A DNA stretch of 64,000 bases from a virus. The notes beneath the pieces are model-generated. The model worked only from the letters and a program-made list of their open reading frames with translations, searched no databases and was not told the DNA's origin. A program made the translations under genes and the position numbers. How positions within the stretch are numbered: the first letter of the stretch is position 1; the number at the start of each line of letters is the position of its first letter. This document shows, in pieces, positions 1 to 64,000 of the stretch. The DNA lies in the IMG/VR virus record IMGVR_UViG_3300023276_000008, positions 1 through 64,000 of that record; one strand, written 5' to 3'.

Positions 1-3
1 ATA

Positions 4-390
4 TTAAAATTCTCTTTCGTCGTAATCTTCTTCGTATTGATCACCTATTGTATGGATGAAAGCTTTGTTAGTTGCATCCACGAAATGGTGTTCAATGTTG
101 GTTAGGAGATAATTGTTACTTCTTCTTGTCGTTGTCGCTGTGTTGATAGTCGGGAAAACCAATTCCTTCTTACCGATATAGAGATCATACTCTGATTGGG
201 GGATTCTGTCAAGTTCATCTTTGATAAACTGAATCTTTTCTGCATCGTAAGCTATAACTTGGTCAATACAGAAGACAGCAACGCCTAGTGGATCACGAAA
301 CCTTGATTTTGCGCCCTTACGGACATAAAAACTAGCTTGCTTCCATTCATCATAGGTCATTGCAGTATCTTCTATACTAAATTCTTCCAT
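4..390 (-). CDS. Hypothetical protein, 128 aa
   Basis: Unrecognised. The first 40 residues carry a WKQASFYVRKG stretch followed by VAVFCIDQV, a Trp...VRKG pattern that loosely recalls ArdC-type N-termini and several small phage proteins, but the match is too short to assign a function. The tail is acidic (EEDYDEREF). Its ATG overlaps the stop of the upstream 98-residue gene (TAATG), so it is the last gene seen of a minus-strand run of three. No membrane segment or signal peptide. Confidence 0.7.
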   Translation of the reverse strand: MEEFSIEDTAMTYDEWKQASFYVRKGAKSRFRDPLGVAVFCIDQVIAYDAEKIQFIKDELDRIPQSEYDLYIGKKELVFPTINTATTTRRSNNYLLTNIEHHFVDATNKAFIHTIGDQYEEDYDEREF

Positions 391-686
391 TAATCTTCTA
401 GTGCTTCAATCTCCATAGGAGTCAGCTTTTTTCCTGTGTTCTTTGGTATTGCTTCTACAGCTCTCTCCAACTTAAATTTACCATGTGTTAAACGATCATC
501 CAATGGATAATCAACAGCTTCATAAGAGGCTTGTAACATGCGTTCTTCCCAATCCTTTAATCCATTATAAGAAGCTCTACGCTTAATCATCGAATGAATA
601 GTATCAATATATGCAGTACATACAAAATGTTGTTTCTCTTGCGCTTCTGTAAGAAGTACGAATTGTTCTAATGTTTTTTGAGTCAT
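390..686 (-). CDS. Hypothetical protein, 98 aa
   Basis: Unrecognised small soluble protein, mostly predicted helical with alternating charge (KRRASYNGLKDWEERM). It starts one base after the stop of the upstream 101-residue gene and its own stop overlaps the next ATG, so the three genes look translationally coupled. No Shine-Dalgarno motif precedes it. Confidence 0.7.
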   Translation of the reverse strand: MTQKTLEQFVLLTEAQEKQHFVCTAYIDTIHSMIKRRASYNGLKDWEERMLQASYEAVDYPLDDRLTHGKFKLERAVEAIPKNTGKKLTPMEIEALED

Positions 687-687
687 G

Positions 688-993
688 TTAAGTGTGTGTT
701 TTAACTAGTGCCTTCATTTGTTTGACTGTATTCATATGATCTTTGATCATGGTTTCAATTGAGTCTGTGGCAAGATTACAATAAGATGCATCACATGACT
801 TAGGTTGCCCTCCACATGGTCTACCTTTATCATCACCTACTCGACTATATCTAAATAGCGGGTTGGGTGTGTGTAGTTTGGTTGATCCAAATGTTGTATA
901 AGGTTCTCTTTCTTCAATTTCATTTAAGATGAAGAATCCCTTATGACATGTAGTGATTAAGTCACCAATCTTCATTCCGTTATATGATTGCAT
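688..993 (-). CDS. Hypothetical protein, 101 aa
   Basis: Unrecognised. It contains GMKIGDLITTCHKGFFILNEIEER near the start, which reads like a small beta-barrel (SH3-like) fold, and two Cys (CGGQPKSCDASYC) in the middle that could bind metal. This is inference only. It is the first gene of the three-gene run; the leader is purely A/T (AATATTAATAAAATG) with no Shine-Dalgarno. It follows the tRNA array, so it may be co-transcribed with it. Confidence 0.68.
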   Translation of the reverse strand: MQSYNGMKIGDLITTCHKGFFILNEIEEREPYTTFGSTKLHTPNPLFRYSRVGDDKGRPCGGQPKSCDASYCNLATDSIETMIKDHMNTVKQMKALVKTHT

Positions 994-1017
994 TTTATTA
1001 ATATTTTATTTTTAAGT

Positions 1018-1094
1018 TGGTACATCTGATAGGAGTCGAACCTACAACATTTGGAGCCTAAATCCAACGCCTCTACCAATTGGGCTACAGATGC
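1018..1094 (-). tRNA. tRNA-Leu(UAG), short variable arm
   Basis: Acceptor GCATCTG/CAGATGT, discriminator A, encoded CCA. The anticodon arm TTGGA-TTTAGGC-TCCAA gives anticodon UAG. The T arm GTAGG-TTCGACT-CCTAT is canonical. The variable region is only five bases, whereas bacterial tRNA-Leu normally has a long variable arm. Confidence 0.85.
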
Positions 1095-1173
1095 ATTTGA
1101 TATTTACCTTTCGTTAAAATAACAACAACGTCTTATGATTGATATATAGCACAAGAACTAAAAAGTGTTTTCG

Positions 1174-1247
1174 GGTGAGTGAGCCTAATAATCTATTTAG
1201 AGAAGTTTCGCTACTCAGTACACCCTAGTTAACTATACATACTCACC
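1174..1247 (-). ncRNA. tRNA-length stem-bounded element (possible decayed tRNA)
   Basis: The ends are perfectly complementary over 7 bases (GGTGAGT/ACTCACC) and the span is 74 bases, the size of a tRNA, and it lies in the tRNA array. An internal stem-loop surrounds GCGAAAC on the minus strand. No canonical T loop or encoded CCA is present, so it is not called as a functional tRNA. The transcribed strand is uncertain. Confidence 0.3.
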
Positions 1248-1249
1248 AG

Positions 1250-1286
1250 AGTTGAAGGAATCGAACCCATGTATACTCATTCAACT
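1250..1286 (-). ncRNA. Acceptor/T-arm minihelix-like fragment
   Basis: A perfect 7-bp stem AGTTGAA/TTCAACT encloses a T-loop-like GGGTTCGATTCC but no D or anticodon arm. This looks like the acceptor-T half of a tRNA that lost its other half. The T stem pairs poorly, so this is a remnant or a coincidence. Confidence 0.25.
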
Positions 1287-1319
1287 ATAAGGTAATTAAT
1301 CCTATAGAGAATTATTAAT

Positions 1320-1405
1320 TGGTACTGATGACAGGATTTGAACCTGCATACTCCGAAGAGTGGGATGGCTTAAACATCCAGTGTATTCCGTTCCACCACA
1401 TCAGC
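1320..1405 (-). tRNA. tRNA-Leu(UAA)
   Basis: Acceptor GCTGATG/CATCAGT with one G-U, discriminator A, encoded CCA. The anticodon arm GGATG-TTTAAGC-CATCC gives UAA. It has a long variable arm, as expected for leucine, and T loop TTCAAAT. Confidence 0.92.
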
Positions 1406-1516
1406 TTTTTATTATTGTTTAAATTGGAGACGATTTAGGACTTTTACCTCATTTTGATTAATAATGCCATCATCGGTAGCAACTATGTTTTCTCCTTGTC
1501 GATCAACTAAGGATGT

Positions 1517-1591
1517 TGGTACATGTGGGGAATTCCGAGATCCCGTCCTGACAATTATCGGTCGTCTGCTCTGCCTCTGAGCTACACATGT
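1517..1591 (-). tRNA. tRNA-Ile(GAU)-like, degenerate T arm
   Basis: Acceptor ACATGTG/CACATGT, discriminator A and encoded CCA are intact, and the D arm GCTC-AGAGGCA-GAGC is good. The anticodon arm GACGA-CCGATAA-TTGTC gives GAU but position 33 is C rather than U. The T arm GGGAT-CTCGGAA-TTCCC lacks the TTC loop. It may be a divergent or decaying tRNA. Confidence 0.6.
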
Positions 1592-1602
1592 ATTTTATTT
1601 TA

Positions 1603-1776
1603 TTATTCACTACTAATTCGTAGATTATCTGATGTATGATCCATATGTACACATGGTTGATCTAAACATTCTTGATGATTGTTGAATGCATCATCGCCAC
1701 CATCAAGGAGCCAATCAATAAACTGTTCTTTAAGAATTGGATTATCAAATGTAAGTAATACGTTATTTTCTTCCAT
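1603..1776 (-). CDS. Small hypothetical protein, 57 aa
   Basis: Complete ATG-to-TAA reading frame lying between tRNA-Ile and tRNA-Val. The product starts MEENNVLLTFDNP and is acidic, with a Cys/His-containing middle (HQECLDQPCVHMDH) that could bind a metal. Codon use and the A/T leader match the neighbours. No homologue recognised. Its upstream flank carries the 11-bp hairpin at 1795-1834. Confidence 0.5.
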   Translation of the reverse strand: MEENNVLLTFDNPILKEQFIDWLLDGGDDAFNNHQECLDQPCVHMDHTSDNLRISSE

Positions 1777-1794
1777 AATTTTTTAATTCATCAT

Positions 1795-1834
1795 GGACAC
1801 TATCCTTACCGCTTAGTCTTAACGGATAGTGTCC
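1795..1834. repeat. Perfect 11-bp inverted repeat (hairpin)
   Basis: GGACACTATCC and GGATAGTGTCC are perfect reverse complements around an 18-base loop. No T tract follows on either strand, so it is not a classical terminator. It sits directly upstream of the 57-residue gene, between tRNAs, and could be an RNA-processing or protein-binding hairpin. Confidence 0.6.
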
Positions 1835-1876
1835 CATACATATATTCGTGATGGTATAGCGGTGAATATATGGTAT

Positions 1877-1951
1877 TGGTACAAGATGCAGATACCGATT
1901 CTGCGACCTATTGAGTGTAAACCAATTGCTCTACCATTGAGCTAATCTTGC
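1877..1951 (-). tRNA. tRNA-Val(UAC)
   Basis: Acceptor GCAAGAT/ATCTTGT, discriminator A, encoded CCA, D arm GCTC/GAGC. The anticodon arm ATTGG-TTTACAC-TCAAT gives UAC. The T stem GCAGA/TCTGC is perfect but the loop is ATCGGTA instead of TTCRANY. Confidence 0.85.
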
Positions 1952-1959
1952 ATTTGATG

Positions 1960-2003
1960 TTAATAGTCAGTGAGTATTGTACTGACACCTCACTGACTAT
2001 TAA
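1960..2003. repeat. Perfect 15-bp inverted repeat (hairpin)
   Basis: TTAATAGTCAGTGAG at 1960-1974 is perfectly complementary to 1989-2003 with a 14-base loop. There is no T tract, so it is not a standard terminator. It lies eight bases from the 5' end of tRNA-Val on the transcribed strand and may guide processing of the tRNA precursor. Confidence 0.65.
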
Positions 2004-2321
2004 CTATGTAGTTTGTGACGTTATCCACACGCCCCCTTCATGATACTACAATCACTTGCTATGTCTTTTGCGGATTTGTAACATAGCTTCATTGTCCGAA
2101 CTGGTTCGCGCTAAGAAGAAGCGTTCCGAACTATCTTTGTTTAGTTTCGATGAATGTATTGGTTGAACGTATGTCAAGTTGCGCTTGACAGGTTCTGAAT
2201 AATTAATCCTCTATATTCATCTAGATTGTTTTTGTTCTATGTAATCTAATCACAGGCATCTTTTTGTTGATTTGTAGAATGCGTTCTCTCGACATACTGT
2301 ATTTGTTTTGTATACCGAGCT
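2004..2321. other. Structured spacer without a gene
   Basis: No convincing gene. The stretch is packed with hairpins: TGTAGT/ACTACA (2007-2050), GCTATGT/ACATAGC (2058-2087), a GTTCG..CGCT/AGCG..CGAAC stem near 2105-2137, and a tRNA-length element at 2149-2221. It may be a run of decayed tRNAs or a structured leader. Confidence 0.45.
2149..2221. ncRNA. tRNA-length stem-bounded element (possible decayed tRNA)
   Basis: GATGAAT and ATTCATC are perfectly complementary and 73 bases apart end to end. Inside is a perfect 7-bp hairpin, TGTCAAG/CTTGACA. In tRNA terms the hairpin would sit near the anticodon arm, but no T arm or CCA is visible. The loop (GCGCAAC on the minus strand) resembles that of the element at 1174-1247 (GCGAAAC). 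Confidence 0.3.
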
Positions 2322-2397
2322 TGGTATTCCCAATGGAACTCGAATCCATTTCTAGCGAGTGAAAGTCGCTTGATTTAACCATATAATCTATAGGAAC
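2322..2397 (-). tRNA. tRNA-Glu(UUC)
   Basis: Acceptor GTTCCTA/TGGGAAT with wobble pairs, discriminator A, encoded CCA. D stem GATT/AATC; the anticodon arm AGCGA-CTTTCAC-TCGCT gives UUC; T arm ATGGA-TTCGAGT-TCCAT is perfect. It follows the small HTH gene by seven bases. Confidence 0.88.
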
Positions 2398-2404
2398 ATT
2401 TATT

Positions 2405-2524
2405 TTATTTTTTGTAATCTATACCTAATTTAATACAACGCTTTCTTACTGCGTTGTCACTGACATTATAGTATTTTCCCACCTTAGTCAAGGGGATTCG
2501 GTCAATTACTACCATTTTTTCCAT
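2405..2524 (-). CDS. Small helix-turn-helix protein, 39 aa
   Basis: The frame reads MEKMVVIDRIPLTKVGKYYN and continues with VSDNAVRKRCIKLGIDYKK. The segment VGKYYNVSDNAVRKRCIKLG is a textbook helix-turn-helix of the kind found at the C-terminus of HNH homing endonucleases and in small phage regulators. The chosen ATG overlaps the end of the upstream membrane ORF; an in-frame ATG seven codons earlier (2545) is possible. It may be a free regulator or the last piece of a decayed endonuclease gene. Confidence 0.5.
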   Translation of the reverse strand: MEKMVVIDRIPLTKVGKYYNVSDNAVRKRCIKLGIDYKK

Positions 2525-2607
2525 AGAGCTGACACTCCAAGACATAATAGTTTACCTACTATACATCCTGCGACGAAGCACAGTATTGTTATGGTTTGCT
2601 CACTCAT
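2509..2607 (-). CDS. Small membrane protein, 32 aa
   Basis: Three bases after the stop of the 75-residue gene, an ATG opens a 32-codon frame consisting almost entirely of one hydrophobic helix (ILCFVAGCIVGKLLCLGVSA) ending in a positive WKKW tail. Spacing on both sides and overlap with the HTH gene suggest an operon of tiny genes. No homologue recognised. Confidence 0.45.
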   Translation of the reverse strand: MSEQTITILCFVAGCIVGKLLCLGVSALWKKW

Positions 2608-2610
2608 TTT

Positions 2611-2838
2611 TTATAGGTTACTCTCTATTAGTTGAATTGCATCATCTGCCATGCCATTAATATGACTCATTACATCATTAGCACTCCATCCTTCAAATGC
2701 TACCCACTCATGATCCGAAAGAAATTCATCTTGATCTTCTTCTGACATATCACGCCAATCATCAGGAATGTGTTCAGTGAGAGCGTTTCCGCTCATTTTC
2801 TGTAGGACTTTGAATTTTTGCTCTTTAGTTAGTTTCAT
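2611..2838 (-). CDS. Hypothetical acidic protein, 75 aa
   Basis: Unrecognised acidic helical protein (DDWRDMSEEDQDEFLSDHEW). It has its own sigma70-like promoter (2864-2893), placed inside the 3' end of the upstream glycosyltransferase-like gene, giving a leader of about 19 bases that is CAA/AAG-rich and lacks a Shine-Dalgarno. First gene of a unit that continues into a tiny membrane protein, an HTH protein and tRNA-Glu. Confidence 0.7.
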   Translation of the reverse strand: MKLTKEQKFKVLQKMSGNALTEHIPDDWRDMSEEDQDEFLSDHEWVAFEGWSANDVMSHINGMADDAIQLIESNL

Positions 2839-3545
2839 TTGCTTTGCTTGTTTGCGTTGGCAGATCCTAGCACGATTTGGGGGTCTTGGTCAAGCTCTTT
2901 CGGGTCTTTTTCTTCCTTTTTATTTGGTATTTGGTGAGGTTGCTTGATTCCGTGGTATAATCCCATTTCATCGCCCAATTTAACCTCTTTCCAATCAACA
3001 AACGGAAGATCCATTATACCAATAATAGCACCTTCTGCCTTTGCCACACTTGGAAATCTCAATTCATTAATAATGTCTTTATCGAATGTTTCATTCCACT
3101 TGTCTTGAGATATTGCATCTAATACCCATCTCTTCACGAAGAATGCTCCAAATGAAACTAAACCAATTGGGTCACATTCCATTCTACTAGCTTCTGACCA
3201 CCAGTTCCAATGTTGTCCCATTTTATAAACCCATTTTCCTGCAAGGTCTAAACCATATGGTAGTGATGGTAATTCTCCTTTCATTAGTGTGTCCCATTCA
3301 AAGATTGCGATAGTGTCACTATCAATACTCTGTCCATGAACCTTCCACCAATTACGAAGTTTCCTATCTCCATTCCGCCATGCTTCATCCCTTGAAATAG
3401 AATCATCAACATCTGAGATGATCTCTACTCGTACATCGGGATTATAAAATTCCAACCACTCTAAATGAGGTACAACTAATTCATTAGTTATATTGTCTCT
3501 ATGAGTAAGTATAAGAACTGTCGTTGGTTTATGGTTTATTATCAT
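2835..3545 (-). CDS. Possible glycosyltransferase-like protein, 236 aa
   Basis: Soluble alpha/beta-type protein beginning TVLILTHRDN, with an acidic IAIFEWDT centre and a following FGAFFVKRWVLDAI segment. The layout resembles GT-A glycosyltransferases, where an acidic DxD-like motif binds the metal-sugar nucleotide, but I see no clear DxD, so the call is tentative. The last 30 residues are charged and low-complexity because the downstream gene's promoter is embedded there. It is driven by the promoter at 3568-3597. Confidence 0.4.
   Translation of the reverse strand: MIINHKPTTVLILTHRDNITNELVVPHLEWLEFYNPDVRVEIISDVDDSISRDEAWRNGDRKLRNWWKVHGQSIDSDTIAIFEWDTLMKGELPSLPYGLDLAGKWVYKMGQHWNWWSEASRMECDPIGLVSFGAFFVKRWVLDAISQDKWNETFDKDIINELRFPSVAKAEGAIIGIMDLPFVDWKEVKLGDEMGLYHGIKQPHQIPNKKEEKDPKELDQDPQIVLGSANANKQSK
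2864..2893 (-). promoter_or_regulatory. Early sigma70-like promoter (copy 1)
   Basis: TTGACC, 18-base spacer ending GTGC, then TAGGAT. It is preceded by the conserved block GAAAAAGACCCGAAAGAGC. It serves the 75-residue gene; the predicted transcript starts near 2857. Confidence 0.8.
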
Positions 3546-3567
3546 TTGTTGTTGGTTGATGCGGCAG

Positions 3568-3597
3568 ATCTTAGCACGATTTGTTGCTCTTGGTCAA
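3568..3597 (-). promoter_or_regulatory. Early sigma70-like promoter (copy 2)
   Basis: TTGACC-18-TAAGAT with an extended -10 (TGC before TAAGAT) and the upstream block AAAAAGCCCGAAAGAGC. The leader of about 16 bases, CATCAACCAACAACAA, leads to the ATG at 3545. Confidence 0.85.
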
Positions 3598-3627
3598 GCT
3601 CTTTCGGGCTTTTTCTTCGAAATAAAT

Positions 3628-3703
3628 TGGTGTGAATGATGGAAGTCGAATCCATGACCGTCAAATTAAAAGTTTGCTGCTCTACCCACTAAGCTACATT
3701 CAC
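3628..3703 (-). tRNA. tRNA-Lys(UUU)
   Basis: Acceptor GTGAATG/CATTCAC, discriminator A, encoded CCA. The anticodon loop CTTTTAA gives UUU; T arm ATGGA-TTCGACT-TCCAT. Its 5' end is one base from the stop codon of the HNH endonuclease gene. Confidence 0.9.
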
Positions 3704-3704
3704 A

Positions 3705-4358
3705 TTATTTAAGATATTTTTCTATATCTGGCATACCTTTGTACCAGTTAAATTGTTTTGCTGTTCGTTTTCTATGACAGTTGGCGCATCTTGTTTCGCA
3801 TTTATTCAACTCTTCTATAATTCGTTTCCAACTATATGATTCTCCGACCATCTCTGATATATTTTTAAATTTTGTATCTACATCTCTATGATCTGAATCT
3901 AATATGACTGGATTTGCTTCTCCGCAATCTATACAAGGGTTATCTAAATAGTAGTTAAATATTGAACGCATGTTCTCCATCCTAACCCTTTTATTTCTCT
4001 CTTGTACCGCTATCTTATGTTCTATTGGGTTCTCTTTATAGTATTGTCTAGATCTGATATTACTACACACTCTGCACATTGTGTTATACCCATCTGGTTT
4101 TGTCTTATTCTTATTGAAGGATTCTAATGATTTTATTTCTCCACACATAGAGCATGATTTTTCGAAGATATCCTTTTTAGATTCTTTCGCCAACATACTT
4201 TTATAGTTGGCAAAACATTGACTTGTGCAATAGTGTGTGTCGCCACCAGTCATGATAGATCTCTTCATTCTCTCAAATGAAATCCCGCAATGGTCACAAT
4301 TGATATCTATATAATCTCTATATTTGGCATTAGTTAGTTCATCCCTATTTGGTATCAT
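3705..4358 (-). CDS. HNH homing endonuclease, 217 aa
   Basis: Built of zinc-binding modules: CDHCG...CTSQC near residue 20, CSMCG...CRVC near 70-95, then an HNH core CIDCG...DSDHRD...KCETRCANCHRKR in the last 80 residues, with the SDH histidine and final CxxCHxK typical of group-I-type HNH enzymes. These are site-specific DNA endonucleases that spread their own gene. Its stop codon lies one base from the 5' end of tRNA-Lys, an arrangement repeated by the other HNH gene. No late promoter; the leader is A/T-rich. Confidence 0.85.
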   Translation of the reverse strand: MIPNRDELTNAKYRDYIDINCDHCGISFERMKRSIMTGGDTHYCTSQCFANYKSMLAKESKKDIFEKSCSMCGEIKSLESFNKNKTKPDGYNTMCRVCSNIRSRQYYKENPIEHKIAVQERNKRVRMENMRSIFNYYLDNPCIDCGEANPVILDSDHRDVDTKFKNISEMVGESYSWKRIIEELNKCETRCANCHRKRTAKQFNWYKGMPDIEKYLK

Positions 4359-4422
4359 ACCTATATTTAGTGTATGACTACCCTACTTTTAAGATAACCC
4401 TCTATTTAAAAACCGATTAAAA

Positions 4423-4653
4423 TTATAGATTATCAAACTCTGGATATCCACCATTTAGGGCATATTCAGCACCTAGTGAGTCTTCCCATTCATTGGGGGG
4501 TGATACTGCTTGTCGAACAAGATAATATACACCATTTCTAATTCCATACAGTCTTACAAAGACAGGATAGGTTCCCATTTTGTTCGTACATGGAATGATA
4601 ACGAAGTCATCAAACCGCCTGAATAATTTATAATATTTTAGTTTTGTTAACAT
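4423..4653 (-). CDS. Hypothetical protein, 76 aa
   Basis: Unrecognised, basic at the start (MLTKLKYYKLFRRFDDF) and rich in Tyr and Val, probably a small beta protein. The leader ACAAACAAACAATG is CAA-rich like those of the promoter-linked early genes, but no convincing -35 is visible. Confidence 0.65.
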   Translation of the reverse strand: MLTKLKYYKLFRRFDDFVIIPCTNKMGTYPVFVRLYGIRNGVYYLVRQAVSPPNEWEDSLGAEYALNGGYPEFDNL

Positions 4654-4730
4654 TGTTTGTTTGTGTTAGTTGTACAAGATACGTTGTTTATTTCCAATAA
4701 TAATTTTAATAATTGCTGTATGTATCTTTA

Positions 4731-4806
4731 TGGCGGTCTGGACGGGGTATGATCCCGCAACCTCATGATTGACAATCATGTGATCTACCAATTGATCTAC
4801 CAAACC
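4731..4806 (-). tRNA. tRNA-Asp(GUC)
   Basis: Acceptor GGTTTGG/CCAGACC, discriminator G (an Asp identity base), encoded CCA. Anticodon arm CATGA-TTGTCAA-TCATG gives GUC. The T stem GCGGG/CCCGT pairs; its loop is ATCATAC. Confidence 0.9.
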
Positions 4807-4812
4807 TTTTGT

Positions 4813-5097
4813 TTATAATAGTTTCTTTAATACTTCTAATTCATGGGCAGATAGTTTATCTACCATCTTCTTGATGCGCCTGTCATCTTCTTGCCTATGT
4901 TTATACCAGAATGGAGAAATTGCAATTTGTCCATTAGCCTCTGCATTTTCAATGAGTATACTTTGATCAATATTAGGATCATTTGTAATCTCAGTGAGTA
5001 ATGCACAAAGCATTGCCTCTAATACTGTATTTTTTGATTGCTCTTGTTGATAGTTTGAATAATAATCATCTTGGCATCGTGAGTCTGAACATGGCAT
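4813..5097 (-). CDS. Hypothetical protein, 94 aa
   Basis: Unrecognised. The N-terminus MPCSDSRCQDDYY has two Cys; the rest is helical with an RRIKKMVDKLSAHELEVLKKLL C-terminal amphipathic helix. The ATG follows the stop of the small membrane gene by one base (TAATATG). Confidence 0.68.
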   Translation of the reverse strand: MPCSDSRCQDDYYSNYQQEQSKNTVLEAMLCALLTEITNDPNIDQSILIENAEANGQIAISPFWYKHRQEDDRRIKKMVDKLSAHELEVLKKLL

Positions 5098-5098
5098 A

Positions 5099-5275
5099 TT
5101 ATTTATCTTCTAGTTTAAATGTTTGAAATGTACCTACTGACTTATAGTTAGTAAGTGATTGGTATGCCGAAGCATTTGGATTGTTGTTTCGTGATACGAT
5201 TAGTGCTGTATTGATATATGTAAATATCGCTACGAGAGCTAGTAGTGTTCCGAAGTATTTGTTACTGATTTTCAT
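5099..5275 (-). CDS. Small single-pass membrane protein, 58 aa
   Basis: Starts MKISNKYFGTLLALVAIFTY: a positive N-terminus then one transmembrane helix (residues 8-28), then about 30 polar residues. Its start overlaps the end of the 69-residue gene by 14 bases and its stop abuts the next start, so it belongs to the same transcript. It could be a signal-anchored periplasmic protein. No family recognised. Confidence 0.6.
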   Translation of the reverse strand: MKISNKYFGTLLALVAIFTYINTALIVSRNNNPNASAYQSLTNYKSVGTFQTFKLEDK

Positions 5276-5471
5276 TTGTTGTGCTGTTACTATTAATGAT
5301 TTCTTGGAGGTAATTCGTCAATCCTTCGATGTCTTGGTCATCCATGTAAGACTCAATAATTATATCTAACAAGCTAGTTGGATCAAAGTATTCAGAGGTT
5401 TTACAGAATTTATTAAAAATCTCTCTGTCGTGAGCCGTTGCTTGGTCAAAATGGTGATTGAATGTTTTCAT
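5262..5471 (-). CDS. Hypothetical protein, 69 aa
   Basis: Unrecognised acidic helical protein (DIIIESYMDDQDIEGLTNYL). First gene of a three-gene unit under the promoter at 5500-5529. The leader CAACAACAACCAACAAATAAATG is an unusually clean CAA-type leader without Shine-Dalgarno. Confidence 0.7.
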   Translation of the reverse strand: MKTFNHHFDQATAHDREIFNKFCKTSEYFDPTSLLDIIIESYMDDQDIEGLTNYLQEIINSNSTTNENQ

Positions 5472-5499
5472 TTATTTGTTGGTTGTTGTTGCTGGGGCT

Positions 5500-5529
5500 A
5501 GTCTAGCACACCTTTCGGGGTTTGGTCAA
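5500..5529 (-). promoter_or_regulatory. Early sigma70-like promoter (copy 3)
   Basis: TTGACC-18-TAGACT with GTGC before the -10 and the block AAAAAGCCCGAAAGAGC immediately upstream of the -35. Transcription should start near 5493. Confidence 0.8.
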
Positions 5530-5558
5530 GCTCTTTCGGGCTTTTTCTTCGATTTCTT

Positions 5559-6119
5559 TTAAGATATATGATATGTTGGAATTTGATAACCCCTTCCGAC
5601 AGGAAGATTCATTGGCTGTACACCACATATTTCAGCAGGTCTTAATTCTGGAAATTTCATATTCTCTTTATAGAATATTTTCGTTCCTATAGTTTCCAAT
5701 GTTTCATATGTGGAAGCATCAATTGAATGGTCTTCATCCCACACTGCGAACCAATAAGGTTTAGTTCTTGGGTTGAATTCTAAATATTTGCGACATTGAG
5801 GCATATGTATTGTGGGAAACCCCTCTTTGAGATTCTTAACATCACGTTTCTTAAATTTAAGAGGGGTTCTAAACTTTGGCTCTTTAACAGCTTCCACCTT
5901 TACACTCTCACATTCAACCCATGCACATACTTTCTTATGCCCTCCTACGAAGATCTTCAATGCTGTTGTTGGTTGATTCCTAAGAAAGCAATTAGTCATA
6001 GTCACTGTATACAGGCTAGGATCGTAATACCTAACTGCACCGCTAGGATAAACTACTTTCCATTTCATATAGTTCTTACCTCTCGATAAGTTGAATCTGA
6101 CTTTTGCTAATCTTTTCAT
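5559..6119 (-). CDS. Hypothetical protein, 186 aa
   Basis: Unrecognised basic protein. The first half is Tyr/Arg/Lys-rich beta-type sequence (MKWKVVYPSGAVRYYDPSLY); the second half contains PYWFAVWDEDHS. No membrane segment. It starts one base after the stop of the 140-residue gene and ends just before the conserved block of the promoter for the 69-residue gene. Confidence 0.7.
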   Translation of the reverse strand: MKRLAKVRFNLSRGKNYMKWKVVYPSGAVRYYDPSLYTVTMTNCFLRNQPTTALKIFVGGHKKVCAWVECESVKVEAVKEPKFRTPLKFKKRDVKNLKEGFPTIHMPQCRKYLEFNPRTKPYWFAVWDEDHSIDASTYETLETIGTKIFYKENMKFPELRPAEICGVQPMNLPVGRGYQIPTYHIS

Positions 6120-6120
6120 T

Positions 6121-6543
6121 TTAAATGATTTCTATTGGTGTTAGTGTTGCATCACTCGCTTCTGCTTCATCTACAAACACTACTGTATATTCCCATTTGT
6201 GGGGTATGATACATAAGTTCGTGAAAATATGAATTTGTTTTGCTTCTTCGTCTGTTTCTGCTTCCATCCTAATTTCTAGAACATCCCACCCACCATCAGA
6301 TTCATATGGCTCATGAACAAATCTAAGTATTGTAGACATTGGAGCCTTGCCCTCACCTTTCCATTCCGTTACTCTTTCGGAAGTGGAGCCATTTTTGTCA
6401 ACCGCTAAATATTTGTGGTTGATTGTGTCAAAATGCAACACTAATTCGCCCCTTTTATTAATACCAGTTTTTAGGTTGTTGATGATTATTTCGGCACTAT
6501 ATTCTGAATCACCTACTACACTATATCCTTTGAAGAATTTCAT
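6121..6543 (-). CDS. Hypothetical protein, 140 aa
   Basis: Unrecognised acidic beta-rich protein (VVGDSEYSAEIIINNL; WEYTVVFVDEAEASD). The leader is only A and T (AAAATAATAAAATAATG) with no Shine-Dalgarno. It follows tRNA-Asn on the same strand. Confidence 0.7.
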   Translation of the reverse strand: MKFFKGYSVVGDSEYSAEIIINNLKTGINKRGELVLHFDTINHKYLAVDKNGSTSERVTEWKGEGKAPMSTILRFVHEPYESDGGWDVLEIRMEAETDEEAKQIHIFTNLCIIPHKWEYTVVFVDEAEASDATLTPIEII

Positions 6544-6564
6544 TATTTTATTATTTTATTATCT

Positions 6565-6640
6565 TGGCTCTAGTGGGAGGGTACGATCCTCCAACCCTTC
6601 GAGTAACAGTCGAATGCTCTACCAATTGAGCTACACTAGA
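6565..6640 (-). tRNA. tRNA-Asn(GUU)
   Basis: Acceptor TCTAGTG/CACTAGA, discriminator G, encoded CCA. Anticodon arm TTCGA-CTGTTAC-TCGAA gives GUU; T stem GGAGG/CCTCC with loop ATCGTAC. Confidence 0.92.
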
Positions 6641-6692
6641 TTTATGTTGTGTCGGAGTATGCTTAACACCCTCTCCGACTAGGGTAAATTGT

Positions 6693-6872
6693 TTACCAGT
6701 TAGTAACTATCCACTTTACCAATACATATGCTGCTACGAATGGAGCAAAGAATATCCATAAGACTAGATCTCGACCTGTGAAGTCTACTTTATGTAAGCC
6801 TAATATCATTATTGATAGAAGCCATATCATCAGTATGAACTCTGTTATTGTATTTGGTGGTTGTTGATTCAT
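6693..6872 (-). CDS. Small two-helix membrane protein, 59 aa
   Basis: Two hydrophobic segments (FILMIWLLSIMILGL and VLWIFFAPFVAAYVLVKWIV) linked by a short polar turn. An upstream in-frame ATG exists at 6908, but the promoter at 6896-6925 overlaps it and would start transcription near 6889, so the ATG at 6872 is chosen. Function unknown; small hydrophobic phage proteins like this are often membrane-acting early proteins. Confidence 0.62.
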   Translation of the reverse strand: MNQQPPNTITEFILMIWLLSIMILGLHKVDFTGRDLVLWIFFAPFVAAYVLVKWIVTNW

Positions 6873-6895
6873 TGGTTGGTTGTTTGCGTTGAGCG

Positions 6896-6925
6896 ATCTT
6901 AGCACCAAATCGGGGTCTTGGTCAA
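6896..6925 (-). promoter_or_regulatory. Early sigma70-like promoter (copy 4)
   Basis: TTGACC-18-TAAGAT, with AAAAGCCCGAAAGAGC upstream. The leader GCAAACAACCAACCA is CAA-rich. The position of this promoter decides the start of the membrane gene. Confidence 0.83.
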
Positions 6926-6939
6926 GCTCTTTCGGGCTT

Positions 6940-7365
6940 TTATTTGCCTTTTAAGCAATTTAGCTCATTTTCCAGTTTGGAAATGCTGTTTCTAAGCTCT
7001 TTACGCCTTTTTGAATTCTTTTCTTTCTGTATAGCTACATTCTCAAGATATGATCTATTATCAGATAGATATTTTTCATATGTTTCTAATTGAATTTTAT
7101 ACACTCGCATAAACCCAGCCATTTCATCTTCAGTATATCGATCTGCTTCACCACATGCATATATGGTAGGTTGATCTCCTACATCATAACAATCTTCATT
7201 GTCTAGACCGAATGAAATATCTTCCATGTCAATGTCATATTCAACAGACAGGGCATCGGCTAACTCTATAATATCTTTCATTGATATTGTTTGATGGTCA
7301 AAGTCTGTGTCATGCTTGTTATAACGTGTTACTTTTGAATTTCTTGGTTCAGTTGGTTTTCTCAT
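6940..7365 (-). CDS. Hypothetical protein, 141 aa
   Basis: Unrecognised. The N-terminal third is polar, the middle is acidic (DIDMEDISFGLDNEDCYD), and the last 45 residues form a charged heptad-like helix (KNSKRRKELRNSISKLENEL), probably a coiled coil. Its leader carries four 8-bp tandem repeats (7367-7398) and it follows tRNA-Ala. Confidence 0.68.
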   Translation of the reverse strand: MRKPTEPRNSKVTRYNKHDTDFDHQTISMKDIIELADALSVEYDIDMEDISFGLDNEDCYDVGDQPTIYACGEADRYTEDEMAGFMRVYKIQLETYEKYLSDNRSYLENVAIQKEKNSKRRKELRNSISKLENELNCLKGK

Positions 7366-7366
7366 T

Positions 7367-7398
7367 TGTTTAATTGTTTAATTGTTTAATTGTTTAAT
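7367..7398. repeat. Four tandem copies of TTGTTTAA
   Basis: Four perfect 8-base repeats lie between tRNA-Ala and the ATG at 7365. On the transcribed strand they read as an A-rich AATTAAAC leader. This may be slippage-prone spacer DNA or a translation enhancer. Confidence 0.8.
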
Positions 7399-7478
7399 TG
7401 GTGGAGTGTGAGGGTACTGACCCCTATATTTTAACTTGATTGCAAATCAAGTGCAACACCCATGTTGCCACACACCCC
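7399..7478 (-). tRNA. tRNA-Ala(UGC)
   Basis: Acceptor GGGGTGT/ACACTCC with a G3-U70 pair, the hallmark of alanine tRNA; discriminator A; encoded CCA. The anticodon arm CTTGA-TTTGCAA-TCAAG gives UGC. The T arm is weak (loop GTCAGTA). Confidence 0.82.
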
Positions 7479-7487
7479 TATATATTT

Positions 7488-7922
7488 TTAGCTGTCATAA
7501 CTGAAAAGTTTATCCATATACTTATTATTGTCTGGTAATTGAGGTATTGTTTGTTTTTCATTTTTGGAAAGATCGTTAATAATCTGTTCTTTGAGTTTGT
7601 TATACTTCATTGGATCAAAGTCAGGATCTTCCAAATATACAAGAAGCTTCTCATTGATCTTTTCGAGTTTTTGGTTTTCGGTGTGTTCTATGTTATTGCG
7701 TTTAAGCATTGCATTAATACGTTTATCATTCCATCCAGCAATAAACATTAATATGTTTACTAATGGAAAGTAGCACATAAACACTGCTTCACCTTGCCTA
7801 TATATATCGTAATGAGATAAAGGTTTCTCAAAATCTTTCCTAACATTTAAGTGAAAACATACTGATACAATCACATGTGTTAGTGCTATACAGCTTACAA
7901 CGTATATCTCTGTGTTGGTCAT
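7488..7922 (-). CDS. Hypothetical membrane protein, 144 aa
   Basis: Two hydrophobic segments (IYVVSCIALTHVIVSVCF near residues 6-24; AVFMCYFPLVNILMFIAG near 46-64) followed by a charged cytoplasmic helical tail (residues 65-144). No family recognised. The promoter -10 at 7929-7934 is so close that the transcript should begin at or next to the ATG. Confidence 0.68.
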   Translation of the reverse strand: MTNTEIYVVSCIALTHVIVSVCFHLNVRKDFEKPLSHYDIYRQGEAVFMCYFPLVNILMFIAGWNDKRINAMLKRNNIEHTENQKLEKINEKLLVYLEDPDFDPMKYNKLKEQIINDLSKNEKQTIPQLPDNNKYMDKLFSYDS

Positions 7923-7928
7923 GGGCTT

Positions 7929-7956
7929 ACCCTAGCGGATAGGCTCAGATTGTCAA
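7929..7956 (-). promoter_or_regulatory. Sigma70-like promoter abutting a start codon
   Basis: TTGACA-16-TAGGGT. Only six bases separate the -10 from the ATG at 7922, so a leaderless mRNA is predicted. Confidence 0.65.
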
Positions 7957-7975
7957 CGAGAAACTTTGTCTAAAT

Positions 7976-8050
7976 TGGGTGATCGACGGGATTCGAACCC
8001 GCGCAGACAAATTTCACAAATTTGGGCACTACCACTATGCTACGATCAAC
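7976..8050 (-). tRNA. tRNA-His(GUG)
   Basis: The anticodon arm CAAAT-TTGTGAA-ATTTG gives GUG. T arm GCGGG-TTCGAAT-CCCGT; C73 followed by encoded CCA; a G precedes the acceptor as in His tRNAs. One acceptor base appears unpaired or bulged. Confidence 0.85.
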
Positions 8051-8076
8051 ATTTAAGTTTATACATCTTCATGTAT

Positions 8077-8150
8077 TGGAGTTTATAGAGAGAATCGAAC
8101 TCTCGTACCTAACATACCAAGCTAGTGTTCTACCATTGAACTATATAAAC
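8077..8150 (-). tRNA. tRNA-Thr(GGU)
   Basis: Acceptor GTTTATA/TATAAAC, discriminator U, encoded CCA. Anticodon arm CTAGC-TTGGTAT-GTTAG gives GGU; T arm GAGAG-TTCGATT-CTCTC perfect. Confidence 0.92.
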
Positions 8151-8155
8151 TTTGT

Positions 8156-8230
8156 TGGTTGGAAGTATGGGTAACGATCCCATCTATGCAATTTTTCAGA
8201 CTGCCACTAATCCATCTCAGTTAACTTCCA
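8156..8230 (-). tRNA. tRNA-Phe(GAA)
   Basis: Acceptor TGGAAGT/ACTTCCA, discriminator A, encoded CCA. Anticodon arm GCAGT-CTGAAAA-ATTGC gives GAA. T stem ATGGG/CCCAT with loop ATCGTTA. Confidence 0.88.
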
Positions 8231-8233
8231 ATT

Positions 8234-8292
8234 GGTGCGTTTATACATCGCCATGTATGTATAAGAGGAATGGTTAGATTTTTAAACGCACC
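8234..8292. ncRNA. Stem-bounded 59-base element between tRNAs
   Basis: A perfect 9-bp terminal stem GGTGCGTTT/AAACGCACC encloses an ATACAT-cgcc-ATGTAT hairpin. It sits in the spacer between tRNA-Phe and tRNA-Pro. It resembles the other stem-bounded elements in the array and could be a tRNA that lost an arm or a processing structure. Confidence 0.35.
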
Positions 8293-8317
8293 CTCAAGGA
8301 TTGTCCATTCATTATAT

Positions 8318-8391
8318 TGGTCGGTGATGTCAGATTCGAACTGCATCTCAAGCTCCCAAAGCCCACGTGTTACCATTACACCACACCTCCG
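8318..8391 (-). tRNA. tRNA-Pro(UGG)
   Basis: Anticodon loop TTTGGGA gives UGG. C1-G72 and A73 match proline identity; encoded CCA. The T loop is TTCGAAT. The acceptor has one A-A mismatch and the anticodon stem uses several G-U pairs. The 5' end directly abuts the HNH gene stop codon. Confidence 0.78.
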
Positions 8392-9033
8392 TTATTTATA
8401 ACCCTTTCTATGTTGAAAGAGTCCTCTATTATTTCTATTATCAATTATATGTAAATTTTTACCACCCTTGTCCCCAATTTTATTTTTTCTTCTATATTCA
8501 GACGACTCACATTCACGAATTATACGCTCTTGTTGGCGACCTGTCAACTTTATATTTTCTAAATCTTTATACCAAATGTTACTTTTGGTGAATCCAGATA
8601 TTTTCTTCATTACAAATATCTGTGAATTTTTAATTCTATTTATAAGATTGTTTGGAATATGATGTTTAGTTCTCAGCCAAGAAGCATATTCTTTATATAC
8701 TTCGTCATCCAATATACCTTTTGTTATGGTCTTTATCAGATCAACGTCTCCATCTTTTGGAATATATTTATCGTCTATCGCCTTATGTATAAGGTTATGA
8801 CATTCTCTACACACTGGCAGTAAATCCGTCACCTTAATATCCACTAAATTTCTATATACCATATGATGCACATCTGTAGCTTTATCTCCACAACATTCAC
8901 AAACACAATGTAAATTCATTACCTGATTTCTTAAGGCTTTCCATTCATCACTTCTAAGATATTCTGTTCTATATTCATGTCTATTATACTTTACTTTATA
9001 TTCACTCATAATATTTTCTTCTATTAATTGCAT
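8392..9033 (-). CDS. HNH homing endonuclease, 213 aa
   Basis: The HNH core spans about residues 28-85: RSDEWKALRNQVM, then CECCGDKATDVHHMVYRN, then LLPVCRECHNLIH, so the zinc CxxC/CxxC pairs, the HH pair and the final histidine are present. The basic C-terminal half (residues 110-213) is likely DNA-binding. The stop codon directly touches the first base of tRNA-Pro. A second ATG (MSEYKVKY) eight codons in is an alternative start. Likely a selfish element associated with the tRNA array. Confidence 0.85.
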   Translation of the reverse strand: MQLIEENIMSEYKVKYNRHEYRTEYLRSDEWKALRNQVMNLHCVCECCGDKATDVHHMVYRNLVDIKVTDLLPVCRECHNLIHKAIDDKYIPKDGDVDLIKTITKGILDDEVYKEYASWLRTKHHIPNNLINRIKNSQIFVMKKISGFTKSNIWYKDLENIKLTGRQQERIIRECESSEYRRKNKIGDKGGKNLHIIDNRNNRGLFQHRKGYK

Positions 9034-9138
9034 ACGTCACTCCTTGGCGTACCTGTTGCACAGTTTATATGATTTTAGCTCATATAAGCCTTCATATGTA
9101 TAGGTTTATCTCAACCACACAATCTAATTTTAGTCAAT

Positions 9139-9170
9139 AAAAAAGCTCCTTATCTTTCGAATAAGGAGCT
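9139..9170 (-). terminator. Rho-independent terminator
   Basis: A perfect 10-bp stem AGCTCCTTAT/ATAAGGAGCT with a 7-base loop is followed by six Ts on the minus strand. It ends the transcript of the 32-residue late gene and isolates the tRNA/HNH region. Confidence 0.9.
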
Positions 9171-9202
9171 TCTTCATATGAAACAATCAAAACACTATTG
9201 AC

Positions 9203-9301
9203 TCATTCATCCACAGAAGCTCCTGTGAAACCATTAATATCTCCTAAGAGCGTATTGGGTTCCACGGCTTTATTCGCCTCAAATGTATGCACTGTTGTCA
9301 T
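9203..9301 (-). CDS. Tiny late gene, 32 aa
   Basis: The frame begins MTTVHTFEANKAVEPNTLLG and ends with GASVDE. It is preceded by a perfect T4-type late promoter TATAAATA (9313-9320) 11 bases before the ATG and followed within 35 bases by a strong terminator. This is unusual dedicated regulation for so short a gene and argues that it is real and strongly expressed late. No homologue or membrane segment recognised; function unknown. Confidence 0.55.
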   Translation of the reverse strand: MTTVHTFEANKAVEPNTLLGDINGFTGASVDE

Positions 9302-9312
9302 TGTCTTGCCCT

Positions 9313-9320
9313 TATTTATA
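9313..9320 (-). promoter_or_regulatory. Late promoter TATAAATA
   Basis: Exact match to the T4 late promoter core; serves the 32-residue gene at 9301. Confidence 0.7.
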
Positions 9321-9354
9321 CTTTATTGTACTAAAAGTCAAATTAAATCTTCAA

Positions 9355-9612
9355 TTATTTAAAATTATTATGTCTTCGACGCTTTTTTCTCTGAATTTTA
9401 TCTATTACACTAGCTACTAGATATAGGATTCCTCCTCCAATGGCTACTATAACAAATAAACCAAATATAATTGCTAATGGAATCCACATGGGTGACACCA
9501 CCCACCACCAACTCCATTCAATCACACTACATAGTTTAAGTGTGATGAATACGATTGTTAATAGACCGCAGAAACCTGCATTACCTGAACTTACTTGTGC
9601 ATTTTTGCTCAT
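9355..9612 (-). CDS. Transmembrane Fragile-X-F-like protein, 85 aa
   Basis: The core FCGLLTIVFITLKLCSVIEW followed by SWWWVVSPMWIPLAI matches the small two-helix TMEM/Fragile-X-F family common in phages and prophages (residues 14-70), with a basic tail KRKKRRRHNN-like. Its biochemical role is not established. It ends the run of minus-strand metabolic genes. Confidence 0.7.
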   Translation of the reverse strand: MSKNAQVSSGNAGFCGLLTIVFITLKLCSVIEWSWWWVVSPMWIPLAIIFGLFVIVAIGGGILYLVASVIDKIQRKKRRRHNNFK

Positions 9613-9628
9613 AATTTTATATTTGTTA

Positions 9629-10156
9629 TTACCACGTTTTATCTAAATTTTGCATATCTTTCAAGTGGTCGAAAGCATACATGTCTTCATACTGGCTTGC
9701 AACATCGACTAAGAGTATTTCCTTAACCTCTCCATCATTAACAATCTTATTTGCATAAGTTGTCAGTTGACTGATAAGATTCTTAATCATTTGAGTTGTC
9801 ATTTCCAACTTCAAGTCATAGTGGAACGTAATGTTCTCTCTAAACTTAGTTGGATCATCATCAATATAGCTGAGTTTTAAATCTGCCGTATTGAGGATAT
9901 TGATACTGGTTTCTTCATAAACCTCTCGAATTGCTGCCTCAAGCACTGTCTCATTCCAATCTACATAACCACAAGGGAAACATAATTTATCTTCGTGTGT
10001 CATATCTTCGCCTCGACGTAGTACAACATATCGTTTATTACCAGTTTCAATATTCTTGATTCCAATATGTACTGCTGCTGCCACTGATCGACTTAGGTAT
10101 ACTGTACGACCATCAGCAGTTTCAACACACTCGTTATCTTTATTTTTAAATTTCAT
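9629..10156 (-). CDS. Nudix hydrolase, 175 aa
   Basis: A complete Nudix box spans residues 63-85 (G...E...REVYEETSI), so the metal-binding REuxEE glutamates are present; these enzymes hydrolyse nucleoside diphosphates linked to another moiety. In phages such as KVP40 a Nudix domain is fused to an NMN adenylyltransferase; here it is a separate gene five bases after the membrane gene and two genes from the adenylyltransferase. ADP-ribose or NAD-like dinucleotides are therefore plausible substrates, but that is inference. Confidence 0.85.
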   Translation of the reverse strand: MKFKNKDNECVETADGRTVYLSRSVAAAVHIGIKNIETGNKRYVVLRRGEDMTHEDKLCFPCGYVDWNETVLEAAIREVYEETSINILNTADLKLSYIDDDPTKFRENITFHYDLKLEMTTQMIKNLISQLTTYANKIVNDGEVKEILLVDVASQYEDMYAFDHLKDMQNLDKTW

Positions 10157-10161
10157 ATTTA

Positions 10162-11376
10162 TTAGTCTTCAAATTCGTTGATAGGACATTCGCTCTTGAA
10201 CACCATGAATAGTGTCTTTACGACAGAACCAATTGCGCTAAAGATGAATTCAAATGGTGTGAATATTTTAGTTCCAACTTTATTAAGTTTTGGTCCGACT
10301 TTATCATCAGGATCGATGAAGTTACACCATACAAATGCAACCAACCCACCTGCTAATACTACTCCAATACATCCTAAAATAAGCTTCCACGTAAAGTCTA
10401 GGAATGAGAAGATCCATGATCCAAACCAAGTACCTACTGCGCCAACATTTGTGAAGAATTGAATAAGTCCTATAATGATACCCAGTAATACTGTTACTAC
10501 ACCTACATTAAGAATTACTTTTGATATTGTTTGTCCCACCTTAGTAGTAATCATGCAAATCTTCTCAATACGCTTCCTCCTTGCATCATCCTTTACAAGA
10601 TCCAACATCACTTGTTTAATAATAGGATTATCTTCCTTATTAGGAACTTCGATATTTTTAAATGTTTCTTTCCAAGTATCTGCATTCTTACATATGAAAA
10701 TTCGCATGTATAGATGCATGATTGTGCTTGATGTGAGAGGATCAGACTGTATCATTGAAAACATTCTTTTGATATGTTCAAGCTCGTAAGAATATGCTCT
10801 TATAGATCCATTCTTAGCATTTTCTCTAATTGCATTAGGAAACTTAAATTCTCCATCTTCAAATGGTAGTGTGTGTTTCAAACACCTTCCATATATTCCT
10901 ATTCCAATTGTATCACTATCAAAATCCTTCCACCGATCAAATGATTCATTAAAATCACCACAATCATTCCACCAATATTTCTTCAGGTCATATGTAGTGA
11001 TATCTGTTTCATTGAAGAACTTTTCAATTGCATCAATTGCTTCAAGCTGTGTCATACCCTTTACTCGTTTCTTTGATGCTAGATCGGATACTTTGATTTT
11101 CTCTCCAAGATATTTGATAGGCTTAATAACATTCTTGATAGTGAATGTAAGAGGAAGTAATAGAATTGAAGCTGTGCTAACCATTGCCCAAGGACAACCA
11201 TTATTTCTTACAAAGGCTGGAACATTATCAATGTCGCCAAATGTATAAACCATTGAACGATATGCTGCTGAACTTCTCTTAGTTCGCATACCCCAAGGTC
11301 TAGGTGCAGTTTTGTCTTTAATTTCTGCCCCATAAACTTTTTTAAGTGGCTTAGTAACTAGTGATAATAGATTCAT
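10162..11376 (-). CDS. Multi-pass membrane protein of NAD operon, 404 aa
   Basis: Unrecognised. One hydrophobic segment lies near residues 62-85 (MVSTASILLLPLTFTI), then a 180-residue soluble region rich in Trp, Asp and Lys, then two or three helices at about 285-355 (VVTVLLGIIIGLIQF; LILGCIGVVLAGGLVAFVW) and a semi-hydrophobic helix near 375. Its ATG overlaps the adenylyltransferase stop (ATGA), indicating translational coupling. A membrane-linked role in nicotinamide or nucleotide handling is possible but purely contextual. Confidence 0.6.
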   Translation of the reverse strand: MNLLSLVTKPLKKVYGAEIKDKTAPRPWGMRTKRSSAAYRSMVYTFGDIDNVPAFVRNNGCPWAMVSTASILLLPLTFTIKNVIKPIKYLGEKIKVSDLASKKRVKGMTQLEAIDAIEKFFNETDITTYDLKKYWWNDCGDFNESFDRWKDFDSDTIGIGIYGRCLKHTLPFEDGEFKFPNAIRENAKNGSIRAYSYELEHIKRMFSMIQSDPLTSSTIMHLYMRIFICKNADTWKETFKNIEVPNKEDNPIIKQVMLDLVKDDARRKRIEKICMITTKVGQTISKVILNVGVVTVLLGIIIGLIQFFTNVGAVGTWFGSWIFSFLDFTWKLILGCIGVVLAGGLVAFVWCNFIDPDDKVGPKLNKVGTKIFTPFEFIFSAIGSVVKTLFMVFKSECPINEFED

Positions 11377-11951
11377 TTAATTTTATTTTTATTGTTGTTG
11401 TATATCTCCTCTACTGAGGGGTGGTTGTAATTTCCACTCTCTGCTTTCTCTCTGCGGAGTTGTGATGACGAAAGATTGCCATATTGTTCGGGGATGGTCA
11501 AGCTAAAACTTGCCTTATGTAGCAAATTAGGTTCAATCAGTAAATTATCCCTATAGCCTTCCCTTGCGAAAACAAGGAATTTGACTGGAATTAGAGAAAA
11601 GTCTCTGAAATCGTCCACGAAGCTATCGCCCCACTTTTGCCATACGTCACTACCAACTACGAATGTAATGCTGTCATACCCATCTGAGGCGTATTTAATG
11701 GCTTTATCTAGGTATTTGGGTGCAGTGTTTAAATGCACTGCAAAGGGTAACATACCAACACTATGTTTAATAGCCGCAATACGCTCTTTAAGGTCTTCTT
11801 TCTTGATTTTACCCTTAATAGGGTGTTCAGTTGATACTTCAAAAACTATGAGTTTTGCATCAGTGGCAATGAACGCCATATTAGCTACAAAATAGTGACC
11901 TACATGAAATGGGTCAAAACTTCCTGAATATAGTACGATGCTATTTTTCAT
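11373..11951 (-). CDS. Nicotinamide/nicotinate mononucleotide adenylyltransferase, 192 aa
   Basis: Nucleotidyltransferase fold: SGSFDPFHVGH (residues 9-19) carries the HxGH ATP-binding motif, and the C-terminal SSSQLRR corresponds to the family's (S/T)xxxR motif. The family joins ATP and NMN or NaMN to make NAD or its acid form. With nadV nearby, NMN is the likely substrate, completing nicotinamide to NMN to NAD. Both ends overlap neighbouring genes by four bases. Confidence 0.85.
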   Translation of the reverse strand: MKNSIVLYSGSFDPFHVGHYFVANMAFIATDAKLIVFEVSTEHPIKGKIKKEDLKERIAAIKHSVGMLPFAVHLNTAPKYLDKAIKYASDGYDSITFVVGSDVWQKWGDSFVDDFRDFSLIPVKFLVFAREGYRDNLLIEPNLLHKASFSLTIPEQYGNLSSSQLRREKAESGNYNHPSVEEIYNNNKNKIK

Positions 11952-12391
11952 TTTTTGAGTAATTTAGCTACATGATCCGCAATCAATGATTCATCAAGTG
12001 TTCTTGATGTATATGTTAGTTCGTCAGTGTCTATATTGACCTTCACTGGATCATAGTCCTTTGTCAAGTCTATATATCCAATGACATATCTATTCAATCT
12101 CCCCTTTCTCTGATTTGTTACGAATGTGGAAGCTGTGACTACAATAACTCTAAGGTCATCTTCACGCGCCTCTTCGTTATATGATACTCCTGCATGTATT
12201 AACGCGCCTTTAACCATAGCATAGGAAACATATTTGATGTTCTCCTCTGTAGGATCAAACCCTAGAAAATTGTCAATGGATTCCCTACTATACAGTATGT
12301 TGATTGAATCAAGATAATTTGATGACCCTTCACCCATAACAGCTTTGGGAACTTCTGATCCACACCCCATTGTTATAATTTTATTTTTCAT
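11948..12391 (-). CDS. CinA/PncC-like protein (possible NMN amidase fold), 147 aa
   Basis: The order of motifs follows the CinA C-terminal domain: a Gly/Cys-rich start (GCGSEVPKAV), GSSNYLDSINILYSRESI resembling the PGSS...YS segment, then LGF, VSYAMVKGAL resembling VSEEVVxxMAxGA, and VIVVTA in place of the VTG/SG motif. PncC enzymes deamidate NMN. The catalytic SCTGG signature is altered, so activity is uncertain. The genomic setting next to the NMN adenylyltransferase supports an NMN-related role. Confidence 0.4.
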   Translation of the reverse strand: MKNKIITMGCGSEVPKAVMGEGSSNYLDSINILYSRESIDNFLGFDPTEENIKYVSYAMVKGALIHAGVSYNEEAREDDLRVIVVTASTFVTNQRKGRLNRYVIGYIDLTKDYDPVKVNIDTDELTYTSRTLDESLIADHVAKLLKK

Positions 12392-12662
12392 CGTATGGGG
12401 GTGGAGTCAACGTATATCCTTCCTTTATTTGGACAACCTGTAGTGTGAGATATGAATCACATAGATATGCATATTCAAATAATAACATATCAAAGCAATA
12501 TAGTAATAACTGATTCATATCTTCTTCATCAAGGGCAATTTTTTGTGCTGGGATTTTTATTACAGAATCCTTCACTCTATGATATATAGAACATTCTTTT
12601 AAGAGGTCTAGATCTACATAACCTACTTGTAGGTTCAATTCATTGTCGATAAGTAATTTCAT
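12381..12662 (-). CDS. Hypothetical protein, 93 aa
   Basis: Unrecognised acidic, leucine-rich helical protein (MNQLLLYCFDMLLFEYAYLC). The ATG at 12662 is chosen because it sits four bases after the upstream stop; a longer frame would overlap the HAD gene by more than 40 bases. It overlaps the CinA-like gene by 11 bases. Confidence 0.6.
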   Translation of the reverse strand: MKLLIDNELNLQVGYVDLDLLKECSIYHRVKDSVIKIPAQKIALDEEDMNQLLLYCFDMLLFEYAYLCDSYLTLQVVQIKEGYTLTPPPYDEK

Positions 12663-12666
12663 AATA

Positions 12667-13116
12667 TTATAATTTTGGGGGTTCCTCTTCTTCAAGACAT
12701 TTACACGCAAAATAGTTTAATAGGTCGTGCCAATCTGTTTCTGGAAAGAATCCAGCTTTATCATCCAATATGACATTGGCATACATCTTTGTATCAAAGT
12801 CGCCCCATTGCACTTTACCTGCTACTTCTGGATTTTCGTTAATGTAGTCAAAGTGAATACCATCCTTCTTAAAGAATTCATTGTATATCTCTCTATCTTC
12901 TTTAGTTGAACATGTCCACATAATGAGAACTACATCTTCTCTCTTAGAGAGGTGTTGTAACACTGTTGGGGCTAGAGGATAATACTCATTGGCTATACCA
13001 TCATAATTAGGTAGGAGGATGGTATTATGTACATCGACTACCACATAAATCTTGTCCCATTTTCTATCCTTCATTGTCTGGAAGGCAGTTTCGAAAGTTT
13101 TTACTATTCTGTTCAT
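12667..13116 (-). CDS. HAD-superfamily phosphatase-like protein, 149 aa
   Basis: Motif I is VVVDVHNT (D28-V-H30-N-T32), where HAD enzymes usually have DxDxT; motif II is LIMWTCST; the acidic motif IV is VILDDKAGF. This is a compact, capless HAD fold that would remove phosphate from a small molecule or nucleotide. The second Asp of motif I is replaced by His, which may alter chemistry. It heads the run into the CinA-like and adenylyltransferase genes, so a nucleotide substrate is plausible. Confidence 0.7.
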   Translation of the reverse strand: MNRIVKTFETAFQTMKDRKWDKIYVVVDVHNTILLPNYDGIANEYYPLAPTVLQHLSKREDVVLIMWTCSTKEDREIYNEFFKKDGIHFDYINENPEVAGKVQWGDFDTKMYANVILDDKAGFFPETDWHDLLNYFACKCLEEEEPPKL

Positions 13117-13122
13117 CTTTAT

Positions 13123-13401
13123 CTATTTTGTAATGTAAATGTAAATTTTATAATCAATCATGTGCTTTTCGTGTGCTTTTCCCATCTTACGGACTATTTT
13201 AATTACTGTATATTCAGAGTTTAAGGATTCATACTTTTCTAGCTTTGATGACATATTATATGTATCGTCATACCACAATAAAGTGTCTCCTACATTTGGT
13301 ACATGAAATGGTTCTCCACCAAATGACATTTTCTGTTCCCAAATCTTAGTTGGTTCTTCATCACTATCAATGTTGTATAGATATATTCCTTTGCAGCTCA
13401 T
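13123..13401 (-). CDS. Hypothetical protein, 92 aa
   Basis: Unrecognised beta-rich protein (GIYLYNIDSDEEPTKIW; FHVPNVGDTLLWYDDTY). It is the first gene after the promoter at 13429-13456, which probably drives the whole NAD-related run down to 9.4 kb. The leader ACGACAAACCAACCGATC is CAA-rich. Confidence 0.68.
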   Translation of the reverse strand: MSCKGIYLYNIDSDEEPTKIWEQKMSFGGEPFHVPNVGDTLLWYDDTYNMSSKLEKYESLNSEYTVIKIVRKMGKAHEKHMIDYKIYIYITK

Positions 13402-13420
13402 GATCGGTTGGTTTGTCGTT

Positions 13421-13456
13421 AGGGGGCTACTCTACCAAGAATAACCCCCTTGTCAA
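13421..13456 (-). promoter_or_regulatory. Sigma70-like promoter with GC-rich dyad
   Basis: TTGACA-16-TAGAGT. Two arms AGGGGG and CCCCCT (13421-13426, 13445-13450) flank the -10 and spacer, an operator-like arrangement. It is upstream of the NAD-related operon. Confidence 0.65.
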
Positions 13457-13497
13457 CGTCTTTTTTTGCTCTATTTCGAGTTTTTTTTTTCGAATAT

Positions 13498-14463
13498 CTA
13501 TATCTTGAGAAATTTTTGCATTTTTCTTTTCCAGTTTTTATCATCATATCTTATCTCCAAAAGAGGTATGTTATTTTCCTCACAAAAATCTCTCTTAATT
13601 TGATCTTTTTTCTGCCTACCCAATAAAGCATCTTCGCCGCCAAAATGATCTATTGATATATAATGTTGAATTCCTTGAAATTCTATCAATTTATTATTGA
13701 TGAAGAAATCAAATTTTAGAGATCTTTTATCTATACAACCATCAAAAGTTTTTTGTTCTTCAAATATCATACCACATTCATTAAAATAATTTCTGATTTT
13801 TTTCTCCCCTTTAGAAGATCTACACTTAGGGCAACCTCCACCATTTAAGTGTAATTGAGGGGTTTGTGCAAATTCTCCATGTTTTGTGCATTCTATTTTA
13901 ACCTTTTCTTTAATTTTTTTATAGTCTACTTGATTGTACTCATATAAATCGCCATGAACACATTTTGCCTTTTCTAGAAACCAATTAGTATCCTTAGTCT
14001 TCGATTTAAATCTCTTTTCTTGTCCACATATATAACACCCCTTGCCCCGAATATGTTCAATTCCTTTCTGCATAAATTCCCCATGCACAGGACATGTTAT
14101 TACTATATGATCTGATGTTCCTGTGTATGAATCTCTATCATATACATAATAATCTCCATGAGTGTGTAAAGCTTTCTCTTCAAATTCATCAAAAGAAATT
14201 GTATTTTTTATAGAAGCTCTATGCCTCGAACATTTTTTACAGCCCCGACCCATTAAATGAGAATTAGGTATTTGTAAAAATGCCCCATGAAGAGGGCATA
14301 CTATTTCCACTTTTTGTTTACTTTTTTCATACACAACCCTCGAATAATCGAATGTGTTGCCATGGACTTCTATAGCCTTTAATATAAACTCCTCGGTGGT
14401 TAATGTCTTAAATAATCCATCTGAGGAGTTTATATTTTTTGATTGCGAATCTCTCTGTGTCAT
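13498..14463 (-). CDS. Homing endonuclease with zinc modules and Vsr/EDxHD-like domain, 321 aa
   Basis: Residues 20-210 contain three repeats of a zinc-binding unit (CPLHGAF..H..GRGCKKC, CPVHGEF..GKGCYIC, CTKHGEF..GGGCPKC), as in DUF723-type DNA-binding modules. The C-terminal 100 residues carry GEKKIRNYF, KFDFFI and IEFQGIQHY, the Glu/Asp/Gln-His pattern of Vsr-like EDxHD nucleases. It is inserted just downstream of nadV and has its own late promoter CTAAATA five bases from the ATG, unlike its neighbours. Base composition is more A/T-rich than the neighbours. Confidence 0.8.
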   Translation of the reverse strand: MTQRDSQSKNINSSDGLFKTLTTEEFILKAIEVHGNTFDYSRVVYEKSKQKVEIVCPLHGAFLQIPNSHLMGRGCKKCSRHRASIKNTISFDEFEEKALHTHGDYYVYDRDSYTGTSDHIVITCPVHGEFMQKGIEHIRGKGCYICGQEKRFKSKTKDTNWFLEKAKCVHGDLYEYNQVDYKKIKEKVKIECTKHGEFAQTPQLHLNGGGCPKCRSSKGEKKIRNYFNECGMIFEEQKTFDGCIDKRSLKFDFFINNKLIEFQGIQHYISIDHFGGEDALLGRQKKDQIKRDFCEENNIPLLEIRYDDKNWKRKMQKFLKI

Positions 14464-14468
14464 GAGAG

Positions 14469-14475
14469 TATTTAG
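14469..14475 (-). promoter_or_regulatory. Late promoter CTAAATA
   Basis: Five bases upstream of the homing endonuclease ATG at 14463; the only late motif in this metabolic region apart from 9313. Confidence 0.75.
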
Positions 14476-14485
14476 TATAACACTA

Positions 14486-15916
14486 CTAAATATCCCAAAC
14501 TATTTTCTTTATTTCTTCAAAACTCTGATCTCTCAGAAGAACACCATCCTTATAGACAGGTTCTAGATAATCTCTCTCTGGAGAATCTTCATCTAGTTGG
14601 GGGACAGTTACGAGAATTCCATTTCTTTTAACAGTTGAGAATTTTCCAGATAGACTACGTTTAAATGCCTCTGTGGTTTTCTTCTTAACATCTCTCCACA
14701 CTCCAAAGAATTTTTGGCAACTAGCTTTGAACGCAGTTGCCAATACATCTCTATGGAAATCACGTTGAAGTAATCCACCCCCCATACCAACTAACATATT
14801 CTCAGCACTCCATCCATTATCAATGAGTGTTTGATACACTTCCGTAATGTCATTTTGTGTTAATGAATCTCCATAAATGGCTCCGATACATGGATGCAGT
14901 ACATTATACCCTTTATCATTTTGGGTAAACCCGAATATTTCGCCAAGTTCTTCTACAAGCCACAAACATTGCTTTGCTGGGGTATCCCCTTCAAATCTTT
15001 TTGAATCTGGTCGAATAACAGTCTTATTAACAAGACCTTTTCCATTTTTCCAATGAGCAATAATATCTTCTTTGAGAATTGGTAGTTTATCCATGACAAA
15101 TTGGACAATTCCATTAGTGTCTGCTACAAAGGACTTAATACCATTTGGGTGTTTCTTGAGAATGTTTCTAACATATGATAATTCACCCACACCCTCCCCA
15201 TAAGGGGTACTGACTGCATGTTCAGTGGCTCGAACTGATTTAAGTAAATTGGTCACATCTGCATTATAGTAATTTACTGCATATGGGACTGCCATCATTG
15301 AATCGGATGAAATTGTATTAAGTAATACGCTCATTCCTCCAAGACCAGCTTGTTCCATACATGTAGTGCCCCTCTGTCCAAAATCCACAAGACTATATTG
15401 ATAGAGCCATTCATTATCTGAACTCTCATCCATAAATCCCTTAATACCCTTCACAATCTCATGTGATCTTGTAGCACACTGCATTGTATACCAGCCAGTT
15501 TGAATGACTGTCTCAAGTGCAGACGATAACCATCCATAACCATCTTTCGTGGCTTCCACAGTAACTAAACAAGTTAGTTTTCTTGTTTTACTGCCTTCTG
15601 GAATAGCCTTAATAAGAACTGGGAGTTTGCCTCCCATTTCGTCAATAATCTTCTGCCAAGACTCATGATTAATACATGAATCATCACCAAATGCATGAAT
15701 GGCAAATTCCTTTGCTTCATTGAGCATGGCTTGTGTTACAACAGGAATGAGCCATTTCTTGATGATGCCTTGCAGCCCGAAGAAAATTGATTCTTTGTGT
15801 GTTTCATCACTTCGACACACCATATATGAATAACTATTCTCAAATCCTTCTGGATAGAGACTTTCGTGATCCCATTTATATGCGTCTAGTGTAAAAATTA
15901 AATTATTAGTGATCAT
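14486..15916 (-). CDS. nadV: Nicotinamide phosphoribosyltransferase
   Basis: 476 residues, the usual length. Family hallmarks are present: DAYKWDH at the start, RGTTCMEQAGLGG (182-194), the catalytic-histidine region ATEHAVST (H233), the substrate loop IRPDS (301-305), GAIYGDSLT, and GMGGGLLQRDFHRD. The enzyme couples nicotinamide to PRPP to make NMN, the first salvage step toward NAD. Phage nadV genes usually pair with an NMN adenylyltransferase, found here 2.5 kb downstream. The intervening homing endonuclease looks like a later insertion. Confidence 0.95.
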   Translation of the reverse strand: MITNNLIFTLDAYKWDHESLYPEGFENSYSYMVCRSDETHKESIFFGLQGIIKKWLIPVVTQAMLNEAKEFAIHAFGDDSCINHESWQKIIDEMGGKLPVLIKAIPEGSKTRKLTCLVTVEATKDGYGWLSSALETVIQTGWYTMQCATRSHEIVKGIKGFMDESSDNEWLYQYSLVDFGQRGTTCMEQAGLGGMSVLLNTISSDSMMAVPYAVNYYNADVTNLLKSVRATEHAVSTPYGEGVGELSYVRNILKKHPNGIKSFVADTNGIVQFVMDKLPILKEDIIAHWKNGKGLVNKTVIRPDSKRFEGDTPAKQCLWLVEELGEIFGFTQNDKGYNVLHPCIGAIYGDSLTQNDITEVYQTLIDNGWSAENMLVGMGGGLLQRDFHRDVLATAFKASCQKFFGVWRDVKKKTTEAFKRSLSGKFSTVKRNGILVTVPQLDEDSPERDYLEPVYKDGVLLRDQSFEEIKKIVWDI

Positions 15917-15943
15917 ATTATAGTATTTTGTTAAAGTTCTTAG

Positions 15944-16498
15944 TTATCGTGTTGGAAGTTGATATACAACGAATTCAATATCTCCATAGTATTGATCATC
16001 ATTTTCCATATCTGTAAGAATACGTTTCACTGTTGACCAAGATCCTCCTGCCCTACAACATCCCACATTATAAGGTACACCAATCTTAATTGGTTCAGTT
16101 TGAATATATCTATTTCTATTAATTGTTTTATGTAGATCGTCCATACCAAACAAAGCGTTTTGTAGGAATGAATCAAGGGCTGTATAAAACGCATATTCTG
16201 AGAATGGTACAGTTGGTTGTGTCTCAATACCACTGTCCATTGGATTAGAACCGACTCCAAGATGGGTCATTGCGTATAGGTTAGCAATGACTTTTTTATC
16301 ATCTCCAATTCCATATGTATATGTTCCAATCTTATCTTCAATTGTCATATCCTTAGTTTTAAGATCAGCTTCATAAGCTTGTGGATATTTGTTCTTGATA
16401 GGAATTACGATTCCACTCCCCCAAATATTGAAGGGGTTGCATACTTGGATCATTGCGTCCCAATCTCCTTCGAATATGTCTTGTACTATATGTTTCAT
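15944..16498 (-). CDS. Macro-domain protein (ADP-ribose binding/hydrolase), 184 aa
   Basis: Macro fold signatures: QVCNPFNIWGSGIVIPI (residues 18-34) as the ligand loop, IANLYAMTHLG as the second strand-loop, and IGVPYNVGCCRAGGSWSTV as the GxGxxGG-like phosphate loop. Such domains bind ADP-ribose and often hydrolyse ADP-ribose 1''-phosphate or remove ADP-ribose from proteins. It lies 27 bases upstream of nadV on the same strand, so it is probably part of the NAD/ADP-ribose programme. Confidence 0.82.
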   Translation of the reverse strand: MKHIVQDIFEGDWDAMIQVCNPFNIWGSGIVIPIKNKYPQAYEADLKTKDMTIEDKIGTYTYGIGDDKKVIANLYAMTHLGVGSNPMDSGIETQPTVPFSEYAFYTALDSFLQNALFGMDDLHKTINRNRYIQTEPIKIGVPYNVGCCRAGGSWSTVKRILTDMENDDQYYGDIEFVVYQLPTR

Positions 16499-16540
16499 TT
16501 TATTATATTTTATTTTATTTTAATTGATAAAAATGGAATA

Positions 16541-16867
16541 TTAATCAATATACCATGCAATACGCTCCCTATAAACCTTTTGAGTTCTTTGGGGCATTTT
16601 ATCCCATTCTTCGTTGTGAATGAGTTGTTTTGTTTTTCTGCGATTTCTTCTATTAAGAAAGTTTGTATAATACACTCTTGATGCACTACCATATTGGCAG
16701 TATTTTACGTCTTGATAATATGTATAAATCTTTCTAGGAGAAACTTCTTCGCAATGCGTTCCATTCCACGTTTCGTAGATTTTGTCATCAATAATAACAA
16801 ATCGAGTGTATGTCTGATTCTCATTATTGAGAAACGAAATCATGTTTTTAATATTCTGGATATTCAT
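16541..16867 (-). CDS. Hypothetical protein, 108 aa
   Basis: Unrecognised basic protein rich in Tyr, Asn and Arg (NFLNRRNRRKTKQLIHNEEW), suggesting nucleic-acid binding. The ATG MNIQNIKN is preferred over a GTG two codons earlier. Upstream spacing suggests the same transcript as the RadA-like gene. Confidence 0.65.
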   Translation of the reverse strand: MNIQNIKNMISFLNNENQTYTRFVIIDDKIYETWNGTHCEEVSPRKIYTYYQDVKYCQYGSASRVYYTNFLNRRNRRKTKQLIHNEEWDKMPQRTQKVYRERIAWYID

Positions 16868-16903
16868 AATCACTCATATAGAGTGATAATATCATATGTA
16901 ATT

Positions 16904-17221
16904 TTATTCTTCATTATTTGGATTTTCTCCTTTTGCTCCGTAGGTGAGGAAGTGTTCCACCTCAATCTCGTCAAACAGATCCTCCACTATATCGAAATAT
17001 TTGTCAATCTCTTTCGTCAATAAAAAGATCTTTTCTTCTAAACTAGGTATGATGATTGGAGATTGATCGCGCATTTTCTCCAATTTCAAGAGCTTGTTTG
17101 TCAGCTCCAATCCCTCAATATTAATAGATGCAACCTTAGTAGCCAAATCATCTATAGATTGTTGAGCTACTTCATATTCATCATATAGTCCATCCAGACC
17201 TACATTTATATTATTACCCAT
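16904..17221 (-). CDS. Hypothetical coiled-coil protein, 105 aa
   Basis: Residues 20-90 are a long, heptad-patterned acidic helix (SIDDLATKVASINIEGLELTN-type), probably a coiled coil. The start MGNNINVG overlaps the upstream stop (TAATG). No homologue recognised. Confidence 0.65.
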   Translation of the reverse strand: MGNNINVGLDGLYDEYEVAQQSIDDLATKVASINIEGLELTNKLLKLEKMRDQSPIIIPSLEEKIFLLTKEIDKYFDIVEDLFDEIEVEHFLTYGAKGENPNNEE

Positions 17222-17706
17222 TAAGAAGATATAGATCCAGTAAGACAAGAATTTCTAGTATCTAAAACTCGTCTTGATTCTATGATTAGGTTTATTAGGT
17301 CATATCGACAATGTGTTCCAATTACAACTTCATTACCTAATGATGTTGTATTGACTGCCTCCCAATTATTACTATCGTTATAGAATGCATTCCATCGATC
17401 ATTGCCAATGATCGCACTATAGAAACCAACATTATTGACACGCATAAATTCCCACTGAACTTTTTCTTCAGGTAATGTCAAGTTGATGCCAGTCATATTA
17501 CCATCCGTATCAACCTCAATAACACCTTTATCAATTAAGTCATTGAATATGTGAGTAATACTGCTGTCACTATTACTACTGAATCGCTCTTTTATAGTTG
17601 TGTGGTCGGGAATAGTAATAAAGGCGGAAATCAATGCAATCTCTCGCATAGTAAGACCTAATTTATTATCATATAATTCTTTGAATAATTCTTCTCTATT
17701 TTCCAT
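17221..17706 (-). CDS. Possible winged-helix protein, 161 aa
   Basis: Residues 15-70 (LTMREIALISAFITIPDHTT then ITHIFNDLIDKGVIEVD) have the helix-turn-helix-strand layout of a winged-helix DNA-binding domain; the rest is a mixed alpha/beta region of unknown role. It begins at the stop of the RadA-like gene, so it may act with that ATPase. Assignment is by pattern only. Confidence 0.45.
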   Translation of the reverse strand: MENREELFKELYDNKLGLTMREIALISAFITIPDHTTIKERFSSNSDSSITHIFNDLIDKGVIEVDTDGNMTGINLTLPEEKVQWEFMRVNNVGFYSAIIGNDRWNAFYNDSNNWEAVNTTSLGNEVVIGTHCRYDLINLIIESRRVLDTRNSCLTGSISS

Positions 17707-18602
17707 TATTTTGCTAATTTTGCTATTTTGTATGTTGTTCCAAAAACACCCTTCAGCTTTTCGAAGAATGTTTGTGTGTCAGTGGTGATATAACCATCTC
17801 TACCCTTTGTTTTGATTACTTTATCTTCGACTAAATATTCAATGGCTTTGTTTATCACATCTTCGCTGAATGGAGTCTTATTATGAATAAGTTTAGTAGT
17901 TACCTTCTTATAATTATTCTTGAACAACTTCAAGATAGGTTTTCTTGCTGAACGTACCTCTCTAATAAGGTCTTTGTCAGTCCATGTGATTCTTGGTTGA
18001 ATTAAATTCATGCCAAGGGAAGTCATTTCCAATAATGCATTGATCCTTGCACCATATCGATCTTTAACAACCTTGAAGATTACTTGATTGGGATTAAGTA
18101 TAGATCTGTCCATTGACCATACTGCACTAACCATATGACTTCCGTGCGTACCACCCTTTGGGGTATTGGCAGAGGTTCGTTGATTAATGATAAAGATTGT
18201 CTTATTATGTTCAACCGCTAATTGCGTAATCTTATCAAATAGTTTATTAAGATTGTATCTTCTATTAGTGATCTGTACTACGTTGATTGAGTCAATTACA
18301 ATAAGATCAGAATCTTCATTATCAATATGATGCATTAATTCTTCATCAGTGGACAATGAGTGAATTTGTACATTTCCAAGGCTACCATTATTAATTCTAC
18401 TATAGGTCTTCGCAACATTTTCTTCGGATTCCTCAAACGTCAAGTATTTTGCGTTTGGGGATTTGGAACCCCTACTATTCACATGTAACCAATTAAGGAG
18501 AAGAGTTGTTTTGCCTGTACCTGCTGCTGCATGTAATAATACTGTTTGTCCTCTCTCAACTTGATTATCTGTAAGTAGTCCAAAATCTAAATAGCTTAAC
18601 AT
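17706..18602 (-). CDS. RadA/RecA-like ATPase, 298 aa
   Basis: Walker A AAAGTGKT (25-32), a LTFEESEENVAKTYSRI segment that parallels the RadA 'GEES..Q...A.R' signature, Walker B DLIVIDSI (99-106), and an IINQRTSA sensor-like segment. The C-terminal 80 residues look like a winged helix (FSEDVINKAIEYLVEDKVI). Probably an ATPase for DNA recombination or branch migration, as RadA/Sms-like proteins do. It sits upstream of the winged-helix candidate. Confidence 0.75.
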   Translation of the reverse strand: MLSYLDFGLLTDNQVERGQTVLLHAAAGTGKTTLLLNWLHVNSRGSKSPNAKYLTFEESEENVAKTYSRINNGSLGNVQIHSLSTDEELMHHIDNEDSDLIVIDSINVVQITNRRYNLNKLFDKITQLAVEHNKTIFIINQRTSANTPKGGTHGSHMVSAVWSMDRSILNPNQVIFKVVKDRYGARINALLEMTSLGMNLIQPRITWTDKDLIREVRSARKPILKLFKNNYKKVTTKLIHNKTPFSEDVINKAIEYLVEDKVIKTKGRDGYITTDTQTFFEKLKGVFGTTYKIAKLAK

Positions 18603-18613
18603 AATTTATATTT

Positions 18614-18808
18614 CTATTGATTATCCATCATCCAATAGGACAACTCTGTATGGAACTCTTTTTCATCTTTAATCTCTTTATCGAGTGTGATGATTTCATC
18701 TGAAATTGAATCTTTGTCATATGTCCCCATATAAACGTGGATTTGTGTCATATTTTCATCATAGACAACGAATGTCTTTTCAACTACCTTTGTTTCGTAT
18801 TTTACCAT
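18614..18808 (-). CDS. Hypothetical protein, 64 aa
   Basis: Unrecognised acidic beta-type protein (MVKYETKVVEKTFVVYDENM). First gene after the strong dyad-containing promoter at 18842-18870, so probably made early. The leader (GGACTTAAACAGATAAAAAA) lacks a Shine-Dalgarno. Confidence 0.66.
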   Translation of the reverse strand: MVKYETKVVEKTFVVYDENMTQIHVYMGTYDKDSISDEIITLDKEIKDEKEFHTELSYWMMDNQ

Positions 18809-18839
18809 TTTTTTATCTGTTTAAGTCCGTAGACAAGAC

Positions 18840-18870
18840 AGACCCTACCCGATTGGATAGGGTCTGTCAA
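18840..18870 (-). promoter_or_regulatory. Sigma70-like promoter with overlapping dyad
   Basis: TTGACA-17-TAGGGT. A perfect inverted repeat AGACCCTA/TAGGGTCT (18840-18865) spans the spacer and -10, so a bound protein would block RNA polymerase. Confidence 0.78.
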
Positions 18871-18881
18871 GCCCTCAATTG

Positions 18882-20024
18882 CTAGACTTTGATTTCTTTT
18901 CCAAGAGTCGTGGAAAGCGCACGATTTCCATTAATATGTACTTGTTCCACTGCTACATCAACATCATTATAATGAATGATGGAAAATCCATTCTGCCAAT
19001 CAGGTGCAGATGCATATACAGGACTCATATCACACATACATCCATTTTCATAGGCAATGTGTCTTGCTTCTGGACGACCACCAATACTTGGTACGCGACG
19101 AGATGTAGAACCCATTCTATGAGTATGATTACACATGACACTTGCATTCCACTTATCAATAAGACCCATAGCTGACGCTCCTGCTTTAGCACGTACTACA
19201 TCACCATGAACAATGTTAAAGTCAGCACCTAATGTTACAGTATCGACAAGTTCCATATCAAATCCTTTTGGTAGGAAGAGATTTTCGTAGGAAAGTTTCT
19301 CTCTTACTTCTGGAATTGATGCAAGTTCACCTAAACGTGTACTTAGGTATCTCCACCAACGTCCATCAATGGAATCGCCAGAGTGATTAGCATTAGTTTC
19401 TACAATACGTGAGTTTGGTGAGATCTGCGCAATGTTAAATAGTAGATCGTGATATGCAGTACGTTCTTGTTGCAAGTTGTAACTTGAACGAATATCTTTC
19501 GGATATGTACTAAGCGCAAACATGTCCAAGGTATCACCATTAAGAATGATTTGGTCTGGTTGAAGTTCACGAATTACCTCATAGAAGATGTTAATACTGT
19601 TATAGCACTCATGTCCAAAGTGGAAATCTCCCGCACATACAGCCACTTTATTGTCCCTACTAATTGTGGGTGTAGAAATGGTTTGGGTAGAAACCTCAAA
19701 TTTATTCGGAGCAAGTGACTCGATAAATTCAAGAAATCCTTCAAGGTTTTCATCAACCTGCTTTGGTGTAAGCTTAGGTTGTTTTGGATTAAGTGCTTTG
19801 TCGGGTAGACGTTTAAAATTCTTATTTACATGAGCTACACAGTTAGCTTCTTCAGTTTTTGCTGATGTACAAATCGGATCTTTGGACTCTGTAAGTTTAT
19901 CGAACCATCGACCTAGTGTTCTAGGTGAGATTCCGTATTCTTCTGCGACTTGGACTTTGGATTTTCCGTTAACCCATGCCATATATGCTTGTTGTTCTAG
20001 TTTCATAATTATTAATTGTTTCAT
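18882..20024 (-). CDS. Calcineurin-like phosphoesterase with N-terminal HTH, 380 aa
   Basis: Residues 8-45 form a helix-turn-helix (SKVQVAEEYGISPRTLGRWF). After a linker, metallophosphoesterase motifs follow: AGDFHFGHE (131-139), LNGDTLDMF (161-169), TNANHSGD, VHGD, and a C-terminal NHTH. These chelate two metals and cleave phosphodiesters, so DNA is a likely substrate given the HTH. The usual GNHD is NANHSGD. Its start overlaps the rmlB stop (ATGA). Confidence 0.75.
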   Translation of the reverse strand: MKQLIIMKLEQQAYMAWVNGKSKVQVAEEYGISPRTLGRWFDKLTESKDPICTSAKTEEANCVAHVNKNFKRLPDKALNPKQPKLTPKQVDENLEGFLEFIESLAPNKFEVSTQTISTPTISRDNKVAVCAGDFHFGHECYNSINIFYEVIRELQPDQIILNGDTLDMFALSTYPKDIRSSYNLQQERTAYHDLLFNIAQISPNSRIVETNANHSGDSIDGRWWRYLSTRLGELASIPEVREKLSYENLFLPKGFDMELVDTVTLGADFNIVHGDVVRAKAGASAMGLIDKWNASVMCNHTHRMGSTSRRVPSIGGRPEARHIAYENGCMCDMSPVYASAPDWQNGFSIIHYNDVDVAVEQVHINGNRALSTTLGKEIKV

Positions 20025-21016
20025 TGACCTTTGTAGTATGCTACATAGTGTTTAACTATTTCATCAATAGCATCCTCATATGGAACGGTTTCAAAACCAC
20101 GTAAATAGTATTTTGAAGTGATAGCATAGATCTTATCATGACCTTTTCTATCATCTACAAATTCAACACTATTTACCATAGTTTTTTCACTTTCAGGCAC
20201 TAGCTTATTATAAGCCGTCAATATGTCCTGAACCAATTCCAAATTATTCTTAGGTGTGCCTCCCGAAATGTTGTGAACACCTCTTGTGTGCTCTCCTGCG
20301 ATCTCTAAGATAGACTTGCAGTGGTCATCAACATGAATCCACTCTCTAATGTTGTCTCCTTCTCCATAAACAGGGATTTTCTCACCTGCAACCAACTTTG
20401 AAATGATAGTTGGAATAAATTTTTCTGTACGTTGGTAAATACCAAAGTTATTAGTACATCTTGTCACCAATACATCAATGTCATATGTACTTACATATGC
20501 CTCACACATAAGGTCTGCTGCTGCTTTTGATGCAGCGTATGGATTCCTTGGTTGTAATTGAGAATCTTCAGTATGGGGCTTTGCACTTGTAGTTAGGTGG
20601 TGTCCATACACTTCATCTGTACTGATTTGAATCATTTGGATATTATGCCCTTTCTCCTTTTCACACACTACATGATTTAGTAGTGCCATAGTGGATGTTA
20701 GGTTTGTTGCGAATGTTAGTGGATCTGAGATAGAACGATCAACATGTGATTCGGCAGCAAAATTGAAGATAACATCATATCTATCTACGTCTGGAGAAAA
20801 TGCATAGCGTTCAATGCGTGTATGACTCAAATCTACTATCTTGTTATCGTAGAATTCTTTCGAAAAATGTTGCCTAAGATTGAAGGCGGGGGCGTAGTCC
20901 ATACACATCACCAATCCAATGTTTGGATACATTCCTTCCAACGTGGCTAAGAAGTTTTGGGCTATAAATCCGCTAGTGCCAGTTATTAGCACTCGTTTTC
21001 CGTTTAGGTCGATCAT
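20021..21016 (-). CDS. rmlB: dTDP-glucose 4,6-dehydratase-like
   Basis: Extended short-chain dehydrogenase: NAD-binding GTSGF (13-17), ISTDEVYG (131-138), catalytic Y160-xxx-K164, RCTNNFG and the WIHVDDHC segment, all typical of RmlB. It dehydrates dTDP-glucose to dTDP-4-keto-6-deoxyglucose, the second step of dTDP-rhamnose synthesis. Partners rmlA and rmlD are encoded 31 kb away. The promoter lies so close that the mRNA should start at or beside the ATG. Confidence 0.88.
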   Translation of the reverse strand: MIDLNGKRVLITGTSGFIAQNFLATLEGMYPNIGLVMCMDYAPAFNLRQHFSKEFYDNKIVDLSHTRIERYAFSPDVDRYDVIFNFAAESHVDRSISDPLTFATNLTSTMALLNHVVCEKEKGHNIQMIQISTDEVYGHHLTTSAKPHTEDSQLQPRNPYAASKAAADLMCEAYVSTYDIDVLVTRCTNNFGIYQRTEKFIPTIISKLVAGEKIPVYGEGDNIREWIHVDDHCKSILEIAGEHTRGVHNISGGTPKNNLELVQDILTAYNKLVPESEKTMVNSVEFVDDRKGHDKIYAITSKYYLRGFETVPYEDAIDEIVKHYVAYYKGQ

Positions 21017-21022
21017 TGAAGA

Positions 21023-21051
21023 AATTTAGCACGATTGCGGGTAATGGTCAA
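21023..21051 (-). promoter_or_regulatory. Sigma70-like promoter abutting rmlB
   Basis: TTGACC-17-TAAATT with the same GTGC before the -10 as the early family. Six bases separate the -10 from the ATG, predicting a leaderless transcript. Confidence 0.7.
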
Positions 21052-21081
21052 GTAAATAGTTGTAATTATCTTACAAACCAA

Positions 21082-21088
21082 CTAAATA
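21082..21088 (+). promoter_or_regulatory. Late promoter CTAAATA
   Basis: Nine bases upstream of the small-terminase candidate ATG at 21098. Confidence 0.65.
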
Positions 21089-21097
21089 TAAGGGATT

Positions 21098-21631
21098 ATG
21101 AGTGATGATATCCTTTCCGAATTTGACGACCTTGATTCTAAAGACCTTGAGAATCCAGAGAATATTGTGAATGTCTTGATGGGTAGTGCAACATTTCCGT
21201 CCGATTCAACACCTTCTAGAAAAACTATGAATGTTGAAGACTTGGATGAATCTGATATTGATGAGTATGTCGTAAAACAAACTGCTACTATTATTGAGAA
21301 TGTAATGGGTGTTGTTGAAAGTATGTCAGAGAATCCAGATTCATTTACTTATGATGCAAAGGCACTGGAAGGTTATAATGGTTTAGTTAATGCTGCCACA
21401 AGTGCAGTTGCATCTCTTAATAAGATTAAATTGGAGAAATCTAAATTGAAACAACAAAAAGAACTCAAACAAATTGATATTAATAGTAGAGAGAAAATTG
21501 CTCTTAATAGAGAAGAGAATAATAAACAAACTATTAAGTTAACAAGAGAAGAGTTTATTGCATTAATGAGTGATAAAAATGATAATACTGATAATACTGA
21601 TAATGATAGTATTAAAACAATAGATGTATAA
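21098..21631 (+). CDS. Putative terminase small subunit (gp16-like), 177 aa
   Basis: Acidic N-terminus, central helix pair (residues 60-125) and a charged C-terminal coiled coil (LNKIKLEKSKLKQQKELKQI), the layout of T4-like small terminases, which form rings that regulate packaging by TerL. The central region resembles the conserved 'YEVAGQLIKxVADxxxxLLxL' part of gp16. It has a late promoter and is the only plus gene in a long minus block. No diagnostic motif exists, so confidence is moderate. Confidence 0.5.
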   Translation: MSDDILSEFDDLDSKDLENPENIVNVLMGSATFPSDSTPSRKTMNVEDLDESDIDEYVVKQTATIIENVMGVVESMSENPDSFTYDAKALEGYNGLVNAATSAVASLNKIKLEKSKLKQQKELKQIDINSREKIALNREENNKQTIKLTREEFIALMSDKNDNTDNTDNDSIKTIDV

Positions 21632-21653
21632 TTATATAATATTATTATAACTA

Positions 21654-22565
21654 TTATACATCTAAAGCACCATCAGTAGTATGTATTAAATACTCTTTAT
21701 TTTCTTCTTCTGTTTCTATTGTAAGCTTGAATGATCTTCTGTCAAGATTATCTTTCAAAAATCTCAAAATACTGTATTCTAAGTAATTCTCTGACTCCTT
21801 TAAAACCTTTATACCCATTGACACTACTGACGTTGACGTGTTATGTTCTTCATCATATGGGTTATATATCCTATCGTCAAGATATAACCTATATGCCTCA
21901 TCACCAAGATAACTCTTGACAATATCTAAAATATCGTCCACTATGGCACTAGATACGTTTTTATAGTATGATACATCAGTAACAGAATAACTTCCATGTG
22001 CCTCATCATTAAGTTCTCCTTCAATTTTGTTATATCTTGGGTTCTTATCAACCTCATTTAATGTATTATCATAACCAACTTTAGAAAGAATAGATCTCTT
22101 ATGTACATCAGACACCATCTCTTCTGCATTAACTACCATATCATAAACAGGCACAGTCATCATCCTAAACATGTCTGGATGTGTTGGGGATAATTGGGGG
22201 GAATTTAATACAGGTTCAGTATTTGATTGTGTTCTAGGTGTTCTTGTTACAGACCCCAGTAATACAGAAGCAGGTTTGAAATACTTACTATCCGTAGTAA
22301 GGTCAGCTAATAATTTACCAAATGGACCACTCTGTAGATTGTCCATATAATATTTAATAGTGAATTCGTCTAGATCTTTTCCATCAGACTCAAGCTTCTC
22401 AAGAAATTCCTTCAGCTTAGTAATTCCCATCTCATACACCTTCTTAAACTCAACAATGAATTCAACATCAACATCTTTAACATCCCATGATTTAGGAATA
22501 TCTAGACGATCCATATCATCTTCAATGCGTACTAAGGCTCTTAATATTTCAACTTTATTTCTCAT
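21654..22565 (-). CDS. Virion-associated protein of tail operon, 303 aa
   Basis: Unrecognised. Mostly helical and acidic, with a polar Pro/Ser/Thr linker near residues 105-130. It is the last gene of the baseplate/tail operon, one base from the hub gene stop, so a baseplate or hub-assembly role is likely by position only. Confidence 0.55.
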   Translation of the reverse strand: MRNKVEILRALVRIEDDMDRLDIPKSWDVKDVDVEFIVEFKKVYEMGITKLKEFLEKLESDGKDLDEFTIKYYMDNLQSGPFGKLLADLTTDSKYFKPASVLLGSVTRTPRTQSNTEPVLNSPQLSPTHPDMFRMMTVPVYDMVVNAEEMVSDVHKRSILSKVGYDNTLNEVDKNPRYNKIEGELNDEAHGSYSVTDVSYYKNVSSAIVDDILDIVKSYLGDEAYRLYLDDRIYNPYDEEHNTSTSVVSMGIKVLKESENYLEYSILRFLKDNLDRRSFKLTIETEEENKEYLIHTTDGALDV

Positions 22566-23908
22566 TATTCTGCGCTATCTGACGGTTTGGATTCGGGGTG
22601 GACATATGTTTTCACACCGACTATATCGGTGGCATAGTTATCATTTGAGTATGTATGTATTACTTCTGTAAGCAACCATCTACCCAATGCTTTATCATCG
22701 AATTTAAATTCCTCTTCACCCTTCTGTGGCACATACGCTGTCGCTCTTGCAACATCAAAAAACTTTCCTGATTGTCTAACTGGGTTGCCCTTCTTCGTGA
22801 AGTTGCAGTTTATGTTGTGGAAGGTCAATATGTTGTTTATTTCTGACTCAACCATTCTCTTACATATAATAAGATCATATGGCATTGTATATGATACGTG
22901 GCGTTTCTTAGATTTCTTATTCTCGGAGATAAATCCAGAAACCTCGCCATCTTGTAGTTTAAATGGTTTCACAAACAATTCTTCCCAATTCTTCTTAATA
23001 TCATCCAATTTGATAATACCTTGTTCGTGGCTACCCAATACTCTATTATATGCATTGATTATCCATTTATGAGTATTCATAATACTCATAAATCCGTGTT
23101 GGGGTGTTGATATGTTGAAGTGTAGTAGATCTGAGTCATACTCCATTGCTGGTGTTGACGATACATCAGGATTCTTACCATACACAAATCCACCTGTACC
23201 ACCCAACCCACCTTGATCACCCCCCAATGAGAAAGCCTCAATAACATTATCTTTATTCTTATCAAACAATTCACTTATCTTTGTGAAATTATATACAGAC
23301 TCTTTTCTATCCCATAATAAAAAACATTTTATATATGTGCTACCCTCTGCAACATAATTCTTCTGTAGTATATCTTCCAACAGATCCATATATGTCCAAT
23401 TTATTGACGGTATGGCAGTGTAGAGTAAGTCGGTCTTCTCAAATGTGCCTTTGTAATCGGGTAGCAATTCATCAAATAGCTCCTCCAATACTTCACCACA
23501 ATATCCTGAAAATGTTCGGTTATATGGTATGGTTTCGTTGAATGGTAAAGACTTCTTATCAGCCAACACAAATGTCTTAGAGCGCACATCAACATTAGCT
23601 GGAGAATATACATTCGACTCATCAAATAGAATGAATGTCTCTTCAATTGTTTCAGTTATATCCTTCTCGTCAGAAGGTTTCATCATAACACTAAACTCAT
23701 CTCTTCCATCACCCCTATATGAATATAATGACTCAAACACATAAAACCCATCAACAAACTGAACTAATCCAGTCTTGAATGGGTTATACATTGAATCTTT
23801 GATAGATAGTGATTTAATTGCCTGATGAGAAACATCTACTTCTCCATCAGGACCAGTTAATTTGAATTCAGTATCAAATGCTACTTCATTTATGAAATGT
23901 GTTGCCAT
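22565..23908 (-). CDS. Baseplate hub protein (gp27-like), 447 aa
   Basis: The C-terminal segment ALGRWLLTEVIHTYSNDNYA followed by TDIVGVKTYV is the characteristic last strand pair of gp27/gpD-type hub proteins, which join tail tube to central spike. A Gly-rich loop (GGDQGGLGGTGGFVYG) lies mid-protein. It overlaps the gp53 gene end and follows gp48/54 and the tape measure, as expected for a hub gene. Length is near T4 gp27 (391). Confidence 0.6.
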   Translation of the reverse strand: MATHFINEVAFDTEFKLTGPDGEVDVSHQAIKSLSIKDSMYNPFKTGLVQFVDGFYVFESLYSYRGDGRDEFSVMMKPSDEKDITETIEETFILFDESNVYSPANVDVRSKTFVLADKKSLPFNETIPYNRTFSGYCGEVLEELFDELLPDYKGTFEKTDLLYTAIPSINWTYMDLLEDILQKNYVAEGSTYIKCFLLWDRKESVYNFTKISELFDKNKDNVIEAFSLGGDQGGLGGTGGFVYGKNPDVSSTPAMEYDSDLLHFNISTPQHGFMSIMNTHKWIINAYNRVLGSHEQGIIKLDDIKKNWEELFVKPFKLQDGEVSGFISENKKSKKRHVSYTMPYDLIICKRMVESEINNILTFHNINCNFTKKGNPVRQSGKFFDVARATAYVPQKGEEEFKFDDKALGRWLLTEVIHTYSNDNYATDIVGVKTYVHPESKPSDSAE

Positions 23909-24306
23909 TAAAAATGCTTGTTATCGTATATTGTTTGATTGGTTATATCCGCATGTATGAGGGATAAATATTCTGGTTTTATATACTTAATTTGTGTGCC
24001 CGATTCAATCAAAAAAGGAGCACCCTCAAATTTGTCTACATTACATAGATATATTACCCACCAGAGCTTTATATCATTATATAATCTATATGCAATAGTT
24101 GGTAGCGCAGTTGGAGCCTTTATTGTTTCCAATTCAATGAATTCCCCATCAATATCACCAAAATCCAATTTATTTAATATATTATAAACATTGAATTCTT
24201 TATCTTCGATTGAATATTTATACACCTTGAATATTCGATCATAATGCGATAGGGACACATTATCTATACCATCTACATCGTTTCTAAATTTTCCTACTTC
24301 TGTCAT
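23908..24306 (-). CDS. gp53: Baseplate wedge protein gp53-like, 132 aa
   Basis: APTALPTIAYRLYNDIKLWW then VIYLCN (residues 65-90) matches the LysM-like signature of the gp53 family, in which a conserved YxxYxDxxLWW stretch is diagnostic. gp53 bridges neighbouring wedges in the baseplate. It is sandwiched between the hub and gp48/54 genes with overlapping starts and stops. Confidence 0.78.
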   Translation of the reverse strand: MTEVGKFRNDVDGIDNVSLSHYDRIFKVYKYSIEDKEFNVYNILNKLDFGDIDGEFIELETIKAPTALPTIAYRLYNDIKLWWVIYLCNVDKFEGAPFLIESGTQIKYIKPEYLSLIHADITNQTIYDNKHF

Positions 24307-25109
24307 TATTTTATGAGGCTTGAATCTTCTGTTATTAGGGGTGTGAACACCATCTGCAATTGATATGCTTCTGGCAATATACCAGAACCTACCATACGCT
24401 GAGTACCTAATCCATTAAGCGAAAAGTTACTGCAATATGCCCAAGGAAGATCTCTATATCCTGGGATTTTGATCTTACATATTCTACTTGGCTCCATAAA
24501 TATAGAAGTCTTTCTAGTTGGTTTATTAATTCTTGCTAACTCTCTCACTAAGTCAATATTTTTATCATATCCTTTAGTTGAGCTAGTGTTTAATAATGTG
24601 AATGTCACTGTTATATCACTTGCCTTTTTTCCAAATTGTTGATATTGAGGTGTCTCTGGATATATAGTTCTACTTTGATCCGATAGACTCTCAAGGGCTG
24701 ATAGATTTTTTGACCTTACTGCTCCAGCAATTACACCACCAAGTTCTCCCATGAATCTAAATTCAGAATGAATATCAGATAACTTATCTCCAATTGCAGC
24801 AAGACCTTGCCCATTACCAACATTTCCCATTAAATTATCACTAAATGAATTTGAATAACTAATGTAGTTTGTGTCAAAGAATGGAAATGTATATGTATCT
24901 TCCTTTTCCGTATCATATAGACTATCATAGAAGGCTTTACCTGCTTCTGTGTTAACACCCTGTTTGATCAGATTCCTAGCCTTTCGAACAACACCCAAAT
25001 CTTTCATTCGATGAAATTGTATGTGAATTTTGGGACAATCCTTCAGTAGTTCAGTATCATTAGTATTGATACACCACGGAAAGTCCTTAATTACGTCAAC
25101 GGTAGCCAT
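24306..25109 (-). CDS. Baseplate tail-tube cap protein (gp48/gp54-like), 267 aa
   Basis: The end of the protein, PGYRDLPWAYCSNFSLNGLG then ILPEAYQLQMVFTPL, matches the 'PWA...L...G......LPEAY...M.F..L' pattern of T4 gp48/gp54, proteins that start the tail tube on the baseplate. The middle is Gly-rich. It has its own late promoter and precedes gp53. Whether it equals gp48 or gp54 cannot be decided. Confidence 0.65.
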   Translation of the reverse strand: MATVDVIKDFPWCINTNDTELLKDCPKIHIQFHRMKDLGVVRKARNLIKQGVNTEAGKAFYDSLYDTEKEDTYTFPFFDTNYISYSNSFSDNLMGNVGNGQGLAAIGDKLSDIHSEFRFMGELGGVIAGAVRSKNLSALESLSDQSRTIYPETPQYQQFGKKASDITVTFTLLNTSSTKGYDKNIDLVRELARINKPTRKTSIFMEPSRICKIKIPGYRDLPWAYCSNFSLNGLGTQRMVGSGILPEAYQLQMVFTPLITEDSSLIK

Positions 25110-25114
25110 ATATT

Positions 25115-25121
25115 TATTTAG
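25115..25121 (-). promoter_or_regulatory. Late promoter CTAAATA
   Basis: Five bases before the ATG at 25109 of the tube-cap gene; overlaps the end of the tape-measure gene. Confidence 0.8.
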
Positions 25122-26989
25122 TAACTGTAAGGGCTGTTGGAATAACTATCTCTATTATTATTGGCAGCTAATTGAGCCACATTAGATTCCTTTGGTGCTG
25201 GGAGAGACATTGGAACAATTGCTGCACCACCACCACTATTTTCTTTTTCTGCAATTATTTTAGTATATTGTAATAATATATTCATCTGCTCAATTTGCTT
25301 CATTAAAATCTTATTGGTTCTTTGTACATGGACTACAGCATTACCACCTTTAGCACCTTCCATAACTTGTTGAAATGCTCCCCCTGTCTTCATACCAACA
25401 ACTTCATCTTTATTGCTGAAGGGATATACATTATCTCCTTTAACAATAAAGTCTTGCATCTCTTTCTTAGGAGTAGCCATCTTAGATATTACATGTGAAC
25501 CAAACCCACTAACCATTTTTTTAGATAAAAAGTTATTAACCAACATACCACCAGCTTTTTTGCCAGCGATGTCGCCAAATACCCCACCTAGAATAGCACC
25601 AATGGCGTTACCTGCCACTGGAACCACTGAGCCTAATGCTCCACCCAACACAGCACCCAAACCTGCTCCAGCTATACCAGTCACACCCTTAACAACTCTA
25701 GTACCTGCTCTCAGATTCAGTTGCTTAGTATCAATTTCGCCATTTGCGTGTTGTTGCTTTAGTTTCTTTAAATCATTGTGAGTTAATAAGCTTTCAATTA
25801 AAGTCCCTATTAATGGCACACGTCTAGCAATACCACCTAAAAGTTTTGATGGATTTTTTGATACAACACCAAGTGCCTTTTTAAATAATTTCTGCGCAGG
25901 ACCAAATGCCATCTTTCCAACTGATTTAACACCTTTTACTGCCGCCCCACCAACTACCTTTATGCCTTTTGCTGCTGTCCCACCAACTGCCTTAGCAGTA
26001 GACATAGCTTTACCACCAACTGCCTTAGCAGTAGACATAGCTTTACCACCAACTGCCTTAGCAGCGTTCCAAACACCCTTCGCTGGGTTCTTCACAAACT
26101 CAACAGCCCTTTTTACAACCTTCTCAGCTTTATCTTTAAGACCTATAATAGAATCAATAATCCCATTAATAACCTTACCAATACTACCAGTGAGCTTGCC
26201 AATAGATTTTACCAATGCTGTTGCAGAAGGTAATTTTCCCAATACTTTGGCAACCACTGCACCTATCTTCTTACCTAGACTAATAATTTTACCAACAACT
26301 TTATTGAAAATACCTTTAATGGTTTTCCATAACGATGCTATCTTCTCTCCTATAACTTTGAGATATGGTTTTGCCCATTCTGAGATTCTTCCGAATATTT
26401 TGGCAACAAATTTACCAAATCTCTTCATGAATCCCCATATCTTGGTGAATACCTTAACTAACACATCCTTAATCTTAGTAAACACTGTTTTAAGTGTACT
26501 GGATATAGACTTAGCCATTTTGATAATTGACTTACCAAGTTTACTGTTCTTAAAGATCTTCCAGACCTTTTTAGCCATTGGTATAATCTTTCCAGATACA
26601 GCCATTAATGCAGCTATGATTGAACCAAGACCTAATCCTTGGGCGACATCTTTCACCACACCACCAACCTTACCACTTCCTTTAGAGGTAGATTTCTTTT
26701 TAGTAGTTTTAGCTTTGAGGAATGTATCCTTTTGGGACTTCTTCATCATGTCCACATATTTTGCAGCAAATATATCCGCAACAACAGCTATATCAGTCTT
26801 ATCACGACTCGATATGGATTTTCTACCCTTCTTTGTATCAAAGGAACTTCCCTCACTACTTTTTACAATATTTTTGTCTACAAGTTTAGACCCACCAGAG
26901 CTATCTGAGTCTTTATATGCCTCAGACAACTTCTCAGTAGCCTGTGTTTGTCCTTGCAACACTTCAAGTAATTTAGCAGTAATGTCCAT
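25118..26989 (-). CDS. Tail tape measure protein, 623 aa
   Basis: Long, basic, helix-rich and hydrophobic protein (Lys/Gly/Val/Ala), with a K-rich linker near 90-105, many amphipathic helices, three copies of an 11-residue KAVGGKAMSTA repeat near 305-340, a Gly/Ala-rich glycine-zipper region near 425-470, and a final coiled-coil helix. Size is close to T4 gp29 (590), so a tail of T4-like length is expected. It lies between the gp26-like chaperone and tube-cap genes. Confidence 0.75.
   Translation of the reverse strand: MDITAKLLEVLQGQTQATEKLSEAYKDSDSSGGSKLVDKNIVKSSEGSSFDTKKGRKSISSRDKTDIAVVADIFAAKYVDMMKKSQKDTFLKAKTTKKKSTSKGSGKVGGVVKDVAQGLGLGSIIAALMAVSGKIIPMAKKVWKIFKNSKLGKSIIKMAKSISSTLKTVFTKIKDVLVKVFTKIWGFMKRFGKFVAKIFGRISEWAKPYLKVIGEKIASLWKTIKGIFNKVVGKIISLGKKIGAVVAKVLGKLPSATALVKSIGKLTGSIGKVINGIIDSIIGLKDKAEKVVKRAVEFVKNPAKGVWNAAKAVGGKAMSTAKAVGGKAMSTAKAVGGTAAKGIKVVGGAAVKGVKSVGKMAFGPAQKLFKKALGVVSKNPSKLLGGIARRVPLIGTLIESLLTHNDLKKLKQQHANGEIDTKQLNLRAGTRVVKGVTGIAGAGLGAVLGGALGSVVPVAGNAIGAILGGVFGDIAGKKAGGMLVNNFLSKKMVSGFGSHVISKMATPKKEMQDFIVKGDNVYPFSNKDEVVGMKTGGAFQQVMEGAKGGNAVVHVQRTNKILMKQIEQMNILLQYTKIIAEKENSGGGAAIVPMSLPAPKESNVAQLAANNNRDSYSNSPYSY
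25980..26065. repeat. 33-bp tandem repeats within tape-measure gene
   Basis: About two and a half perfect 33-base copies encode 11-residue KAVGGKAMSTA units. Such in-frame repeats can change tail length by slippage. Confidence 0.85.
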
Positions 26990-26995
26990 TACTTG

Positions 26996-27002
26996 TATTT
27001 AG
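26996..27002 (-). promoter_or_regulatory. Late promoter CTAAATA
   Basis: Six bases before the tape-measure ATG at 26989. Confidence 0.8.
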
Positions 27003-27004
27003 TA

Positions 27005-27730
27005 TTAATCCTCTCGTTCGAAGAATAATGTCTCAAAATCAACTAACTTGCCCTTAACAGTAAGGAGCTTTTCATCATAATCACGAATAGTGGACACAAA
27101 TTCATGTATATCATCAGTGACAGAGGATGGTAGAGTTTCTATAATTTTCATAGTAGTATCAATTGGAATCTCATCGATGATAATATCTTCTCCATTGAAT
27201 GTGATGCTCTCTACAAATTTAGGTAATTCATATGCTAGAATGATACCAGTACATTTACCAATATCATCTTCCCCAACTTTATCAAACTCACGAATGGAAG
27301 ATTTGTGATATCTAACATCAGTATCTAGTGTGGGAATTCTGAGTTTGATCTCATATGCATCATATTCGAGAGTTTGTGGTTCAATAACAGCTTTTGAAAA
27401 ATTATCTCGCAATGCTCCAAGAGTAACTTCCTCGTCTACCTTAAAGTCTGCCCCCTTCTCAATAAGTTTCATCTGGATTACAATAGGAATCCTATCAAGG
27501 ATTGTAATATTGCTCGTACTTCCAGTAACATTTTCTTGAATGAGTTTATCAACTTCTAACATGAATTTGTTAATAGATGTGATCCCTTCAAGTGTGCTGG
27601 TTACAAGAGTCTTCTGCTGTCCAAATGAAATTTGGCTCACCTCTAAGCTATCTGAATAATTGCATTCGAATGTGGATGTGGCAACATCTTGCTTGATTGT
27701 TGCTAGGAACTGTTTAACTGTATCGCTCAT
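27005..27730 (-). CDS. Baseplate assembly protein (gp26-like), 241 aa
   Basis: N-terminal pattern FECNYSDSLEVSQISFGQQK then TLV (a beta pair followed by QQK) resembles the 'LPSxGxxVxFxPFxVKQEKxLL' start of the T4 gp26/baseplate family, thought to act as assembly chaperones. The start at 27730 follows the upstream stop by four bases; a longer frame from 27769 would overlap it. It is directly upstream of the tape measure, where tape-measure chaperones usually lie. Confidence 0.55.
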   Translation of the reverse strand: MSDTVKQFLATIKQDVATSTFECNYSDSLEVSQISFGQQKTLVTSTLEGITSINKFMLEVDKLIQENVTGSTSNITILDRIPIVIQMKLIEKGADFKVDEEVTLGALRDNFSKAVIEPQTLEYDAYEIKLRIPTLDTDVRYHKSSIREFDKVGEDDIGKCTGIILAYELPKFVESITFNGEDIIIDEIPIDTTMKIIETLPSSVTDDIHEFVSTIRDYDEKLLTVKGKLVDFETLFFERED

Positions 27731-27734
27731 AGTA

Positions 27735-28499
27735 TTATATAGTTGAATTGGTCTGTGTTGCAAGCTCATTTTCCCTATCTGACAGTATAATATCCAATTC
27801 TCTTGGAGTTCTAGTCATGACATAATTGGAGTCAGGCATTTGTTTTGATATTCCATATACAATGGACGCTAGGCTCTGATAATCATATATATTGAATATT
27901 GGTACAATAAATTCAAATATGTCATTTGTATATGGGTTGATTGTTTGGGACTCGATTTGAGGGTGATTAAAAACAACACATTTACTCACTTCTTGTGTTA
28001 TATAATTGTCGATGGATCTGATAACATCTGATGGTATTGCGTCAACTGAGGTTATATCTTCTCTACCAATCTTCTTGGATTCATTATCTTCTAAATGGAT
28101 GCTTTCTATAGCATCTCTATATACCTCATCAACATTGTCGCTATATAATGTATCTGCTGGTTTGATGGTGTACACATATCCTGAATGGATTATAGTAGTT
28201 GAATAGTCATCAGATATGTGTTCCTTTAAATTGTTGAGTATTAACGATATAAGAACCTTCTTTTGTGTTCCTGTCACTGACACCATGTTGATACTGTGGT
28301 CGATGAAATCACTTGCTCCTTTCAACAGGGCATATAACTTCTTCATCTTAGTATCACATCCAAATAGCTTGTCTTCCAGATACTCTACAATCATTGGATA
28401 ACAACTATCTTCGTATAGTAGACTAAGGTTCCTACAGTCTGTGAGAGTAAATTCCTCCATACCAAATACCTCCCCATTTATAATTGTAACACTCTTCAT
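27735..28499 (-). CDS. Tail assembly protein, unassigned, 254 aa
   Basis: Unrecognised, acidic and helical (FTLTDCRNLSLLYEDS; QKKVLISLILNNLKEH). It starts immediately after the tube-like gene stop (TAATATG) and precedes the gp26-like gene, the position of tape-measure chaperones (T4 gp51/gp26 type). The start at 28499 avoids overlapping the upstream gene. Confidence 0.5.
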   Translation of the reverse strand: MKSVTIINGEVFGMEEFTLTDCRNLSLLYEDSCYPMIVEYLEDKLFGCDTKMKKLYALLKGASDFIDHSINMVSVTGTQKKVLISLILNNLKEHISDDYSTTIIHSGYVYTIKPADTLYSDNVDEVYRDAIESIHLEDNESKKIGREDITSVDAIPSDVIRSIDNYITQEVSKCVVFNHPQIESQTINPYTNDIFEFIVPIFNIYDYQSLASIVYGISKQMPDSNYVMTRTPRELDIILSDRENELATQTNSTI

Positions 28500-28500
28500 A

Positions 28501-29100
28501 TTAATACACTGAGTAATTTTCGTAACCAAAGGTGACTGATTTTATGCGCAGTGTGGAATCGTCGGTATCATAGTTCAATGACTGTGCTTCTACAGCATGA
28601 GGAAACACTCCTGTGTATTTAAAAGTCTTACGAAGACCTCCATTGGTATTATATTGTTTAATAACAACATCTCCTTTGAGATCGTTGTCTGTAATCAACC
28701 CCTTGCGTCCAATAGCAATTGTCCATAGTCTAAAATAAGTATCAACAATATCTACTTCAGTCTCAATGAAGTTTATAGCTAAACTCATAAATCCAGTACT
28801 TCGTTGGGCAAGACCATATCCTGCTAAATATCCACCAGAATTTCCATTTGGAGATACTTCGAATGCTGATACATCAATTTGTTCTTCTGGTATATTAACA
28901 GATTGCGCCAAATACCTAGAACTGGATGACACTGAGCCGCCATTAAACACTCCAGCTTGTCCATACATAGGAGGGACGAGATTGGATGTAATATTTGGAG
29001 CTTTTATAAAGGTGACTTCAAATAATGATTCTAGGGGGATGAAGAAGGATGGATCATTACTGAATCTATCTAAAAACTGTTGTGCGCTCGGAGTTGACAT
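28501..29100 (-). CDS. Tail-tube-fold protein, 199 aa
   Basis: The C-terminal half reads FKYTGVFPHAVEAQSLNYDT then IKSVTFGYENYSV, the 'Y.g.fP..i....l......v.F.Y' ending typical of gp19-type tube proteins. The first half has a Gly/Ser-rich loop. It lies between the tube gene and the assembly genes and has its own late promoter, which also fixes the ATG. Possibly a tube initiator or terminator, or a gp54-type partner. Confidence 0.5.
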   Translation of the reverse strand: MSTPSAQQFLDRFSNDPSFFIPLESLFEVTFIKAPNITSNLVPPMYGQAGVFNGGSVSSSSRYLAQSVNIPEEQIDVSAFEVSPNGNSGGYLAGYGLAQRSTGFMSLAINFIETEVDIVDTYFRLWTIAIGRKGLITDNDLKGDVVIKQYNTNGGLRKTFKYTGVFPHAVEAQSLNYDTDDSTLRIKSVTFGYENYSVY

Positions 29101-29106
29101 CAATTC

Positions 29107-29113
29107 TATTTAG
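29107..29113 (-). promoter_or_regulatory. Late promoter CTAAATA
   Basis: Six bases before the ATG at 29100. Confidence 0.8.
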
Positions 29114-29124
29114 TGGGGCAGTAT

Positions 29125-29161
29125 AAAAAAGGGAAGAGTAATATTGCTATTACCCTCCCCT
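29125..29161 (-). terminator. Rho-independent terminator after tail tube gene
   Basis: On the minus strand a 13-bp stem (with two G-U pairs) closes a four-base loop and is followed by six Ts. It ends the tube transcript just before the next late promoter. Confidence 0.88.
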
Positions 29162-29186
29162 TTATGCATCGCGCTGTGTTAAAATC

Positions 29187-29720
29187 TTATGAAAAGTCTT
29201 CGTAGAAGTGATATGCGAATGTACATGGGAAGTTTTTAATCTCACCTGTACCATCAGCAATTTGATAATCGATCTCACCTACGTTACGAATACCAACACC
29301 GATAAGCTTAATTGTCTCGACAGTAGCTAGTTCTTTATCAATGACCTCTAGGATCATATAACTATCTCTACCAGCCATACCGTATTCACCAGTTGTTGTT
29401 TCGTTATTAAATACTGCTCTTGATGCACCTTCGAGTTTCCTACGAAGATCCATTTGTTCATCTACATAGAACTCAATCGTATATGCTTCAGAATTTGGGT
29501 ATGAGGAAGAACCTGCTACGTTGAAGTTCTGTCCTGCGTAGTTAGCGTTCTTGTTTGAGATCTCTCTAGCTGGAAGTGCTGCACTTCTTGCATAGATTAG
29601 GTCATCTTCTCCAGAGAATGATGCACCTTCGATAACAATTTGCTTTACTCGAAAGTGGAAATCGCGTGAGAATTGCTTCATGACGGCTTGGTTGAAAAAG
29701 TTTTCGATAGTCGTTGCCAT
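29187..29720 (-). CDS. gp19: Tail tube protein (gp19-like), 177 aa
   Basis: Size and motif order fit T4-like gp19: ENFFNQAVMKQFSRDFHFRV at the start, AALPAREISN in the loop region, YTIEFYVDEQMDLRRKLE in the middle, and a final beta strand NFPCTFAYHFYEDF. It stacks as hexameric rings inside the sheath. It has a late promoter and its own terminator, consistent with the very high level needed for a tube protein. Confidence 0.82.
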   Translation of the reverse strand: MATTIENFFNQAVMKQFSRDFHFRVKQIVIEGASFSGEDDLIYARSAALPAREISNKNANYAGQNFNVAGSSSYPNSEAYTIEFYVDEQMDLRRKLEGASRAVFNNETTTGEYGMAGRDSYMILEVIDKELATVETIKLIGVGIRNVGEIDYQIADGTGEIKNFPCTFAYHFYEDFS

Positions 29721-29724
29721 ACAC

Positions 29725-30582
29725 TTATTTAGCTATTAGGTTGGATATTTTATCATAAATATCACGATAAGATTCATTATATTTTAATATAAGTAAATTC
29801 TTTTTATATATACAACAATATTGGCGTTTGAGTGAGTCATTCTCCATCTGCCTATGAAATGAAGATATTCCCCCAAAAAACTCAATTGGTTCATAATGTT
29901 GTCTTCCGTTATATTCTATGCATATATTATAGTCTGGTATGTAGAAATCAAATCTAAGAAGTCTTTCATTTCTACAATCCTTGAAGGTGTATTCTTCTAT
30001 ATAATCAATATCAATAGAATTTAAAATATTTCTTACCAATAATTCTCCATTTGATTTAGTATCACATCCACAGGTGGTTCTCTTATCATATAATACGTGA
30101 TGCATCAACCTACCAAATTTATTACCACATTTACATTGGAATGTGTGAGATTTATGAGATCCTTTATAATCATCTACAAGAGATACGTTTAACTTTTCTA
30201 ATCTTTCATGAATATCATTTATATTCTTCAAACACCCACATGATGATACTTCACCAGACCAAATATTATTTATTTTAGATTCGAATTCAACACCACAAAA
30301 ACACATAAACTTATGGCTATTTTTACTTTGAGTATATGGAGATAGTAATATTATACCAATATCCAATGTTTTGCCTTCGGCATCTTTTTGTGTAATGGTA
30401 TTGACACACCCACATGATGTAGTATGACCATTCCATATACTACTTATTCTAGAACTAAATACCGCACCACAATGACATTGAATGTCATGGATATTCTTAC
30501 TAGAAGTGTATTTAGATATTAACTCAAACCCTAGATTTTCGCATCTATTTTTTGCAATATCTTGTGTAATTATTTTACCCAT
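29725..30582 (-). CDS. Homing endonuclease with CxCG repeats and Vsr/EDxHD-like domain, 285 aa
   Basis: Three repeated zinc-like units (IQCHCGAVF..TTSCGC, FMCFCGVEF..VSSCGC, FQCKCGNKF..TTCGC) are followed by a nuclease domain with SNGELLVRNIL, LRFDFYIPDY and IEYNGRQHYEP, the Glu/Asp/Gln-His arrangement of EDxHD/Vsr-like enzymes. It is inserted between the tail tube gene and a small late gene. A CTAAATA motif lies 13 bases upstream; an out-of-frame ATG between motif and start suggests that the insertion displaced a former gene start. Confidence 0.8.
   Translation of the reverse strand: MGKIITQDIAKNRCENLGFELISKYTSSKNIHDIQCHCGAVFSSRISSIWNGHTTSCGCVNTITQKDAEGKTLDIGIILLSPYTQSKNSHKFMCFCGVEFESKINNIWSGEVSSCGCLKNINDIHERLEKLNVSLVDDYKGSHKSHTFQCKCGNKFGRLMHHVLYDKRTTCGCDTKSNGELLVRNILNSIDIDYIEEYTFKDCRNERLLRFDFYIPDYNICIEYNGRQHYEPIEFFGGISSFHRQMENDSLKRQYCCIYKKNLLILKYNESYRDIYDKISNLIAK
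29726..29732 (-). promoter_or_regulatory. Late promoter CTAAATA
   Basis: Five bases before the tail tube ATG at 29720; overlaps the 3' end of the endonuclease gene. Confidence 0.85.
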
Positions 30583-30595
30583 CGAGCCATATACT

Positions 30596-30602
30596 TATTT
30601 AG
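30596..30602 (-). promoter_or_regulatory. Late promoter CTAAATA
   Basis: Thirteen bases before the endonuclease start. An ATG exactly five bases downstream opens a frame that closes after seven codons, possibly the relic of an ancestral start. Confidence 0.6.
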
Positions 30603-30622
30603 TTATTGGTCATGTATTATTA

Positions 30623-30904
30623 CTAAGCTTCAGGCACATTACCTACATCACCTTGCATCATAGCTTGGAAATCTGCATAGTCTTCAACAATGTCTGTGCC
30701 AAAGTTATATACTGCTATATCTTTCTTCCCCGATTCATCAGTATTCCAGATATATAGATACCAATTATCCCTATGTTTAAATGGTGCTTCACCAGTCATT
30801 AGTTCATGAGGATATTCAAAACCTTTATCCCAACCATGAGGTGCTTCCATTGAAGACTCTACTAGTAGAGACATGGCTTGTTTGTTTTTGTCATATTTGT
30901 TCAT
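30623..30904 (-). CDS. Small late protein, 93 aa
   Basis: Unrecognised. Contains AMSLLVESSMEAP near the start, similar to the LxE-type prohead-protease site found in other late proteins here, then a Trp-rich acidic region (DNWYLYIWNTDESG). Late promoter eight bases upstream. Possibly an internal head or virion protein. Confidence 0.58.
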   Translation of the reverse strand: MNKYDKNKQAMSLLVESSMEAPHGWDKGFEYPHELMTGEAPFKHRDNWYLYIWNTDESGKKDIAVYNFGTDIVEDYADFQAMMQGDVGNVPEA

Positions 30905-30912
30905 CTTAATGA

Positions 30913-30919
30913 TATTTAG
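30913..30919 (-). promoter_or_regulatory. Late promoter CTAAATA
   Basis: Eight bases before the ATG at 30904. Confidence 0.7.
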
Positions 30920-30927
30920 TGTTTATG

Positions 30928-31716
30928 TTACATCAACTGGTCAGAATAAGGCTTATCATCGTAGTTATCATCATATTCAAGGGGTTCCACATAGATGTAT
31001 GGTTCTCCAGAGAAAATTGCAGCTTGAGTTCTATGATTACCATCTCGCATTATAGCCCATATTGCACCTAAGTCTCCATCTCCATCTTCTTCAGCCTCTT
31101 TCAATCTCTGTAAAATATCCTGCAACTCTGCATACTCAGCTTCATGTTGTTCTACGATATCGTTAAACTCTTCAATATCATCTTCATACAACTCCTCTTG
31201 TAATCTAGGTAAATCTAAAGTATAATCATCATTCAAATACTCTCCCGAATATATCATAATATCTCCTATCGCATCATCCCCATTAGCTAGGAATTGATCC
31301 AATTCTTCGTCTCCAGTGGTGAACGATCTTGAAATGCCCATATAGTCTGGATTGTGTTGAGATGTTTTTACATCATCTAAATCGATATGTCTCACATCTG
31401 CGTCAGATGTTCTAAATACCACCCTATCGTCATGATCTCTGATATAATTAGCCAATACTTTCGCTTTATCATAGTCAAAAATATTATCTTCTCTAGATGT
31501 AACATATTCTGAGGGTATTTTTAAAGTTTTACCTGTGTTACCTATCCATATTACATTACGCCCATAATATTCATCTTCATACTCATATGCTTCAGGTTTT
31601 TTTCCAGAATAATGATCTTCAAATTCTCCATCTCCTTCACTATCGGAAATAGCTTGTTTATGATATTCGTTGAACTCTTCTGAAACGAGTTTGTTGTAGT
31701 TTTTTAATGATATCAT
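30928..31716 (-). CDS. Acidic late protein with ParB/Srx-like DGNHR motif, 262 aa
   Basis: Very acidic throughout. Near the C-terminus, GAIWAIMRDGNHRTQAAIFS matches the DGNHR signature of the ParB/sulfiredoxin-like fold, often a nucleotide-binding or nuclease domain. The start MISLKNYNKLVSEEF resembles a capsid-targeting peptide. An in-frame ATG at 31737 lies inside the promoter's transcription start region, so the ATG at 31716, five bases from CTAAATA, is chosen. Confidence 0.6.
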   Translation of the reverse strand: MISLKNYNKLVSEEFNEYHKQAISDSEGDGEFEDHYSGKKPEAYEYEDEYYGRNVIWIGNTGKTLKIPSEYVTSREDNIFDYDKAKVLANYIRDHDDRVVFRTSDADVRHIDLDDVKTSQHNPDYMGISRSFTTGDEELDQFLANGDDAIGDIMIYSGEYLNDDYTLDLPRLQEELYEDDIEEFNDIVEQHEAEYAELQDILQRLKEAEEDGDGDLGAIWAIMRDGNHRTQAAIFSGEPYIYVEPLEYDDNYDDKPYSDQLM

Positions 31717-31721
31717 ATGTC

Positions 31722-31728
31722 TATTTAG
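31722..31728 (-). promoter_or_regulatory. Late promoter CTAAATA
   Basis: Five bases before the chosen ATG at 31716; rules out the upstream ATG at 31737. Confidence 0.85.
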
Positions 31729-31737
31729 TACAGACAT

Positions 31738-31770
31738 AAAAAAAGCACTAGGCTTTTATACCTAGTGCTT
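31738..31770 (-). terminator. Rho-independent terminator after sheath gene
   Basis: A 10-bp stem AAGCACTAGG/CCTAGTGCTT with an 8-base loop is followed by seven Ts on the minus strand. Confidence 0.9.
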
Positions 31771-31791
31771 GAAATTTTTCTTTATGTCAAC

Positions 31792-34092
31792 TTATCGGAT
31801 GATCTCTTCGAAGTTAGCATCAGTTCTTGTTGCCACAAACTCAACGATGATGAACTCGGCAGATCTTGTTGGCTTGAGTAACACTGTTGCTCTCAATTCG
31901 TTGTTATCAATTACTTCAGGAGTGTTAACTCTTTCGTCGGCAATAATCTGATAATCATAAACACCACCGTTTTGCTTTGCATATTCCATGATAGGAATCA
32001 AAGTGTTTTCGAATCGTGTTCTTGTGAACTCAGTGTTTGGCTCGAATAGGAAGTATTTGGAAACCTTCTTAGTTGGTCGCTCAAGTGTTAAGAACAATCT
32101 ACGAACGTTAACTCTATCAAACGCACTTGGCTTTCTGCTTAGAGTCTTCTGTCCCATTACCACAACACCATCTGCTCTTGAGAAGAAGATTGGGTTTAGG
32201 TTAGACTTATAAAGTTCGTCACGCTGCTTCTGGTTGGGTTTAACAGCAATGTCTAGTACGTTACGCATAAGACCTCTATTAAAGCCAGCAGGGGCTATCC
32301 ACGGGAATTCGTTGGCATCTGTTTGTGCATAGATAGATCCTAAATGTGCAGAAAGTGGTGTCCAAATCTTTTGTCCTGTGAATTCATCATAAATCTTACC
32401 CCAGTTTGCATAAGCCGCAGCATATGAAGTGTTCTGGAATTCGAATTGGTGACGAGTTGCCCAGTAAATGTCCAATTGGAAATTACGTTGCTTGTTATCA
32501 ATAATCTTATTATCTCTACCAGTTACATAGATGTGTCTTAGTGGATCTGCAATGAACATACAGTCACCACGACCACCAGTATTACTTGGTAGGTTACAGA
32601 AATTCTCAAACTTATTAAAGATTGTATTATAGTCTTCAATTAGATCAGAACTAACTTCCTTAGAAGTACGAATCTTATCAACTGCGTCCTTTAGAACTGT
32701 TCCATATGCGAATTCGTCATAAGTAACATCACCAGTAACACTTGCACTACCACTTGAAGCTGCCCAAATTGTACCTAGCCCTGCTTCAACCAATACATCA
32801 ATGTCATAAACTTCGTCGTTCTTAATTGATTCCAACGCTCTAGTAACTTTATCTGGCATAATACCAAGTTTTTTGTCTGTAGTGTTTGATACGTTATAGT
32901 TACCTAATGCGTACATATTATCACTGAAACCAACTGCTGCTCCTACTGAGGAGAGAGCTGAATATGTAACTCCGTCAAGAGCTTCACCTGTTGCTGATAC
33001 TGAACCATAGTTAGTAAGTAGTTCCTCAGTCATAACACGAATCTTCTTAGCTGGCACTCCATCAACTGCTGGGTTAAAGTTGTTAGCAATATATTCGTTA
33101 ACATGAACTTCAATGTTTCTGTTGTCTGAGTCTACATATTCAAGGAATAGAGGTATTGAAGGTCCGCCATTTGGATTAAGTTCTTGTCTGTTTGGATCGA
33201 TTGAACCAACAAATGCTGAGTCAAGAGTGTAATCAATCTTGAATGCTTCATTAGCATATTGAGATCTCTTCAACTTGAAGACACCAACACTTAGAAGATC
33301 ATCATCTGTTCTTCCATCAATGTTGTAGTCAGTCACATTATCCATGATTTCTGAAATACTATTTGAAACTCCACCACTATCAGCGGTGAGGTTAAATTGA
33401 AGTGTGCCTTGTGGAACATCAGTATAAACATCTGACCCCGCTTGGGTCAATGCTTTAACCTGTGTGATGGACTTGTGATCAACTGAAGGATCAACCAATG
33501 TATTGTCAGATACACCAATGTAGAAACCTTCAAACTTCTCATTTACAGTAGTTTGAGCCTTATCGATGACAACCAATGCTGCTCCTGACAATGCTGATAC
33601 TGCGCTAAATGATGTACCTGCTGTTGAACCCCACTCAAAACCACCTTCTTTGATAGCATCATACTCATCTTCTGTGATGGACATGTGTGATGGCTCACCA
33701 AGAACAATAGTACCTTCTGCAATCGAGAGGTCTGTTGATGCTGATACTGCACCACTTTCAATACTTCTTGCAGGATATGCAAGAATGCTATAGTTTGAGC
33801 CGAATCCATCGCCACTATCTTCTCCATAAGGAAGACGATATGTGTAAATCTGTGCTGGTGAATCAATAAGTTCTAAAATTGAGTGATAGAAATATCTTTC
33901 AGCACTGTTTTTTGGAACACCGTATATGCTCTCAAGTTCACCCTTCGACGTAATTTTAATTACCTCGTCGATTGGTCCTTGGTCTGCATAACCTGTCAAG
34001 AATATATTAGTTCCTACGTTCTGAGGAGCTATGAGAGAGAGATCTCTCTCACGAATCTCTACCGCTGGACTGTTAAAAGTTCTAGTTGCCAT
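31792..34092 (-). CDS. gp18: Tail sheath protein (gp18-like), 766 aa
   Basis: The N-terminus TFNSPAVEIRERDLSLIAPQ is the classic gp18 start. The C-terminal part has NPIFFSRADGVVVMGQKTLS, SAFDRVNVRRLFLTLERPTK and the closing ATRTDANFEEIIR, all conserved in contractile sheaths. A variable beta-rich insertion (residues 120-420) is expected for the surface-exposed domains. Late promoter upstream and terminator downstream make it an isolated, highly expressed unit. Confidence 0.95.
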   Translation of the reverse strand: MATRTFNSPAVEIRERDLSLIAPQNVGTNIFLTGYADQGPIDEVIKITSKGELESIYGVPKNSAERYFYHSILELIDSPAQIYTYRLPYGEDSGDGFGSNYSILAYPARSIESGAVSASTDLSIAEGTIVLGEPSHMSITEDEYDAIKEGGFEWGSTAGTSFSAVSALSGAALVVIDKAQTTVNEKFEGFYIGVSDNTLVDPSVDHKSITQVKALTQAGSDVYTDVPQGTLQFNLTADSGGVSNSISEIMDNVTDYNIDGRTDDDLLSVGVFKLKRSQYANEAFKIDYTLDSAFVGSIDPNRQELNPNGGPSIPLFLEYVDSDNRNIEVHVNEYIANNFNPAVDGVPAKKIRVMTEELLTNYGSVSATGEALDGVTYSALSSVGAAVGFSDNMYALGNYNVSNTTDKKLGIMPDKVTRALESIKNDEVYDIDVLVEAGLGTIWAASSGSASVTGDVTYDEFAYGTVLKDAVDKIRTSKEVSSDLIEDYNTIFNKFENFCNLPSNTGGRGDCMFIADPLRHIYVTGRDNKIIDNKQRNFQLDIYWATRHQFEFQNTSYAAAYANWGKIYDEFTGQKIWTPLSAHLGSIYAQTDANEFPWIAPAGFNRGLMRNVLDIAVKPNQKQRDELYKSNLNPIFFSRADGVVVMGQKTLSRKPSAFDRVNVRRLFLTLERPTKKVSKYFLFEPNTEFTRTRFENTLIPIMEYAKQNGGVYDYQIIADERVNTPEVIDNNELRATVLLKPTRSAEFIIVEFVATRTDANFEEIIR

Positions 34093-34097
34093 AAATG

Positions 34098-34104
34098 TAT
34101 TTAA
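34098..34104 (-). promoter_or_regulatory. Late promoter TTAAATA
   Basis: Five bases before the sheath ATG at 34092. Confidence 0.82.
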
Positions 34105-34120
34105 TCATTTTCGATTAAAA

Positions 34121-34723
34121 TTAAGGATGTTCCTTAAATAACTCCTCAGACAACAATTCAACGTGCATTTGTGAGAATAGAAAGTCGAATCCTGATATGA
34201 TACGCATATCTCCCTCTGCTTGTTGATCAAATGTCAATCCTTTCAATGTTGTTGGAAATGCTTTAGTGAATGTCCACTTAATTCTCTTCTTACCAAACTC
34301 ATCTAACCCGAAAATAGTAATGTTAGTTTGGTAATCTGAATATGATTGATCTACTGGCAAATTATCACTATTGTACTGTCCAGTCTTCTGATCATGTAGC
34401 AAGTTGATCCACTTGAATATACACCAATAGTTATTATATCCATTATCCACGGCAAAATCCACTGAAGTTGGCGGGAATGAATCTTTACTATGTGTGGAAA
34501 GATATAAGGTACTACCTACATTTCTAACTTCCACGCCTTTGACAGTGACATCTGGAATAGCTGTTTTAAATAGAGAATATTGCACACTGTCTGGAATAAC
34601 TGTGGAATTCTTCCTATTATATTGCGTTTGGTCATCTTTGAGGATTACAGGTATATCAAACACCATCAAGAATTTGTCTTGAGTGGCTTGATTAAAATAG
34701 CTTTGCTTTACTTCCGTAGACAT
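34121..34723 (-). CDS. Tail-tube-fold protein upstream of sheath, 200 aa
   Basis: The second half, KRIKWTFTKAFPTTLKGLTF followed by IISGFDFLFSQMHVEL, has the tube-protein ending 'w.f.kafP..l..l.......i..f.f.F'. The middle VDFAVDNGYNNYWCIFKWIN is also found in long tube-like proteins of marine T4-like phages. Probably a tail-completion or secondary tube protein. Late promoter five bases upstream. Confidence 0.55.
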   Translation of the reverse strand: MSTEVKQSYFNQATQDKFLMVFDIPVILKDDQTQYNRKNSTVIPDSVQYSLFKTAIPDVTVKGVEVRNVGSTLYLSTHSKDSFPPTSVDFAVDNGYNNYWCIFKWINLLHDQKTGQYNSDNLPVDQSYSDYQTNITIFGLDEFGKKRIKWTFTKAFPTTLKGLTFDQQAEGDMRIISGFDFLFSQMHVELLSEELFKEHP

Positions 34724-34727
34724 ATAT

Positions 34728-35465
34728 CTATTTATCAGTTAAACATATATTACCTTCAATATCAAAGATGTTATATGAATCCCCATTTATTTCAGCATTG
34801 TGGGCAATTTGTAGATTTGTGTACGACTCGACATCGGGAATAATTTTTTTAACTGTCGGATCAGTATATACCTCTTGTCCAGATGATCTATATTCATCTG
34901 TTGCAGAGCAATGATAATTAACTCCAGTCCACCCATATACAAAACTTGGTATATCTGAGTCTCTCAATAGTATTTTATTGGGATCAATCTTATTTTGAAA
35001 CTCTTGATCTTCACCATTATTGCAGTCTAGAGCATATCCACCAACATCAAACCATAAACTCCTTCGAAATGACCAATTTCCCAAAGCTTGTTGATTGGGG
35101 CATAATTTCTCACAATACAAGGAGTGCATATTTTTATCTCTAATGAACTCAACATGTTTACTTTTTTTATATATTTCCATGTGACTCTTAATATAATTTG
35201 GCAGCATGATACAATCGTCATCTAATGTGAAAATTATGTCATGATATCCAAACTGAACCCCTAGATTTCTCTTATGGGGTAACAGAATTTTTTCGCTAAT
35301 ATTCATTATGCGAACATTAGGTACATCACACTCAATAGATAAATTCTTCTGATCGTTTATTATCAATAATTCTACTTCATCATATGTCTGTTCTATGAAT
35401 GATTGAACCACTCTACCCAAATATTCTACTCTATCGTATGTAGGAACTACAATCAATGCTCGCAT
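34728..35465 (-). CDS. Family 2 glycosyltransferase, 245 aa
   Basis: GT-A fold: RALIVVPTYDRVEYLGRVVQ at the start, LLIINDQ, KRNLGVQFG and the metal-binding LDDDC (the DxD equivalent), then GGYALDCNNGEDQEF with the acidic catalytic-base region. It transfers a sugar from a nucleotide sugar. Placement under a late promoter inside the tail block suggests that it glycosylates a virion protein, perhaps with a dTDP-sugar made by rmlA/B/D. The CTAAATA motif shows that the ATG at 35465 is used. Confidence 0.8.
   Translation of the reverse strand: MRALIVVPTYDRVEYLGRVVQSFIEQTYDEVELLIINDQKNLSIECDVPNVRIMNISEKILLPHKRNLGVQFGYHDIIFTLDDDCIMLPNYIKSHMEIYKKSKHVEFIRDKNMHSLYCEKLCPNQQALGNWSFRRSLWFDVGGYALDCNNGEDQEFQNKIDPNKILLRDSDIPSFVYGWTGVNYHCSATDEYRSSGQEVYTDPTVKKIIPDVESYTNLQIAHNAEINGDSYNIFDIEGNICLTDK
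34729..34735 (-). promoter_or_regulatory. Late promoter ATAAATA
   Basis: Five bases before the ATG at 34723; overlaps the last codons of the glycosyltransferase. Confidence 0.8.
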
Positions 35466-35470
35466 GACCA

Positions 35471-35477
35471 TATTTAG
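35471..35477 (-). promoter_or_regulatory. Late promoter CTAAATA
   Basis: Five bases before the ATG at 35465. A candidate ATG at 35471 overlaps the motif itself and is rejected. Confidence 0.82.
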
Positions 35478-35565
35478 TCGGGAACTACCTCCCTATAGGT
35501 GAATATTGAACATTTGCTAAGTTTATCTCTACCAAATCTGAGAGGTATATAGATGTATCCTAATA

Positions 35566-36852
35566 TTATCTCTCTTGTATTCTGATGAAGCTTAGTCCTT
35601 CAACTGTGACGTTGGTTGTATCTGAGTCATTTGAAACCCTCCAGTACATAATGTCGTTAGTGTCTAACTCTACACCCACATTGATGACGAAGAACGCAAC
35701 ATCACGACCACCTTGGAAGTTATTCACTGGTCGCCTCTGTAATGTGTAATCTAACTCTACCTCAGAACTTGTTGAGTCATCCCACTTGAATACTTTTATT
35801 GATAGTTCGTCGTTTGCACCTCCGTCGATATTTAGGTTAGCTGTAACCTCAAACTCTCGCGGTGTGTCTCCTACGTGCTTCAATCCCCCACCAGCAGGTA
35901 TCATCTCGAAATGCTGTAAGTCTCTCCCTAGCCATGTTCCATTTAATGGGTAGTATGCCCCAGATGTGGAAATGGTGGTTTGAGCCTCTAAAACTATCAA
36001 AGCTGTACCCCCAACATAGGTATTTGGGATTCCGTTGTTACCTTTCCAATAACAGGGTAGATCTGAGTTTAACAAGTTTGGTGAAACATTAGTATCACTG
36101 GCATCATACCCACCATCTCTAGTTATCTCACAACCTTTTAATTGCATTGTGCCAGAGTTTGGGAAGTTGATAGGCTTGAAATCTATGAGTGGCGCAAGTG
36201 TTGGGAGGTCGCAGTTAATATCCGTTATGAATCTGGAGTTCATTTGAAACAACGTGCCTTCTTTGAATAGAGGCTCTGTCATCGTTCCAGCAAGTGCGCG
36301 AACGATTGAGGTTGTGATTCTGAAGCCGCCTAACCATGTACCATGAAGAGTTAAGGAAGGAGAGCCACCGAAACGCCCTGTGCCATCTTCTAGTCCTTGT
36401 CTGTATTCGTAAATATCACCCAAACTTGTGCAGTCAATATAGTTGACGCGCAACAACTCGAAAGCATTGAAGCCTGTCGCATCATAAAGTTCGTAGACTT
36501 TAGAACCTGCGCCATCTGCCGTGATCTTTAGATCTTTCATTAAAAGATTGCCACTGCCGATAGCGATGGATTCAGATACAAACATGGTGTAGGCATCCTC
36601 AGATGATACCAAACCCGAAACATCAAAAGTGTCTCCAATGATAGATAGTCCAGTTGTAGGAACCGTGATTGACTGGTTGCCCATGTTGATAATCCCATCT
36701 AGCTTGTAAACTTTCGTGCTGTCTAAAACTCCGCTCAAGTCTGCTGCTGTCTTAACTAAGACTATATATTCTTGGTGTAGTTCTTCTAGAGTCACCCCAG
36801 AGTTTTTGATACTGTTGCCGCCTGCGCCTAATACTATTTCATTGTCGTTCAT
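35566..36852 (-). CDS. Fibre/spike-like virion protein, 428 aa
   Basis: Beta-rich, Gly/Asn/Thr-rich protein with repeated short strands (ITVPTTGLSIIGDTFDVSGL; GSGNLLMKDLKITADGAG), typical of beta-helical tail spikes or fibre-attached proteins. The C-terminus FEVTANLNIDGGANDELSIK has a jelly-roll-like look. It starts right after the stop of a 55-residue late gene, so both share a late transcript. Possibly receptor-binding; not recognised by family. Confidence 0.55.
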   Translation of the reverse strand: MNDNEIVLGAGGNSIKNSGVTLEELHQEYIVLVKTAADLSGVLDSTKVYKLDGIINMGNQSITVPTTGLSIIGDTFDVSGLVSSEDAYTMFVSESIAIGSGNLLMKDLKITADGAGSKVYELYDATGFNAFELLRVNYIDCTSLGDIYEYRQGLEDGTGRFGGSPSLTLHGTWLGGFRITTSIVRALAGTMTEPLFKEGTLFQMNSRFITDINCDLPTLAPLIDFKPINFPNSGTMQLKGCEITRDGGYDASDTNVSPNLLNSDLPCYWKGNNGIPNTYVGGTALIVLEAQTTISTSGAYYPLNGTWLGRDLQHFEMIPAGGGLKHVGDTPREFEVTANLNIDGGANDELSIKVFKWDDSTSSEVELDYTLQRRPVNNFQGGRDVAFFVINVGVELDTNDIMYWRVSNDSDTTNVTVEGLSFIRIQER

Positions 36853-37020
36853 TTATGTTTCTATTTGGGGGTTTCCGAGTTCGTCGAATTGGATGTTTCC
36901 TAGTGTGTCAGTAATGTAATTATCAAATAATACTGGGGGTAATAAACTAGGATTTAGAACACCAGTTATACCCCACGGGGATGATGTGTTAATACTCGAT
37001 ATATTTGGTATAAGATTCAT
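36853..37020 (-). CDS. Small late protein, 55 aa
   Basis: A complete frame starting MNLIPNISSINTSSPWGITG and ending EIGNPQIET-like, ten bases from a CTAAATA late promoter. Its TAA touches the ATG of the fibre-like gene. Rich in Pro, Asn and Ile; perhaps a fibre accessory or attachment peptide. No homologue recognised. Confidence 0.55.
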   Translation of the reverse strand: MNLIPNISSINTSSPWGITGVLNPSLLPPVLFDNYITDTLGNIQFDELGNPQIET

Positions 37021-37030
37021 TACTATACAT

Positions 37031-37037
37031 TATTTAG
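37031..37037 (-). promoter_or_regulatory. Late promoter CTAAATA
   Basis: Ten bases before the ATG at 37020; drives the small protein and the fibre-like gene, divergent from the promoter at 37075. Confidence 0.7.
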
Positions 37038-37074
37038 TTGATCACACACATTATTTATAATGCGCATCATTTTG

Positions 37075-37081
37075 ATAAATA
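37075..37081 (+). promoter_or_regulatory. Late promoter ATAAATA
   Basis: Five bases before the ATG at 37087; excludes the in-frame upstream ATG at 37060. Confidence 0.8.
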
Positions 37082-37086
37082 TTAAT

Positions 37087-37386
37087 ATGTCAAATTATGA
37101 ACATACAGATGACCCAAAATCATTCAAACAAGAACTCACCACAACTTTCACACAATTGAGTGCTCACGCATGTAGCGAGGTGTTAATTCTCAATAGGGCT
37201 GGAGGCAGCATTATGGTATTTGATAATAATAATTTTGGTGCAGATAATCACATCCTTCTATTAAATGGAGAGAGTATCATACTTCGTGGACTCAATAACT
37301 CTAATGAAGTAAGTGCTCAGACGTTAACTGCTACAGGTGATATCTACTATAGAGCAAATTACTTTAGTAACACGCCTTCACGTTAA
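37087..37386 (+). CDS. Small virion structural protein, 99 aa
   Basis: Beta-rich small protein with CSEVLILNRAGGSIMVFDNN, HILLLNGESIILRGLNN and a closing IYYRANYFSNTPSR. This 'sevvilN..G..i.vyd...LL..ges...rG' pattern occurs in small structural proteins of marine phages; the exact role (head decoration or fibre accessory) is not known. It is tail-to-tail with terL, the two stop codons overlapping. Confidence 0.55.
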   Translation: MSNYEHTDDPKSFKQELTTTFTQLSAHACSEVLILNRAGGSIMVFDNNNFGADNHILLLNGESIILRGLNNSNEVSAQTLTATGDIYYRANYFSNTPSR

Positions 37387-40247
37387 AGGAAATACTTTTC
37401 CATTGCTGGATCATATTCTTCCCAACCAGAGTCTAATCCTTCAACACCGCCAGCTACTGGAACCCATCCTGCATCAACCATTGATTCATACTCAGTGTCA
37501 GATTCTGACGATTGTGTAAACATCACTGGCTGCACTGTAGGGTCTGATGTTCCATCCAAATCATTGTATAAAGAATTACTGACCATATAATCACCAAGTC
37601 CCATATCAATATCCGTTATTTCTAGAGGTTTTCCGTGATCATCCAACTTCTCGATTTCGAAGTATTCTTCAGTAATTTCATTATGTAGTATCATCAATGC
37701 CCATATCACAGACATAACTCTATCATCGTGTTTACCTTCTTCAGCTTTCCATGATCCATTCTTAGATCTGGCGAATGTTTTGAATTCTTCCAGAGTCTCA
37801 ATATCTCTAAATGTAACTGCTCGTAATTCATTGATATAATATCTCTGATTGACAACACCCTTATATTTTGAGTTCTGGTTAGCTCTAATACCCATTGTAC
37901 CAGCAGTACCTTTTGCATTTGCAGAATCTGCACCCCATGCAACTAATTTAGGGTATTTGTAATCGTAAAATAGACGCTCTACGACACCTACACCAGCAGC
38001 ATTACGCTCAACTAGTGCTGGTGGTAGACCCCACTGTTCAAGGATCTCGTAGCATACATCAGCGAACTCATATGGAGATATTCTATTGTTGTGATATATG
38101 GCGACCTGTTCAATTTCCCTAAGATCTGTAATATCGAAAATTTGTATAACTGAAGCGTCTCTACCAACACCTTCAGCAATGTCTACGCCAGCAACATATA
38201 ATCTATCTTGAGGTGCTGCACTTTTCCAGACTTTATAACAGTCATCCATGAAGAAACCTTTTGGTGGTAAACATTTCATCTTCATCTCTGCAAATAGTTC
38301 TTCATTCAATGTAGAGGACCCATCATCAAGGAATGTATTATCAAATTCTTGTAAAAATGATCTTAGACTTCCAAGAGCTGCAATTTGTTCTTCTCTCCAT
38401 TCTTCATCACGTCCTGGGATATCATTCCATTCTATTCGATGAGGGTAGAAGCCATTTGTACCTGCAAGCGCATCTGCATAAAGTTTGTAGAAGAGATTAC
38501 CTTTTCCATTTGGAGTGGATGCAACAACTACTTTTGATTTACTTGATCTTGAAATTGTTGGATATACAGCCTTCCAGAATTCATCAACAATGTGAGAATC
38601 GAGGAATGCCATCTCGTCAATAATCAACATGTTAAGTGATTTACCACGAATAGCGTTTGTTGTTGTGGCTGTGATACCAATAGATGAACCATTCCCAAAT
38701 GTAGCAGATGTTTTCTGATATTCTACTGTGGCTGGCTTCAACCAGTTGGGAAGTTCTTCATATGCAAGACGAACACGTTTAAATATCTCCGCAGCAGTTG
38801 CTTCTTTGTTCGCAGCAATGATGATTGATTTATGATTGAAGAAACATGCTTCATGTAGTGCTGCAATAGTCATCAAGGTTGTATTTGAGGTAGGGATATG
38901 AGTTTTTCCCACCAAATATAAACTATCTGGAGAATCAACTGTAATACAACGCATTGGCACAGATTTACATGGTCTTATATCTTTAATATAATGCCATTGA
39001 TTTCTTTTATTGTTTTCTGGATATGTTATGTCGTTGACCTCTATACGATCTGATTTATGGGATAAATATGCCACTTTCTCTCTTGGGTAGAATGAGACGT
39101 AAGAACACATTCCATATTCCTTATCCCCTATCTTAGCCATCTTTTGTCTAAATGTTGCCTTATATCCTAATGTGATGGCAAGTTCTTGTACTTGCCTAGC
39201 AAGCATTTCATTCATTTGAGAGAATACACATTCTCCTCTTGGCGATACATCTCCATCAGAATCAATAAGACCTCTCATTAATTCTAAGCGTTGATCTCTT
39301 GAAGCAAGAAGATATATGTCTGGAATATGTTTATTATTATATAGATTTTCCTCCTTTAATAATGTAATCCGCGGTAGTAGAGTTTTATCATGTTTGGACG
39401 ATAATCTAATAATACCACATCTATCAGGAGACGTTTTCCCTTTATATACATTTAGGTGAGGATTTCTCTCAGACAACATCAATAATTGTTCATCTATGTG
39501 TATATTATCTACGGAGATTGACATGCCATCTGAATTTCCATCCCCCAACCATAATCCAAAGGTATATGGTTCTATTGGTAGGGAGTCATCATAAACCCCA
39601 GACACCCCATTAACACATGATGGTATTCTATAGAATGGTTCAGGATTCTTGGTATTGGTCATGAAATTTGAGAACATTTCTTCTGTAGTATATTTCTCTC
39701 CACGATATGTATATAATTCCTCTTCTGTTGGTGTGGAACCCTTTCTCCTAATCCATCTAAGTTTTTCTCTATGTGTTTTTGTCTGAGCAAACCATAAATG
39801 TTCTGAACAAGCTTTCATAACAACACCATTATCAAATTCAATTTCATATGTCGGAGAATCTTCTACGATGTCCCACGCTTTAACAACATTGCACGGATTT
39901 CCATCTTGACCATAGATCACATCTCCATCTTTAAGATCTCCATTCCTAAGATATCCAGATGGTGATGGTATAAGTTCATCACAATCTAAACGCTTACCAG
40001 CCTGACGAGGACTTAGGAGAATATTGAATCTATTATCATTACAACCTGCAAGGATCTTCTTCTGAACATCATATAGATTGATATTTACCTTACCTTCATC
40101 AGGATCAATGATGTAGAAATAGTTCTCTGCAAAATATAACATGGAAGCTTTACACTTCTCAATCTCTTCATATTGTTCGGGTGTATATTCGAAGGTAGCA
40201 TCTATTGTAGGGAGATGCTTATTACCCATATATCCTTGTTCAGCCAT
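37383..40247 (-). CDS. gp17: Terminase large subunit (gp17-like) interrupted by an intein, 954 aa
   Basis: DNA-packaging ATPase/nuclease. The P-loop SPRQAGK (79-85) is split from TT(L) (456-458) by a 370-residue intein, so the mature protein is 584 residues, near T4 gp17 (610). Walker B is LIIDEM (541-546); the nuclease domain begins with VAGVDIAEG (D689) and includes DDRVMSVIWAL. Without splicing the ATPase could not form, so packaging depends on the intein. No late promoter directly upstream; probably transcribed with the wedge genes. Confidence 0.93.
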   Translation of the reverse strand: MAEQGYMGNKHLPTIDATFEYTPEQYEEIEKCKASMLYFAENYFYIIDPDEGKVNINLYDVQKKILAGCNDNRFNILLSPRQAGKRLDCDELIPSPSGYLRNGDLKDGDVIYGQDGNPCNVVKAWDIVEDSPTYEIEFDNGVVMKACSEHLWFAQTKTHREKLRWIRRKGSTPTEEELYTYRGEKYTTEEMFSNFMTNTKNPEPFYRIPSCVNGVSGVYDDSLPIEPYTFGLWLGDGNSDGMSISVDNIHIDEQLLMLSERNPHLNVYKGKTSPDRCGIIRLSSKHDKTLLPRITLLKEENLYNNKHIPDIYLLASRDQRLELMRGLIDSDGDVSPRGECVFSQMNEMLARQVQELAITLGYKATFRQKMAKIGDKEYGMCSYVSFYPREKVAYLSHKSDRIEVNDITYPENNKRNQWHYIKDIRPCKSVPMRCITVDSPDSLYLVGKTHIPTSNTTLMTIAALHEACFFNHKSIIIAANKEATAAEIFKRVRLAYEELPNWLKPATVEYQKTSATFGNGSSIGITATTTNAIRGKSLNMLIIDEMAFLDSHIVDEFWKAVYPTISRSSKSKVVVASTPNGKGNLFYKLYADALAGTNGFYPHRIEWNDIPGRDEEWREEQIAALGSLRSFLQEFDNTFLDDGSSTLNEELFAEMKMKCLPPKGFFMDDCYKVWKSAAPQDRLYVAGVDIAEGVGRDASVIQIFDITDLREIEQVAIYHNNRISPYEFADVCYEILEQWGLPPALVERNAAGVGVVERLFYDYKYPKLVAWGADSANAKGTAGTMGIRANQNSKYKGVVNQRYYINELRAVTFRDIETLEEFKTFARSKNGSWKAEEGKHDDRVMSVIWALMILHNEITEEYFEIEKLDDHGKPLEITDIDMGLGDYMVSNSLYNDLDGTSDPTVQPVMFTQSSESDTEYESMVDAGWVPVAGGVEGLDSGWEEYDPAMEKYFL
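38883..39992 (-). mobile_element. Class 3 intein with LAGLIDADG endonuclease in TerL
   Basis: Encodes residues 86-455 of the TerL precursor. It starts RLDCDELIPSPSG (no Cys/Ser nucleophile at position 1) and ends HIPTSN before Thr456. The class 3 triad is visible: Trp152 in block B (SEHLW), Cys434 in block F (MRCITVDSP) and Thr453 in block G. Two LAGLIDADG motifs, TFGLWLGDG (229-237) and LMRGLIDSDGDV (323-334), indicate an intact homing endonuclease. The insertion is within the P-loop. Confidence 0.9.
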
Positions 40248-40250
40248 AAT

Positions 40251-40742
40251 CTATTTTCTCATTTCTACCACGTAACCTTTTTTGGTTAGAAGTTTATATG
40301 TAGTAGTTGATCCAGACTCATAGATTCCAATTATCTTATAGTCTTCAACAGTATCAAAAAATCCCGCAGTATCTATATTTAGAGGAATTTTGAAATAATT
40401 TGTGTTTCCATTACTATATGTAATAAGAGCTTGTATGATTGTTGATAGAGAACTAGCCTCTGAATGAGGGTATATTACATGGTCATATAGTTGTCTAGCG
40501 AACGCAGATTCCTTCCCTCCGACAATACTCGGTATGACATTATTTGAGCCTAATATTTCACTAGCCTCAAACTCTTCAATAATCCCATCACCCCAGTCAA
40601 TAACTAATGTGGTTGGTGGTATAGTCTCGTCAATACCACTCAAAGATATCCCAACAGTAGTGATATCATTTAAAGATATCTCTGGAAGTGTTTCTACATG
40701 GTTTGAGGAATTAGATGATAGTAATATTGTGTAAGTATTCAT
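40251..40742 (-). CDS. Virion protein with PKD-like segment, 163 aa
   Basis: Contains TTLVIDWGDGIIEEFEASE, the WGDG strand typical of PKD/Ig-like domains, and a C-terminal beta pair TYKLLTKKGYVVEM. Probably a baseplate-associated structural protein, given its place between terL and a large wedge gene. Its ATG overlaps the upstream stop. Confidence 0.5.
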   Translation of the reverse strand: MNTYTILLSSNSSNHVETLPEISLNDITTVGISLSGIDETIPPTTLVIDWGDGIIEEFEASEILGSNNVIPSIVGGKESAFARQLYDHVIYPHSEASSLSTIIQALITYSNGNTNYFKIPLNIDTAGFFDTVEDYKIIGIYESGSTTTYKLLTKKGYVVEMRK

Positions 40743-43576
40743 TAGATGATTAATATACCTCCTTGTGTTGATAATGGGGAGGATGATAATGTTATAGTTG
40801 TCGCAACTGACTGATAATCAGCGAAGAACATGGAATTCATACTATCGGTCGGTTTGTGAAGTTCATACTCAATGAAATCCACATCTGGGTATAAATTAAA
40901 TTTATAATCGTGTAGATGGGGCATTCCATTCAAATCTTTTAGTAATGTAGTTAACGTAAATCTATTTGTGTGGGGAGAGAAGTTCATGTACACATCTGAG
41001 CAGTTGATATATTTAGTGGAAGTTTGTAATACTTCGAACTCATCTACATTTGATGAATTTAATGGGAATATCAATTCATTTGTGTTGCTAGGTATATTGT
41101 ATTTAAATATAATAGGAACTGCTGAGAAATCGTTACCACTTATCTCGGTTGAGTTGGTGCTTAATGTGGAAAAATATACATCTCCTCCAAGTCTGAAGGT
41201 ATTTGACAATTTATCAAACTCCCCAACATTCTCTCTTAATACAACTGGTGTAGTTCCACCCAAAATAAACGTGTCATCTATGGATAGGCTAATCTTATCG
41301 ATTATTAGATAATTTCTAGTCTTGATGAATATAGTATCACTATAGATACTGAAATCAACCACATCGTTCGCAATTTCAACTGATGGGGCATATACCACAT
41401 CTCCATTGTCTTTAACGATCTCAGTCATGCCAGTATCTTCTCCTTGATTACCATAAGAGTAATTAACTACTGTTGAAGGATATCTTGAAACATAGTTTGT
41501 GAATATATCGGTAAATCTGTGAACCTCACCATCTTTGATGGTTTTTATCCACAACACACCCCCAGTTTCTTTACGGATAAATAATTCATCAGTAGGGTTG
41601 GATGAGGTAGACTCATACGTGGTGACTGCCTCACTCGCAGGTATATATAGATAATCTGGCTCGAATTCGATTAGACCTGATCCTATTTCAGTATTAATAT
41701 CTACGAACCCAAATTTATCAAGTATCCATCCACCATCATACACATTAACATTATTAGTTGGAGTATTTCTTGGAGATATGGTTAGATCACCATCCAATCC
41801 AGATAGAGGCACTATTCGTGTGCCTCCAGTTAATTCTGTATATGAGGAAACGCCTCCCTCTGCCACAGTGTCGTAATATGTACTTGCTGTTATTGGACCA
41901 TTGACAGGTGTTGTTGGATCATCTGACGATACCAATTCCACTAAGGGATTCCCTAAACTATCTACGAATGAAATACCATCCAATATAACCTCGTTTATCA
42001 CTAATACTGGATCAGTGGGGTCTATTGGTTGGTTGTCATCCTTGAATGTCAAAAAGTTTAATGTATAGTGTCCAGATAGAGGATCGAAATCTTCTGTTAA
42101 TGAGGATAATCCAGACCTATGCAGTTCATCATATGTCAATATATCAGATACACTATAATCAAATGAAGAACCTTCTGTAAAAAGAGTATCATAATAGGCA
42201 TAACCATCCAATATTAGATTTTTTGTGATTGGGGTATTTGAAAACGAATCTTCGAAGGATTTTGTGAAATCCTGTGAATTTGATAATAGGGAGAACATGT
42301 TTCCATATATATCATACTTTGAATCTTTGACTGCTCCCTCGTTGAAAAGATTATCGACAAATTTCTTCGTCTCTGGGGTGATATTAGATGTATATCCATG
42401 TGTTGATATATCCATCTTACCGAGTATTGGCTCATCTGCTATTAATCCAGATGTGCCATTCCTTTTAACAAAATTTAAATCAAAAAAGAATGAGAGTACA
42501 GGATTAGCGTTTCCTGTCACATTTGGATCTGGGAAATAATATATTGAATCTGGTAATAGTTTACTAGTGTCTACTTCATAGCTATTAGTTTTACCCTCCA
42601 CAAATAGTAGAGATGTGTTGGATGGTCGGAAGAACCCCATTTCTTCAACTGTATCGAATATAGTTGGAGCTGTTGCTACATTAGTAGGATTATATATATT
42701 TTGGTAGTCATTATAATCGTTCACACCCTTATCAAAAAGTGCTCCTGATACATACTCAGTACCTGTTGAGTTTGTGCTAAGATAATGAAACTCTGTTCCA
42801 ATATACTTCTTAGACATCGATCTCTGATTATCTAACAAATCATCAACTTCTTTCAGACTTTTTAGCTCGTCCGACATATCGCCAAATAATTCTTCAATTA
42901 TTACCGAATTATCTTTTAGGAAAATATCTGCTCCATAATCAAGACTCTTGGCATCATAGACAGCAGCATCGTAGGGAAGATTGAATGAATAGTCGTTAGT
43001 GTATAGTTCACGAATATCGACGAATATTTTCTCCTTGATCCTTTCAACATCATATATGATACGAGAATCTTGCACGTTTTCGATATAATTTATTATATTT
43101 TCAATTATAGCTCGTTCAAGACCAAACGAAGTCCCCTTTATCTTTCTCTCAGTTATTCCATTCTTAATCAACTCTCGTTGATTATTGTAGTACCCCACAA
43201 TTTCTTTCAACTTGCGTGTGAATATTGGTGTTGCTAATTCCAATTCGAGGGGGTTGGTGTAATCTAAATTGCTTAGATATTCTCTCTCTTCAATCGTGGT
43301 ATAGTTTATAGATAGATCTTTGATAAAATCTCTATACAGTTGAGTAATAATCACCTTTGAATCCACCGACGAAGTTTGTGTGGTAGTAGCCCAAGCCTTT
43401 AGATAGAAACTATAATAATTTTTAATAGTTTCTGGTTCAAAGGTTACTTTGATTAACTTAATGAATTCTAGGAACCCAAATGGGGAATGTTGATCTAAAA
43501 CATCAACATCCTTAACATTTTGGTTTGTTATTGATCTTGATACTGGAGGGTATCCTATTTGACTGGCTTGTGACAT
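40742..43576 (-). CDS. Large baseplate wedge/structural protein (gp7 position), 944 aa
   Basis: The N-terminal 230 residues are helical and charged; the rest is beta-rich with many Asp/Ser/Thr/Tyr and no transmembrane segments. Position after gp25, gp6 and a PKD-containing protein matches the gp7/gp8 region of T4, and length is close to gp7 (1032), but no sequence signature supports a firm call. Late promoter six bases upstream. Confidence 0.5.
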   Translation of the reverse strand: MSQASQIGYPPVSRSITNQNVKDVDVLDQHSPFGFLEFIKLIKVTFEPETIKNYYSFYLKAWATTTQTSSVDSKVIITQLYRDFIKDLSINYTTIEEREYLSNLDYTNPLELELATPIFTRKLKEIVGYYNNQRELIKNGITERKIKGTSFGLERAIIENIINYIENVQDSRIIYDVERIKEKIFVDIRELYTNDYSFNLPYDAAVYDAKSLDYGADIFLKDNSVIIEELFGDMSDELKSLKEVDDLLDNQRSMSKKYIGTEFHYLSTNSTGTEYVSGALFDKGVNDYNDYQNIYNPTNVATAPTIFDTVEEMGFFRPSNTSLLFVEGKTNSYEVDTSKLLPDSIYYFPDPNVTGNANPVLSFFFDLNFVKRNGTSGLIADEPILGKMDISTHGYTSNITPETKKFVDNLFNEGAVKDSKYDIYGNMFSLLSNSQDFTKSFEDSFSNTPITKNLILDGYAYYDTLFTEGSSFDYSVSDILTYDELHRSGLSSLTEDFDPLSGHYTLNFLTFKDDNQPIDPTDPVLVINEVILDGISFVDSLGNPLVELVSSDDPTTPVNGPITASTYYDTVAEGGVSSYTELTGGTRIVPLSGLDGDLTISPRNTPTNNVNVYDGGWILDKFGFVDINTEIGSGLIEFEPDYLYIPASEAVTTYESTSSNPTDELFIRKETGGVLWIKTIKDGEVHRFTDIFTNYVSRYPSTVVNYSYGNQGEDTGMTEIVKDNGDVVYAPSVEIANDVVDFSIYSDTIFIKTRNYLIIDKISLSIDDTFILGGTTPVVLRENVGEFDKLSNTFRLGGDVYFSTLSTNSTEISGNDFSAVPIIFKYNIPSNTNELIFPLNSSNVDEFEVLQTSTKYINCSDVYMNFSPHTNRFTLTTLLKDLNGMPHLHDYKFNLYPDVDFIEYELHKPTDSMNSMFFADYQSVATTITLSSSPLSTQGGILII

Positions 43577-43582
43577 CGATTA

Positions 43583-43589
43583 TATTTAT
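43583..43589 (-). promoter_or_regulatory. Late promoter ATAAATA
   Basis: Six bases before the ATG at 43576. Confidence 0.75.
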
Positions 43590-43602
43590 TGTAATAATAT
43601 GA

Positions 43603-45756
43603 TTATTCAACAACTCTTGTTGATAAAACATCAGTTAATGTATCGTACATGATTACATCGAACAAATTGTATTGACCTTCCTTCTTAGACTTGAACTCAT
43701 CGTGTGATACACTTGTCTGTTCAAACTCGAAATTAATGTTTCCTCCAAGAATGGTATCATCGTATTCTGGAGTAAACTCAAAGAATCTATAGAATTTAGG
43801 AATATCGTCCAAAGTGTTAGAATCGTTTAGTACCAACCCCCATCCGAAATCCTCATTATATGAACTTAGTGGATATTGAGAAGCACTCAATGATTCAGTT
43901 GGTTGGTAAGTATTCAATCTCATGTATTCTCCACTGAATTTCTCTAACGCTACAATATCTATACCCGCAGAGCATTCATAGGTATATAAGTCGATCTCAT
44001 CACCCAAATTTTTACCATAAGTCAATCTGTCTGTATGTCCTCTAGAATCGAAATTCTCTTGGAATTTATTCTTATACCCAATTAAACCTCCATCATCTAT
44101 AGAGAACATATTAACGTGTCTTGATATGGTATCTGGAAAATTCATAATGCTAGAATCAAATACGTTGATTGTTTTACCAACCATATTATTAGCAGAGTTG
44201 AGTGCGAATATATCACACTTATCAACATTCACATTATTATCCACGAAGTTTGTTATTTTTTCGTGGGTTTTTACCCCGAAATTATTATTAACATCCCCGC
44301 CAGCGTCCCCCATAATAGATCCGATGAATTCATCAAATAATACTGGTTGATTTAGCATAGACTCTTGGAAAGTGAGGCTTTTGATAGTTTCTATAGGTGA
44401 AAATTCTTCGCCATATTTATAAAGTTTGTAGGGATTCTCATTATATACTCTAAGCTCGACATGTTCTCCCGATACACTGGCAGATGACATATTATATCCT
44501 GATATAGTAATATCCGCATATTCCCCACTAAGTTGATTAAACTTTAAAGTATATCTATGTGCCCACACATTTTCAGTATCAATTGCTCCACTTAGAGGAA
44601 CCTGAGTGAGTTCATATAACTCAACAGGAACTGCGCCACCAGCAGAGTATGATATAACGATTTCTGGTGTAAATTCTAGAGGATTAGATACCGCGCCAAT
44701 GTCTGCTGGATTCCCCCCGACATCATATAACTCATCTACATATTTTATAGTGTATGGGAAATTAGGGTTTCTGCCAGTTACCATAAATTGGAATGGGGTG
44801 TTAATGTACTTGATATCAGATACTTGGAATGTGTCAACGCCCAGACCCTCACCTAACATGCCATTAGATGATATCCCGATGGTTACATCCCCATCAGACT
44901 CATATGCTAATGAATTATATACATTTATCCCTATTTTTAAGAATGTTGTATTATGTACGTTTGACTCTACTCCATAGGACTCACTGAATACATATTGATC
45001 ATTGTCATAATATAGAGACAGTGTTAGATCTTCTTGAGGTGTGTCGTGACTAAGATAGACATCTTGTGATGCGGTCATCCCTGCATAGAATGAGGAATCT
45101 ACGAATTCGCTAGATTGTACAACCTCGCCTGAATCGTCCATAATCACATAAACTGGATCATATACAAATTCGATATAATCAACCTTATCGTATTGATGGG
45201 TTGCTAAAATATTATTATATATCTTCTTGTGTAGTGTGTAGAATAGGTCTAAATGCGCATACGGAGTGCTCTTTATGTCTCTCCATGCTTTACAATCTTC
45301 GCTATTGTCAATATGATAATTAACATTGATTGCCGTTTGATAATGGGGTACAGTTGTTGTGATGGTGAGAGCGTCTGATATAATAGCAGCAGATAATGTT
45401 TCTATGGAAGTAGTATCTCCAGTAGTGAAATTGAGTGGTATAAAATCAAGTATAACCACCTCCTGTGTGTATGTGGAGTATATCACCTTATTGCCACAAC
45501 CATACACCACAAGCTGAACCAAATAGCTTCCAGCCCTATCGTAGTGCTTTATGGGAGAGAAATCATTGGAAGTGGTTCCATCACCAAATATCCATTCGAT
45601 ATTGCCTCTATATTTCTCATTAGCGTTTGGGATAAATTTTAAAAACGTTTGTTCGAAGCTATACGCACTTAACGTAGGTGATCCTGTGTGATCCTCTACC
45701 TCAAATGTGATTAAGTCTATATTTATACCTTCTGTTTGTTGGTCTGTGTTACTCAT
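43603..45756 (-). CDS. PKD-domain virion/baseplate protein, 717 aa
   Basis: Residues 55-105 form a clear PKD domain: IEWIFGDGTTSNDFSPIKHY then GSYLVQLVVYG. The rest is beta-rich and Tyr/Asp-heavy. PKD domains mediate surface or protein contacts in virion proteins. It overlaps the gp6 gene end by eight bases, so it is a wedge-operon product, perhaps an exterior baseplate or fibre-anchor protein. Confidence 0.6.
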   Translation of the reverse strand: MSNTDQQTEGINIDLITFEVEDHTGSPTLSAYSFEQTFLKFIPNANEKYRGNIEWIFGDGTTSNDFSPIKHYDRAGSYLVQLVVYGCGNKVIYSTYTQEVVILDFIPLNFTTGDTTSIETLSAAIISDALTITTTVPHYQTAINVNYHIDNSEDCKAWRDIKSTPYAHLDLFYTLHKKIYNNILATHQYDKVDYIEFVYDPVYVIMDDSGEVVQSSEFVDSSFYAGMTASQDVYLSHDTPQEDLTLSLYYDNDQYVFSESYGVESNVHNTTFLKIGINVYNSLAYESDGDVTIGISSNGMLGEGLGVDTFQVSDIKYINTPFQFMVTGRNPNFPYTIKYVDELYDVGGNPADIGAVSNPLEFTPEIVISYSAGGAVPVELYELTQVPLSGAIDTENVWAHRYTLKFNQLSGEYADITISGYNMSSASVSGEHVELRVYNENPYKLYKYGEEFSPIETIKSLTFQESMLNQPVLFDEFIGSIMGDAGGDVNNNFGVKTHEKITNFVDNNVNVDKCDIFALNSANNMVGKTINVFDSSIMNFPDTISRHVNMFSIDDGGLIGYKNKFQENFDSRGHTDRLTYGKNLGDEIDLYTYECSAGIDIVALEKFSGEYMRLNTYQPTESLSASQYPLSSYNEDFGWGLVLNDSNTLDDIPKFYRFFEFTPEYDDTILGGNINFEFEQTSVSHDEFKSKKEGQYNLFDVIMYDTLTDVLSTRVVE

Positions 45757-47566
45757 CTACAATCTCAATTTTATTAATTAGTGCGTTTGGTGCATATAGG
45801 TATGGGAATTTGAAGAAGTCTAATGTGGTGGTCTGATTCAATAGATTTATGTCAGATCCTTCAAAAACTGGATTCCATGTGATGAAGCTCAAACCTTCAA
45901 ACGTGATAGATTCGTCAGTATTTGTAGTTACTATTTTCTTAACCCCCTCCAATGATAATATAGAGGATACCAAATCGGTTAATTGAATTGTACCTCCTAA
46001 AGTATTATTAGATGATTTAAAAAACTCCGTTATTAGGTTATATATACTACCTTTTAGGTTTTCTTTGGAAATTTTGTTGTTCCTCTCTCTAGTCACCCTA
46101 ATCACTGAGTAGTCCTTACTAGTCGTATCATCAGCAACGTTGGTAAACCCAACATCGAATGCTATATAGATGGGATCTCTTGGAACAACCTCATGGCTAA
46201 GTATCTTCTTATCTAAAGAAGATGTCTTTATGACAGATTTGAAGTTGTTGCTAAGAAATTCGGGGTATTGTCCATCCACAGTGTTTGTGAATGCTGGTAC
46301 ACAGAACACGTTCACATTATTATAGTCGCATGAGTCTGCATAATTGACTTGGTTCAATAAAACTCTATTGACTTTATTTGGATCTACACATATGTCATAG
46401 AAGTATTGTATGTAAGAGGCTTGGAATGTGGTATTATCGACAACCTTAACATCGTTTAGGACTGATGGCATAGTCTTCTTGTAAAATGCTTCATAGTCTT
46501 CAGTTGTTACTAATCGTAGTTGGTTGCTTAAGAATAGAGATGCATTATCACGAATATCATCCACACCTTCTTCATCAGAAGGTACTGTTGAATTTGTCGT
46601 ATTGTTGAATAATATATTGTTTGATATGGTGTTATCAATTGATATATCATTATCGAGATTGATATCATCATATATCTCAGTGAATCTGGATGTGTTGTAT
46701 TGAAAGATTTTCTTGCCACTTAGTGCATTCTTACTAATTATGCCCTTTTGGTTGTCACTGAGAATATAGTATATAGCAACTTCATCATCTGTAGATAATT
46801 GTCTACCAAATGTGCCATTACCAAACTTGATTACATAGTGACCATGTTCGTTCAACCTAATTTCATAACTGCGTCCTTTAATCTCAGATAGGTATAGGGA
46901 ATCCACTTCATCATATTGTCTCCATGCACCAGTCTCCTTCTCCTTAACATATACAACTACGCTACCGTGGGATATGAACCTATCATCAGCATTATCTACT
47001 ATATTATCAACAGCTATAGTCACCTTCTCGAATGTTTCTCCTTCAGCAACATATGTTGGATATTCTCCAATCTTACCCTGTTGCAAAATAGTATTATTTG
47101 ATACGCTATCTATATATTGCTCCCCTGTCGCGGTTTTCTCAAAGGATACATCATCCTCTAAAGTGTATTGAATATTATCAATAAGGAAATATGAAAATTT
47201 TCGAAGCTTATACGCCCCGATATCCAATGAAGCCTTGGCTGTAGCCTCTAGCGGTATAATTGATGTCTGCTTACCTGTTGGTTTATAGTCAATCAACTTC
47301 ACGATATTATTCATGTTCTCGTATAGAGAAGATTGGGAGAATAAACTTTCTGATGATGTTTGGTTTAGGTAGAATAGAAGGGTGTGGTTATAATACCCCA
47401 ATATTTCAATTATTGCGTTTAGGTTACTACCTGCATATACTTGATCGGTAAAGTCAGTGTTGTTACTGAGCTGTTCGATCATAAAATCCCTCAATGAAAT
47501 TGCATCGAAGTTCGCATACGCATTCTGAGGTAATTTATATTCTAAAGATTGATTTTCTATACTCAT
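45749..47566 (-). CDS. gp6: Baseplate wedge protein (gp6/J-like), 605 aa
   Basis: The start, FDAISLRDFMIEQLSNNTDF followed by GSNLNAIIEILGYYNHTLLFY, is the conserved N-terminus of T4-like gp6. The middle includes EVAIYYILSDNQKG and RLVTTEDYEAFYKKTMPSVL, also typical. gp6 forms the inner ring of the baseplate. It follows the gp25 gene as in other T4-like phages. Confidence 0.85.
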   Translation of the reverse strand: MSIENQSLEYKLPQNAYANFDAISLRDFMIEQLSNNTDFTDQVYAGSNLNAIIEILGYYNHTLLFYLNQTSSESLFSQSSLYENMNNIVKLIDYKPTGKQTSIIPLEATAKASLDIGAYKLRKFSYFLIDNIQYTLEDDVSFEKTATGEQYIDSVSNNTILQQGKIGEYPTYVAEGETFEKVTIAVDNIVDNADDRFISHGSVVVYVKEKETGAWRQYDEVDSLYLSEIKGRSYEIRLNEHGHYVIKFGNGTFGRQLSTDDEVAIYYILSDNQKGIISKNALSGKKIFQYNTSRFTEIYDDINLDNDISIDNTISNNILFNNTTNSTVPSDEEGVDDIRDNASLFLSNQLRLVTTEDYEAFYKKTMPSVLNDVKVVDNTTFQASYIQYFYDICVDPNKVNRVLLNQVNYADSCDYNNVNVFCVPAFTNTVDGQYPEFLSNNFKSVIKTSSLDKKILSHEVVPRDPIYIAFDVGFTNVADDTTSKDYSVIRVTRERNNKISKENLKGSIYNLITEFFKSSNNTLGGTIQLTDLVSSILSLEGVKKIVTTNTDESITFEGLSFITWNPVFEGSDINLLNQTTTLDFFKFPYLYAPNALINKIEIVDE

Positions 47567-47572
47567 TGGATC

Positions 47573-47579
47573 TATTTAA
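47573..47579 (-). promoter_or_regulatory. Late promoter TTAAATA
   Basis: Six bases before the gp6 ATG at 47566; overlaps the end of the gp25 gene. Confidence 0.75.
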
Positions 47580-47581
47580 TG

Positions 47582-48067
47582 TTAAATGACGGCATATCCA
47601 GCAGAATTCAATTTACTTTTGATTGATAGACCATATATGTTCAAAGTTGGTATGTTTAGCTGCATTACGATGTATATTTCGTTTTTGTCAGGATCAGCAG
47701 ATACCAACACTTCATCTACAGTCACTCTAGGTTCAAATCTAGGTAATTCTCGAAGAATATCTGATTCAATTGCGAATAATGTGGAATCGTTGATAGGTTC
47801 GAACAAATAACTCCTCAGATCGACCCCATATTCAGGTTCTAATATCTTTTCCCCCTTAGCTGTGGTGAATGCTGTTCCAATACTCACTAATATTGATTCT
47901 TTGTCGTACTGCGCCTGCACATCCTCCAATTTCTGAGATTGGTTGAGGTGTGCAGAAAAACGAGTCTGATTGTTTAAATCAAGAAGAATATCTTTGTATA
48001 AAAAATCAGACTCGATGCTTTTTTCGGTCTTTTTTGACTTACTGATAGATTTAATTTTGATTGCCAT
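47582..48067 (-). CDS. gp25: Baseplate wedge protein gp25-like, 161 aa
   Basis: The core, SIGTAFTTAKGEKILEPEYG then VDLRSYLFEPIND and RFEPRVTVDEV, matches the gp25/GpW lysozyme-like family, where the 'P.fG..l..lLFEP' segment is diagnostic. A basic 20-residue N-terminal extension (KSISKSKKTEK) is an addition. gp25 links gp6 and sheath in the baseplate. Late promoter six bases upstream. Confidence 0.85.
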   Translation of the reverse strand: MAIKIKSISKSKKTEKSIESDFLYKDILLDLNNQTRFSAHLNQSQKLEDVQAQYDKESILVSIGTAFTTAKGEKILEPEYGVDLRSYLFEPINDSTLFAIESDILRELPRFEPRVTVDEVLVSADPDKNEIYIVMQLNIPTLNIYGLSIKSKLNSAGYAVI

Positions 48068-48073
48068 CAGTAG

Positions 48074-48080
48074 TATTTAG
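48074..48080 (-). promoter_or_regulatory. Late promoter CTAAATA
   Basis: Six bases before the gp25 ATG at 48067. Confidence 0.82.
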
Positions 48081-48094
48081 GAGTTTGGTTAAAT

Positions 48095-49570
48095 CTATAC
48101 TCTCTTAGTAATTTTTTTATTGGCTTTGAGGCTTTCACACACTTGCATCAGATCTAGAGTCATATCATCTACATCTAGGTTATGAATATTAGACATATAG
48201 CTTTCCGCGATTGAATCAAATGATTCTTCCAATTCATATGGAATCTGAGCCTTACCAAATAAGTTATTTGGATCTCTTGTATATGCCAAGGATTTTATGT
48301 GTTTGATGTGGTGGGGTTGCAACCTACCATCTGATTCTGATCCTGCTCCACCCATCACATCAGCGTTCTTTAAAAACGAAACTATGTTATTCATAGCATC
48401 ATTGTGATCTTTGGGGCTATTGTAATAGTCCTCATAGTCTAGTAATATATCTTCGAGGGATATACTGGCTAATACTGCTTCTTTTCCTAATAGAGCATCA
48501 AATTCTGCATTCATCTCCTCTGCCTTTGCAGTTAAATCCTCACTATCACGAATTGCTTTCTTTGCTACCCCACTAGGTTTAGCTGATCTCCCCTTAATAC
48601 CCAGAGCACTAGTTAACGCTTTATTGCTTTTTTTATCAACAATAGATTGTTTAAGTTTATCTAATCGACCTTTTGCTTTTCCAGAGTTGTTGATGATTTT
48701 ACCATATAGACTAGTTACAAAATTTTCCGCATTGAATCTGTTCATCACCCTTGAAATACCATTCATGCTGCCACTATCTTCAGTATTCCATAGATAATCT
48801 TTAAATGAATCTAATTTGTCTTTAACGTCTTCTTTAGATAATTTCATAATCCAATTAAGTGGATTTCTAGAATCTTCATACTCATATTCAAGAATGTTTC
48901 TGATGATAGGTGTCATACTGGATGGGTCGGAACTTAGGTATTTAAACAACTCTTTATTATCCATGTTCTCCAGTTTATCCATTATACCAGCATGTCTATC
49001 CAACTCTGCTTGAACCATTGCAGCTTCTCCATCATCAAGCCCTTCTAAACTTCCACCTAATGCTAAAGCATTCTTGGCAGAATCGCTTAACTCCATGTTA
49101 TCAATATCATCTTCTAATGTACTTGCCAGTTCAGAAGTCATGTTATCAACTGCTTTGGAAATTTCTTCCTGTAGATAAGTCCAGTGAGTATTTAGGAGAA
49201 TATCATAATTTCTCTCCCAGTGGTTTTTTGAAATATTATCCGCAGTAGATTGCATTGCTCCGTCTACACTAGCTCCCAATGCATCCATTTCTCGTTCTGT
49301 GGCAGACACTTCCTTCTCTTCTCCTTTACCTTGTGAAATGGTTCTATCAACTTCATCACTCAATGTACCTAATACATATTGAGGATTCTCAGAAGGGTCA
49401 ATATGTTTAGCTATATTATTAACAAATTCCTTATCAGCGGCTAATAATTCCACTGCGAACTGCTGAATGCCTTGTCGGTCCTTTTCCATACCTAATGCAC
49501 TATTATCATTCAGCCCACGCTTATGATATCTTTCATCAGTTGCTTCTGCTATTAATTTATTCAAGCTCAT
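48095..49570 (-). CDS. Putative internal/head-associated protein, 491 aa
   Basis: Unrecognised, helical and charged (EREMDALGASVDGAMQ; KGRLDKLKQSIVDKKSN). The N-terminus MSLNKLIAEATDERY has an hydrophobic-x-E pattern like T4 capsid-targeting peptides cut by the prohead protease. Late promoter five bases upstream. Could be an injected protein; no enzymatic motif seen. Confidence 0.55.
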   Translation of the reverse strand: MSLNKLIAEATDERYHKRGLNDNSALGMEKDRQGIQQFAVELLAADKEFVNNIAKHIDPSENPQYVLGTLSDEVDRTISQGKGEEKEVSATEREMDALGASVDGAMQSTADNISKNHWERNYDILLNTHWTYLQEEISKAVDNMTSELASTLEDDIDNMELSDSAKNALALGGSLEGLDDGEAAMVQAELDRHAGIMDKLENMDNKELFKYLSSDPSSMTPIIRNILEYEYEDSRNPLNWIMKLSKEDVKDKLDSFKDYLWNTEDSGSMNGISRVMNRFNAENFVTSLYGKIINNSGKAKGRLDKLKQSIVDKKSNKALTSALGIKGRSAKPSGVAKKAIRDSEDLTAKAEEMNAEFDALLGKEAVLASISLEDILLDYEDYYNSPKDHNDAMNNIVSFLKNADVMGGAGSESDGRLQPHHIKHIKSLAYTRDPNNLFGKAQIPYELEESFDSIAESYMSNIHNLDVDDMTLDLMQVCESLKANKKITKRV

Positions 49571-49575
49571 ATCCC

Positions 49576-49582
49576 TATTTAA
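49576..49582 (-). promoter_or_regulatory. Late promoter TTAAATA
   Basis: Five bases before the ATG at 49570; divergent partner of the late promoter at 49595. Confidence 0.78.
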
Positions 49583-49594
49583 TGAATTAAAAAG

Positions 49595-49601
49595 GTAAAT
49601 A
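49595..49601 (+). promoter_or_regulatory. Late promoter GTAAATA
   Basis: Five bases before the ATG at 49607. Confidence 0.72.
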
Positions 49602-49606
49602 TAGGT

Positions 49607-50152
49607 ATGACTTCCAAATTCAATGAATTATACGAATCTTACTCAAAGCGATACGAGCTTGGAGGCTTTTTAGTTGGCGATTTCGTGGTATTCAGACCAG
49701 ATTATAAAAACAATGAATCTTATAAGGCTATGAATAGTGTTATGAAGACACATGTTGACCAAGTAGTTGATTCAGGTGTACCACTTCGAGTTAGTGGACT
49801 AGGTAATAAGTATGGCACTAATACCAACTTAGAGCGTTATATCAAGCCCGATGATGCAGTAGTTACTGTGTCTGTCGATGAAGGTGGTGGACGCTGGTTA
49901 GGTAAGATTTCAGTAGGTGCTGGTATGTTAGACATTGCAACCAACACAAGATTTTGTGGGGTTGGTGATGAAAACAAAAAACCTCTTAAAAAAGGAGAAA
50001 CTTGGACACATGGTGAATATGAAGTTGATGAAGACCACATTACTCGCCAAACCGATAAAGGTAATGGCAAAAACTCTAAAACAAATATTAAGTTGGAACA
50101 CACTTCTGACTTAAATGACATCGTAACCAATTTATTAAACGAAAAAGTATAA
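49607..50152 (+). CDS. Late virion/internal protein, 181 aa
   Basis: Unrecognised. Starts MTSKFNELYESYSKRYELGG, a short hydrophobic helix followed by E, similar to other capsid-targeting-like N-termini in this window. The body is beta-type (VVTVSVDEGGGRWLGKISVG). A small internal or head protein is the best guess. Confidence 0.52.
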   Translation: MTSKFNELYESYSKRYELGGFLVGDFVVFRPDYKNNESYKAMNSVMKTHVDQVVDSGVPLRVSGLGNKYGTNTNLERYIKPDDAVVTVSVDEGGGRWLGKISVGAGMLDIATNTRFCGVGDENKKPLKKGETWTHGEYEVDEDHITRQTDKGNGKNSKTNIKLEHTSDLNDIVTNLLNEKV

Positions 50153-50155
50153 ATA
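50148..50155 (+). promoter_or_regulatory. Late promoter TATAAATA
   Basis: Exact T4 late-promoter core, five bases before the ATG at 50161 and overlapping the upstream stop codon. Confidence 0.88.
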
Positions 50156-50160
50156 CTGAT

Positions 50161-50847
50161 ATGTATAAGAGAAATTCGTACAAGTTACTTTCAGAGCAAT
50201 ATGATGTGATGCTCCTTAAAGAATCCGCGCCATCATTAAATATTTATGAACTACAATCTAAGATTGGGTACATGAATTTGTCTGAAGCTACGTGGACTGC
50301 TGAATTCTCCGAAAAGATTCTTAATGAATTCTTTGGTGGTGGTGTAAAAGCTCTTGGTAAAGGTATTGGTGGTGCAATTGGCGGTGCTGCAAAAAAGGCT
50401 GGTGGGAAGCTTAGACAAGCTGGAGCAGATAAAGCAGCAGATTTGGCTGGAAAAGCTAAGGCTGGCGCACAAGCTGGAATGGATAAACTCCAAGCAGGTG
50501 CAGATGCAGTTAAAGGCAAAGTTCAGGATGGTGCTGACGCAGTTAGAGATGGTATCGACAATGTTAAGGATCGTGCTGGTAATATGATGGATGATGTTAA
50601 AGATGTTTATCAACAAGGTGGACATGAAGCACAACTTCAGAAAGCACAACAACGAGCTGAGAAGACAGTTGGCGATCTTATGTCAATCCTTCAAATGGCA
50701 GAACAGGAATATGGTCTTGCATTCAGTGGTCCAGTTGAACAACTCCCACTTGGTGAAGTTGTTAGTGAGCTAGTCAATGCGGCTAAGGGTGCTGGAAATA
50801 TTAAACGTTCCGCACAAAGAAAACTAGGTAAGTTTGGAGCTAGATAA
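50161..50847 (+). CDS. Ala-rich LEA/phasin-like internal protein, 228 aa
   Basis: The N-terminus MYKRNSYKLLSEQYDVMLLK is a basic helix that may target the prohead. Residues 60-150 are an Ala/Gly/Lys/Asp repeat (AGADKAADLAGKAKAGAQAG; QDGADAVRDGIDNVKDRAGN) resembling the 11-residue amphipathic repeats of LEA proteins. The perfect TATAAATA promoter and strong terminator indicate an abundant late product, perhaps packaged with DNA. Confidence 0.55.
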   Translation: MYKRNSYKLLSEQYDVMLLKESAPSLNIYELQSKIGYMNLSEATWTAEFSEKILNEFFGGGVKALGKGIGGAIGGAAKKAGGKLRQAGADKAADLAGKAKAGAQAGMDKLQAGADAVKGKVQDGADAVRDGIDNVKDRAGNMMDDVKDVYQQGGHEAQLQKAQQRAEKTVGDLMSILQMAEQEYGLAFSGPVEQLPLGEVVSELVNAAKGAGNIKRSAQRKLGKFGAR

Positions 50848-50858
50848 ATAAGTTTAAC

Positions 50859-50895
50859 AAAAAGGGCGAGGTTTAATAACCTCGCCCTTTTTTTT
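50859..50895. terminator. Bidirectional rho-independent terminator
   Basis: A 10-bp GC-rich stem GGGCGAGGTT/AACCTCGCCC with a 4-base loop has Ts on both sides. It separates the convergent LEA-like gene and the clamp-loader operon. Confidence 0.92.
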
Positions 50896-50909
50896 GTCGC
50901 TGTATTAGT

Positions 50910-51848
50910 CTATTCCATTAAACTTTTCTCCATATTGAGTATACAGGCATAGCAGTTGATCTCCTTATTGAGAACAACCTCATGTTTCTCCATATGTTGA
51001 GCAACTATCATCATTAGAGACTTTTTATAGTGTTCTTGTATAGCATTGTCGCTATATATCACCTCAAACATATCATCCATTAGCTTTCTATAGTCATTGG
51101 AGAACATATCAGTAGAATCCTTGATAATACCTCTAAGATGTTCCATTTTGCCAGTGATCACACTATTTATAATTTGTTTAGCTAGAGATGAATCATCCAC
51201 AGCAGCTTTATTGAGAAGTATGTTACCTGTAGCACACACTTTCTGCAATTCGTTGATTACTTTACGAAAATCGGGCATATGTCTCTTAATCAACGCTCCC
51301 AACGATTTGAGATCGTCTGCGGTATAACTAATACCTTCCTCCTTAAGTATTTTATCACATCTTCTAAGACAATCGTTCAAAGGGTTCTTAATGTTGACTG
51401 CTACACATCTAGAAGCAATAGCATCTTGAATTTTGTGTTGAAAATTCCCTGTGATGATAAATCTGATATTTGATTGAGCATTCTCCATCAAATTACGAAG
51501 ACATTTCTGTCCATCAACAGTAGTTCCATCGAATTCATCTAATATAGCCACTTTAATACCACCATTGGAACTTCGAGTCTTGGCAAACTTCATTACCTTG
51601 TCTCGAATGGTATCAATTCCGTTTTCGTCAGAGGCATTGATATATAGATGGTCACATTTCATGATATCATCCACAATTATCCTCGCTAACGAGGTTTTTC
51701 CTATACCTGCTGTACCCACCAACATTAAATGGGGTATACACACTTCTTCCGAGAAGGTTTCGAGATATGTCCTTGATGCATCATCAAGGATTAGATCGTC
51801 TAAACATTTCGGTCTATATTTCTCAGTCCATAATTCACTATATTTCAT
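50910..51848 (-). CDS. gp44: Sliding-clamp loader subunit (gp44-like AAA+), 312 aa
   Basis: AAA+ ATPase: N-terminal WTEKYRPKCLDDLI, Walker A GTAGIGKT (45-52), Walker B DEFD (104-107), and the SRC motif (146-148) that couples ATP hydrolysis between subunits in RFC-like loaders. It opens and loads the phage clamp for replication. The ATG overlaps the rmlA stop, an unusual pairing of replication and sugar genes. Confidence 0.9.
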   Translation of the reverse strand: MKYSELWTEKYRPKCLDDLILDDASRTYLETFSEEVCIPHLMLVGTAGIGKTSLARIIVDDIMKCDHLYINASDENGIDTIRDKVMKFAKTRSSNGGIKVAILDEFDGTTVDGQKCLRNLMENAQSNIRFIITGNFQHKIQDAIASRCVAVNIKNPLNDCLRRCDKILKEEGISYTADDLKSLGALIKRHMPDFRKVINELQKVCATGNILLNKAAVDDSSLAKQIINSVITGKMEHLRGIIKDSTDMFSNDYRKLMDDMFEVIYSDNAIQEHYKKSLMMIVAQHMEKHEVVLNKEINCYACILNMEKSLME

Positions 51849-52564
51849 ATTTGGATATTTGTTCTTGTTTTGTACGCTGCAACTAGATTTGCGCAGTCTA
51901 AAAGACTATCAAACGTACCAACGTCGAACCACATCCTATCATCCACGTTCACAATGTCAACCTTTTCTTTCGTAGACATGGCGTTAATCACATCGACAAT
52001 CTCAACCTCACCTCGTTCAGATGGGAGGACGTTTTTTGCGATTTCAACACAGCTATTTGTGAATGAATATAGACCAACTACAGCCTGTGTAGATATAAAT
52101 TCTTGAGGCTTCTCAACTACACAATCTAATGTCCCATCGTCGCTAAATTTAGCAACCCCATATCGATTTGGATCATTGACGGAGTATGTATATATAGTAT
52201 TAGCCTGTAGATCGAATTCATTCTGCAAAAAGATGTTATCGCCCAATATTAGAGTCACGTCATCATCCCCAATGAATGTTTCTCCAATGATAAATGCTTC
52301 AGCTAGACCCTTTGGATCTTGTTGTAGCGCATATTCGAGTTTAACACCCCATTTATCCCCATTACCAAGATATTCTTTAAGCATTGGCAACCCATCTAAG
52401 GATGAGATGATTAGAATCTCAGTAATTCCTGATTTAATGAGTGTTTGTAGAGGATAATAGATGATTGGTCTATCGTATAGAGGTAATAGTTGTTTAACTA
52501 TACCGAATTCTGTTAATGGGTAAAGCCTAGTTGCTTTACCTCCTGCTAAAATGATTCCTTTCAT
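51845..52564 (-). CDS. rmlA: Glucose-1-phosphate thymidylyltransferase-like
   Basis: Nucleotidyltransferase start MKGIILAGGKATRLYPLTEF (the GGxxTRLxPxT signature at 8-18), then LYDRPIIYYPLQTLIKSGI, VTLILGDNIF and YGVAKFSDDGTLDCVVEKP, all typical of RmlA. It makes dTDP-glucose from glucose-1-phosphate and dTTP. At 239 residues it is slightly shorter than bacterial RmlA (about 290), as in short-form RmlA proteins. Confidence 0.88.
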   Translation of the reverse strand: MKGIILAGGKATRLYPLTEFGIVKQLLPLYDRPIIYYPLQTLIKSGITEILIISSLDGLPMLKEYLGNGDKWGVKLEYALQQDPKGLAEAFIIGETFIGDDDVTLILGDNIFLQNEFDLQANTIYTYSVNDPNRYGVAKFSDDGTLDCVVEKPQEFISTQAVVGLYSFTNSCVEIAKNVLPSERGEVEIVDVINAMSTKEKVDIVNVDDRMWFDVGTFDSLLDCANLVAAYKTRTNIQI

Positions 52565-52565
52565 A

Positions 52566-53390
52566 TTATTTGCTCAGTAGGTCTAAAAGTGCGTCCTTTT
52601 CTGATCGTAAAGGATATACTGTGAGTGCTTTAATGTTGTTCAGTTGACAATTACTACGAGGTGCAACTATATCAAGGTCTGATAAAGGTACGAATTTCCA
52701 GTTTGGGTTATTATACCCACACTCCTGCATGATATCAACTACTGACGATGTATATAAAGGGTCGCCATTGACTACATTATAAATATCTTGTCCGTTTGGA
52801 ATCATTTCTTTATCAATTAAGGTCTTTATGAATAAAGAAACATCTTCTGTACTACTCTTGGAGTTTTTATAATCAATTAGGTTGTCATATTTGTGTATTT
52901 TGGTCAAATATGATCTCTCATCCCCCACTTTACTAAATGGCATCCGTAACCGCAATATAAAAAGCTTATTGCGTCTAGTTACAAGCTCAAACATGTGTTT
53001 TGACTTGGAATATGTTGATGATTGGTCATATATACCGAAATCTGGTTTATCCTCTTCGGTATATACTCGTCCATATCCACTATAAATGCATCCAGAACTC
53101 AAATGAATTAGTGTCACACCAACCTCATCACATACATCTGCTACCATTTTGGGTGATACCACATTCAGATACATACACTCATCCACTTTATGTTCAGCTT
53201 CATCTACATTTGGTCTACCTGTAAACCCGCTACAGTTTATTACATGGGTGTATTGACCCACATATAATAAATTTTGGAGCACTTTGGGGCAATGGTAATT
53301 ATATGCCGAACTGCTAATTATTCTAGCTTCTGGTATATATTGCTTGATTTCATTAGCCATATACCCATTTCCAAGTATAATTACTTTCAT
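52566..53390 (-). CDS. rmlD: dTDP-4-dehydrorhamnose reductase-like
   Basis: SDR fold with NAD(P)-binding LGNGYMANEI (6-15), IHLSSGCIYSGYG, and catalytic Y127-xxx-K131. These match RmlD, which reduces dTDP-4-keto-rhamnose. One base separates it from rmlA, and rmlB is elsewhere in the window, giving three of the four dTDP-rhamnose enzymes. An epimerase (rmlC) was not found, so the product could be another dTDP-deoxysugar. Confidence 0.78.
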   Translation of the reverse strand: MKVIILGNGYMANEIKQYIPEARIISSSAYNYHCPKVLQNLLYVGQYTHVINCSGFTGRPNVDEAEHKVDECMYLNVVSPKMVADVCDEVGVTLIHLSSGCIYSGYGRVYTEEDKPDFGIYDQSSTYSKSKHMFELVTRRNKLFILRLRMPFSKVGDERSYLTKIHKYDNLIDYKNSKSSTEDVSLFIKTLIDKEMIPNGQDIYNVVNGDPLYTSSVVDIMQECGYNNPNWKFVPLSDLDIVAPRSNCQLNNIKALTVYPLRSEKDALLDLLSK

Positions 53391-53611
53391 TATCCAGCCT
53401 CCTCTTCGAGTGATTCAACGTGATATTCAATAATATCTTGTAATTCTTGTAATTCTTCCTCCTCTAGTAGAGTAGTTACCACTTCTTTAAAATTTTCAAA
53501 ACTTTGTGAGATGTTATCATCCTCATAATCTAGAATTTTATCATATAATACGTCAATTGCTTGATATATACTATTTTTAATTTTTGCTATTTCTTTAATT
53601 TCTTTCGACAT
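53390..53611 (-). CDS. Hypothetical acidic helical protein, 73 aa
   Basis: Unrecognised. An all-helical acidic protein (ILDYEDDNISQSFENFKEVV; EEEELQELQDIIEYHVESLE), probably a coiled coil or helical hairpin. MSKEIKEI is the chosen start; the longer frame would overlap the divergent gene. It heads the rmlD-rmlA-clamp loader operon. Confidence 0.6.
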   Translation of the reverse strand: MSKEIKEIAKIKNSIYQAIDVLYDKILDYEDDNISQSFENFKEVVTTLLEEEELQELQDIIEYHVESLEEEAG

Positions 53612-53657
53612 GACTAAATATTTGATAGTATATAGTATATCAAACCACACAAATCCA

Positions 53658-53984
53658 ATGAAAACTTTCAAAAAATTTATATTAGAATATCGCGCTAATC
53701 TAGAAGACGGCACTCCCAAACCATCAGTTCAAGTACATAATGGAAAAAATCCCAATAGGATGAATAAAAAGAAGCTTCATACAGTTGGGGATTATCAGCC
53801 TGTGAATGGAGATGCCCATAAAGTGGGTAAGATGCTAACTGGTGCAGAATTAGACAACCTATTAACTGATCATGGATTTGATTTTATCGATGGAGAGACT
53901 CATGGTATTAATAATTCGGGAAATGCTCTATATATGTACTCAGTAAATGGACAAAAGATCGGTAAGATCGTTGATAATAAGTAA
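53658..53984 (+). CDS. Internal capsid protein with T4-type capsid-targeting sequence, 108 aa
   Basis: Begins MKTFKKFILEYRANLEDG, almost the same as T4 internal proteins (MKTYQEFIAEA), whose N-terminal peptide directs them into the prohead and is cut by gp21 after an LxE/IxE site. Here the expected cut is after FILE. The remainder (VGKMLTGAELDNLLTDHGFD) is a small globular domain. Such proteins are injected with DNA. The start MKTFKKF is preferred over an ATG 48 bases earlier. Confidence 0.65.
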   Translation: MKTFKKFILEYRANLEDGTPKPSVQVHNGKNPNRMNKKKLHTVGDYQPVNGDAHKVGKMLTGAELDNLLTDHGFDFIDGETHGINNSGNALYMYSVNGQKIGKIVDNK

Positions 53985-53987
53985 ATA
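53981..53987 (+). promoter_or_regulatory. Late promoter GTAAATA
   Basis: Five bases before the ATG at 53993, overlapping the stop of the internal-protein gene. Confidence 0.75.
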
Positions 53988-53992
53988 TTAAT

Positions 53993-54898
53993 ATGGATAA
54001 CCACTGCCCAACGACACCACTTTCTTGTTTAGAACCTAGTAATATTTTTGCAGGTGTTTATAAAAAGGAATGTTCAAATTTTGCAAATCCAAATAATTTT
54101 CAAGCAGAAAGATCTATTTTCAATAGCTTAATTAATGAGAAAATTAACAATTTTGGTATAGATATAGACTATTATGTACACACATACAATTTATCAAGTG
54201 CTGATAACTTCTATGGAGAAGACCTAGATGCTCCATATTATGGACCTATTTCTCTTCGTGTTGAGAAGGATTATACATTCTCAGGAGTCCCATTAGGTAT
54301 TCATGGGTTTGATTCAAATGACGAAATTACTTTTTATGTGACGTTTGATACCTTTGAGGAGGCATTTGGCGACCATAGGGTTCATGAAGAGAGTGGGCAA
54401 CGAATTGAGCCGAAGGCAGATGATATGTTCATCATCAAAACTTGGGGATGTGATAGACCTAATGGTAGAACTGCTAAGAAATTTGTGGTTACTGAGGCTA
54501 TAGATGAAGATCCAGAGGATTTGAATGTATTGATGGGGCACTATGTTTGGAAAGTGACTGCTCGACGTTATGACTACTCCTACGAAGCTAATATTCCAGC
54601 TAGTGATGACAAATACCAAGTTTATGATAATACATTCTCAGGAGTATTAACTAGCGATATATCTATAAAGGGTCCATTGGAAGGATTAGTAGATAGTGAA
54701 GGAGATTTATTGATCGGGTTTGGTGGGGAGACTTTAGTTACCCAAACTACTAGTCAACAATTATCTTCTGACGACAAACCATATGATTATGATGTGGATG
54801 TCGAGGTTGAGGATGAGATATATGATCAGAGTATTAATGATCAACGAATCTACGGAAACACTGACCAAGATTCATCTCCTTATGGAGACTACTACTAG
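53993..54898 (+). CDS. Neck protein (gp14-like), 301 aa
   Basis: Follows the gp14 layout: FNSLINEKINNFGIDIDYYV, then GEDLDAPYYGP, then TFSGVPLGIHGFDSNDEITF and RIEPKADDMFIIKTWG with KKFVVTEA. T4 gp14 joins head and tail at the portal. The final 100 residues are acidic and Gln/Asp/Tyr-rich. A strong terminator follows. Confidence 0.62.
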   Translation: MDNHCPTTPLSCLEPSNIFAGVYKKECSNFANPNNFQAERSIFNSLINEKINNFGIDIDYYVHTYNLSSADNFYGEDLDAPYYGPISLRVEKDYTFSGVPLGIHGFDSNDEITFYVTFDTFEEAFGDHRVHEESGQRIEPKADDMFIIKTWGCDRPNGRTAKKFVVTEAIDEDPEDLNVLMGHYVWKVTARRYDYSYEANIPASDDKYQVYDNTFSGVLTSDISIKGPLEGLVDSEGDLLIGFGGETLVTQTTSQQLSSDDKPYDYDVDVEVEDEIYDQSINDQRIYGNTDQDSSPYGDYY

Positions 54899-54920
54899 TA
54901 GTTATTCATTTTTATATTTA

Positions 54921-54964
54921 ACAAAAAAAAAGCGTGATCTTAATCGATCACGCTTTTTTTTTGT
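54921..54964. terminator. Bidirectional rho-independent terminator
   Basis: A GCGTGATC/GATCACGC stem is flanked by nine As and at least nine Ts; it serves both converging genes (neck protein and acidic core protein). Confidence 0.93.
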
Positions 54965-54982
54965 TAAATTGTGTGTGGATTA

Positions 54983-55468
54983 TTATGAGAAGAACTCTTG
55001 ACCAGCCTTGAGCTTGCCAACTTTGTTCTGCTTACCGTTATCGATATTCTCTTTACCCTTTTCAGTACCAGTTTTATCAGTATACTTGCTATCTGCTGTG
55101 CGCTTCTTAGGCTTCACTTTGCCTTTAACTAGCATATCTTTATTCTTAGCAACTACATCAGTGTCAGCAACTTCTTCTTCATCTTCTTCAAAATCAAGAC
55201 CAAATTCATCACCTTCTTCTTCGCCACCTTCTTCACCGAATTCGTCTTCTGATTCTTCTTCACCGCCAACAGCAGCTTGGATTACCTCAAGAAGTTTTTC
55301 AGCAGTAGCCTTATCAAGAGTGAGAGTAACCTCATCACCTTCTTCATCACCAAAGTCTTCACCTAAGTCGAAGTCATCACTATCTTCTACACCAAGTGCA
55401 TCTAGTTCTTCTTCTTCTCCGAATGATTCTTTGAATACTTTTTTATAAATTGCGTTGAAACTATCCAT
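54983..55468 (-). CDS. Acidic prohead core-like protein, 161 aa
   Basis: Extremely acidic (ELDALGVEDSDDFDLGEDFG and long Glu runs) with a basic C-terminus (KGKVKPKKRTADSKY). The N-terminus MDSFNAIYKKVFKESFGEE resembles the targeting helix of T4 prohead core proteins. Similar acidic proteins scaffold or fill T4-like proheads (gp67/68 class). The late promoter fixes the ATG at 55468; a longer frame from 55501 includes promoter DNA. Confidence 0.6.
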   Translation of the reverse strand: MDSFNAIYKKVFKESFGEEEELDALGVEDSDDFDLGEDFGDEEGDEVTLTLDKATAEKLLEVIQAAVGGEEESEDEFGEEGGEEEGDEFGLDFEEDEEEVADTDVVAKNKDMLVKGKVKPKKRTADSKYTDKTGTEKGKENIDNGKQNKVGKLKAGQEFFS

Positions 55469-55473
55469 ACATC

Positions 55474-55480
55474 TATTTAG
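55474..55480 (-). promoter_or_regulatory. Late promoter CTAAATA
   Basis: Five bases before the ATG at 55468. Confidence 0.85.
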
Positions 55481-55539
55481 TATTATTGAAAATAAAATCA
55501 AGTTTTTGTAGAAATAATTTCACAATCACTCTCATTGGA

Positions 55540-55546
55540 TTAAATA
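55540..55546 (+). promoter_or_regulatory. Late promoter TTAAATA
   Basis: Five bases before the GTG at 55552; decides a non-ATG start. Confidence 0.72.
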
Positions 55547-55551
55547 AAATT

Positions 55552-57780
55552 GTGAACAAAGTCGTATCATCATTTTCAGATCTACATCCAGTGCCTTTAA
55601 AGGATCATGGGAATTATACATTCAAACAATTCCAACGCTCTTATAGTGGTGGTTACTCTATGAATTTTGCCAACGCTTTATCTGGAGTTGTCGATAGCAA
55701 GACTAAGAATAGTTCCGAAGTTAATATCAGCAACTTCTATAAACTCACAGATATAATTAATATCGACAACGATACAGCCAAACCTAGTATATATAAAACA
55801 ACCTTATCTCTTGGTGATAAATATGTGAGATTTTATGAGATTGACCCCACCCCCTATATAATAAATGATATTAGTAGAGACGCACTATTATATGGAGCTA
55901 TTGGATTATCGTTAGATGGTGATATAGACACATTGTTTGAAATTGAATATATTGATGTTAATGTGGCAACTATATCATTCACTAACGGGTTGGGGGAGAG
56001 ATTTTTACTTTGTTCAACCTCTGACATAAAGTTAGCCTTTGTGTTGGAAGATGAATTAATATTAGATAATGTGATATTCCGCCCCCAACATTTCCTTTAT
56101 AATTACAATCCGTTGGTGAATGGAATCACATTATCTAAACCCGATGATTATGTGGTTATAGTTGAGGGAGATTCCCTTTTATTGAGACAATATGGTAGTG
56201 GCATGTCTCAGATTATAAAAAACAACACCTTTATACTTTCTAGAAATGTCACCGACCAAAATACCTATCATAATATGAACTCATCATTCATCACATACAC
56301 AGACAGTTCTCTGGCGACAGATGTAGATGGCATTGTATATGATAAGAGTAATAATTTTGTTATACATAGATCATTGGAAGACGATAGGGCTTCCATTGTG
56401 TTCGCTAAAAATAGGTTAGATGAGAATGGGACATCCTTCACCTTCCAAACCTCAGATAGTTTCACAAATAATTTGAATGGAGACAATCTAAACAATCATA
56501 GGGTATATTCTGCCATATTTCAGGACATAGATACTAAGGAAGATGATACCCTCAATCTTGGGTATGTGACATATGATCGTGCATACCCCATCAAAACTGG
56601 TTATACCCCATTCAGGACACCAACATCAATGTATCCCTATACATCGATTGACATCAACGACACCTCATTCTCAAAGACTGGAGCATTCTATAGTGATAGT
56701 CCTATATATGCAGATAAGATAAGAACTGATATAGTTCCTACCGAAGACGGTTACCAATATGCATGTACTTGGCTCAGTGGCAACTTTGTGGATGATGCTG
56801 TGTGGGTAGATAGATATTATTATCCTAATTACATTCAGAAGGAAGAAGCTATTTCACTCAACAGCGCATTACTAGTAACGTATAATGAGTATGTTGAAGA
56901 TTTAATCAGAAATAACTCCAACTTCAGAGATGAGATTATCAAATCCACTATTTTTGACAAGAGGAGTGATATGAATATATTACCAGACACTGAATATGTA
57001 TATGATAGACTAACTTTATTGGACGAAGATATTCATCCTGAATGTATTGAGCTATTAGACATGTATAAGGCAGTAAATAACTCTAATGCAATGTCAATGG
57101 ATTTTACTTTCTATGGATCTAATGACGATTGGGTATTAAAGAGTGATAGGAATGATATCGATGCAGGTATCACTATTACCAAGAGTGGAACTACTATCAA
57201 ATTTGAGTATGTAGTTTATATAAGGACTTCTGGCACATATGATACTTATGTAGTGGAGGAATCATATGATCGCTTCTCTGATAATTTATTTGCATTTACG
57301 TTTAATAGTAAAAATGGTCTTGGTTATGTGGTACTCAATAACAAAATCATACTTGAATTGAATCTGAATCCGTATAAATATGGACAGGATAGGTTATTGC
57401 AGGGGGATTTTCTATTCGATGGCGAATTCTTCACAGGTAGTAATGATTATATCAAAACCTTCATCCTCGAAGATAAATCTATCACAAAATCAAGAATATC
57501 TATACTGTCATACATAAGAGGAATCACGGCTGCTAACGATATGTCTATATATATACCTTGTGGACAAGTAAATATGACTGATTCAGTTGGACAACTACAC
57601 ACTCTATGTGGTAATAAGGGTAGTAAGAGTGATAATATTACAATTGGTGTTGGCAATCTTCATATTGAAAACAATGAAAGTCTGACAAACGCCATCTCTG
57701 GTGTTATTATTAACACATTTGCCGACAACACACCTCTAAACTCCTCTCTCAATAACATTACATTCAACAATTACGATTAA
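55552..57780 (+). CDS. Large virion protein, GTG start, 743 aa
   Basis: Beta-rich, Asp/Asn/Ser/Tyr-heavy protein with no enzyme motif, probably an extended structural or fibre-type protein (YNPLVNGITLSKPDDYVVIV; FTFNSKNGLGYVVLNNKIIL). Positioned before a second large structural protein and the fibre genes. The GTG is chosen because the late promoter lies five bases upstream, the same spacing as for ATG genes. Confidence 0.6.
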   Translation: MNKVVSSFSDLHPVPLKDHGNYTFKQFQRSYSGGYSMNFANALSGVVDSKTKNSSEVNISNFYKLTDIINIDNDTAKPSIYKTTLSLGDKYVRFYEIDPTPYIINDISRDALLYGAIGLSLDGDIDTLFEIEYIDVNVATISFTNGLGERFLLCSTSDIKLAFVLEDELILDNVIFRPQHFLYNYNPLVNGITLSKPDDYVVIVEGDSLLLRQYGSGMSQIIKNNTFILSRNVTDQNTYHNMNSSFITYTDSSLATDVDGIVYDKSNNFVIHRSLEDDRASIVFAKNRLDENGTSFTFQTSDSFTNNLNGDNLNNHRVYSAIFQDIDTKEDDTLNLGYVTYDRAYPIKTGYTPFRTPTSMYPYTSIDINDTSFSKTGAFYSDSPIYADKIRTDIVPTEDGYQYACTWLSGNFVDDAVWVDRYYYPNYIQKEEAISLNSALLVTYNEYVEDLIRNNSNFRDEIIKSTIFDKRSDMNILPDTEYVYDRLTLLDEDIHPECIELLDMYKAVNNSNAMSMDFTFYGSNDDWVLKSDRNDIDAGITITKSGTTIKFEYVVYIRTSGTYDTYVVEESYDRFSDNLFAFTFNSKNGLGYVVLNNKIILELNLNPYKYGQDRLLQGDFLFDGEFFTGSNDYIKTFILEDKSITKSRISILSYIRGITAANDMSIYIPCGQVNMTDSVGQLHTLCGNKGSKSDNITIGVGNLHIENNESLTNAISGVIINTFADNTPLNSSLNNITFNNYD

Positions 57781-57783
57781 CCG

Positions 57784-59439
57784 ATGAATATATACTTTAA
57801 ATACACAGCGGGGGAGTCTTTTACCCTAAATTCCGAAGATTATGTTGGATATTTCCACGTAATTGATGGAATAGCTTATACAGGTAGGGGGAATGATGTA
57901 AATTCGTCAACTCTCACCCCAAAACAGACATTTTTGACCGAATTTTACCTAAAGGAGTTGGATTTTAGTTATGATAGTGATAATTTACCTATTTTGGAGT
58001 ATATTCCTATATCTAGAATGGATATTATGGATGAGTCTAAGCTACTAGAAGTATTAGAGGTTCTAAACTATAATAATTTACAGATATATTCTTATTTGTT
58101 CCGACCCAGTATTCAGAATTTGGCAATGACTCCCACAAATACTTACTTTTATGGAGTATCATCCAGTCCTGTAGATAGCAGAAATGATGATATTCCTACT
58201 GGTAAGAATACTTATACTCATATAGATCCGCTATCATACTATCCACCTCTTGACTTCTTAGATGATTGTAGACCTTTGAACCTATTAGTCAACGAAGACG
58301 AGACTTTCTACTACACTTGCGCATCAGACACTACACAATACTCTCTTACTGGGTCATTTGTAGATAAAGAGGAACCTTTAACGCTCGTTGATCAAGAAGA
58401 TGATATTGTTTTGATCGATTCATTCTTTGATACAGAGTTTAATTATCTAATTCTTCGAGATATCGACAAGATTAGTATATATGATTACACAGATTTTCAT
58501 ATTTGTCAAACTAAATTCTTGATTGACAGCTTCGATATGGACCCACAGATTCAATTATCGTTTGGTAATAGATATAGAGGCGAGATATTAGGTGATATAC
58601 TCACAGTTAAACAAAAATATACCAACGTTATCACTCACCAATACAATTTAAGCAAATATAATATAGGTGAAGTAGTTGCGATGGACGTTAGATCATCAGA
58701 TGATGCCATTATCATGGTGGACGATAGTGGACAATTCATATATTCCAACCTAGATACTTTTGAGGAGGAGTTAACTATACAGACTATCGATGATATTGAC
58801 CCAGCCAGCATAGAATACATACAATTCTACACTCTAGACTCCAATATTTTCACAATTAGGTTTGATGATGATATTAGATATAGATATATTAAGGATGTTG
58901 ATGTTTATATACCTGTCCCTGTTCGCAATAAAACACTATATTACCTCGATGACTACATATATAATGATGTTTTTGAGAAACATAACAAGATTCCGATTAA
59001 ACACAACTCAAATAACATGTTGTCCAACACTTATACCAATAATGGCATCATTGAAGTACCTAGAGGAGAGCATATTTATCGCATAACACATAACATTGGG
59101 CGTATTTATATGACTTCTGATGAATTAATAGCCGCAGTTGGTATAGTATCAGACTCAGTTTATAAGAAATACCTCTCAAAAATCTCTTGTGAGAAGTCAT
59201 CTATAGGATTTTCCATCAATATGGAGGTTAAGAAGGTCATGGATGACGTATTAACACTATATAAAACATGTGCAGCCATCCCACAATACTCTGAGGATGG
59301 ATTCTCCCTCAAGGTAGTGCCTGAATTTGATGTTGATTTGCTTAATACTAAGTTGCACGAGAATGAGGGTATTAATGTTTCTACATTAGAACGAATATTT
59401 TATTCAATTTTCAGTTTACAGAAACAGTTTTTTGATTAA
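57784..59439 (+). CDS. Large virion protein, 551 aa
   Basis: Unrecognised beta-rich protein starting MNIYFKYTAGESFTLNSEDY, with many Asp/Tyr/Ile strands and a helical C-terminus (FYSIFSLQKQFFD). It follows the previous gene by three bases, so it is co-translated. Likely a tail-fibre or baseplate-attached structural protein. Confidence 0.55.
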   Translation: MNIYFKYTAGESFTLNSEDYVGYFHVIDGIAYTGRGNDVNSSTLTPKQTFLTEFYLKELDFSYDSDNLPILEYIPISRMDIMDESKLLEVLEVLNYNNLQIYSYLFRPSIQNLAMTPTNTYFYGVSSSPVDSRNDDIPTGKNTYTHIDPLSYYPPLDFLDDCRPLNLLVNEDETFYYTCASDTTQYSLTGSFVDKEEPLTLVDQEDDIVLIDSFFDTEFNYLILRDIDKISIYDYTDFHICQTKFLIDSFDMDPQIQLSFGNRYRGEILGDILTVKQKYTNVITHQYNLSKYNIGEVVAMDVRSSDDAIIMVDDSGQFIYSNLDTFEEELTIQTIDDIDPASIEYIQFYTLDSNIFTIRFDDDIRYRYIKDVDVYIPVPVRNKTLYYLDDYIYNDVFEKHNKIPIKHNSNNMLSNTYTNNGIIEVPRGEHIYRITHNIGRIYMTSDELIAAVGIVSDSVYKKYLSKISCEKSSIGFSINMEVKKVMDDVLTLYKTCAAIPQYSEDGFSLKVVPEFDVDLLNTKLHENEGINVSTLERIFYSIFSLQKQFFD

Positions 59440-59442
59440 ATA
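59436..59442 (+). promoter_or_regulatory. Late promoter TTAAATA
   Basis: Fifteen bases before the collar-fibre ATG at 59458; overlaps the upstream stop. Confidence 0.6.
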
Positions 59443-59457
59443 CCTCTATATACTATT

Positions 59458-60123
59458 ATGACACCGAATCCACCAGAAGATAAATCAAATATAGGGTCTG
59501 AATCATTAACTGACCAGTTCATTGCAGACACCTATTATGGGGAACTGCATACGAAGAACGTTCCTATAACAGGAGAGAGATTTCCGCATGTTTTTGATGG
59601 CTATGGAAACCAATCAAGTCTACAAATGGGCGTAAGTTCTATAAAGGTGAATGGTTTAGAGTTTCCTCAAGCATTTATCGACATGTTATATCCAGTAGGT
59701 GCAATATATCTGTCTTCAGACGACATAAACCCAAGCAACCATATACCATACACCTCATGGGTGAGAGTTTCCCAAGGTAGATTTTTGGCTGGAGTTGGTA
59801 GTGCTATAGATGCAGACTCCAAATCACAGTCAATTGGATCTGGAGATGATAATGTGGGAGTTTATAATCAGACGATGACTGTGGATGAGATGCCATCACA
59901 TAGACATGACCCAGACACTGAGAAATCAGACTTCAAATACTTCGTAACATGGTATAAAGAGGGTCGTGTAGCCAGACAAGAGGCTGGTGGGGATGATAAT
60001 AGCTCATATAGTTTCCCCGATAAACCTTTTTATACAGGTGGGATGACTCAAGAAGGTGGGGGTGAAGCACACAACAACCTCCCGCCAACATTTGGCATAT
60101 ATGTGTGGAAAAGAATAAATTAA
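59458..60123 (+). CDS. Tail collar/short-fibre protein, 221 aa
   Basis: MLYPVGAIYLSSDDINPSNH, then YTSWVRVSQGRFLAGVG, is the phage tail-collar domain seen at the C-terminal side of T4 gp12-type fibres. The end GEAHNNLPPTFGIYVWKRIN is equally typical. HRHD likely coordinates metal. Probable receptor-binding fibre tip or collar. Confidence 0.8.
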   Translation: MTPNPPEDKSNIGSESLTDQFIADTYYGELHTKNVPITGERFPHVFDGYGNQSSLQMGVSSIKVNGLEFPQAFIDMLYPVGAIYLSSDDINPSNHIPYTSWVRVSQGRFLAGVGSAIDADSKSQSIGSGDDNVGVYNQTMTVDEMPSHRHDPDTEKSDFKYFVTWYKEGRVARQEAGGDDNSSYSFPDKPFYTGGMTQEGGGEAHNNLPPTFGIYVWKRIN

Positions 60124-60126
60124 GAC

Positions 60127-61242
60127 ATGGCAGATATTAAAATAGCTAAAATTAAGATAAGGAGAGGTCTAGATGCGGATAGAAAAACTGTAATTTTCGA
60201 TCAAGGGGAACCTGTGTATTCGCAGGACACTGATAGATTATATATTGGAGATGGTGTTAGTGCTGGAGGATTACATATTAGCAACAAAACTCACCCACCC
60301 ATACTAAATGTGCAATCCTTAACAGCATTAAACGCAGAGAGGGGAGATATTTGTTATGCTGATGGGATCATTTATCAATTAACTGCTGCCGACTCACAAA
60401 TATTTACAAATTGGTCCAACATATCCCCTAGGTTGGATGATAATACTGTCATATATAATGGATCATCCACTATTAGTATTGCTCCTAGTGGTGTCGGATT
60501 AGCTCAGATAGATCCACTTTCATTTGATAGAGGAATTGAGCATATTGGAACTAGTATTAGGTTAAAACATTCCACATCATTCAATTCCTCTTCAGCAAAT
60601 ACTCTCATGTTATCCGATGGTGGTGTTGATGAGATGCATTTAACCTCAACCATAACTAATGGTGTTATTGTTGGTGGTGCTGGTGATAAAATAGAATTAA
60701 ATTATGATTCTACATACTTTTTAGAGAACACTGCTGGAGAATTGACACTTGTGGATACTCCATCCTTCGGATATCCTGATATGGACCCAAATTTATATGG
60801 TGTTGGTTTCTATTTCAATAATGTAGCCGAAACAATCAACCATTACATCAACGATGTCAAAGACACTGGATCTATTGTTAAGGATGGTAATTATAATATC
60901 GATTTAGAAACATTATATTTATCTTCAAACAATTCTGCTCCATTCTCTGACATATCTGTTGATGTGTATGGGCGTGTCTCTGGGTTAAGCACCTCAATTA
61001 ATGACACTTTGAGTGCGTTAAGTGCCGCAGACTCCTCAACACACTTTAATGGAACTCCAAACCAGACTGTGGAAGGATATCCCATAACTGATCTCACTCA
61101 GGTAACAGGATTATCCTCAAATGGGGTCACAAGTGTCTCTGTGGAACTATCTAGTGCTGGATTTATCACATTTGATGGAGAAGTTGATGCCAAAAGCGGT
61201 AAAACTATCCCAAGATTCGCAATTCCTATATACACATTCTAA
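60127..61242 (+). CDS. Tail fibre protein with tropism-type N-terminal module, 371 aa
   Basis: The first 50 residues, IKIRRGLDADRKTVIFDQGE followed by DTDRLYIGDGVSAGG, match the short N-terminal module found on many tail fibres (major-tropism-determinant-like), which docks the fibre. The remainder is a Ser/Thr/Asn beta repeat. It shares this module with the next gene, so the two are tandem paralogues. Confidence 0.72.
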   Translation: MADIKIAKIKIRRGLDADRKTVIFDQGEPVYSQDTDRLYIGDGVSAGGLHISNKTHPPILNVQSLTALNAERGDICYADGIIYQLTAADSQIFTNWSNISPRLDDNTVIYNGSSTISIAPSGVGLAQIDPLSFDRGIEHIGTSIRLKHSTSFNSSSANTLMLSDGGVDEMHLTSTITNGVIVGGAGDKIELNYDSTYFLENTAGELTLVDTPSFGYPDMDPNLYGVGFYFNNVAETINHYINDVKDTGSIVKDGNYNIDLETLYLSSNNSAPFSDISVDVYGRVSGLSTSINDTLSALSAADSSTHFNGTPNQTVEGYPITDLTQVTGLSSNGVTSVSVELSSAGFITFDGEVDAKSGKTIPRFAIPIYTF

Positions 61243-61245
61243 ATA
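61239..61245 (+). promoter_or_regulatory. Late promoter CTAAATA
   Basis: Twelve bases before the ATG at 61258, overlapping the upstream stop codon. Confidence 0.65.
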
Positions 61246-61257
61246 TAACTACTAAAC

Positions 61258-62790
61258 ATGAATTCAATTAACATATTAGAAGATACTATTCTCAAATTAA
61301 TAGTTCGACAAGGGGCTGATGCAGATCGTTTAGCCACTGTATTAGATAGTGGTGAGCTTGGCTACACATCAGACACCAAAAGACTCTTTGTGGGTGATGG
61401 TGTGAGTGCTGGTGGGGTTCTTATAGGAAATAAGTTCCTAGGTAGTGCTATGGATGTAACTACACTATCTCCTGCTGAAGTAGGTGACTGCGTATTTGAC
61501 GAAAATACTAACAACCTTTTGATATTATCTACAAATACTGGATCTGTATTAACGGATTGGAGTCCTGTAGGTGGATTATATACTCCTACAGATGGGAGTA
61601 TTGTCGTATCAGCTAGTAATGGTGTATCTGTGGGTAGTTTATCTGCTGGACATGTATCTGAAGACCTTCTAGGGAGTAATTTTACATTAGATGTTGGTGA
61701 AAGGATCACATTGACAGACACAATCTCAGTTACTACTATCCAAGGAACAAATTCGGACCCTCTTATAATTGAAGGTAAAGTAAATCTTGGTGGTCTAACA
61801 TATACATATCCCACAACTAGAAGTAATGACGGATATCTACAGACAGATGGTGTTGGAAACCTTGTTTGGGACACTTTAAAGGCTGAAGCTACATATTTTG
61901 TGGCTAATAGTGCTGGTTCTTTGCCGATTGGTACGATTACCGCCACCGTGTCTAATACTATAGGCTCTAAATGGCTACTATGTGATGGGTCATCATATGA
62001 TACTAGTGTATATGCTGATCTTTTTGCGGAAATTGGATACACTTATGGTGGATCTGGTTCTAATTTCAATGTACCAGACTACGCAAATAGTATATTATAT
62101 GGCGATGATGGAGGGTCAACAGTTTATGACCTATTGGCAGACCTTGGACCGAGTGCGTTTACAGTTGTCCCGACTAATTACTTCATTAAGAGTGAAGCTG
62201 ATGATGTATTCGAGAGTACGTGGACATTTGAAGCTCCTCTTTCGGCTACTATAGGCGGTGTTGATGTTACTGGAACTACAATCAACCCACTTTCAGGAGA
62301 TTTAGTAGTTTCTATGCCAGATTCTACATCAATTAAAGCTAACGTATCCTTCAATCAAGAAGGCACGGTAATTAAAGGATATAATGTAACATCGGTTGCG
62401 TTGACAAGCAGGTCTGTCGCAAATACTGAGATATTTCTCCCATATGGATCAGTATTCGAAGAATATGATGTCGTTACTCCCTCTATATATTATGATGGTA
62501 GTGGTTATACTGGAGCATACATACTTAATCTCACAGAACCTTTGTCCAATCCAGATACCGCAGTTATAGATATTGCAGCATATAATTATTATCCCGAATC
62601 TATGGATGTTCCTACGACTAACACATTCCAAAAGTTTGATTATGTAGTCTTGGATGACACTACTATATTGGTAACAATATCAAATACTCATCGTATAGTT
62701 GGTGAAAGTGTGAATAGGGTGTTTTTGGATTCTGGTTATGACTATAATTCACTTATTAGTGGTACAAGATTCAATGTGACCATTAAATAG
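61258..62790 (+). CDS. Tail fibre protein with tropism module and collar domain, 510 aa
   Basis: N-terminal IVRQGADADRLATVLDSGEL then DTKRLFVGDGVSAGG parallels the preceding fibre. A central SKWLLCDGSSYDTSVYADLF then SNFNVPDY is a second tail-collar domain. The C-terminal 170 residues are beta-rich and variable, likely a receptor-binding tip. A candidate for host-range change by recombination with its neighbour. Confidence 0.75.
   Translation: MNSINILEDTILKLIVRQGADADRLATVLDSGELGYTSDTKRLFVGDGVSAGGVLIGNKFLGSAMDVTTLSPAEVGDCVFDENTNNLLILSTNTGSVLTDWSPVGGLYTPTDGSIVVSASNGVSVGSLSAGHVSEDLLGSNFTLDVGERITLTDTISVTTIQGTNSDPLIIEGKVNLGGLTYTYPTTRSNDGYLQTDGVGNLVWDTLKAEATYFVANSAGSLPIGTITATVSNTIGSKWLLCDGSSYDTSVYADLFAEIGYTYGGSGSNFNVPDYANSILYGDDGGSTVYDLLADLGPSAFTVVPTNYFIKSEADDVFESTWTFEAPLSATIGGVDVTGTTINPLSGDLVVSMPDSTSIKANVSFNQEGTVIKGYNVTSVALTSRSVANTEIFLPYGSVFEEYDVVTPSIYYDGSGYTGAYILNLTEPLSNPDTAVIDIAAYNYYPESMDVPTTNTFQKFDYVVLDDTTILVTISNTHRIVGESVNRVFLDSGYDYNSLISGTRFNVTIK
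62783..62789 (+). promoter_or_regulatory. Late promoter TTAAATA
   Basis: Six bases before the ATG at 62796; overlaps the fibre gene end. A nearer ATG at 62791 is closed by TAA at once. Confidence 0.7.
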
Positions 62791-62795
62791 ATGTA

Positions 62796-63587
62796 ATGAA
62801 GGCTACGGGATTTATAGATAGTACAAAATTATACACATCACCACACGATATCGTGTGGTCGTTTGATTATAATCTTGTTGGTGTGGGAGATGATTATGCT
62901 ATTGGCACATATCTAGTACCCGCTGTATCTATTCCGATATATACCCTACATGAGTTGGAAAATCTATCAATAACATCTATTGATGGTGATGTGTTTCTCC
63001 TTGATGATAATACATCTGAGATGTTAACGGACGAGAGTGGTAATCTGTTAATACAGGAAGAAGAAACCAATACTCCTCTAATTTCCATAATTTTTGACTC
63101 CACTGGGTATAACGCACTATCTAGCGTGGATAAGGATGGTGTTGGGGTGAATTCTATTAAATCTGATAGTTTAATTGTTAGGGGTCCAAGTAACAATCTA
63201 CTATATAATGAGTCATTGAGTGCGATACATGATGATTTTATAATACCAACCCCAGAAGATGTGTTCAAATCGTTGAGATTTAAATATTCTAACGTGGGTA
63301 AACTATTAACTATATCTCAGGGATATGGTTCTGAATATGTTACCATGATTGAATTGGTATTAGACACCAACGAGGTTCCATTAGGTCATTGTTATCCAGC
63401 ATTTGCATACACTTCCCCAGTTTCTTCTACAGACACAGGTGATCAAGGAATGTCCATATCTAAATTACAATCAGTTGGTGATGTGAATGCATATACGACA
63501 CACGTTAACGACTTTGTTCCCCTATCATCAGATATAGATGCATTATTCACCACTATTTCTGGTATATCTGCTGATATATTAGTTTAA
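62796..63587 (+). CDS. Fibre-associated virion protein, 263 aa
   Basis: Unrecognised beta-rich protein (YNLVGVGDDYAIGTYLVPAV; KLLTISQGYGSEYVTMIELV). It follows the fibre gene by six bases, has its own late motif and resembles other fibre-connector proteins only in composition. Confidence 0.55.
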   Translation: MKATGFIDSTKLYTSPHDIVWSFDYNLVGVGDDYAIGTYLVPAVSIPIYTLHELENLSITSIDGDVFLLDDNTSEMLTDESGNLLIQEEETNTPLISIIFDSTGYNALSSVDKDGVGVNSIKSDSLIVRGPSNNLLYNESLSAIHDDFIIPTPEDVFKSLRFKYSNVGKLLTISQGYGSEYVTMIELVLDTNEVPLGHCYPAFAYTSPVSSTDTGDQGMSISKLQSVGDVNAYTTHVNDFVPLSSDIDALFTTISGISADILV

Positions 63588-63614
63588 ATGTATATCATCC
63601 AATTAATAACTTAA

Positions 63615-63621
63615 CTAAATA
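63615..63621 (+). promoter_or_regulatory. Late promoter CTAAATA
   Basis: Five bases before the ATG at 63627. Confidence 0.82.
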
Positions 63622-63626
63622 TATTT

Positions 63627-64000
63627 ATGGCTGTATGTACTGATTGTTATCCCGATGAATTGATATGTGGTGGTTGGTGGGACGGATATTATGGAGGTGA
63701 TGTCAACATACAAAATGTTCGATTTGATGTTCCTATATTTCCTACTGGAGCGACTTCCTATTATGGGGAAGAAATATACGGTAGTATGGGGGATTCATTC
63801 CTTGATGGTGTTCGAGTTAAATGTAATGCATATTTGTACGACAATTTCGGGACAAATGCATGGTTTATTACAGTAACCGTTGAATCGCTTGATGAATTTG
63901 GGTCTATTATATATACAGAAGTAAAAGATCATAGTGCAGATCGAGTTATTGATTTTGGACCACCTGTGGTAACTGACGCTTGTTACCCTGATATGAATAC
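63627..64000 (+). CDS. Virion protein, partial at window edge
   Basis: An open frame from MAVCTDCYPDELICGGWWDG runs to the right edge (124 codons and one extra base seen, no stop). Cys-rich and Gly/Trp/Tyr-rich start, then beta-type sequence (WFITVTVESLDEFGSIIYTE). Late promoter five bases upstream. Probably another surface or fibre protein. Confidence 0.6.
   Translation, partial: MAVCTDCYPDELICGGWWDGYYGGDVNIQNVRFDVPIFPTGATSYYGEEIYGSMGDSFLDGVRVKCNAYLYDNFGTNAWFITVTVESLDEFGSIIYTEVKDHSADRVIDFGPPVVTDACYPDMN

Follow-up and report, generated by a model that had tools for sequence, protein, structure and literature searches.

Promoter-like elements in front of the genes of the window

The window considered here is the whole stretch of 64,000 nucleotides that opens the virus record IMGVR_UViG_3300023276_000008. 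It carries tail, baseplate and other genes on both strands, many of which are preceded, a few bases upstream of the start codon, by the hexamer TAAATA (Table 1; the gap is the number of bases between hexamer and start codon).

Table 1. Promoter-like elements of the window and the genes that follow them (G001 is a related virus record)
Element	Position	Strand	Gene	Remark
TAAATA-N5-ATG	4356..4369	-	3705-4358 (217 aa)	outside the range first described
TAAATA-N5-ATG	14461..14474	-	HNH homing endonuclease 13498-14463	
TAAATA-N5-ATG	25107..25120	-	24306-25109 (267 aa)	G001 orthologue gap 6
TAAATA-N6-ATG	26987..27001	-	tape-measure-like 25118-26989	
TAAATA-N6-ATG	29098..29112	-	tail tube family 28501-29100	G001 orthologue without exact element
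TAAATA-N5-ATG	29718..29731	-	tail tube family 29187-29720	G001 orthologue gap 5
TAAATA-N5-ATG	30588..30601	-	6-codon out-of-frame ORF	overlaps start of HNH gene 29725-30582
TAAATA-N5-ATG	31714..31727	-	30928-31716 (262 aa)	
TAAATA-N5-ATG	34090..34103	-	tail sheath 31792-34092	clade relatives gap 5 or 6
TAAATA-N5-ATG	34721..34734	-	tail tube family 34121-34723	G001 orthologue gap 6
TAAATA-N5-ATG	35463..35476	-	34728-35465	G001 orthologue without exact element
TAAATA-N5-ATG	37076..37089	+	37087-37386	
TAAATA-N6-ATG	43574..43588	-	40742-43576 (944 aa)	G001 orthologue gap 6
TAAATA-N6-ATG	47564..47578	-	baseplate wedge 45749-47566	G001 orthologue TAAATA at gap 7
TAAATA-N6-ATG	48065..48079	-	47582-48067	
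TAAATA-N5-ATG	49568..49581	-	48095-49570	divergent from 49607-50152, 36 bp between start codons
TAAATA-N5-ATG	49596..49609	+	49607-50152	divergent from 48095-49570; G001 orthologue gap 5
TAAATA-N5-ATG	50150..50163	+	50161-50847	
TAAATA-N5-ATG	53982..53995	+	53993-54898	G001 orthologue without element
TAAATA-N5-ATG	55466..55479	-	54983-55468	
TAAATA-N5-GTG	55541..55554	+	55552-57780	G001 orthologue likewise GTG at gap 5
TAAATA-N6-ATG	62784..62798	+	62796-63587	
TAAATA-N5-ATG	63616..63629	+	300-aa ORF	extends beyond window end
Sigma70-type promoter TTGACA-N16-TAGGGT	7929..7956	-	ORF 7488-7922	6 bases before leftmost ATG; would be leaderless by sigma70 numbering
Nucleotide-sugar epimerase ORF	20021..21016	-		leftmost ATG 6-7 bases past TTGACN-N16..18-TANNNT match

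Independently of any gene call, TAAATA-N5-ATG occurs 17 times in the window and TAAATA-N6-ATG nine times, against shuffle means of 2.94 (largest 8) and 2.47 (largest 6). None of 100 shuffles reaches the window count at either gap; a preliminary description of this DNA had proposed a comparison with shuffled sequence as a check. Among window ORFs of at least 60 aa the element precedes 15 ATG starts at gap 5 and six at gap 6, which reproduces the earlier numbers, and the GTG start at 55552 does have TAAATA at gap 5, as had been claimed. When the count is extended to 84 kb (the window and a further 20 kb, that is 84,000 of the 84,951 bases of its record), both strands together hold 141 TAAATA, with an ATG at gap 5 in 24 and at gap 6 in 12, all remaining gaps from 0 to 30 having 0 to 7 each. 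Fourteen other anagrams of the hexamer, counted with an ORF at gaps 3-8, reach at most 7 (AAATAT, which overlaps the motif) as against 19, and the reversed-pattern control in G001 gives 48 against 4. Variants with one mismatch show no clear enrichment, with 11 at gap 5 and also 11 at gaps 9 and 17.

At gap 5 or 6 the hexamer stands before 26 of the 92 called genes of the 84 kb, and ten additional copies lie at most 40 bases upstream of a called start; the earlier figure of at least 28 genes hinges on the upstream distance that is admitted. The range first proposed, 9203-64000, contains a real pattern and is too narrow, since the gene at 4358 (minus strand) belongs to it and it continues beyond 64,000. 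To speak of a whole structural gene set was too strong: in the structural region (21.0-63.7 kb) the element is present at 18 of 39 called genes, and the terminase gene and those at 43603, 57784, 60127 and 61258, among others, are without it at gap 5 or 6.

A late core of the T4 type

In the published numbering, the T4 late promoter TATAAATA extends from -13 to -6, while CTAAATA of phage Aeh1 begins at -12, with a/gC at -13/-12. The TAAATA core of this 8-bp T4-type TATA box is present at the window sites. A logo built on 167 gap-5 sites in five records has a purine at -13 in 142 and a pyrimidine at -12 in 122 (C in 61, T in 61). It does not match the TA of T4 at -13/-12, T being found at -13 in 15 of the 167; it matches in part, and comes close to, the [AG]C of Aeh1, and [A/G][C/T]TAAATA fits better than the spelling TATAAATA given at first. 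Between -40 and -30 no position exceeds 0.11 bits, and there is no -35 element.

The bases next to the start codon are also constrained. A pyrimidine occupies -1 at 152 of the 167 gap-5 sites, compared with 124 of 208 non-motif starts in two records (p 1e-12). In the window's record it stands directly before the ATG at all 19 gap-5 sites, while at all eight gap-6 sites a purine precedes the ATG and a pyrimidine precedes that purine, a split by gap which points to a Y(-1)R(+1) step whose distance to the core does not vary. The step is not uniform in relatives: T stands directly before the ATG at 17 of 25 gap-6 sites of the 22 clade loci considered below, and the six gap-6 sites of G001 are mixed. 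When gaps are pooled, the base before the start gives p 0.11 and 0.12 for all motif genes of two records, only the split by gap being significant. Among TAAATA copies at longer gaps, YR at +5/+6 is seen in 6 of 10 in the window's record (p 0.02) and in 4 of 17 in G001, which is background.

Operon heads and Shine-Dalgarno words

Motif genes are mostly operon heads. An upstream co-directional gene that overlaps or abuts (at most 4 bases) is found for two of 26 motif genes and 31 of 65 other genes in the window's record, and for two of 52 and 72 of 142 in G001. Since 18 of the 65 motif-less genes of the window's record lie more than 30 bases from a co-directional neighbour, some operon heads have no recognised promoter. 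The Shine-Dalgarno core precedes none of the motif genes in the two records (0/26 and 0/52), and AGGA is found before 28 of 780 genes in five clade records, with 26 expected; such words are thus at background, and the earlier remark that they are almost absent holds genome-wide.

Conservation in an apparently undescribed branch

The T4-related branch that carries these promoters is apparently undescribed. The best full-length match of its TerL among named phages is 33.9% identical (B23), the helicase reaches 24.5-29%, and among the matches listed the sheath reaches at most 40.8%, across one third of its length, and the baseplate about 23-26% over 54-60%. Neither 57784-59439 nor 64542-65366 found a match, nor did megablast of window positions 40000-60000. 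A scan of genome contigs returned two ruminant MAG contigs at 30-31%, with TAAATA at gap 5/6 in 4/15 and 1/10.

Relatives with about 50%-identical terminase and sheath retain the gap-5 geometry, which precedes 45 ORFs in G001, 43 in G005, 42 in G006 and 17 in G007, all of them long records. For 42 orthologous pairs of the window's record and G001, the motif is present in both members of eight, in neither member of 24 and discordant in 10 (p 0.009). A wider set of 87 loci, of which 46 were dropped as redundant through shared 25-mers, was divided into 22 clade, five sister, two mixed and 11 far loci, L120 being assigned to no group. Three clade loci (L085, L133, L135) lie in or match G005-G007 and were left out; the 19 others have gap 5 at 67 of 303 TAAATA, a count to be read with the circularity of a hand choice made by identity and gap pattern. 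When nothing is selected by hand, the 38 such loci together have it at 84 of 779. The exact or a variant core at gap 5/6 is found at 12 of 20 TerL loci, five of them with TAAGTA and several being near-copies, and the exact element is absent from the window's TerL. The L130 sheath has no motif upstream of its leftmost ATG, a start that is probably misplaced (817 aa, longer than relatives).

The leadered relatives are arranged otherwise. In T4, Syn9, B23 and KVP40 (B23 read for 160,000 of 243,633 bases, KVP40 for 240,000 of 244,834), gap 5 is found at 4 of 690 TAAATA, and 138 lie at 20-40 bases; there 20-40 bases and a Shine-Dalgarno sequence precede the ATG, whereas here we find 5-6 bases and none. 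The sheath ATG of the sister group stands 16-18 bases away from the motif, which is hence not bound to the start codon.

Late transcription factors

A gp55 homologue (phrog_234, E 8e-25 to 6e-27), adjoined by a UvsW-like helicase and a gp47-like phosphoesterase, is present in the three clade records longer than 150 kb (G001, G005 and G006); the phrog_234 search also matches 7 of 14 cellular control genomes. It was undetected in the window's own record, a fragment of 84,951 bases, and in G007-G011, shorter virus records of 54-139 kb (G008 belonging to the sister group). All three homologues stop short of the C-terminal segment of T4 gp55, the clamp-binding epitope of that end being absent from them, and gp33 (phrog_254), a short, divergent protein that could escape detection, was seen in none of four records. 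Taken together, this suggests a set of factors that differs from that of T4. The sliding clamp gp45 (phrog_223) is matched in G001 (4.8e-13) and G005 (8.4e-11) and undetected in G006 and the window's record; in the latter, the protein at 70354-71112 shares 28% identity with G001_92, which itself overlaps the clamp match of G001.

Early promoters and clues to the host

To call these promoters late, as was done at first, suits the T4-type core and is too narrow, since promoters of the sigma70 type also lie at leaderless distance. Gap 6 from the -10 hexamer is found at 22 of 126 sites, compared with 1 of 78 in leadered relatives. With the -35 relaxed to TTGA the peak is weaker (24 of 1006 sites at gap 6, gap 5 coming next with 12), and with TTGNNN/TATAAT it is absent. 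TTGACA-N15..19-TANNNT is enriched in the window's record (7 against 0.1) and in G001 (8 against 0.2); for TATAAT by itself there is no enrichment (5 against 4.2 and 4 against 6.6, respectively).

The Bacteroidota-type early promoter TANNTTTG was rejected as a candidate, being found 0 times before 24 genes of the window's record (1.7 expected) and twice before 37 genes of G001 (2.9 expected). Given this lack of enrichment, the host is unlikely to be an ordinary Bacteroidota. Neither a phage-encoded bS21 nor WhiB, an actinobacterial marker, was found in either record.

Transcripts that would begin at the start codon

It is well supported, as far as promoter geometry can tell, that T4-type late promoters are placed here so that transcripts would begin at the start codon. 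The core of the preliminary description stands as to placement, with the logo, gp55 in relatives, the pyrimidine at -1, operon heads, the clade and the contrast with leadered phages in its favour; the start at the codon itself would follow from T4 numbering. We consider it highly probable that these promoters are read by gp55 and give leaderless mRNAs. The element R-Y-TAAATA, devoid of a -35, would be recognized by the host RNA polymerase carrying the phage gp55-like sigma factor. With the promoter shifted up against the start codon, TAAATA would occupy -11 to -6; at gap 5 transcription would begin at the A of the ATG, after a pyrimidine at -1, leaving no leader, and at gap 6 the leader would have 0 or 1 base. 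Translation would be leaderless, at a 5'-terminal AUG (in one case GUG), and the genes without element, often internal to operons, would start without Shine-Dalgarno sequence. The sigma70-type promoters are similarly placed, gap 6 from the -10 hexamer setting the predicted start by sigma70 numbering, and for this reason the phage seems suited to a host in which leaderless or Shine-Dalgarno-independent initiation is preferred. Messages of many late and some early genes would thus probably have neither leader nor ribosome-binding site.

It might be that the promoters are real while the mRNAs mostly come from upstream read-through or shifted starts, translation being mainly leadered and polycistronic: many genes are head to tail, and gaps 5, 6 and 7 all occur, so that the start may slip. 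We find this unlikely, because the 36 bp that separate the start codons of the divergent pair 49570(-)/49607(+) are filled by two promoters, and because the spacing persists in relatives whose proteins are about 50% identical and is absent from leadered ones. Somewhat less credible still is a translation-initiation element, at -11 to -6, of a host that dispenses with Shine-Dalgarno sequences, in keeping with such words being at background. Adenines at -3 and -6 aid translation in Flavobacterium johnsoniae, according to PMC6847099, and the four relatives often have A at these positions (0.51-0.59 at -3, 0.54-0.58 at -6); the values for the window's record are 0.42 and 0.48, motif genes being included throughout. 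Yet such an element should also serve operon-internal genes, few of which carry the motif; an invariant hexamer set at a single exact distance does not resemble a loose A-rich context; the hexamer is the late core published for T4 and Aeh1, with gp55 in relatives; and it lies 16-18 bases off in the sister group, and 20-40 in the relatives of T4. Chance, or a gene-calling artefact of an AT-rich genome where TAAATA is frequent, is rejected by the shuffles, the anagrams and the reversed pattern, with nothing comparable in AT-rich T4 and B23, and deserves practically no credence.

Returning to gp55-read promoters set against the start codon, we are inclined, with real reserve, to see a clade-wide shift of both the host-sigma70 early and the gp55 late promoters, an infection run largely on leaderless mRNAs devoid of Shine-Dalgarno sequences, and a single loss, at the root of the clade, of the leader that sister groups still have, in accord with a host whose ribosomes prefer leaderless or Shine-Dalgarno-free starts.

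Comparison with known systems

If this is true, late transcription of T4, a large and well-understood system, has a form without 5' leader, in which it becomes testable how leaderless mRNAs can sustain high late expression, what gp55 requires for a base-exact start site, and whether leader loss follows the translation style of the host. For annotation, the promoter indicates the start codon, as with the GTG at 55552, and it gives an uncultured phage group a mark by which to be recognised in sequence.

The late promoters of the T4 family (gp55/gp33/gp45) have in common with those described here the TAAATA core, the want of a -35, a location on both strands before structural genes, and, in relatives, homologues of gp55 and of the clamp. 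No report of leaderless mRNAs in the T4 lineage was found in the literature searched. Leaderless genes of Actinobacteria and Deinococcus-Thermus have a Pribnow-type box at leaderless distance from the ATG, much as the early promoters here, those genes being cellular. We know of no T4-type sigma factor in the Thermus phage phiYS40. Its middle and late mRNAs are leaderless according to a review (PMC3594737), a likeness to the late genes here, where this is predicted from promoter geometry; it differs in having a host rich in leaderless genes, put at 39.4% for Deinococcus-Thermus in PMC3160421. In the Pelagibacter phage HTVC008M TAAATA stands at gap 5 before 12 ORFs; this phage differs in that the remaining genome is rich in Shine-Dalgarno sequences (AGGA at 52 of 144 genes), its sheath gene, which has one, grouping with those of B23 and Syn9.

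Spacing of the element to start codons

The preliminary description had late promoters fused to start codons, and the tight spacing on which this rested is borne out by comparison with shuffled sequence. With the gap taken as the number of bases between TAAATA and the start codon, the window holds 17 TAAATA-N5-ATG (100 shuffles: mean 2.94, largest 8) and nine TAAATA-N6-ATG (mean 2.47, largest 6). The window belongs to an IMG/VR virus record of 84,951 bases, of which positions 64,001-84,000 (L001) were added for analysis. Over these 84 kb, and independently of gene calls, an ATG follows the 141 TAAATA 24 times at gap 5 and 12 times at gap 6, each remaining gap from 0 to 30 accounting for only 0-7; when the ATG must open an ORF of 60 aa or more, the figures become 19, 8 and 0-2. 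The element stands at gap 5 or 6 before 26 of the 92 called genes (motif genes hereafter), against at most 2 for every alternative pair of gaps between 1 and 24, and none of 14 other anagrams of TAAATA has a comparable spacing peak. The homing endonuclease gene has its promoter followed, at gap 5, by the out-of-frame ATG of a six-codon ORF overlapping the real start, an arrangement that may damp its translation.

Identity of the element

Profile matches to large terminase, tail sheath, baseplate wedge and tail tube, together with phage SSB, primase, a DnaB-like helicase and PhoH, place the window in the T4 superfamily; at the DNA level, nothing in the phage collection closely matched positions 40000-60000. 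The tail tube family phrog_45 is matched by three genes, an unusual multiplicity, and the terminase carries an insertion, common to the relatives in alignment A1, which its end motifs mark as a putative intein.

According to excerpts of the literature, the T4 late promoter TATAAATA occupies -13 to -6 and that of Aeh1, CTAAATA, has its first base at -12 (PMC1524935), while part of a review of T4 late transcription gives a/gC at -13/-12 of Aeh1 and describes the -35 region as not conserved (PMC2988020). A logo pooled from 167 gap-5 sites of five records, where TAAATA itself is fixed by selection, has a purine at -13 in 142 sites, a pyrimidine at -12 in 122 (C and T equally), T at -4 in 109 and a pyrimidine at -1 in 152, with ATG next and no -35 element. 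By the published numbering and the logo, transcription from gap-5 promoters is predicted to begin at the A of ATG, and these promoters would thus specify leaderless late mRNAs. Mild A/T waves, about one helical turn apart, are seen near -17, -27 and -37, upstream of TAAATA, in the late promoters of the five clade records.

Probably a transcription signal rather than a translation signal

A motif so close to ATG might act in translation. In the window's record, a pyrimidine directly precedes ATG at 19 of 19 gap-5 sites; at the gap-6 sites (8/8) a purine precedes ATG and a pyrimidine precedes that purine (contrast between the two, p 5e-7). The pyrimidine-purine step is therefore at constant distance from the core and not from ATG, as befits a transcription signal. 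The rule is not universal: T precedes ATG at 17 of 25 gap-6 sites in 22 clade loci, the six gap-6 sites of G001, a long clade record, are mixed, and longer-gap copies of TAAATA have the step in 6/10 cases in the window's record and 4/17 in G001. Motif genes are mostly operon heads, which counts on the side of transcription, since few of them overlap or directly adjoin a gene upstream that is read in the same direction (2/26 against 31/65 other genes in the window's record; 2/52 against 72/142 in G001). So do their enrichment among structural-region genes (18 of 39, against 8 of 53 elsewhere; p 0.002), the 36 bp between two divergent genes, filled by two elements, and the occurrence of the same motif at other distances in relatives: 16-18 bases before the sheath start codon in the sister group, 21 in locus L152, with a Shine-Dalgarno (SD) motif, and mostly 20-40 in T4 relatives. 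The element appears, on this sequence evidence, to be a transcription signal.

SD words are at background level in the clade. AGGA stands at -4 to -11 before 28 of 780 genes in the five clade records, where upstream control bins predict 26, whereas four leadered phages (T4, Syn9, B23 and KVP40) have it in 137 of 657 (13 expected). An SD core precedes 0/26 motif and 3/66 non-motif genes in the window's record, 0/52 and 8/142 in G001, all near shuffled expectation; T4, by contrast, has it before 15 of 22 structural genes. A Bacteroidota-type promoter was not enriched; in the SD-less bacterium F. johnsoniae, mRNAs are mostly leadered, 87% having leaders of over 10 nt, according to an excerpt of PMC6847099.

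Distribution among relatives

Apart from L007, TerL, baseplate and sheath searches yielded 87 loci, which came down to 41 once redundant ones were dropped. Twenty-two loci (256,901 b) were assigned to the clade by hand, three lying in the long clade records G005-G007. Their ORFs follow the element 90 times at gap 5 (86 with a pyrimidine before ATG), 25 at gap 6 and 9 at gap 7, other gaps up to 35 reaching at most 5. Leaving out the three, the other 19 loci with their 303 TAAATA give 67, 21 and 6; all 38 loci, without hand choice, give 84, 30 and 16 for 779 TAAATA (next gap 12). Outside the clade, gap 5 is found 3 times in five sister loci, 9 in two mixed and 5 in eleven far loci. Whole clade records have gap 5/gap 6 counts of 45/6 (G001), 43/5 (G005), 42/11 (G006) and 17/6 (G007), and the sister record G008 has 4/4; the four leadered phages differ, with gap 5 at 4 of 690 TAAATA and 138 first ATGs at 20-40.

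In a sheath tree of 21 rows the leaderless group (10 rows) is separate at 94/92, slightly below the strict threshold; the sister group, L152/L153 and the named phages are each separate at 100/100. The sister-group sheath promoter (L136-L141, L143-L148, L154-L161), CTAAATAATA, stands 16-18 bases from ATG with no evident SD between, and looks like an intermediate leader state. The window's record and G001 share 42 reciprocal pairs at 20-63% protein identity; the motif is present in both members of 8, in neither of 24 and discordant in 10, more sharing than by chance (p 0.009). The gene with a GTG start has a G001 counterpart that also starts with GTG at gap 5.

A candidate late sigma factor

A gp55-type sigma (phrog_234) was found in the three clade records exceeding 150 kb (G001, E 1e-25; G005, 8e-25; G006, 6e-27), and not in five shorter virus records nor in the window's own fragment. 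Because the search also has matches in 7 of the 14 cellular genomes used as controls, neighbourhood and alignment matter for identification. In G001 and G005 the gene is flanked by a UvsW-like helicase on one side and a gp47-like phosphoesterase on the other, and in G006 a GIY-YIG-like ORF intervenes (gene names are our interpretation). T4 gp55 and the G001 protein share 37% identity, and a profile built from T4 gp55 and the three homologues matches, among structures, only those of T4 gp55 (7d7c, 7d7d). These findings argue for a promoter class and a sigma that are T4-like. All three homologues differ from T4 gp55 in being devoid of its C-terminal tail, described in part of the T4 review as the site of the clamp-binding epitope (PMC2988020); searches for gp45 succeeded in G001 and G005 but not in G006 or the window's record, and gp33 was detected in none of these four. 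Given that the tail is missing and gp33 was not detected, these phages may not tether late transcription to the clamp in the T4 manner. A gp55-family match with an internal TAG (E 3e-26) occurs in a yak caecum MAG (G012:C113:361416-361892), possibly from a phage with TAG recoded.

Coordinates of the features discussed (window positions unless a locus is named)
Feature	Location	Strand	Remark
tRNA cluster	1018-8391	-	ARAGORN 9, Rfam 10 (additional one 1880-1951)
Early-type promoter at predicted leaderless distance	ORF 7488-7922		TTGACA-N16..18-TANNNT
Early-type promoter at predicted leaderless distance	20021-21016		relaxed -35
phrog_45 match	28501-29100
phrog_45 match	29187-29720
phrog_45 match	34121-34723
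Homing endonuclease gene with its promoter	29725-30601	-
Large terminase	37383-40247	-	insertion
Divergent gene	48095-49570	-
Divergent gene	49607-50152	+
GTG-start gene	55552-57780	+
gp55 homologue	L020 1429-1869	-
gp55 homologue	L166 1489-1938	+
gp55 homologue	L164 1447-1893	-

Early promoters

The -10 hexamer of sigma70 promoters spans -12 to -7, and with a gap of 6 from it transcription would again begin at the A of ATG. Of 126 TTGACA-N16..18-TANNNT sites in the five clade records, 22 end 6 or 7 bases before ATG; the four leadered phages have one such case among 78. The first ATG comes 15-59 bases after the site in 19 cases in the clade against 30 in the leadered phages (p 1.6e-4 and 2e-6 for the comparison of distances). 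The looser TTGANN gives a weaker peak (gap 6, 24/1006; next gap 5, with 12), which is absent with TTGNNN/TATAAT. Promoters at predicted leaderless distance thus seem not to be confined to the late class.

The observation stands, and so does the core of the interpretation, a T4-type promoter at leaderless spacing, as a prediction; its extension to a whole structural gene set falls, about half of these genes having the element, and so does its restriction to late transcripts.

Comparison with known systems

Among the matches listed, the open-licence PMC literature gave no description of late promoters of the T4 type that are leaderless. Most middle and late mRNAs of Thermus phage phiYS40 are leaderless, according to part of PMC3594737; an excerpt of the AR9 paper states that phage transcripts are 'often leaderless' and gives 26-491 nt for AR9's own 5' UTRs (PMC5312081). 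In 12 named phages, TAAATA-N5-ATG against a reversed control gives 14 vs 4 for Pelagibacter phage HTVC008M, 10 vs 5 for T4, 9 vs 6 for CPt10, 10 vs 11 for Mel-JY01 and at most 5 for the remainder. HTVC008M (W08/L034-L041) has 12 gap-5 ORFs, often TAAATAGTA..ATG, the rest of the phage being SD-rich; it may be another, incomplete instance of late genes with leaderless transcripts. The cyanophage method failed to predict the middle and late promoters of pelagimyophages, according to part of PMC7029224, and gap-5 spacing such as that in HTVC008M may partly explain this failure.
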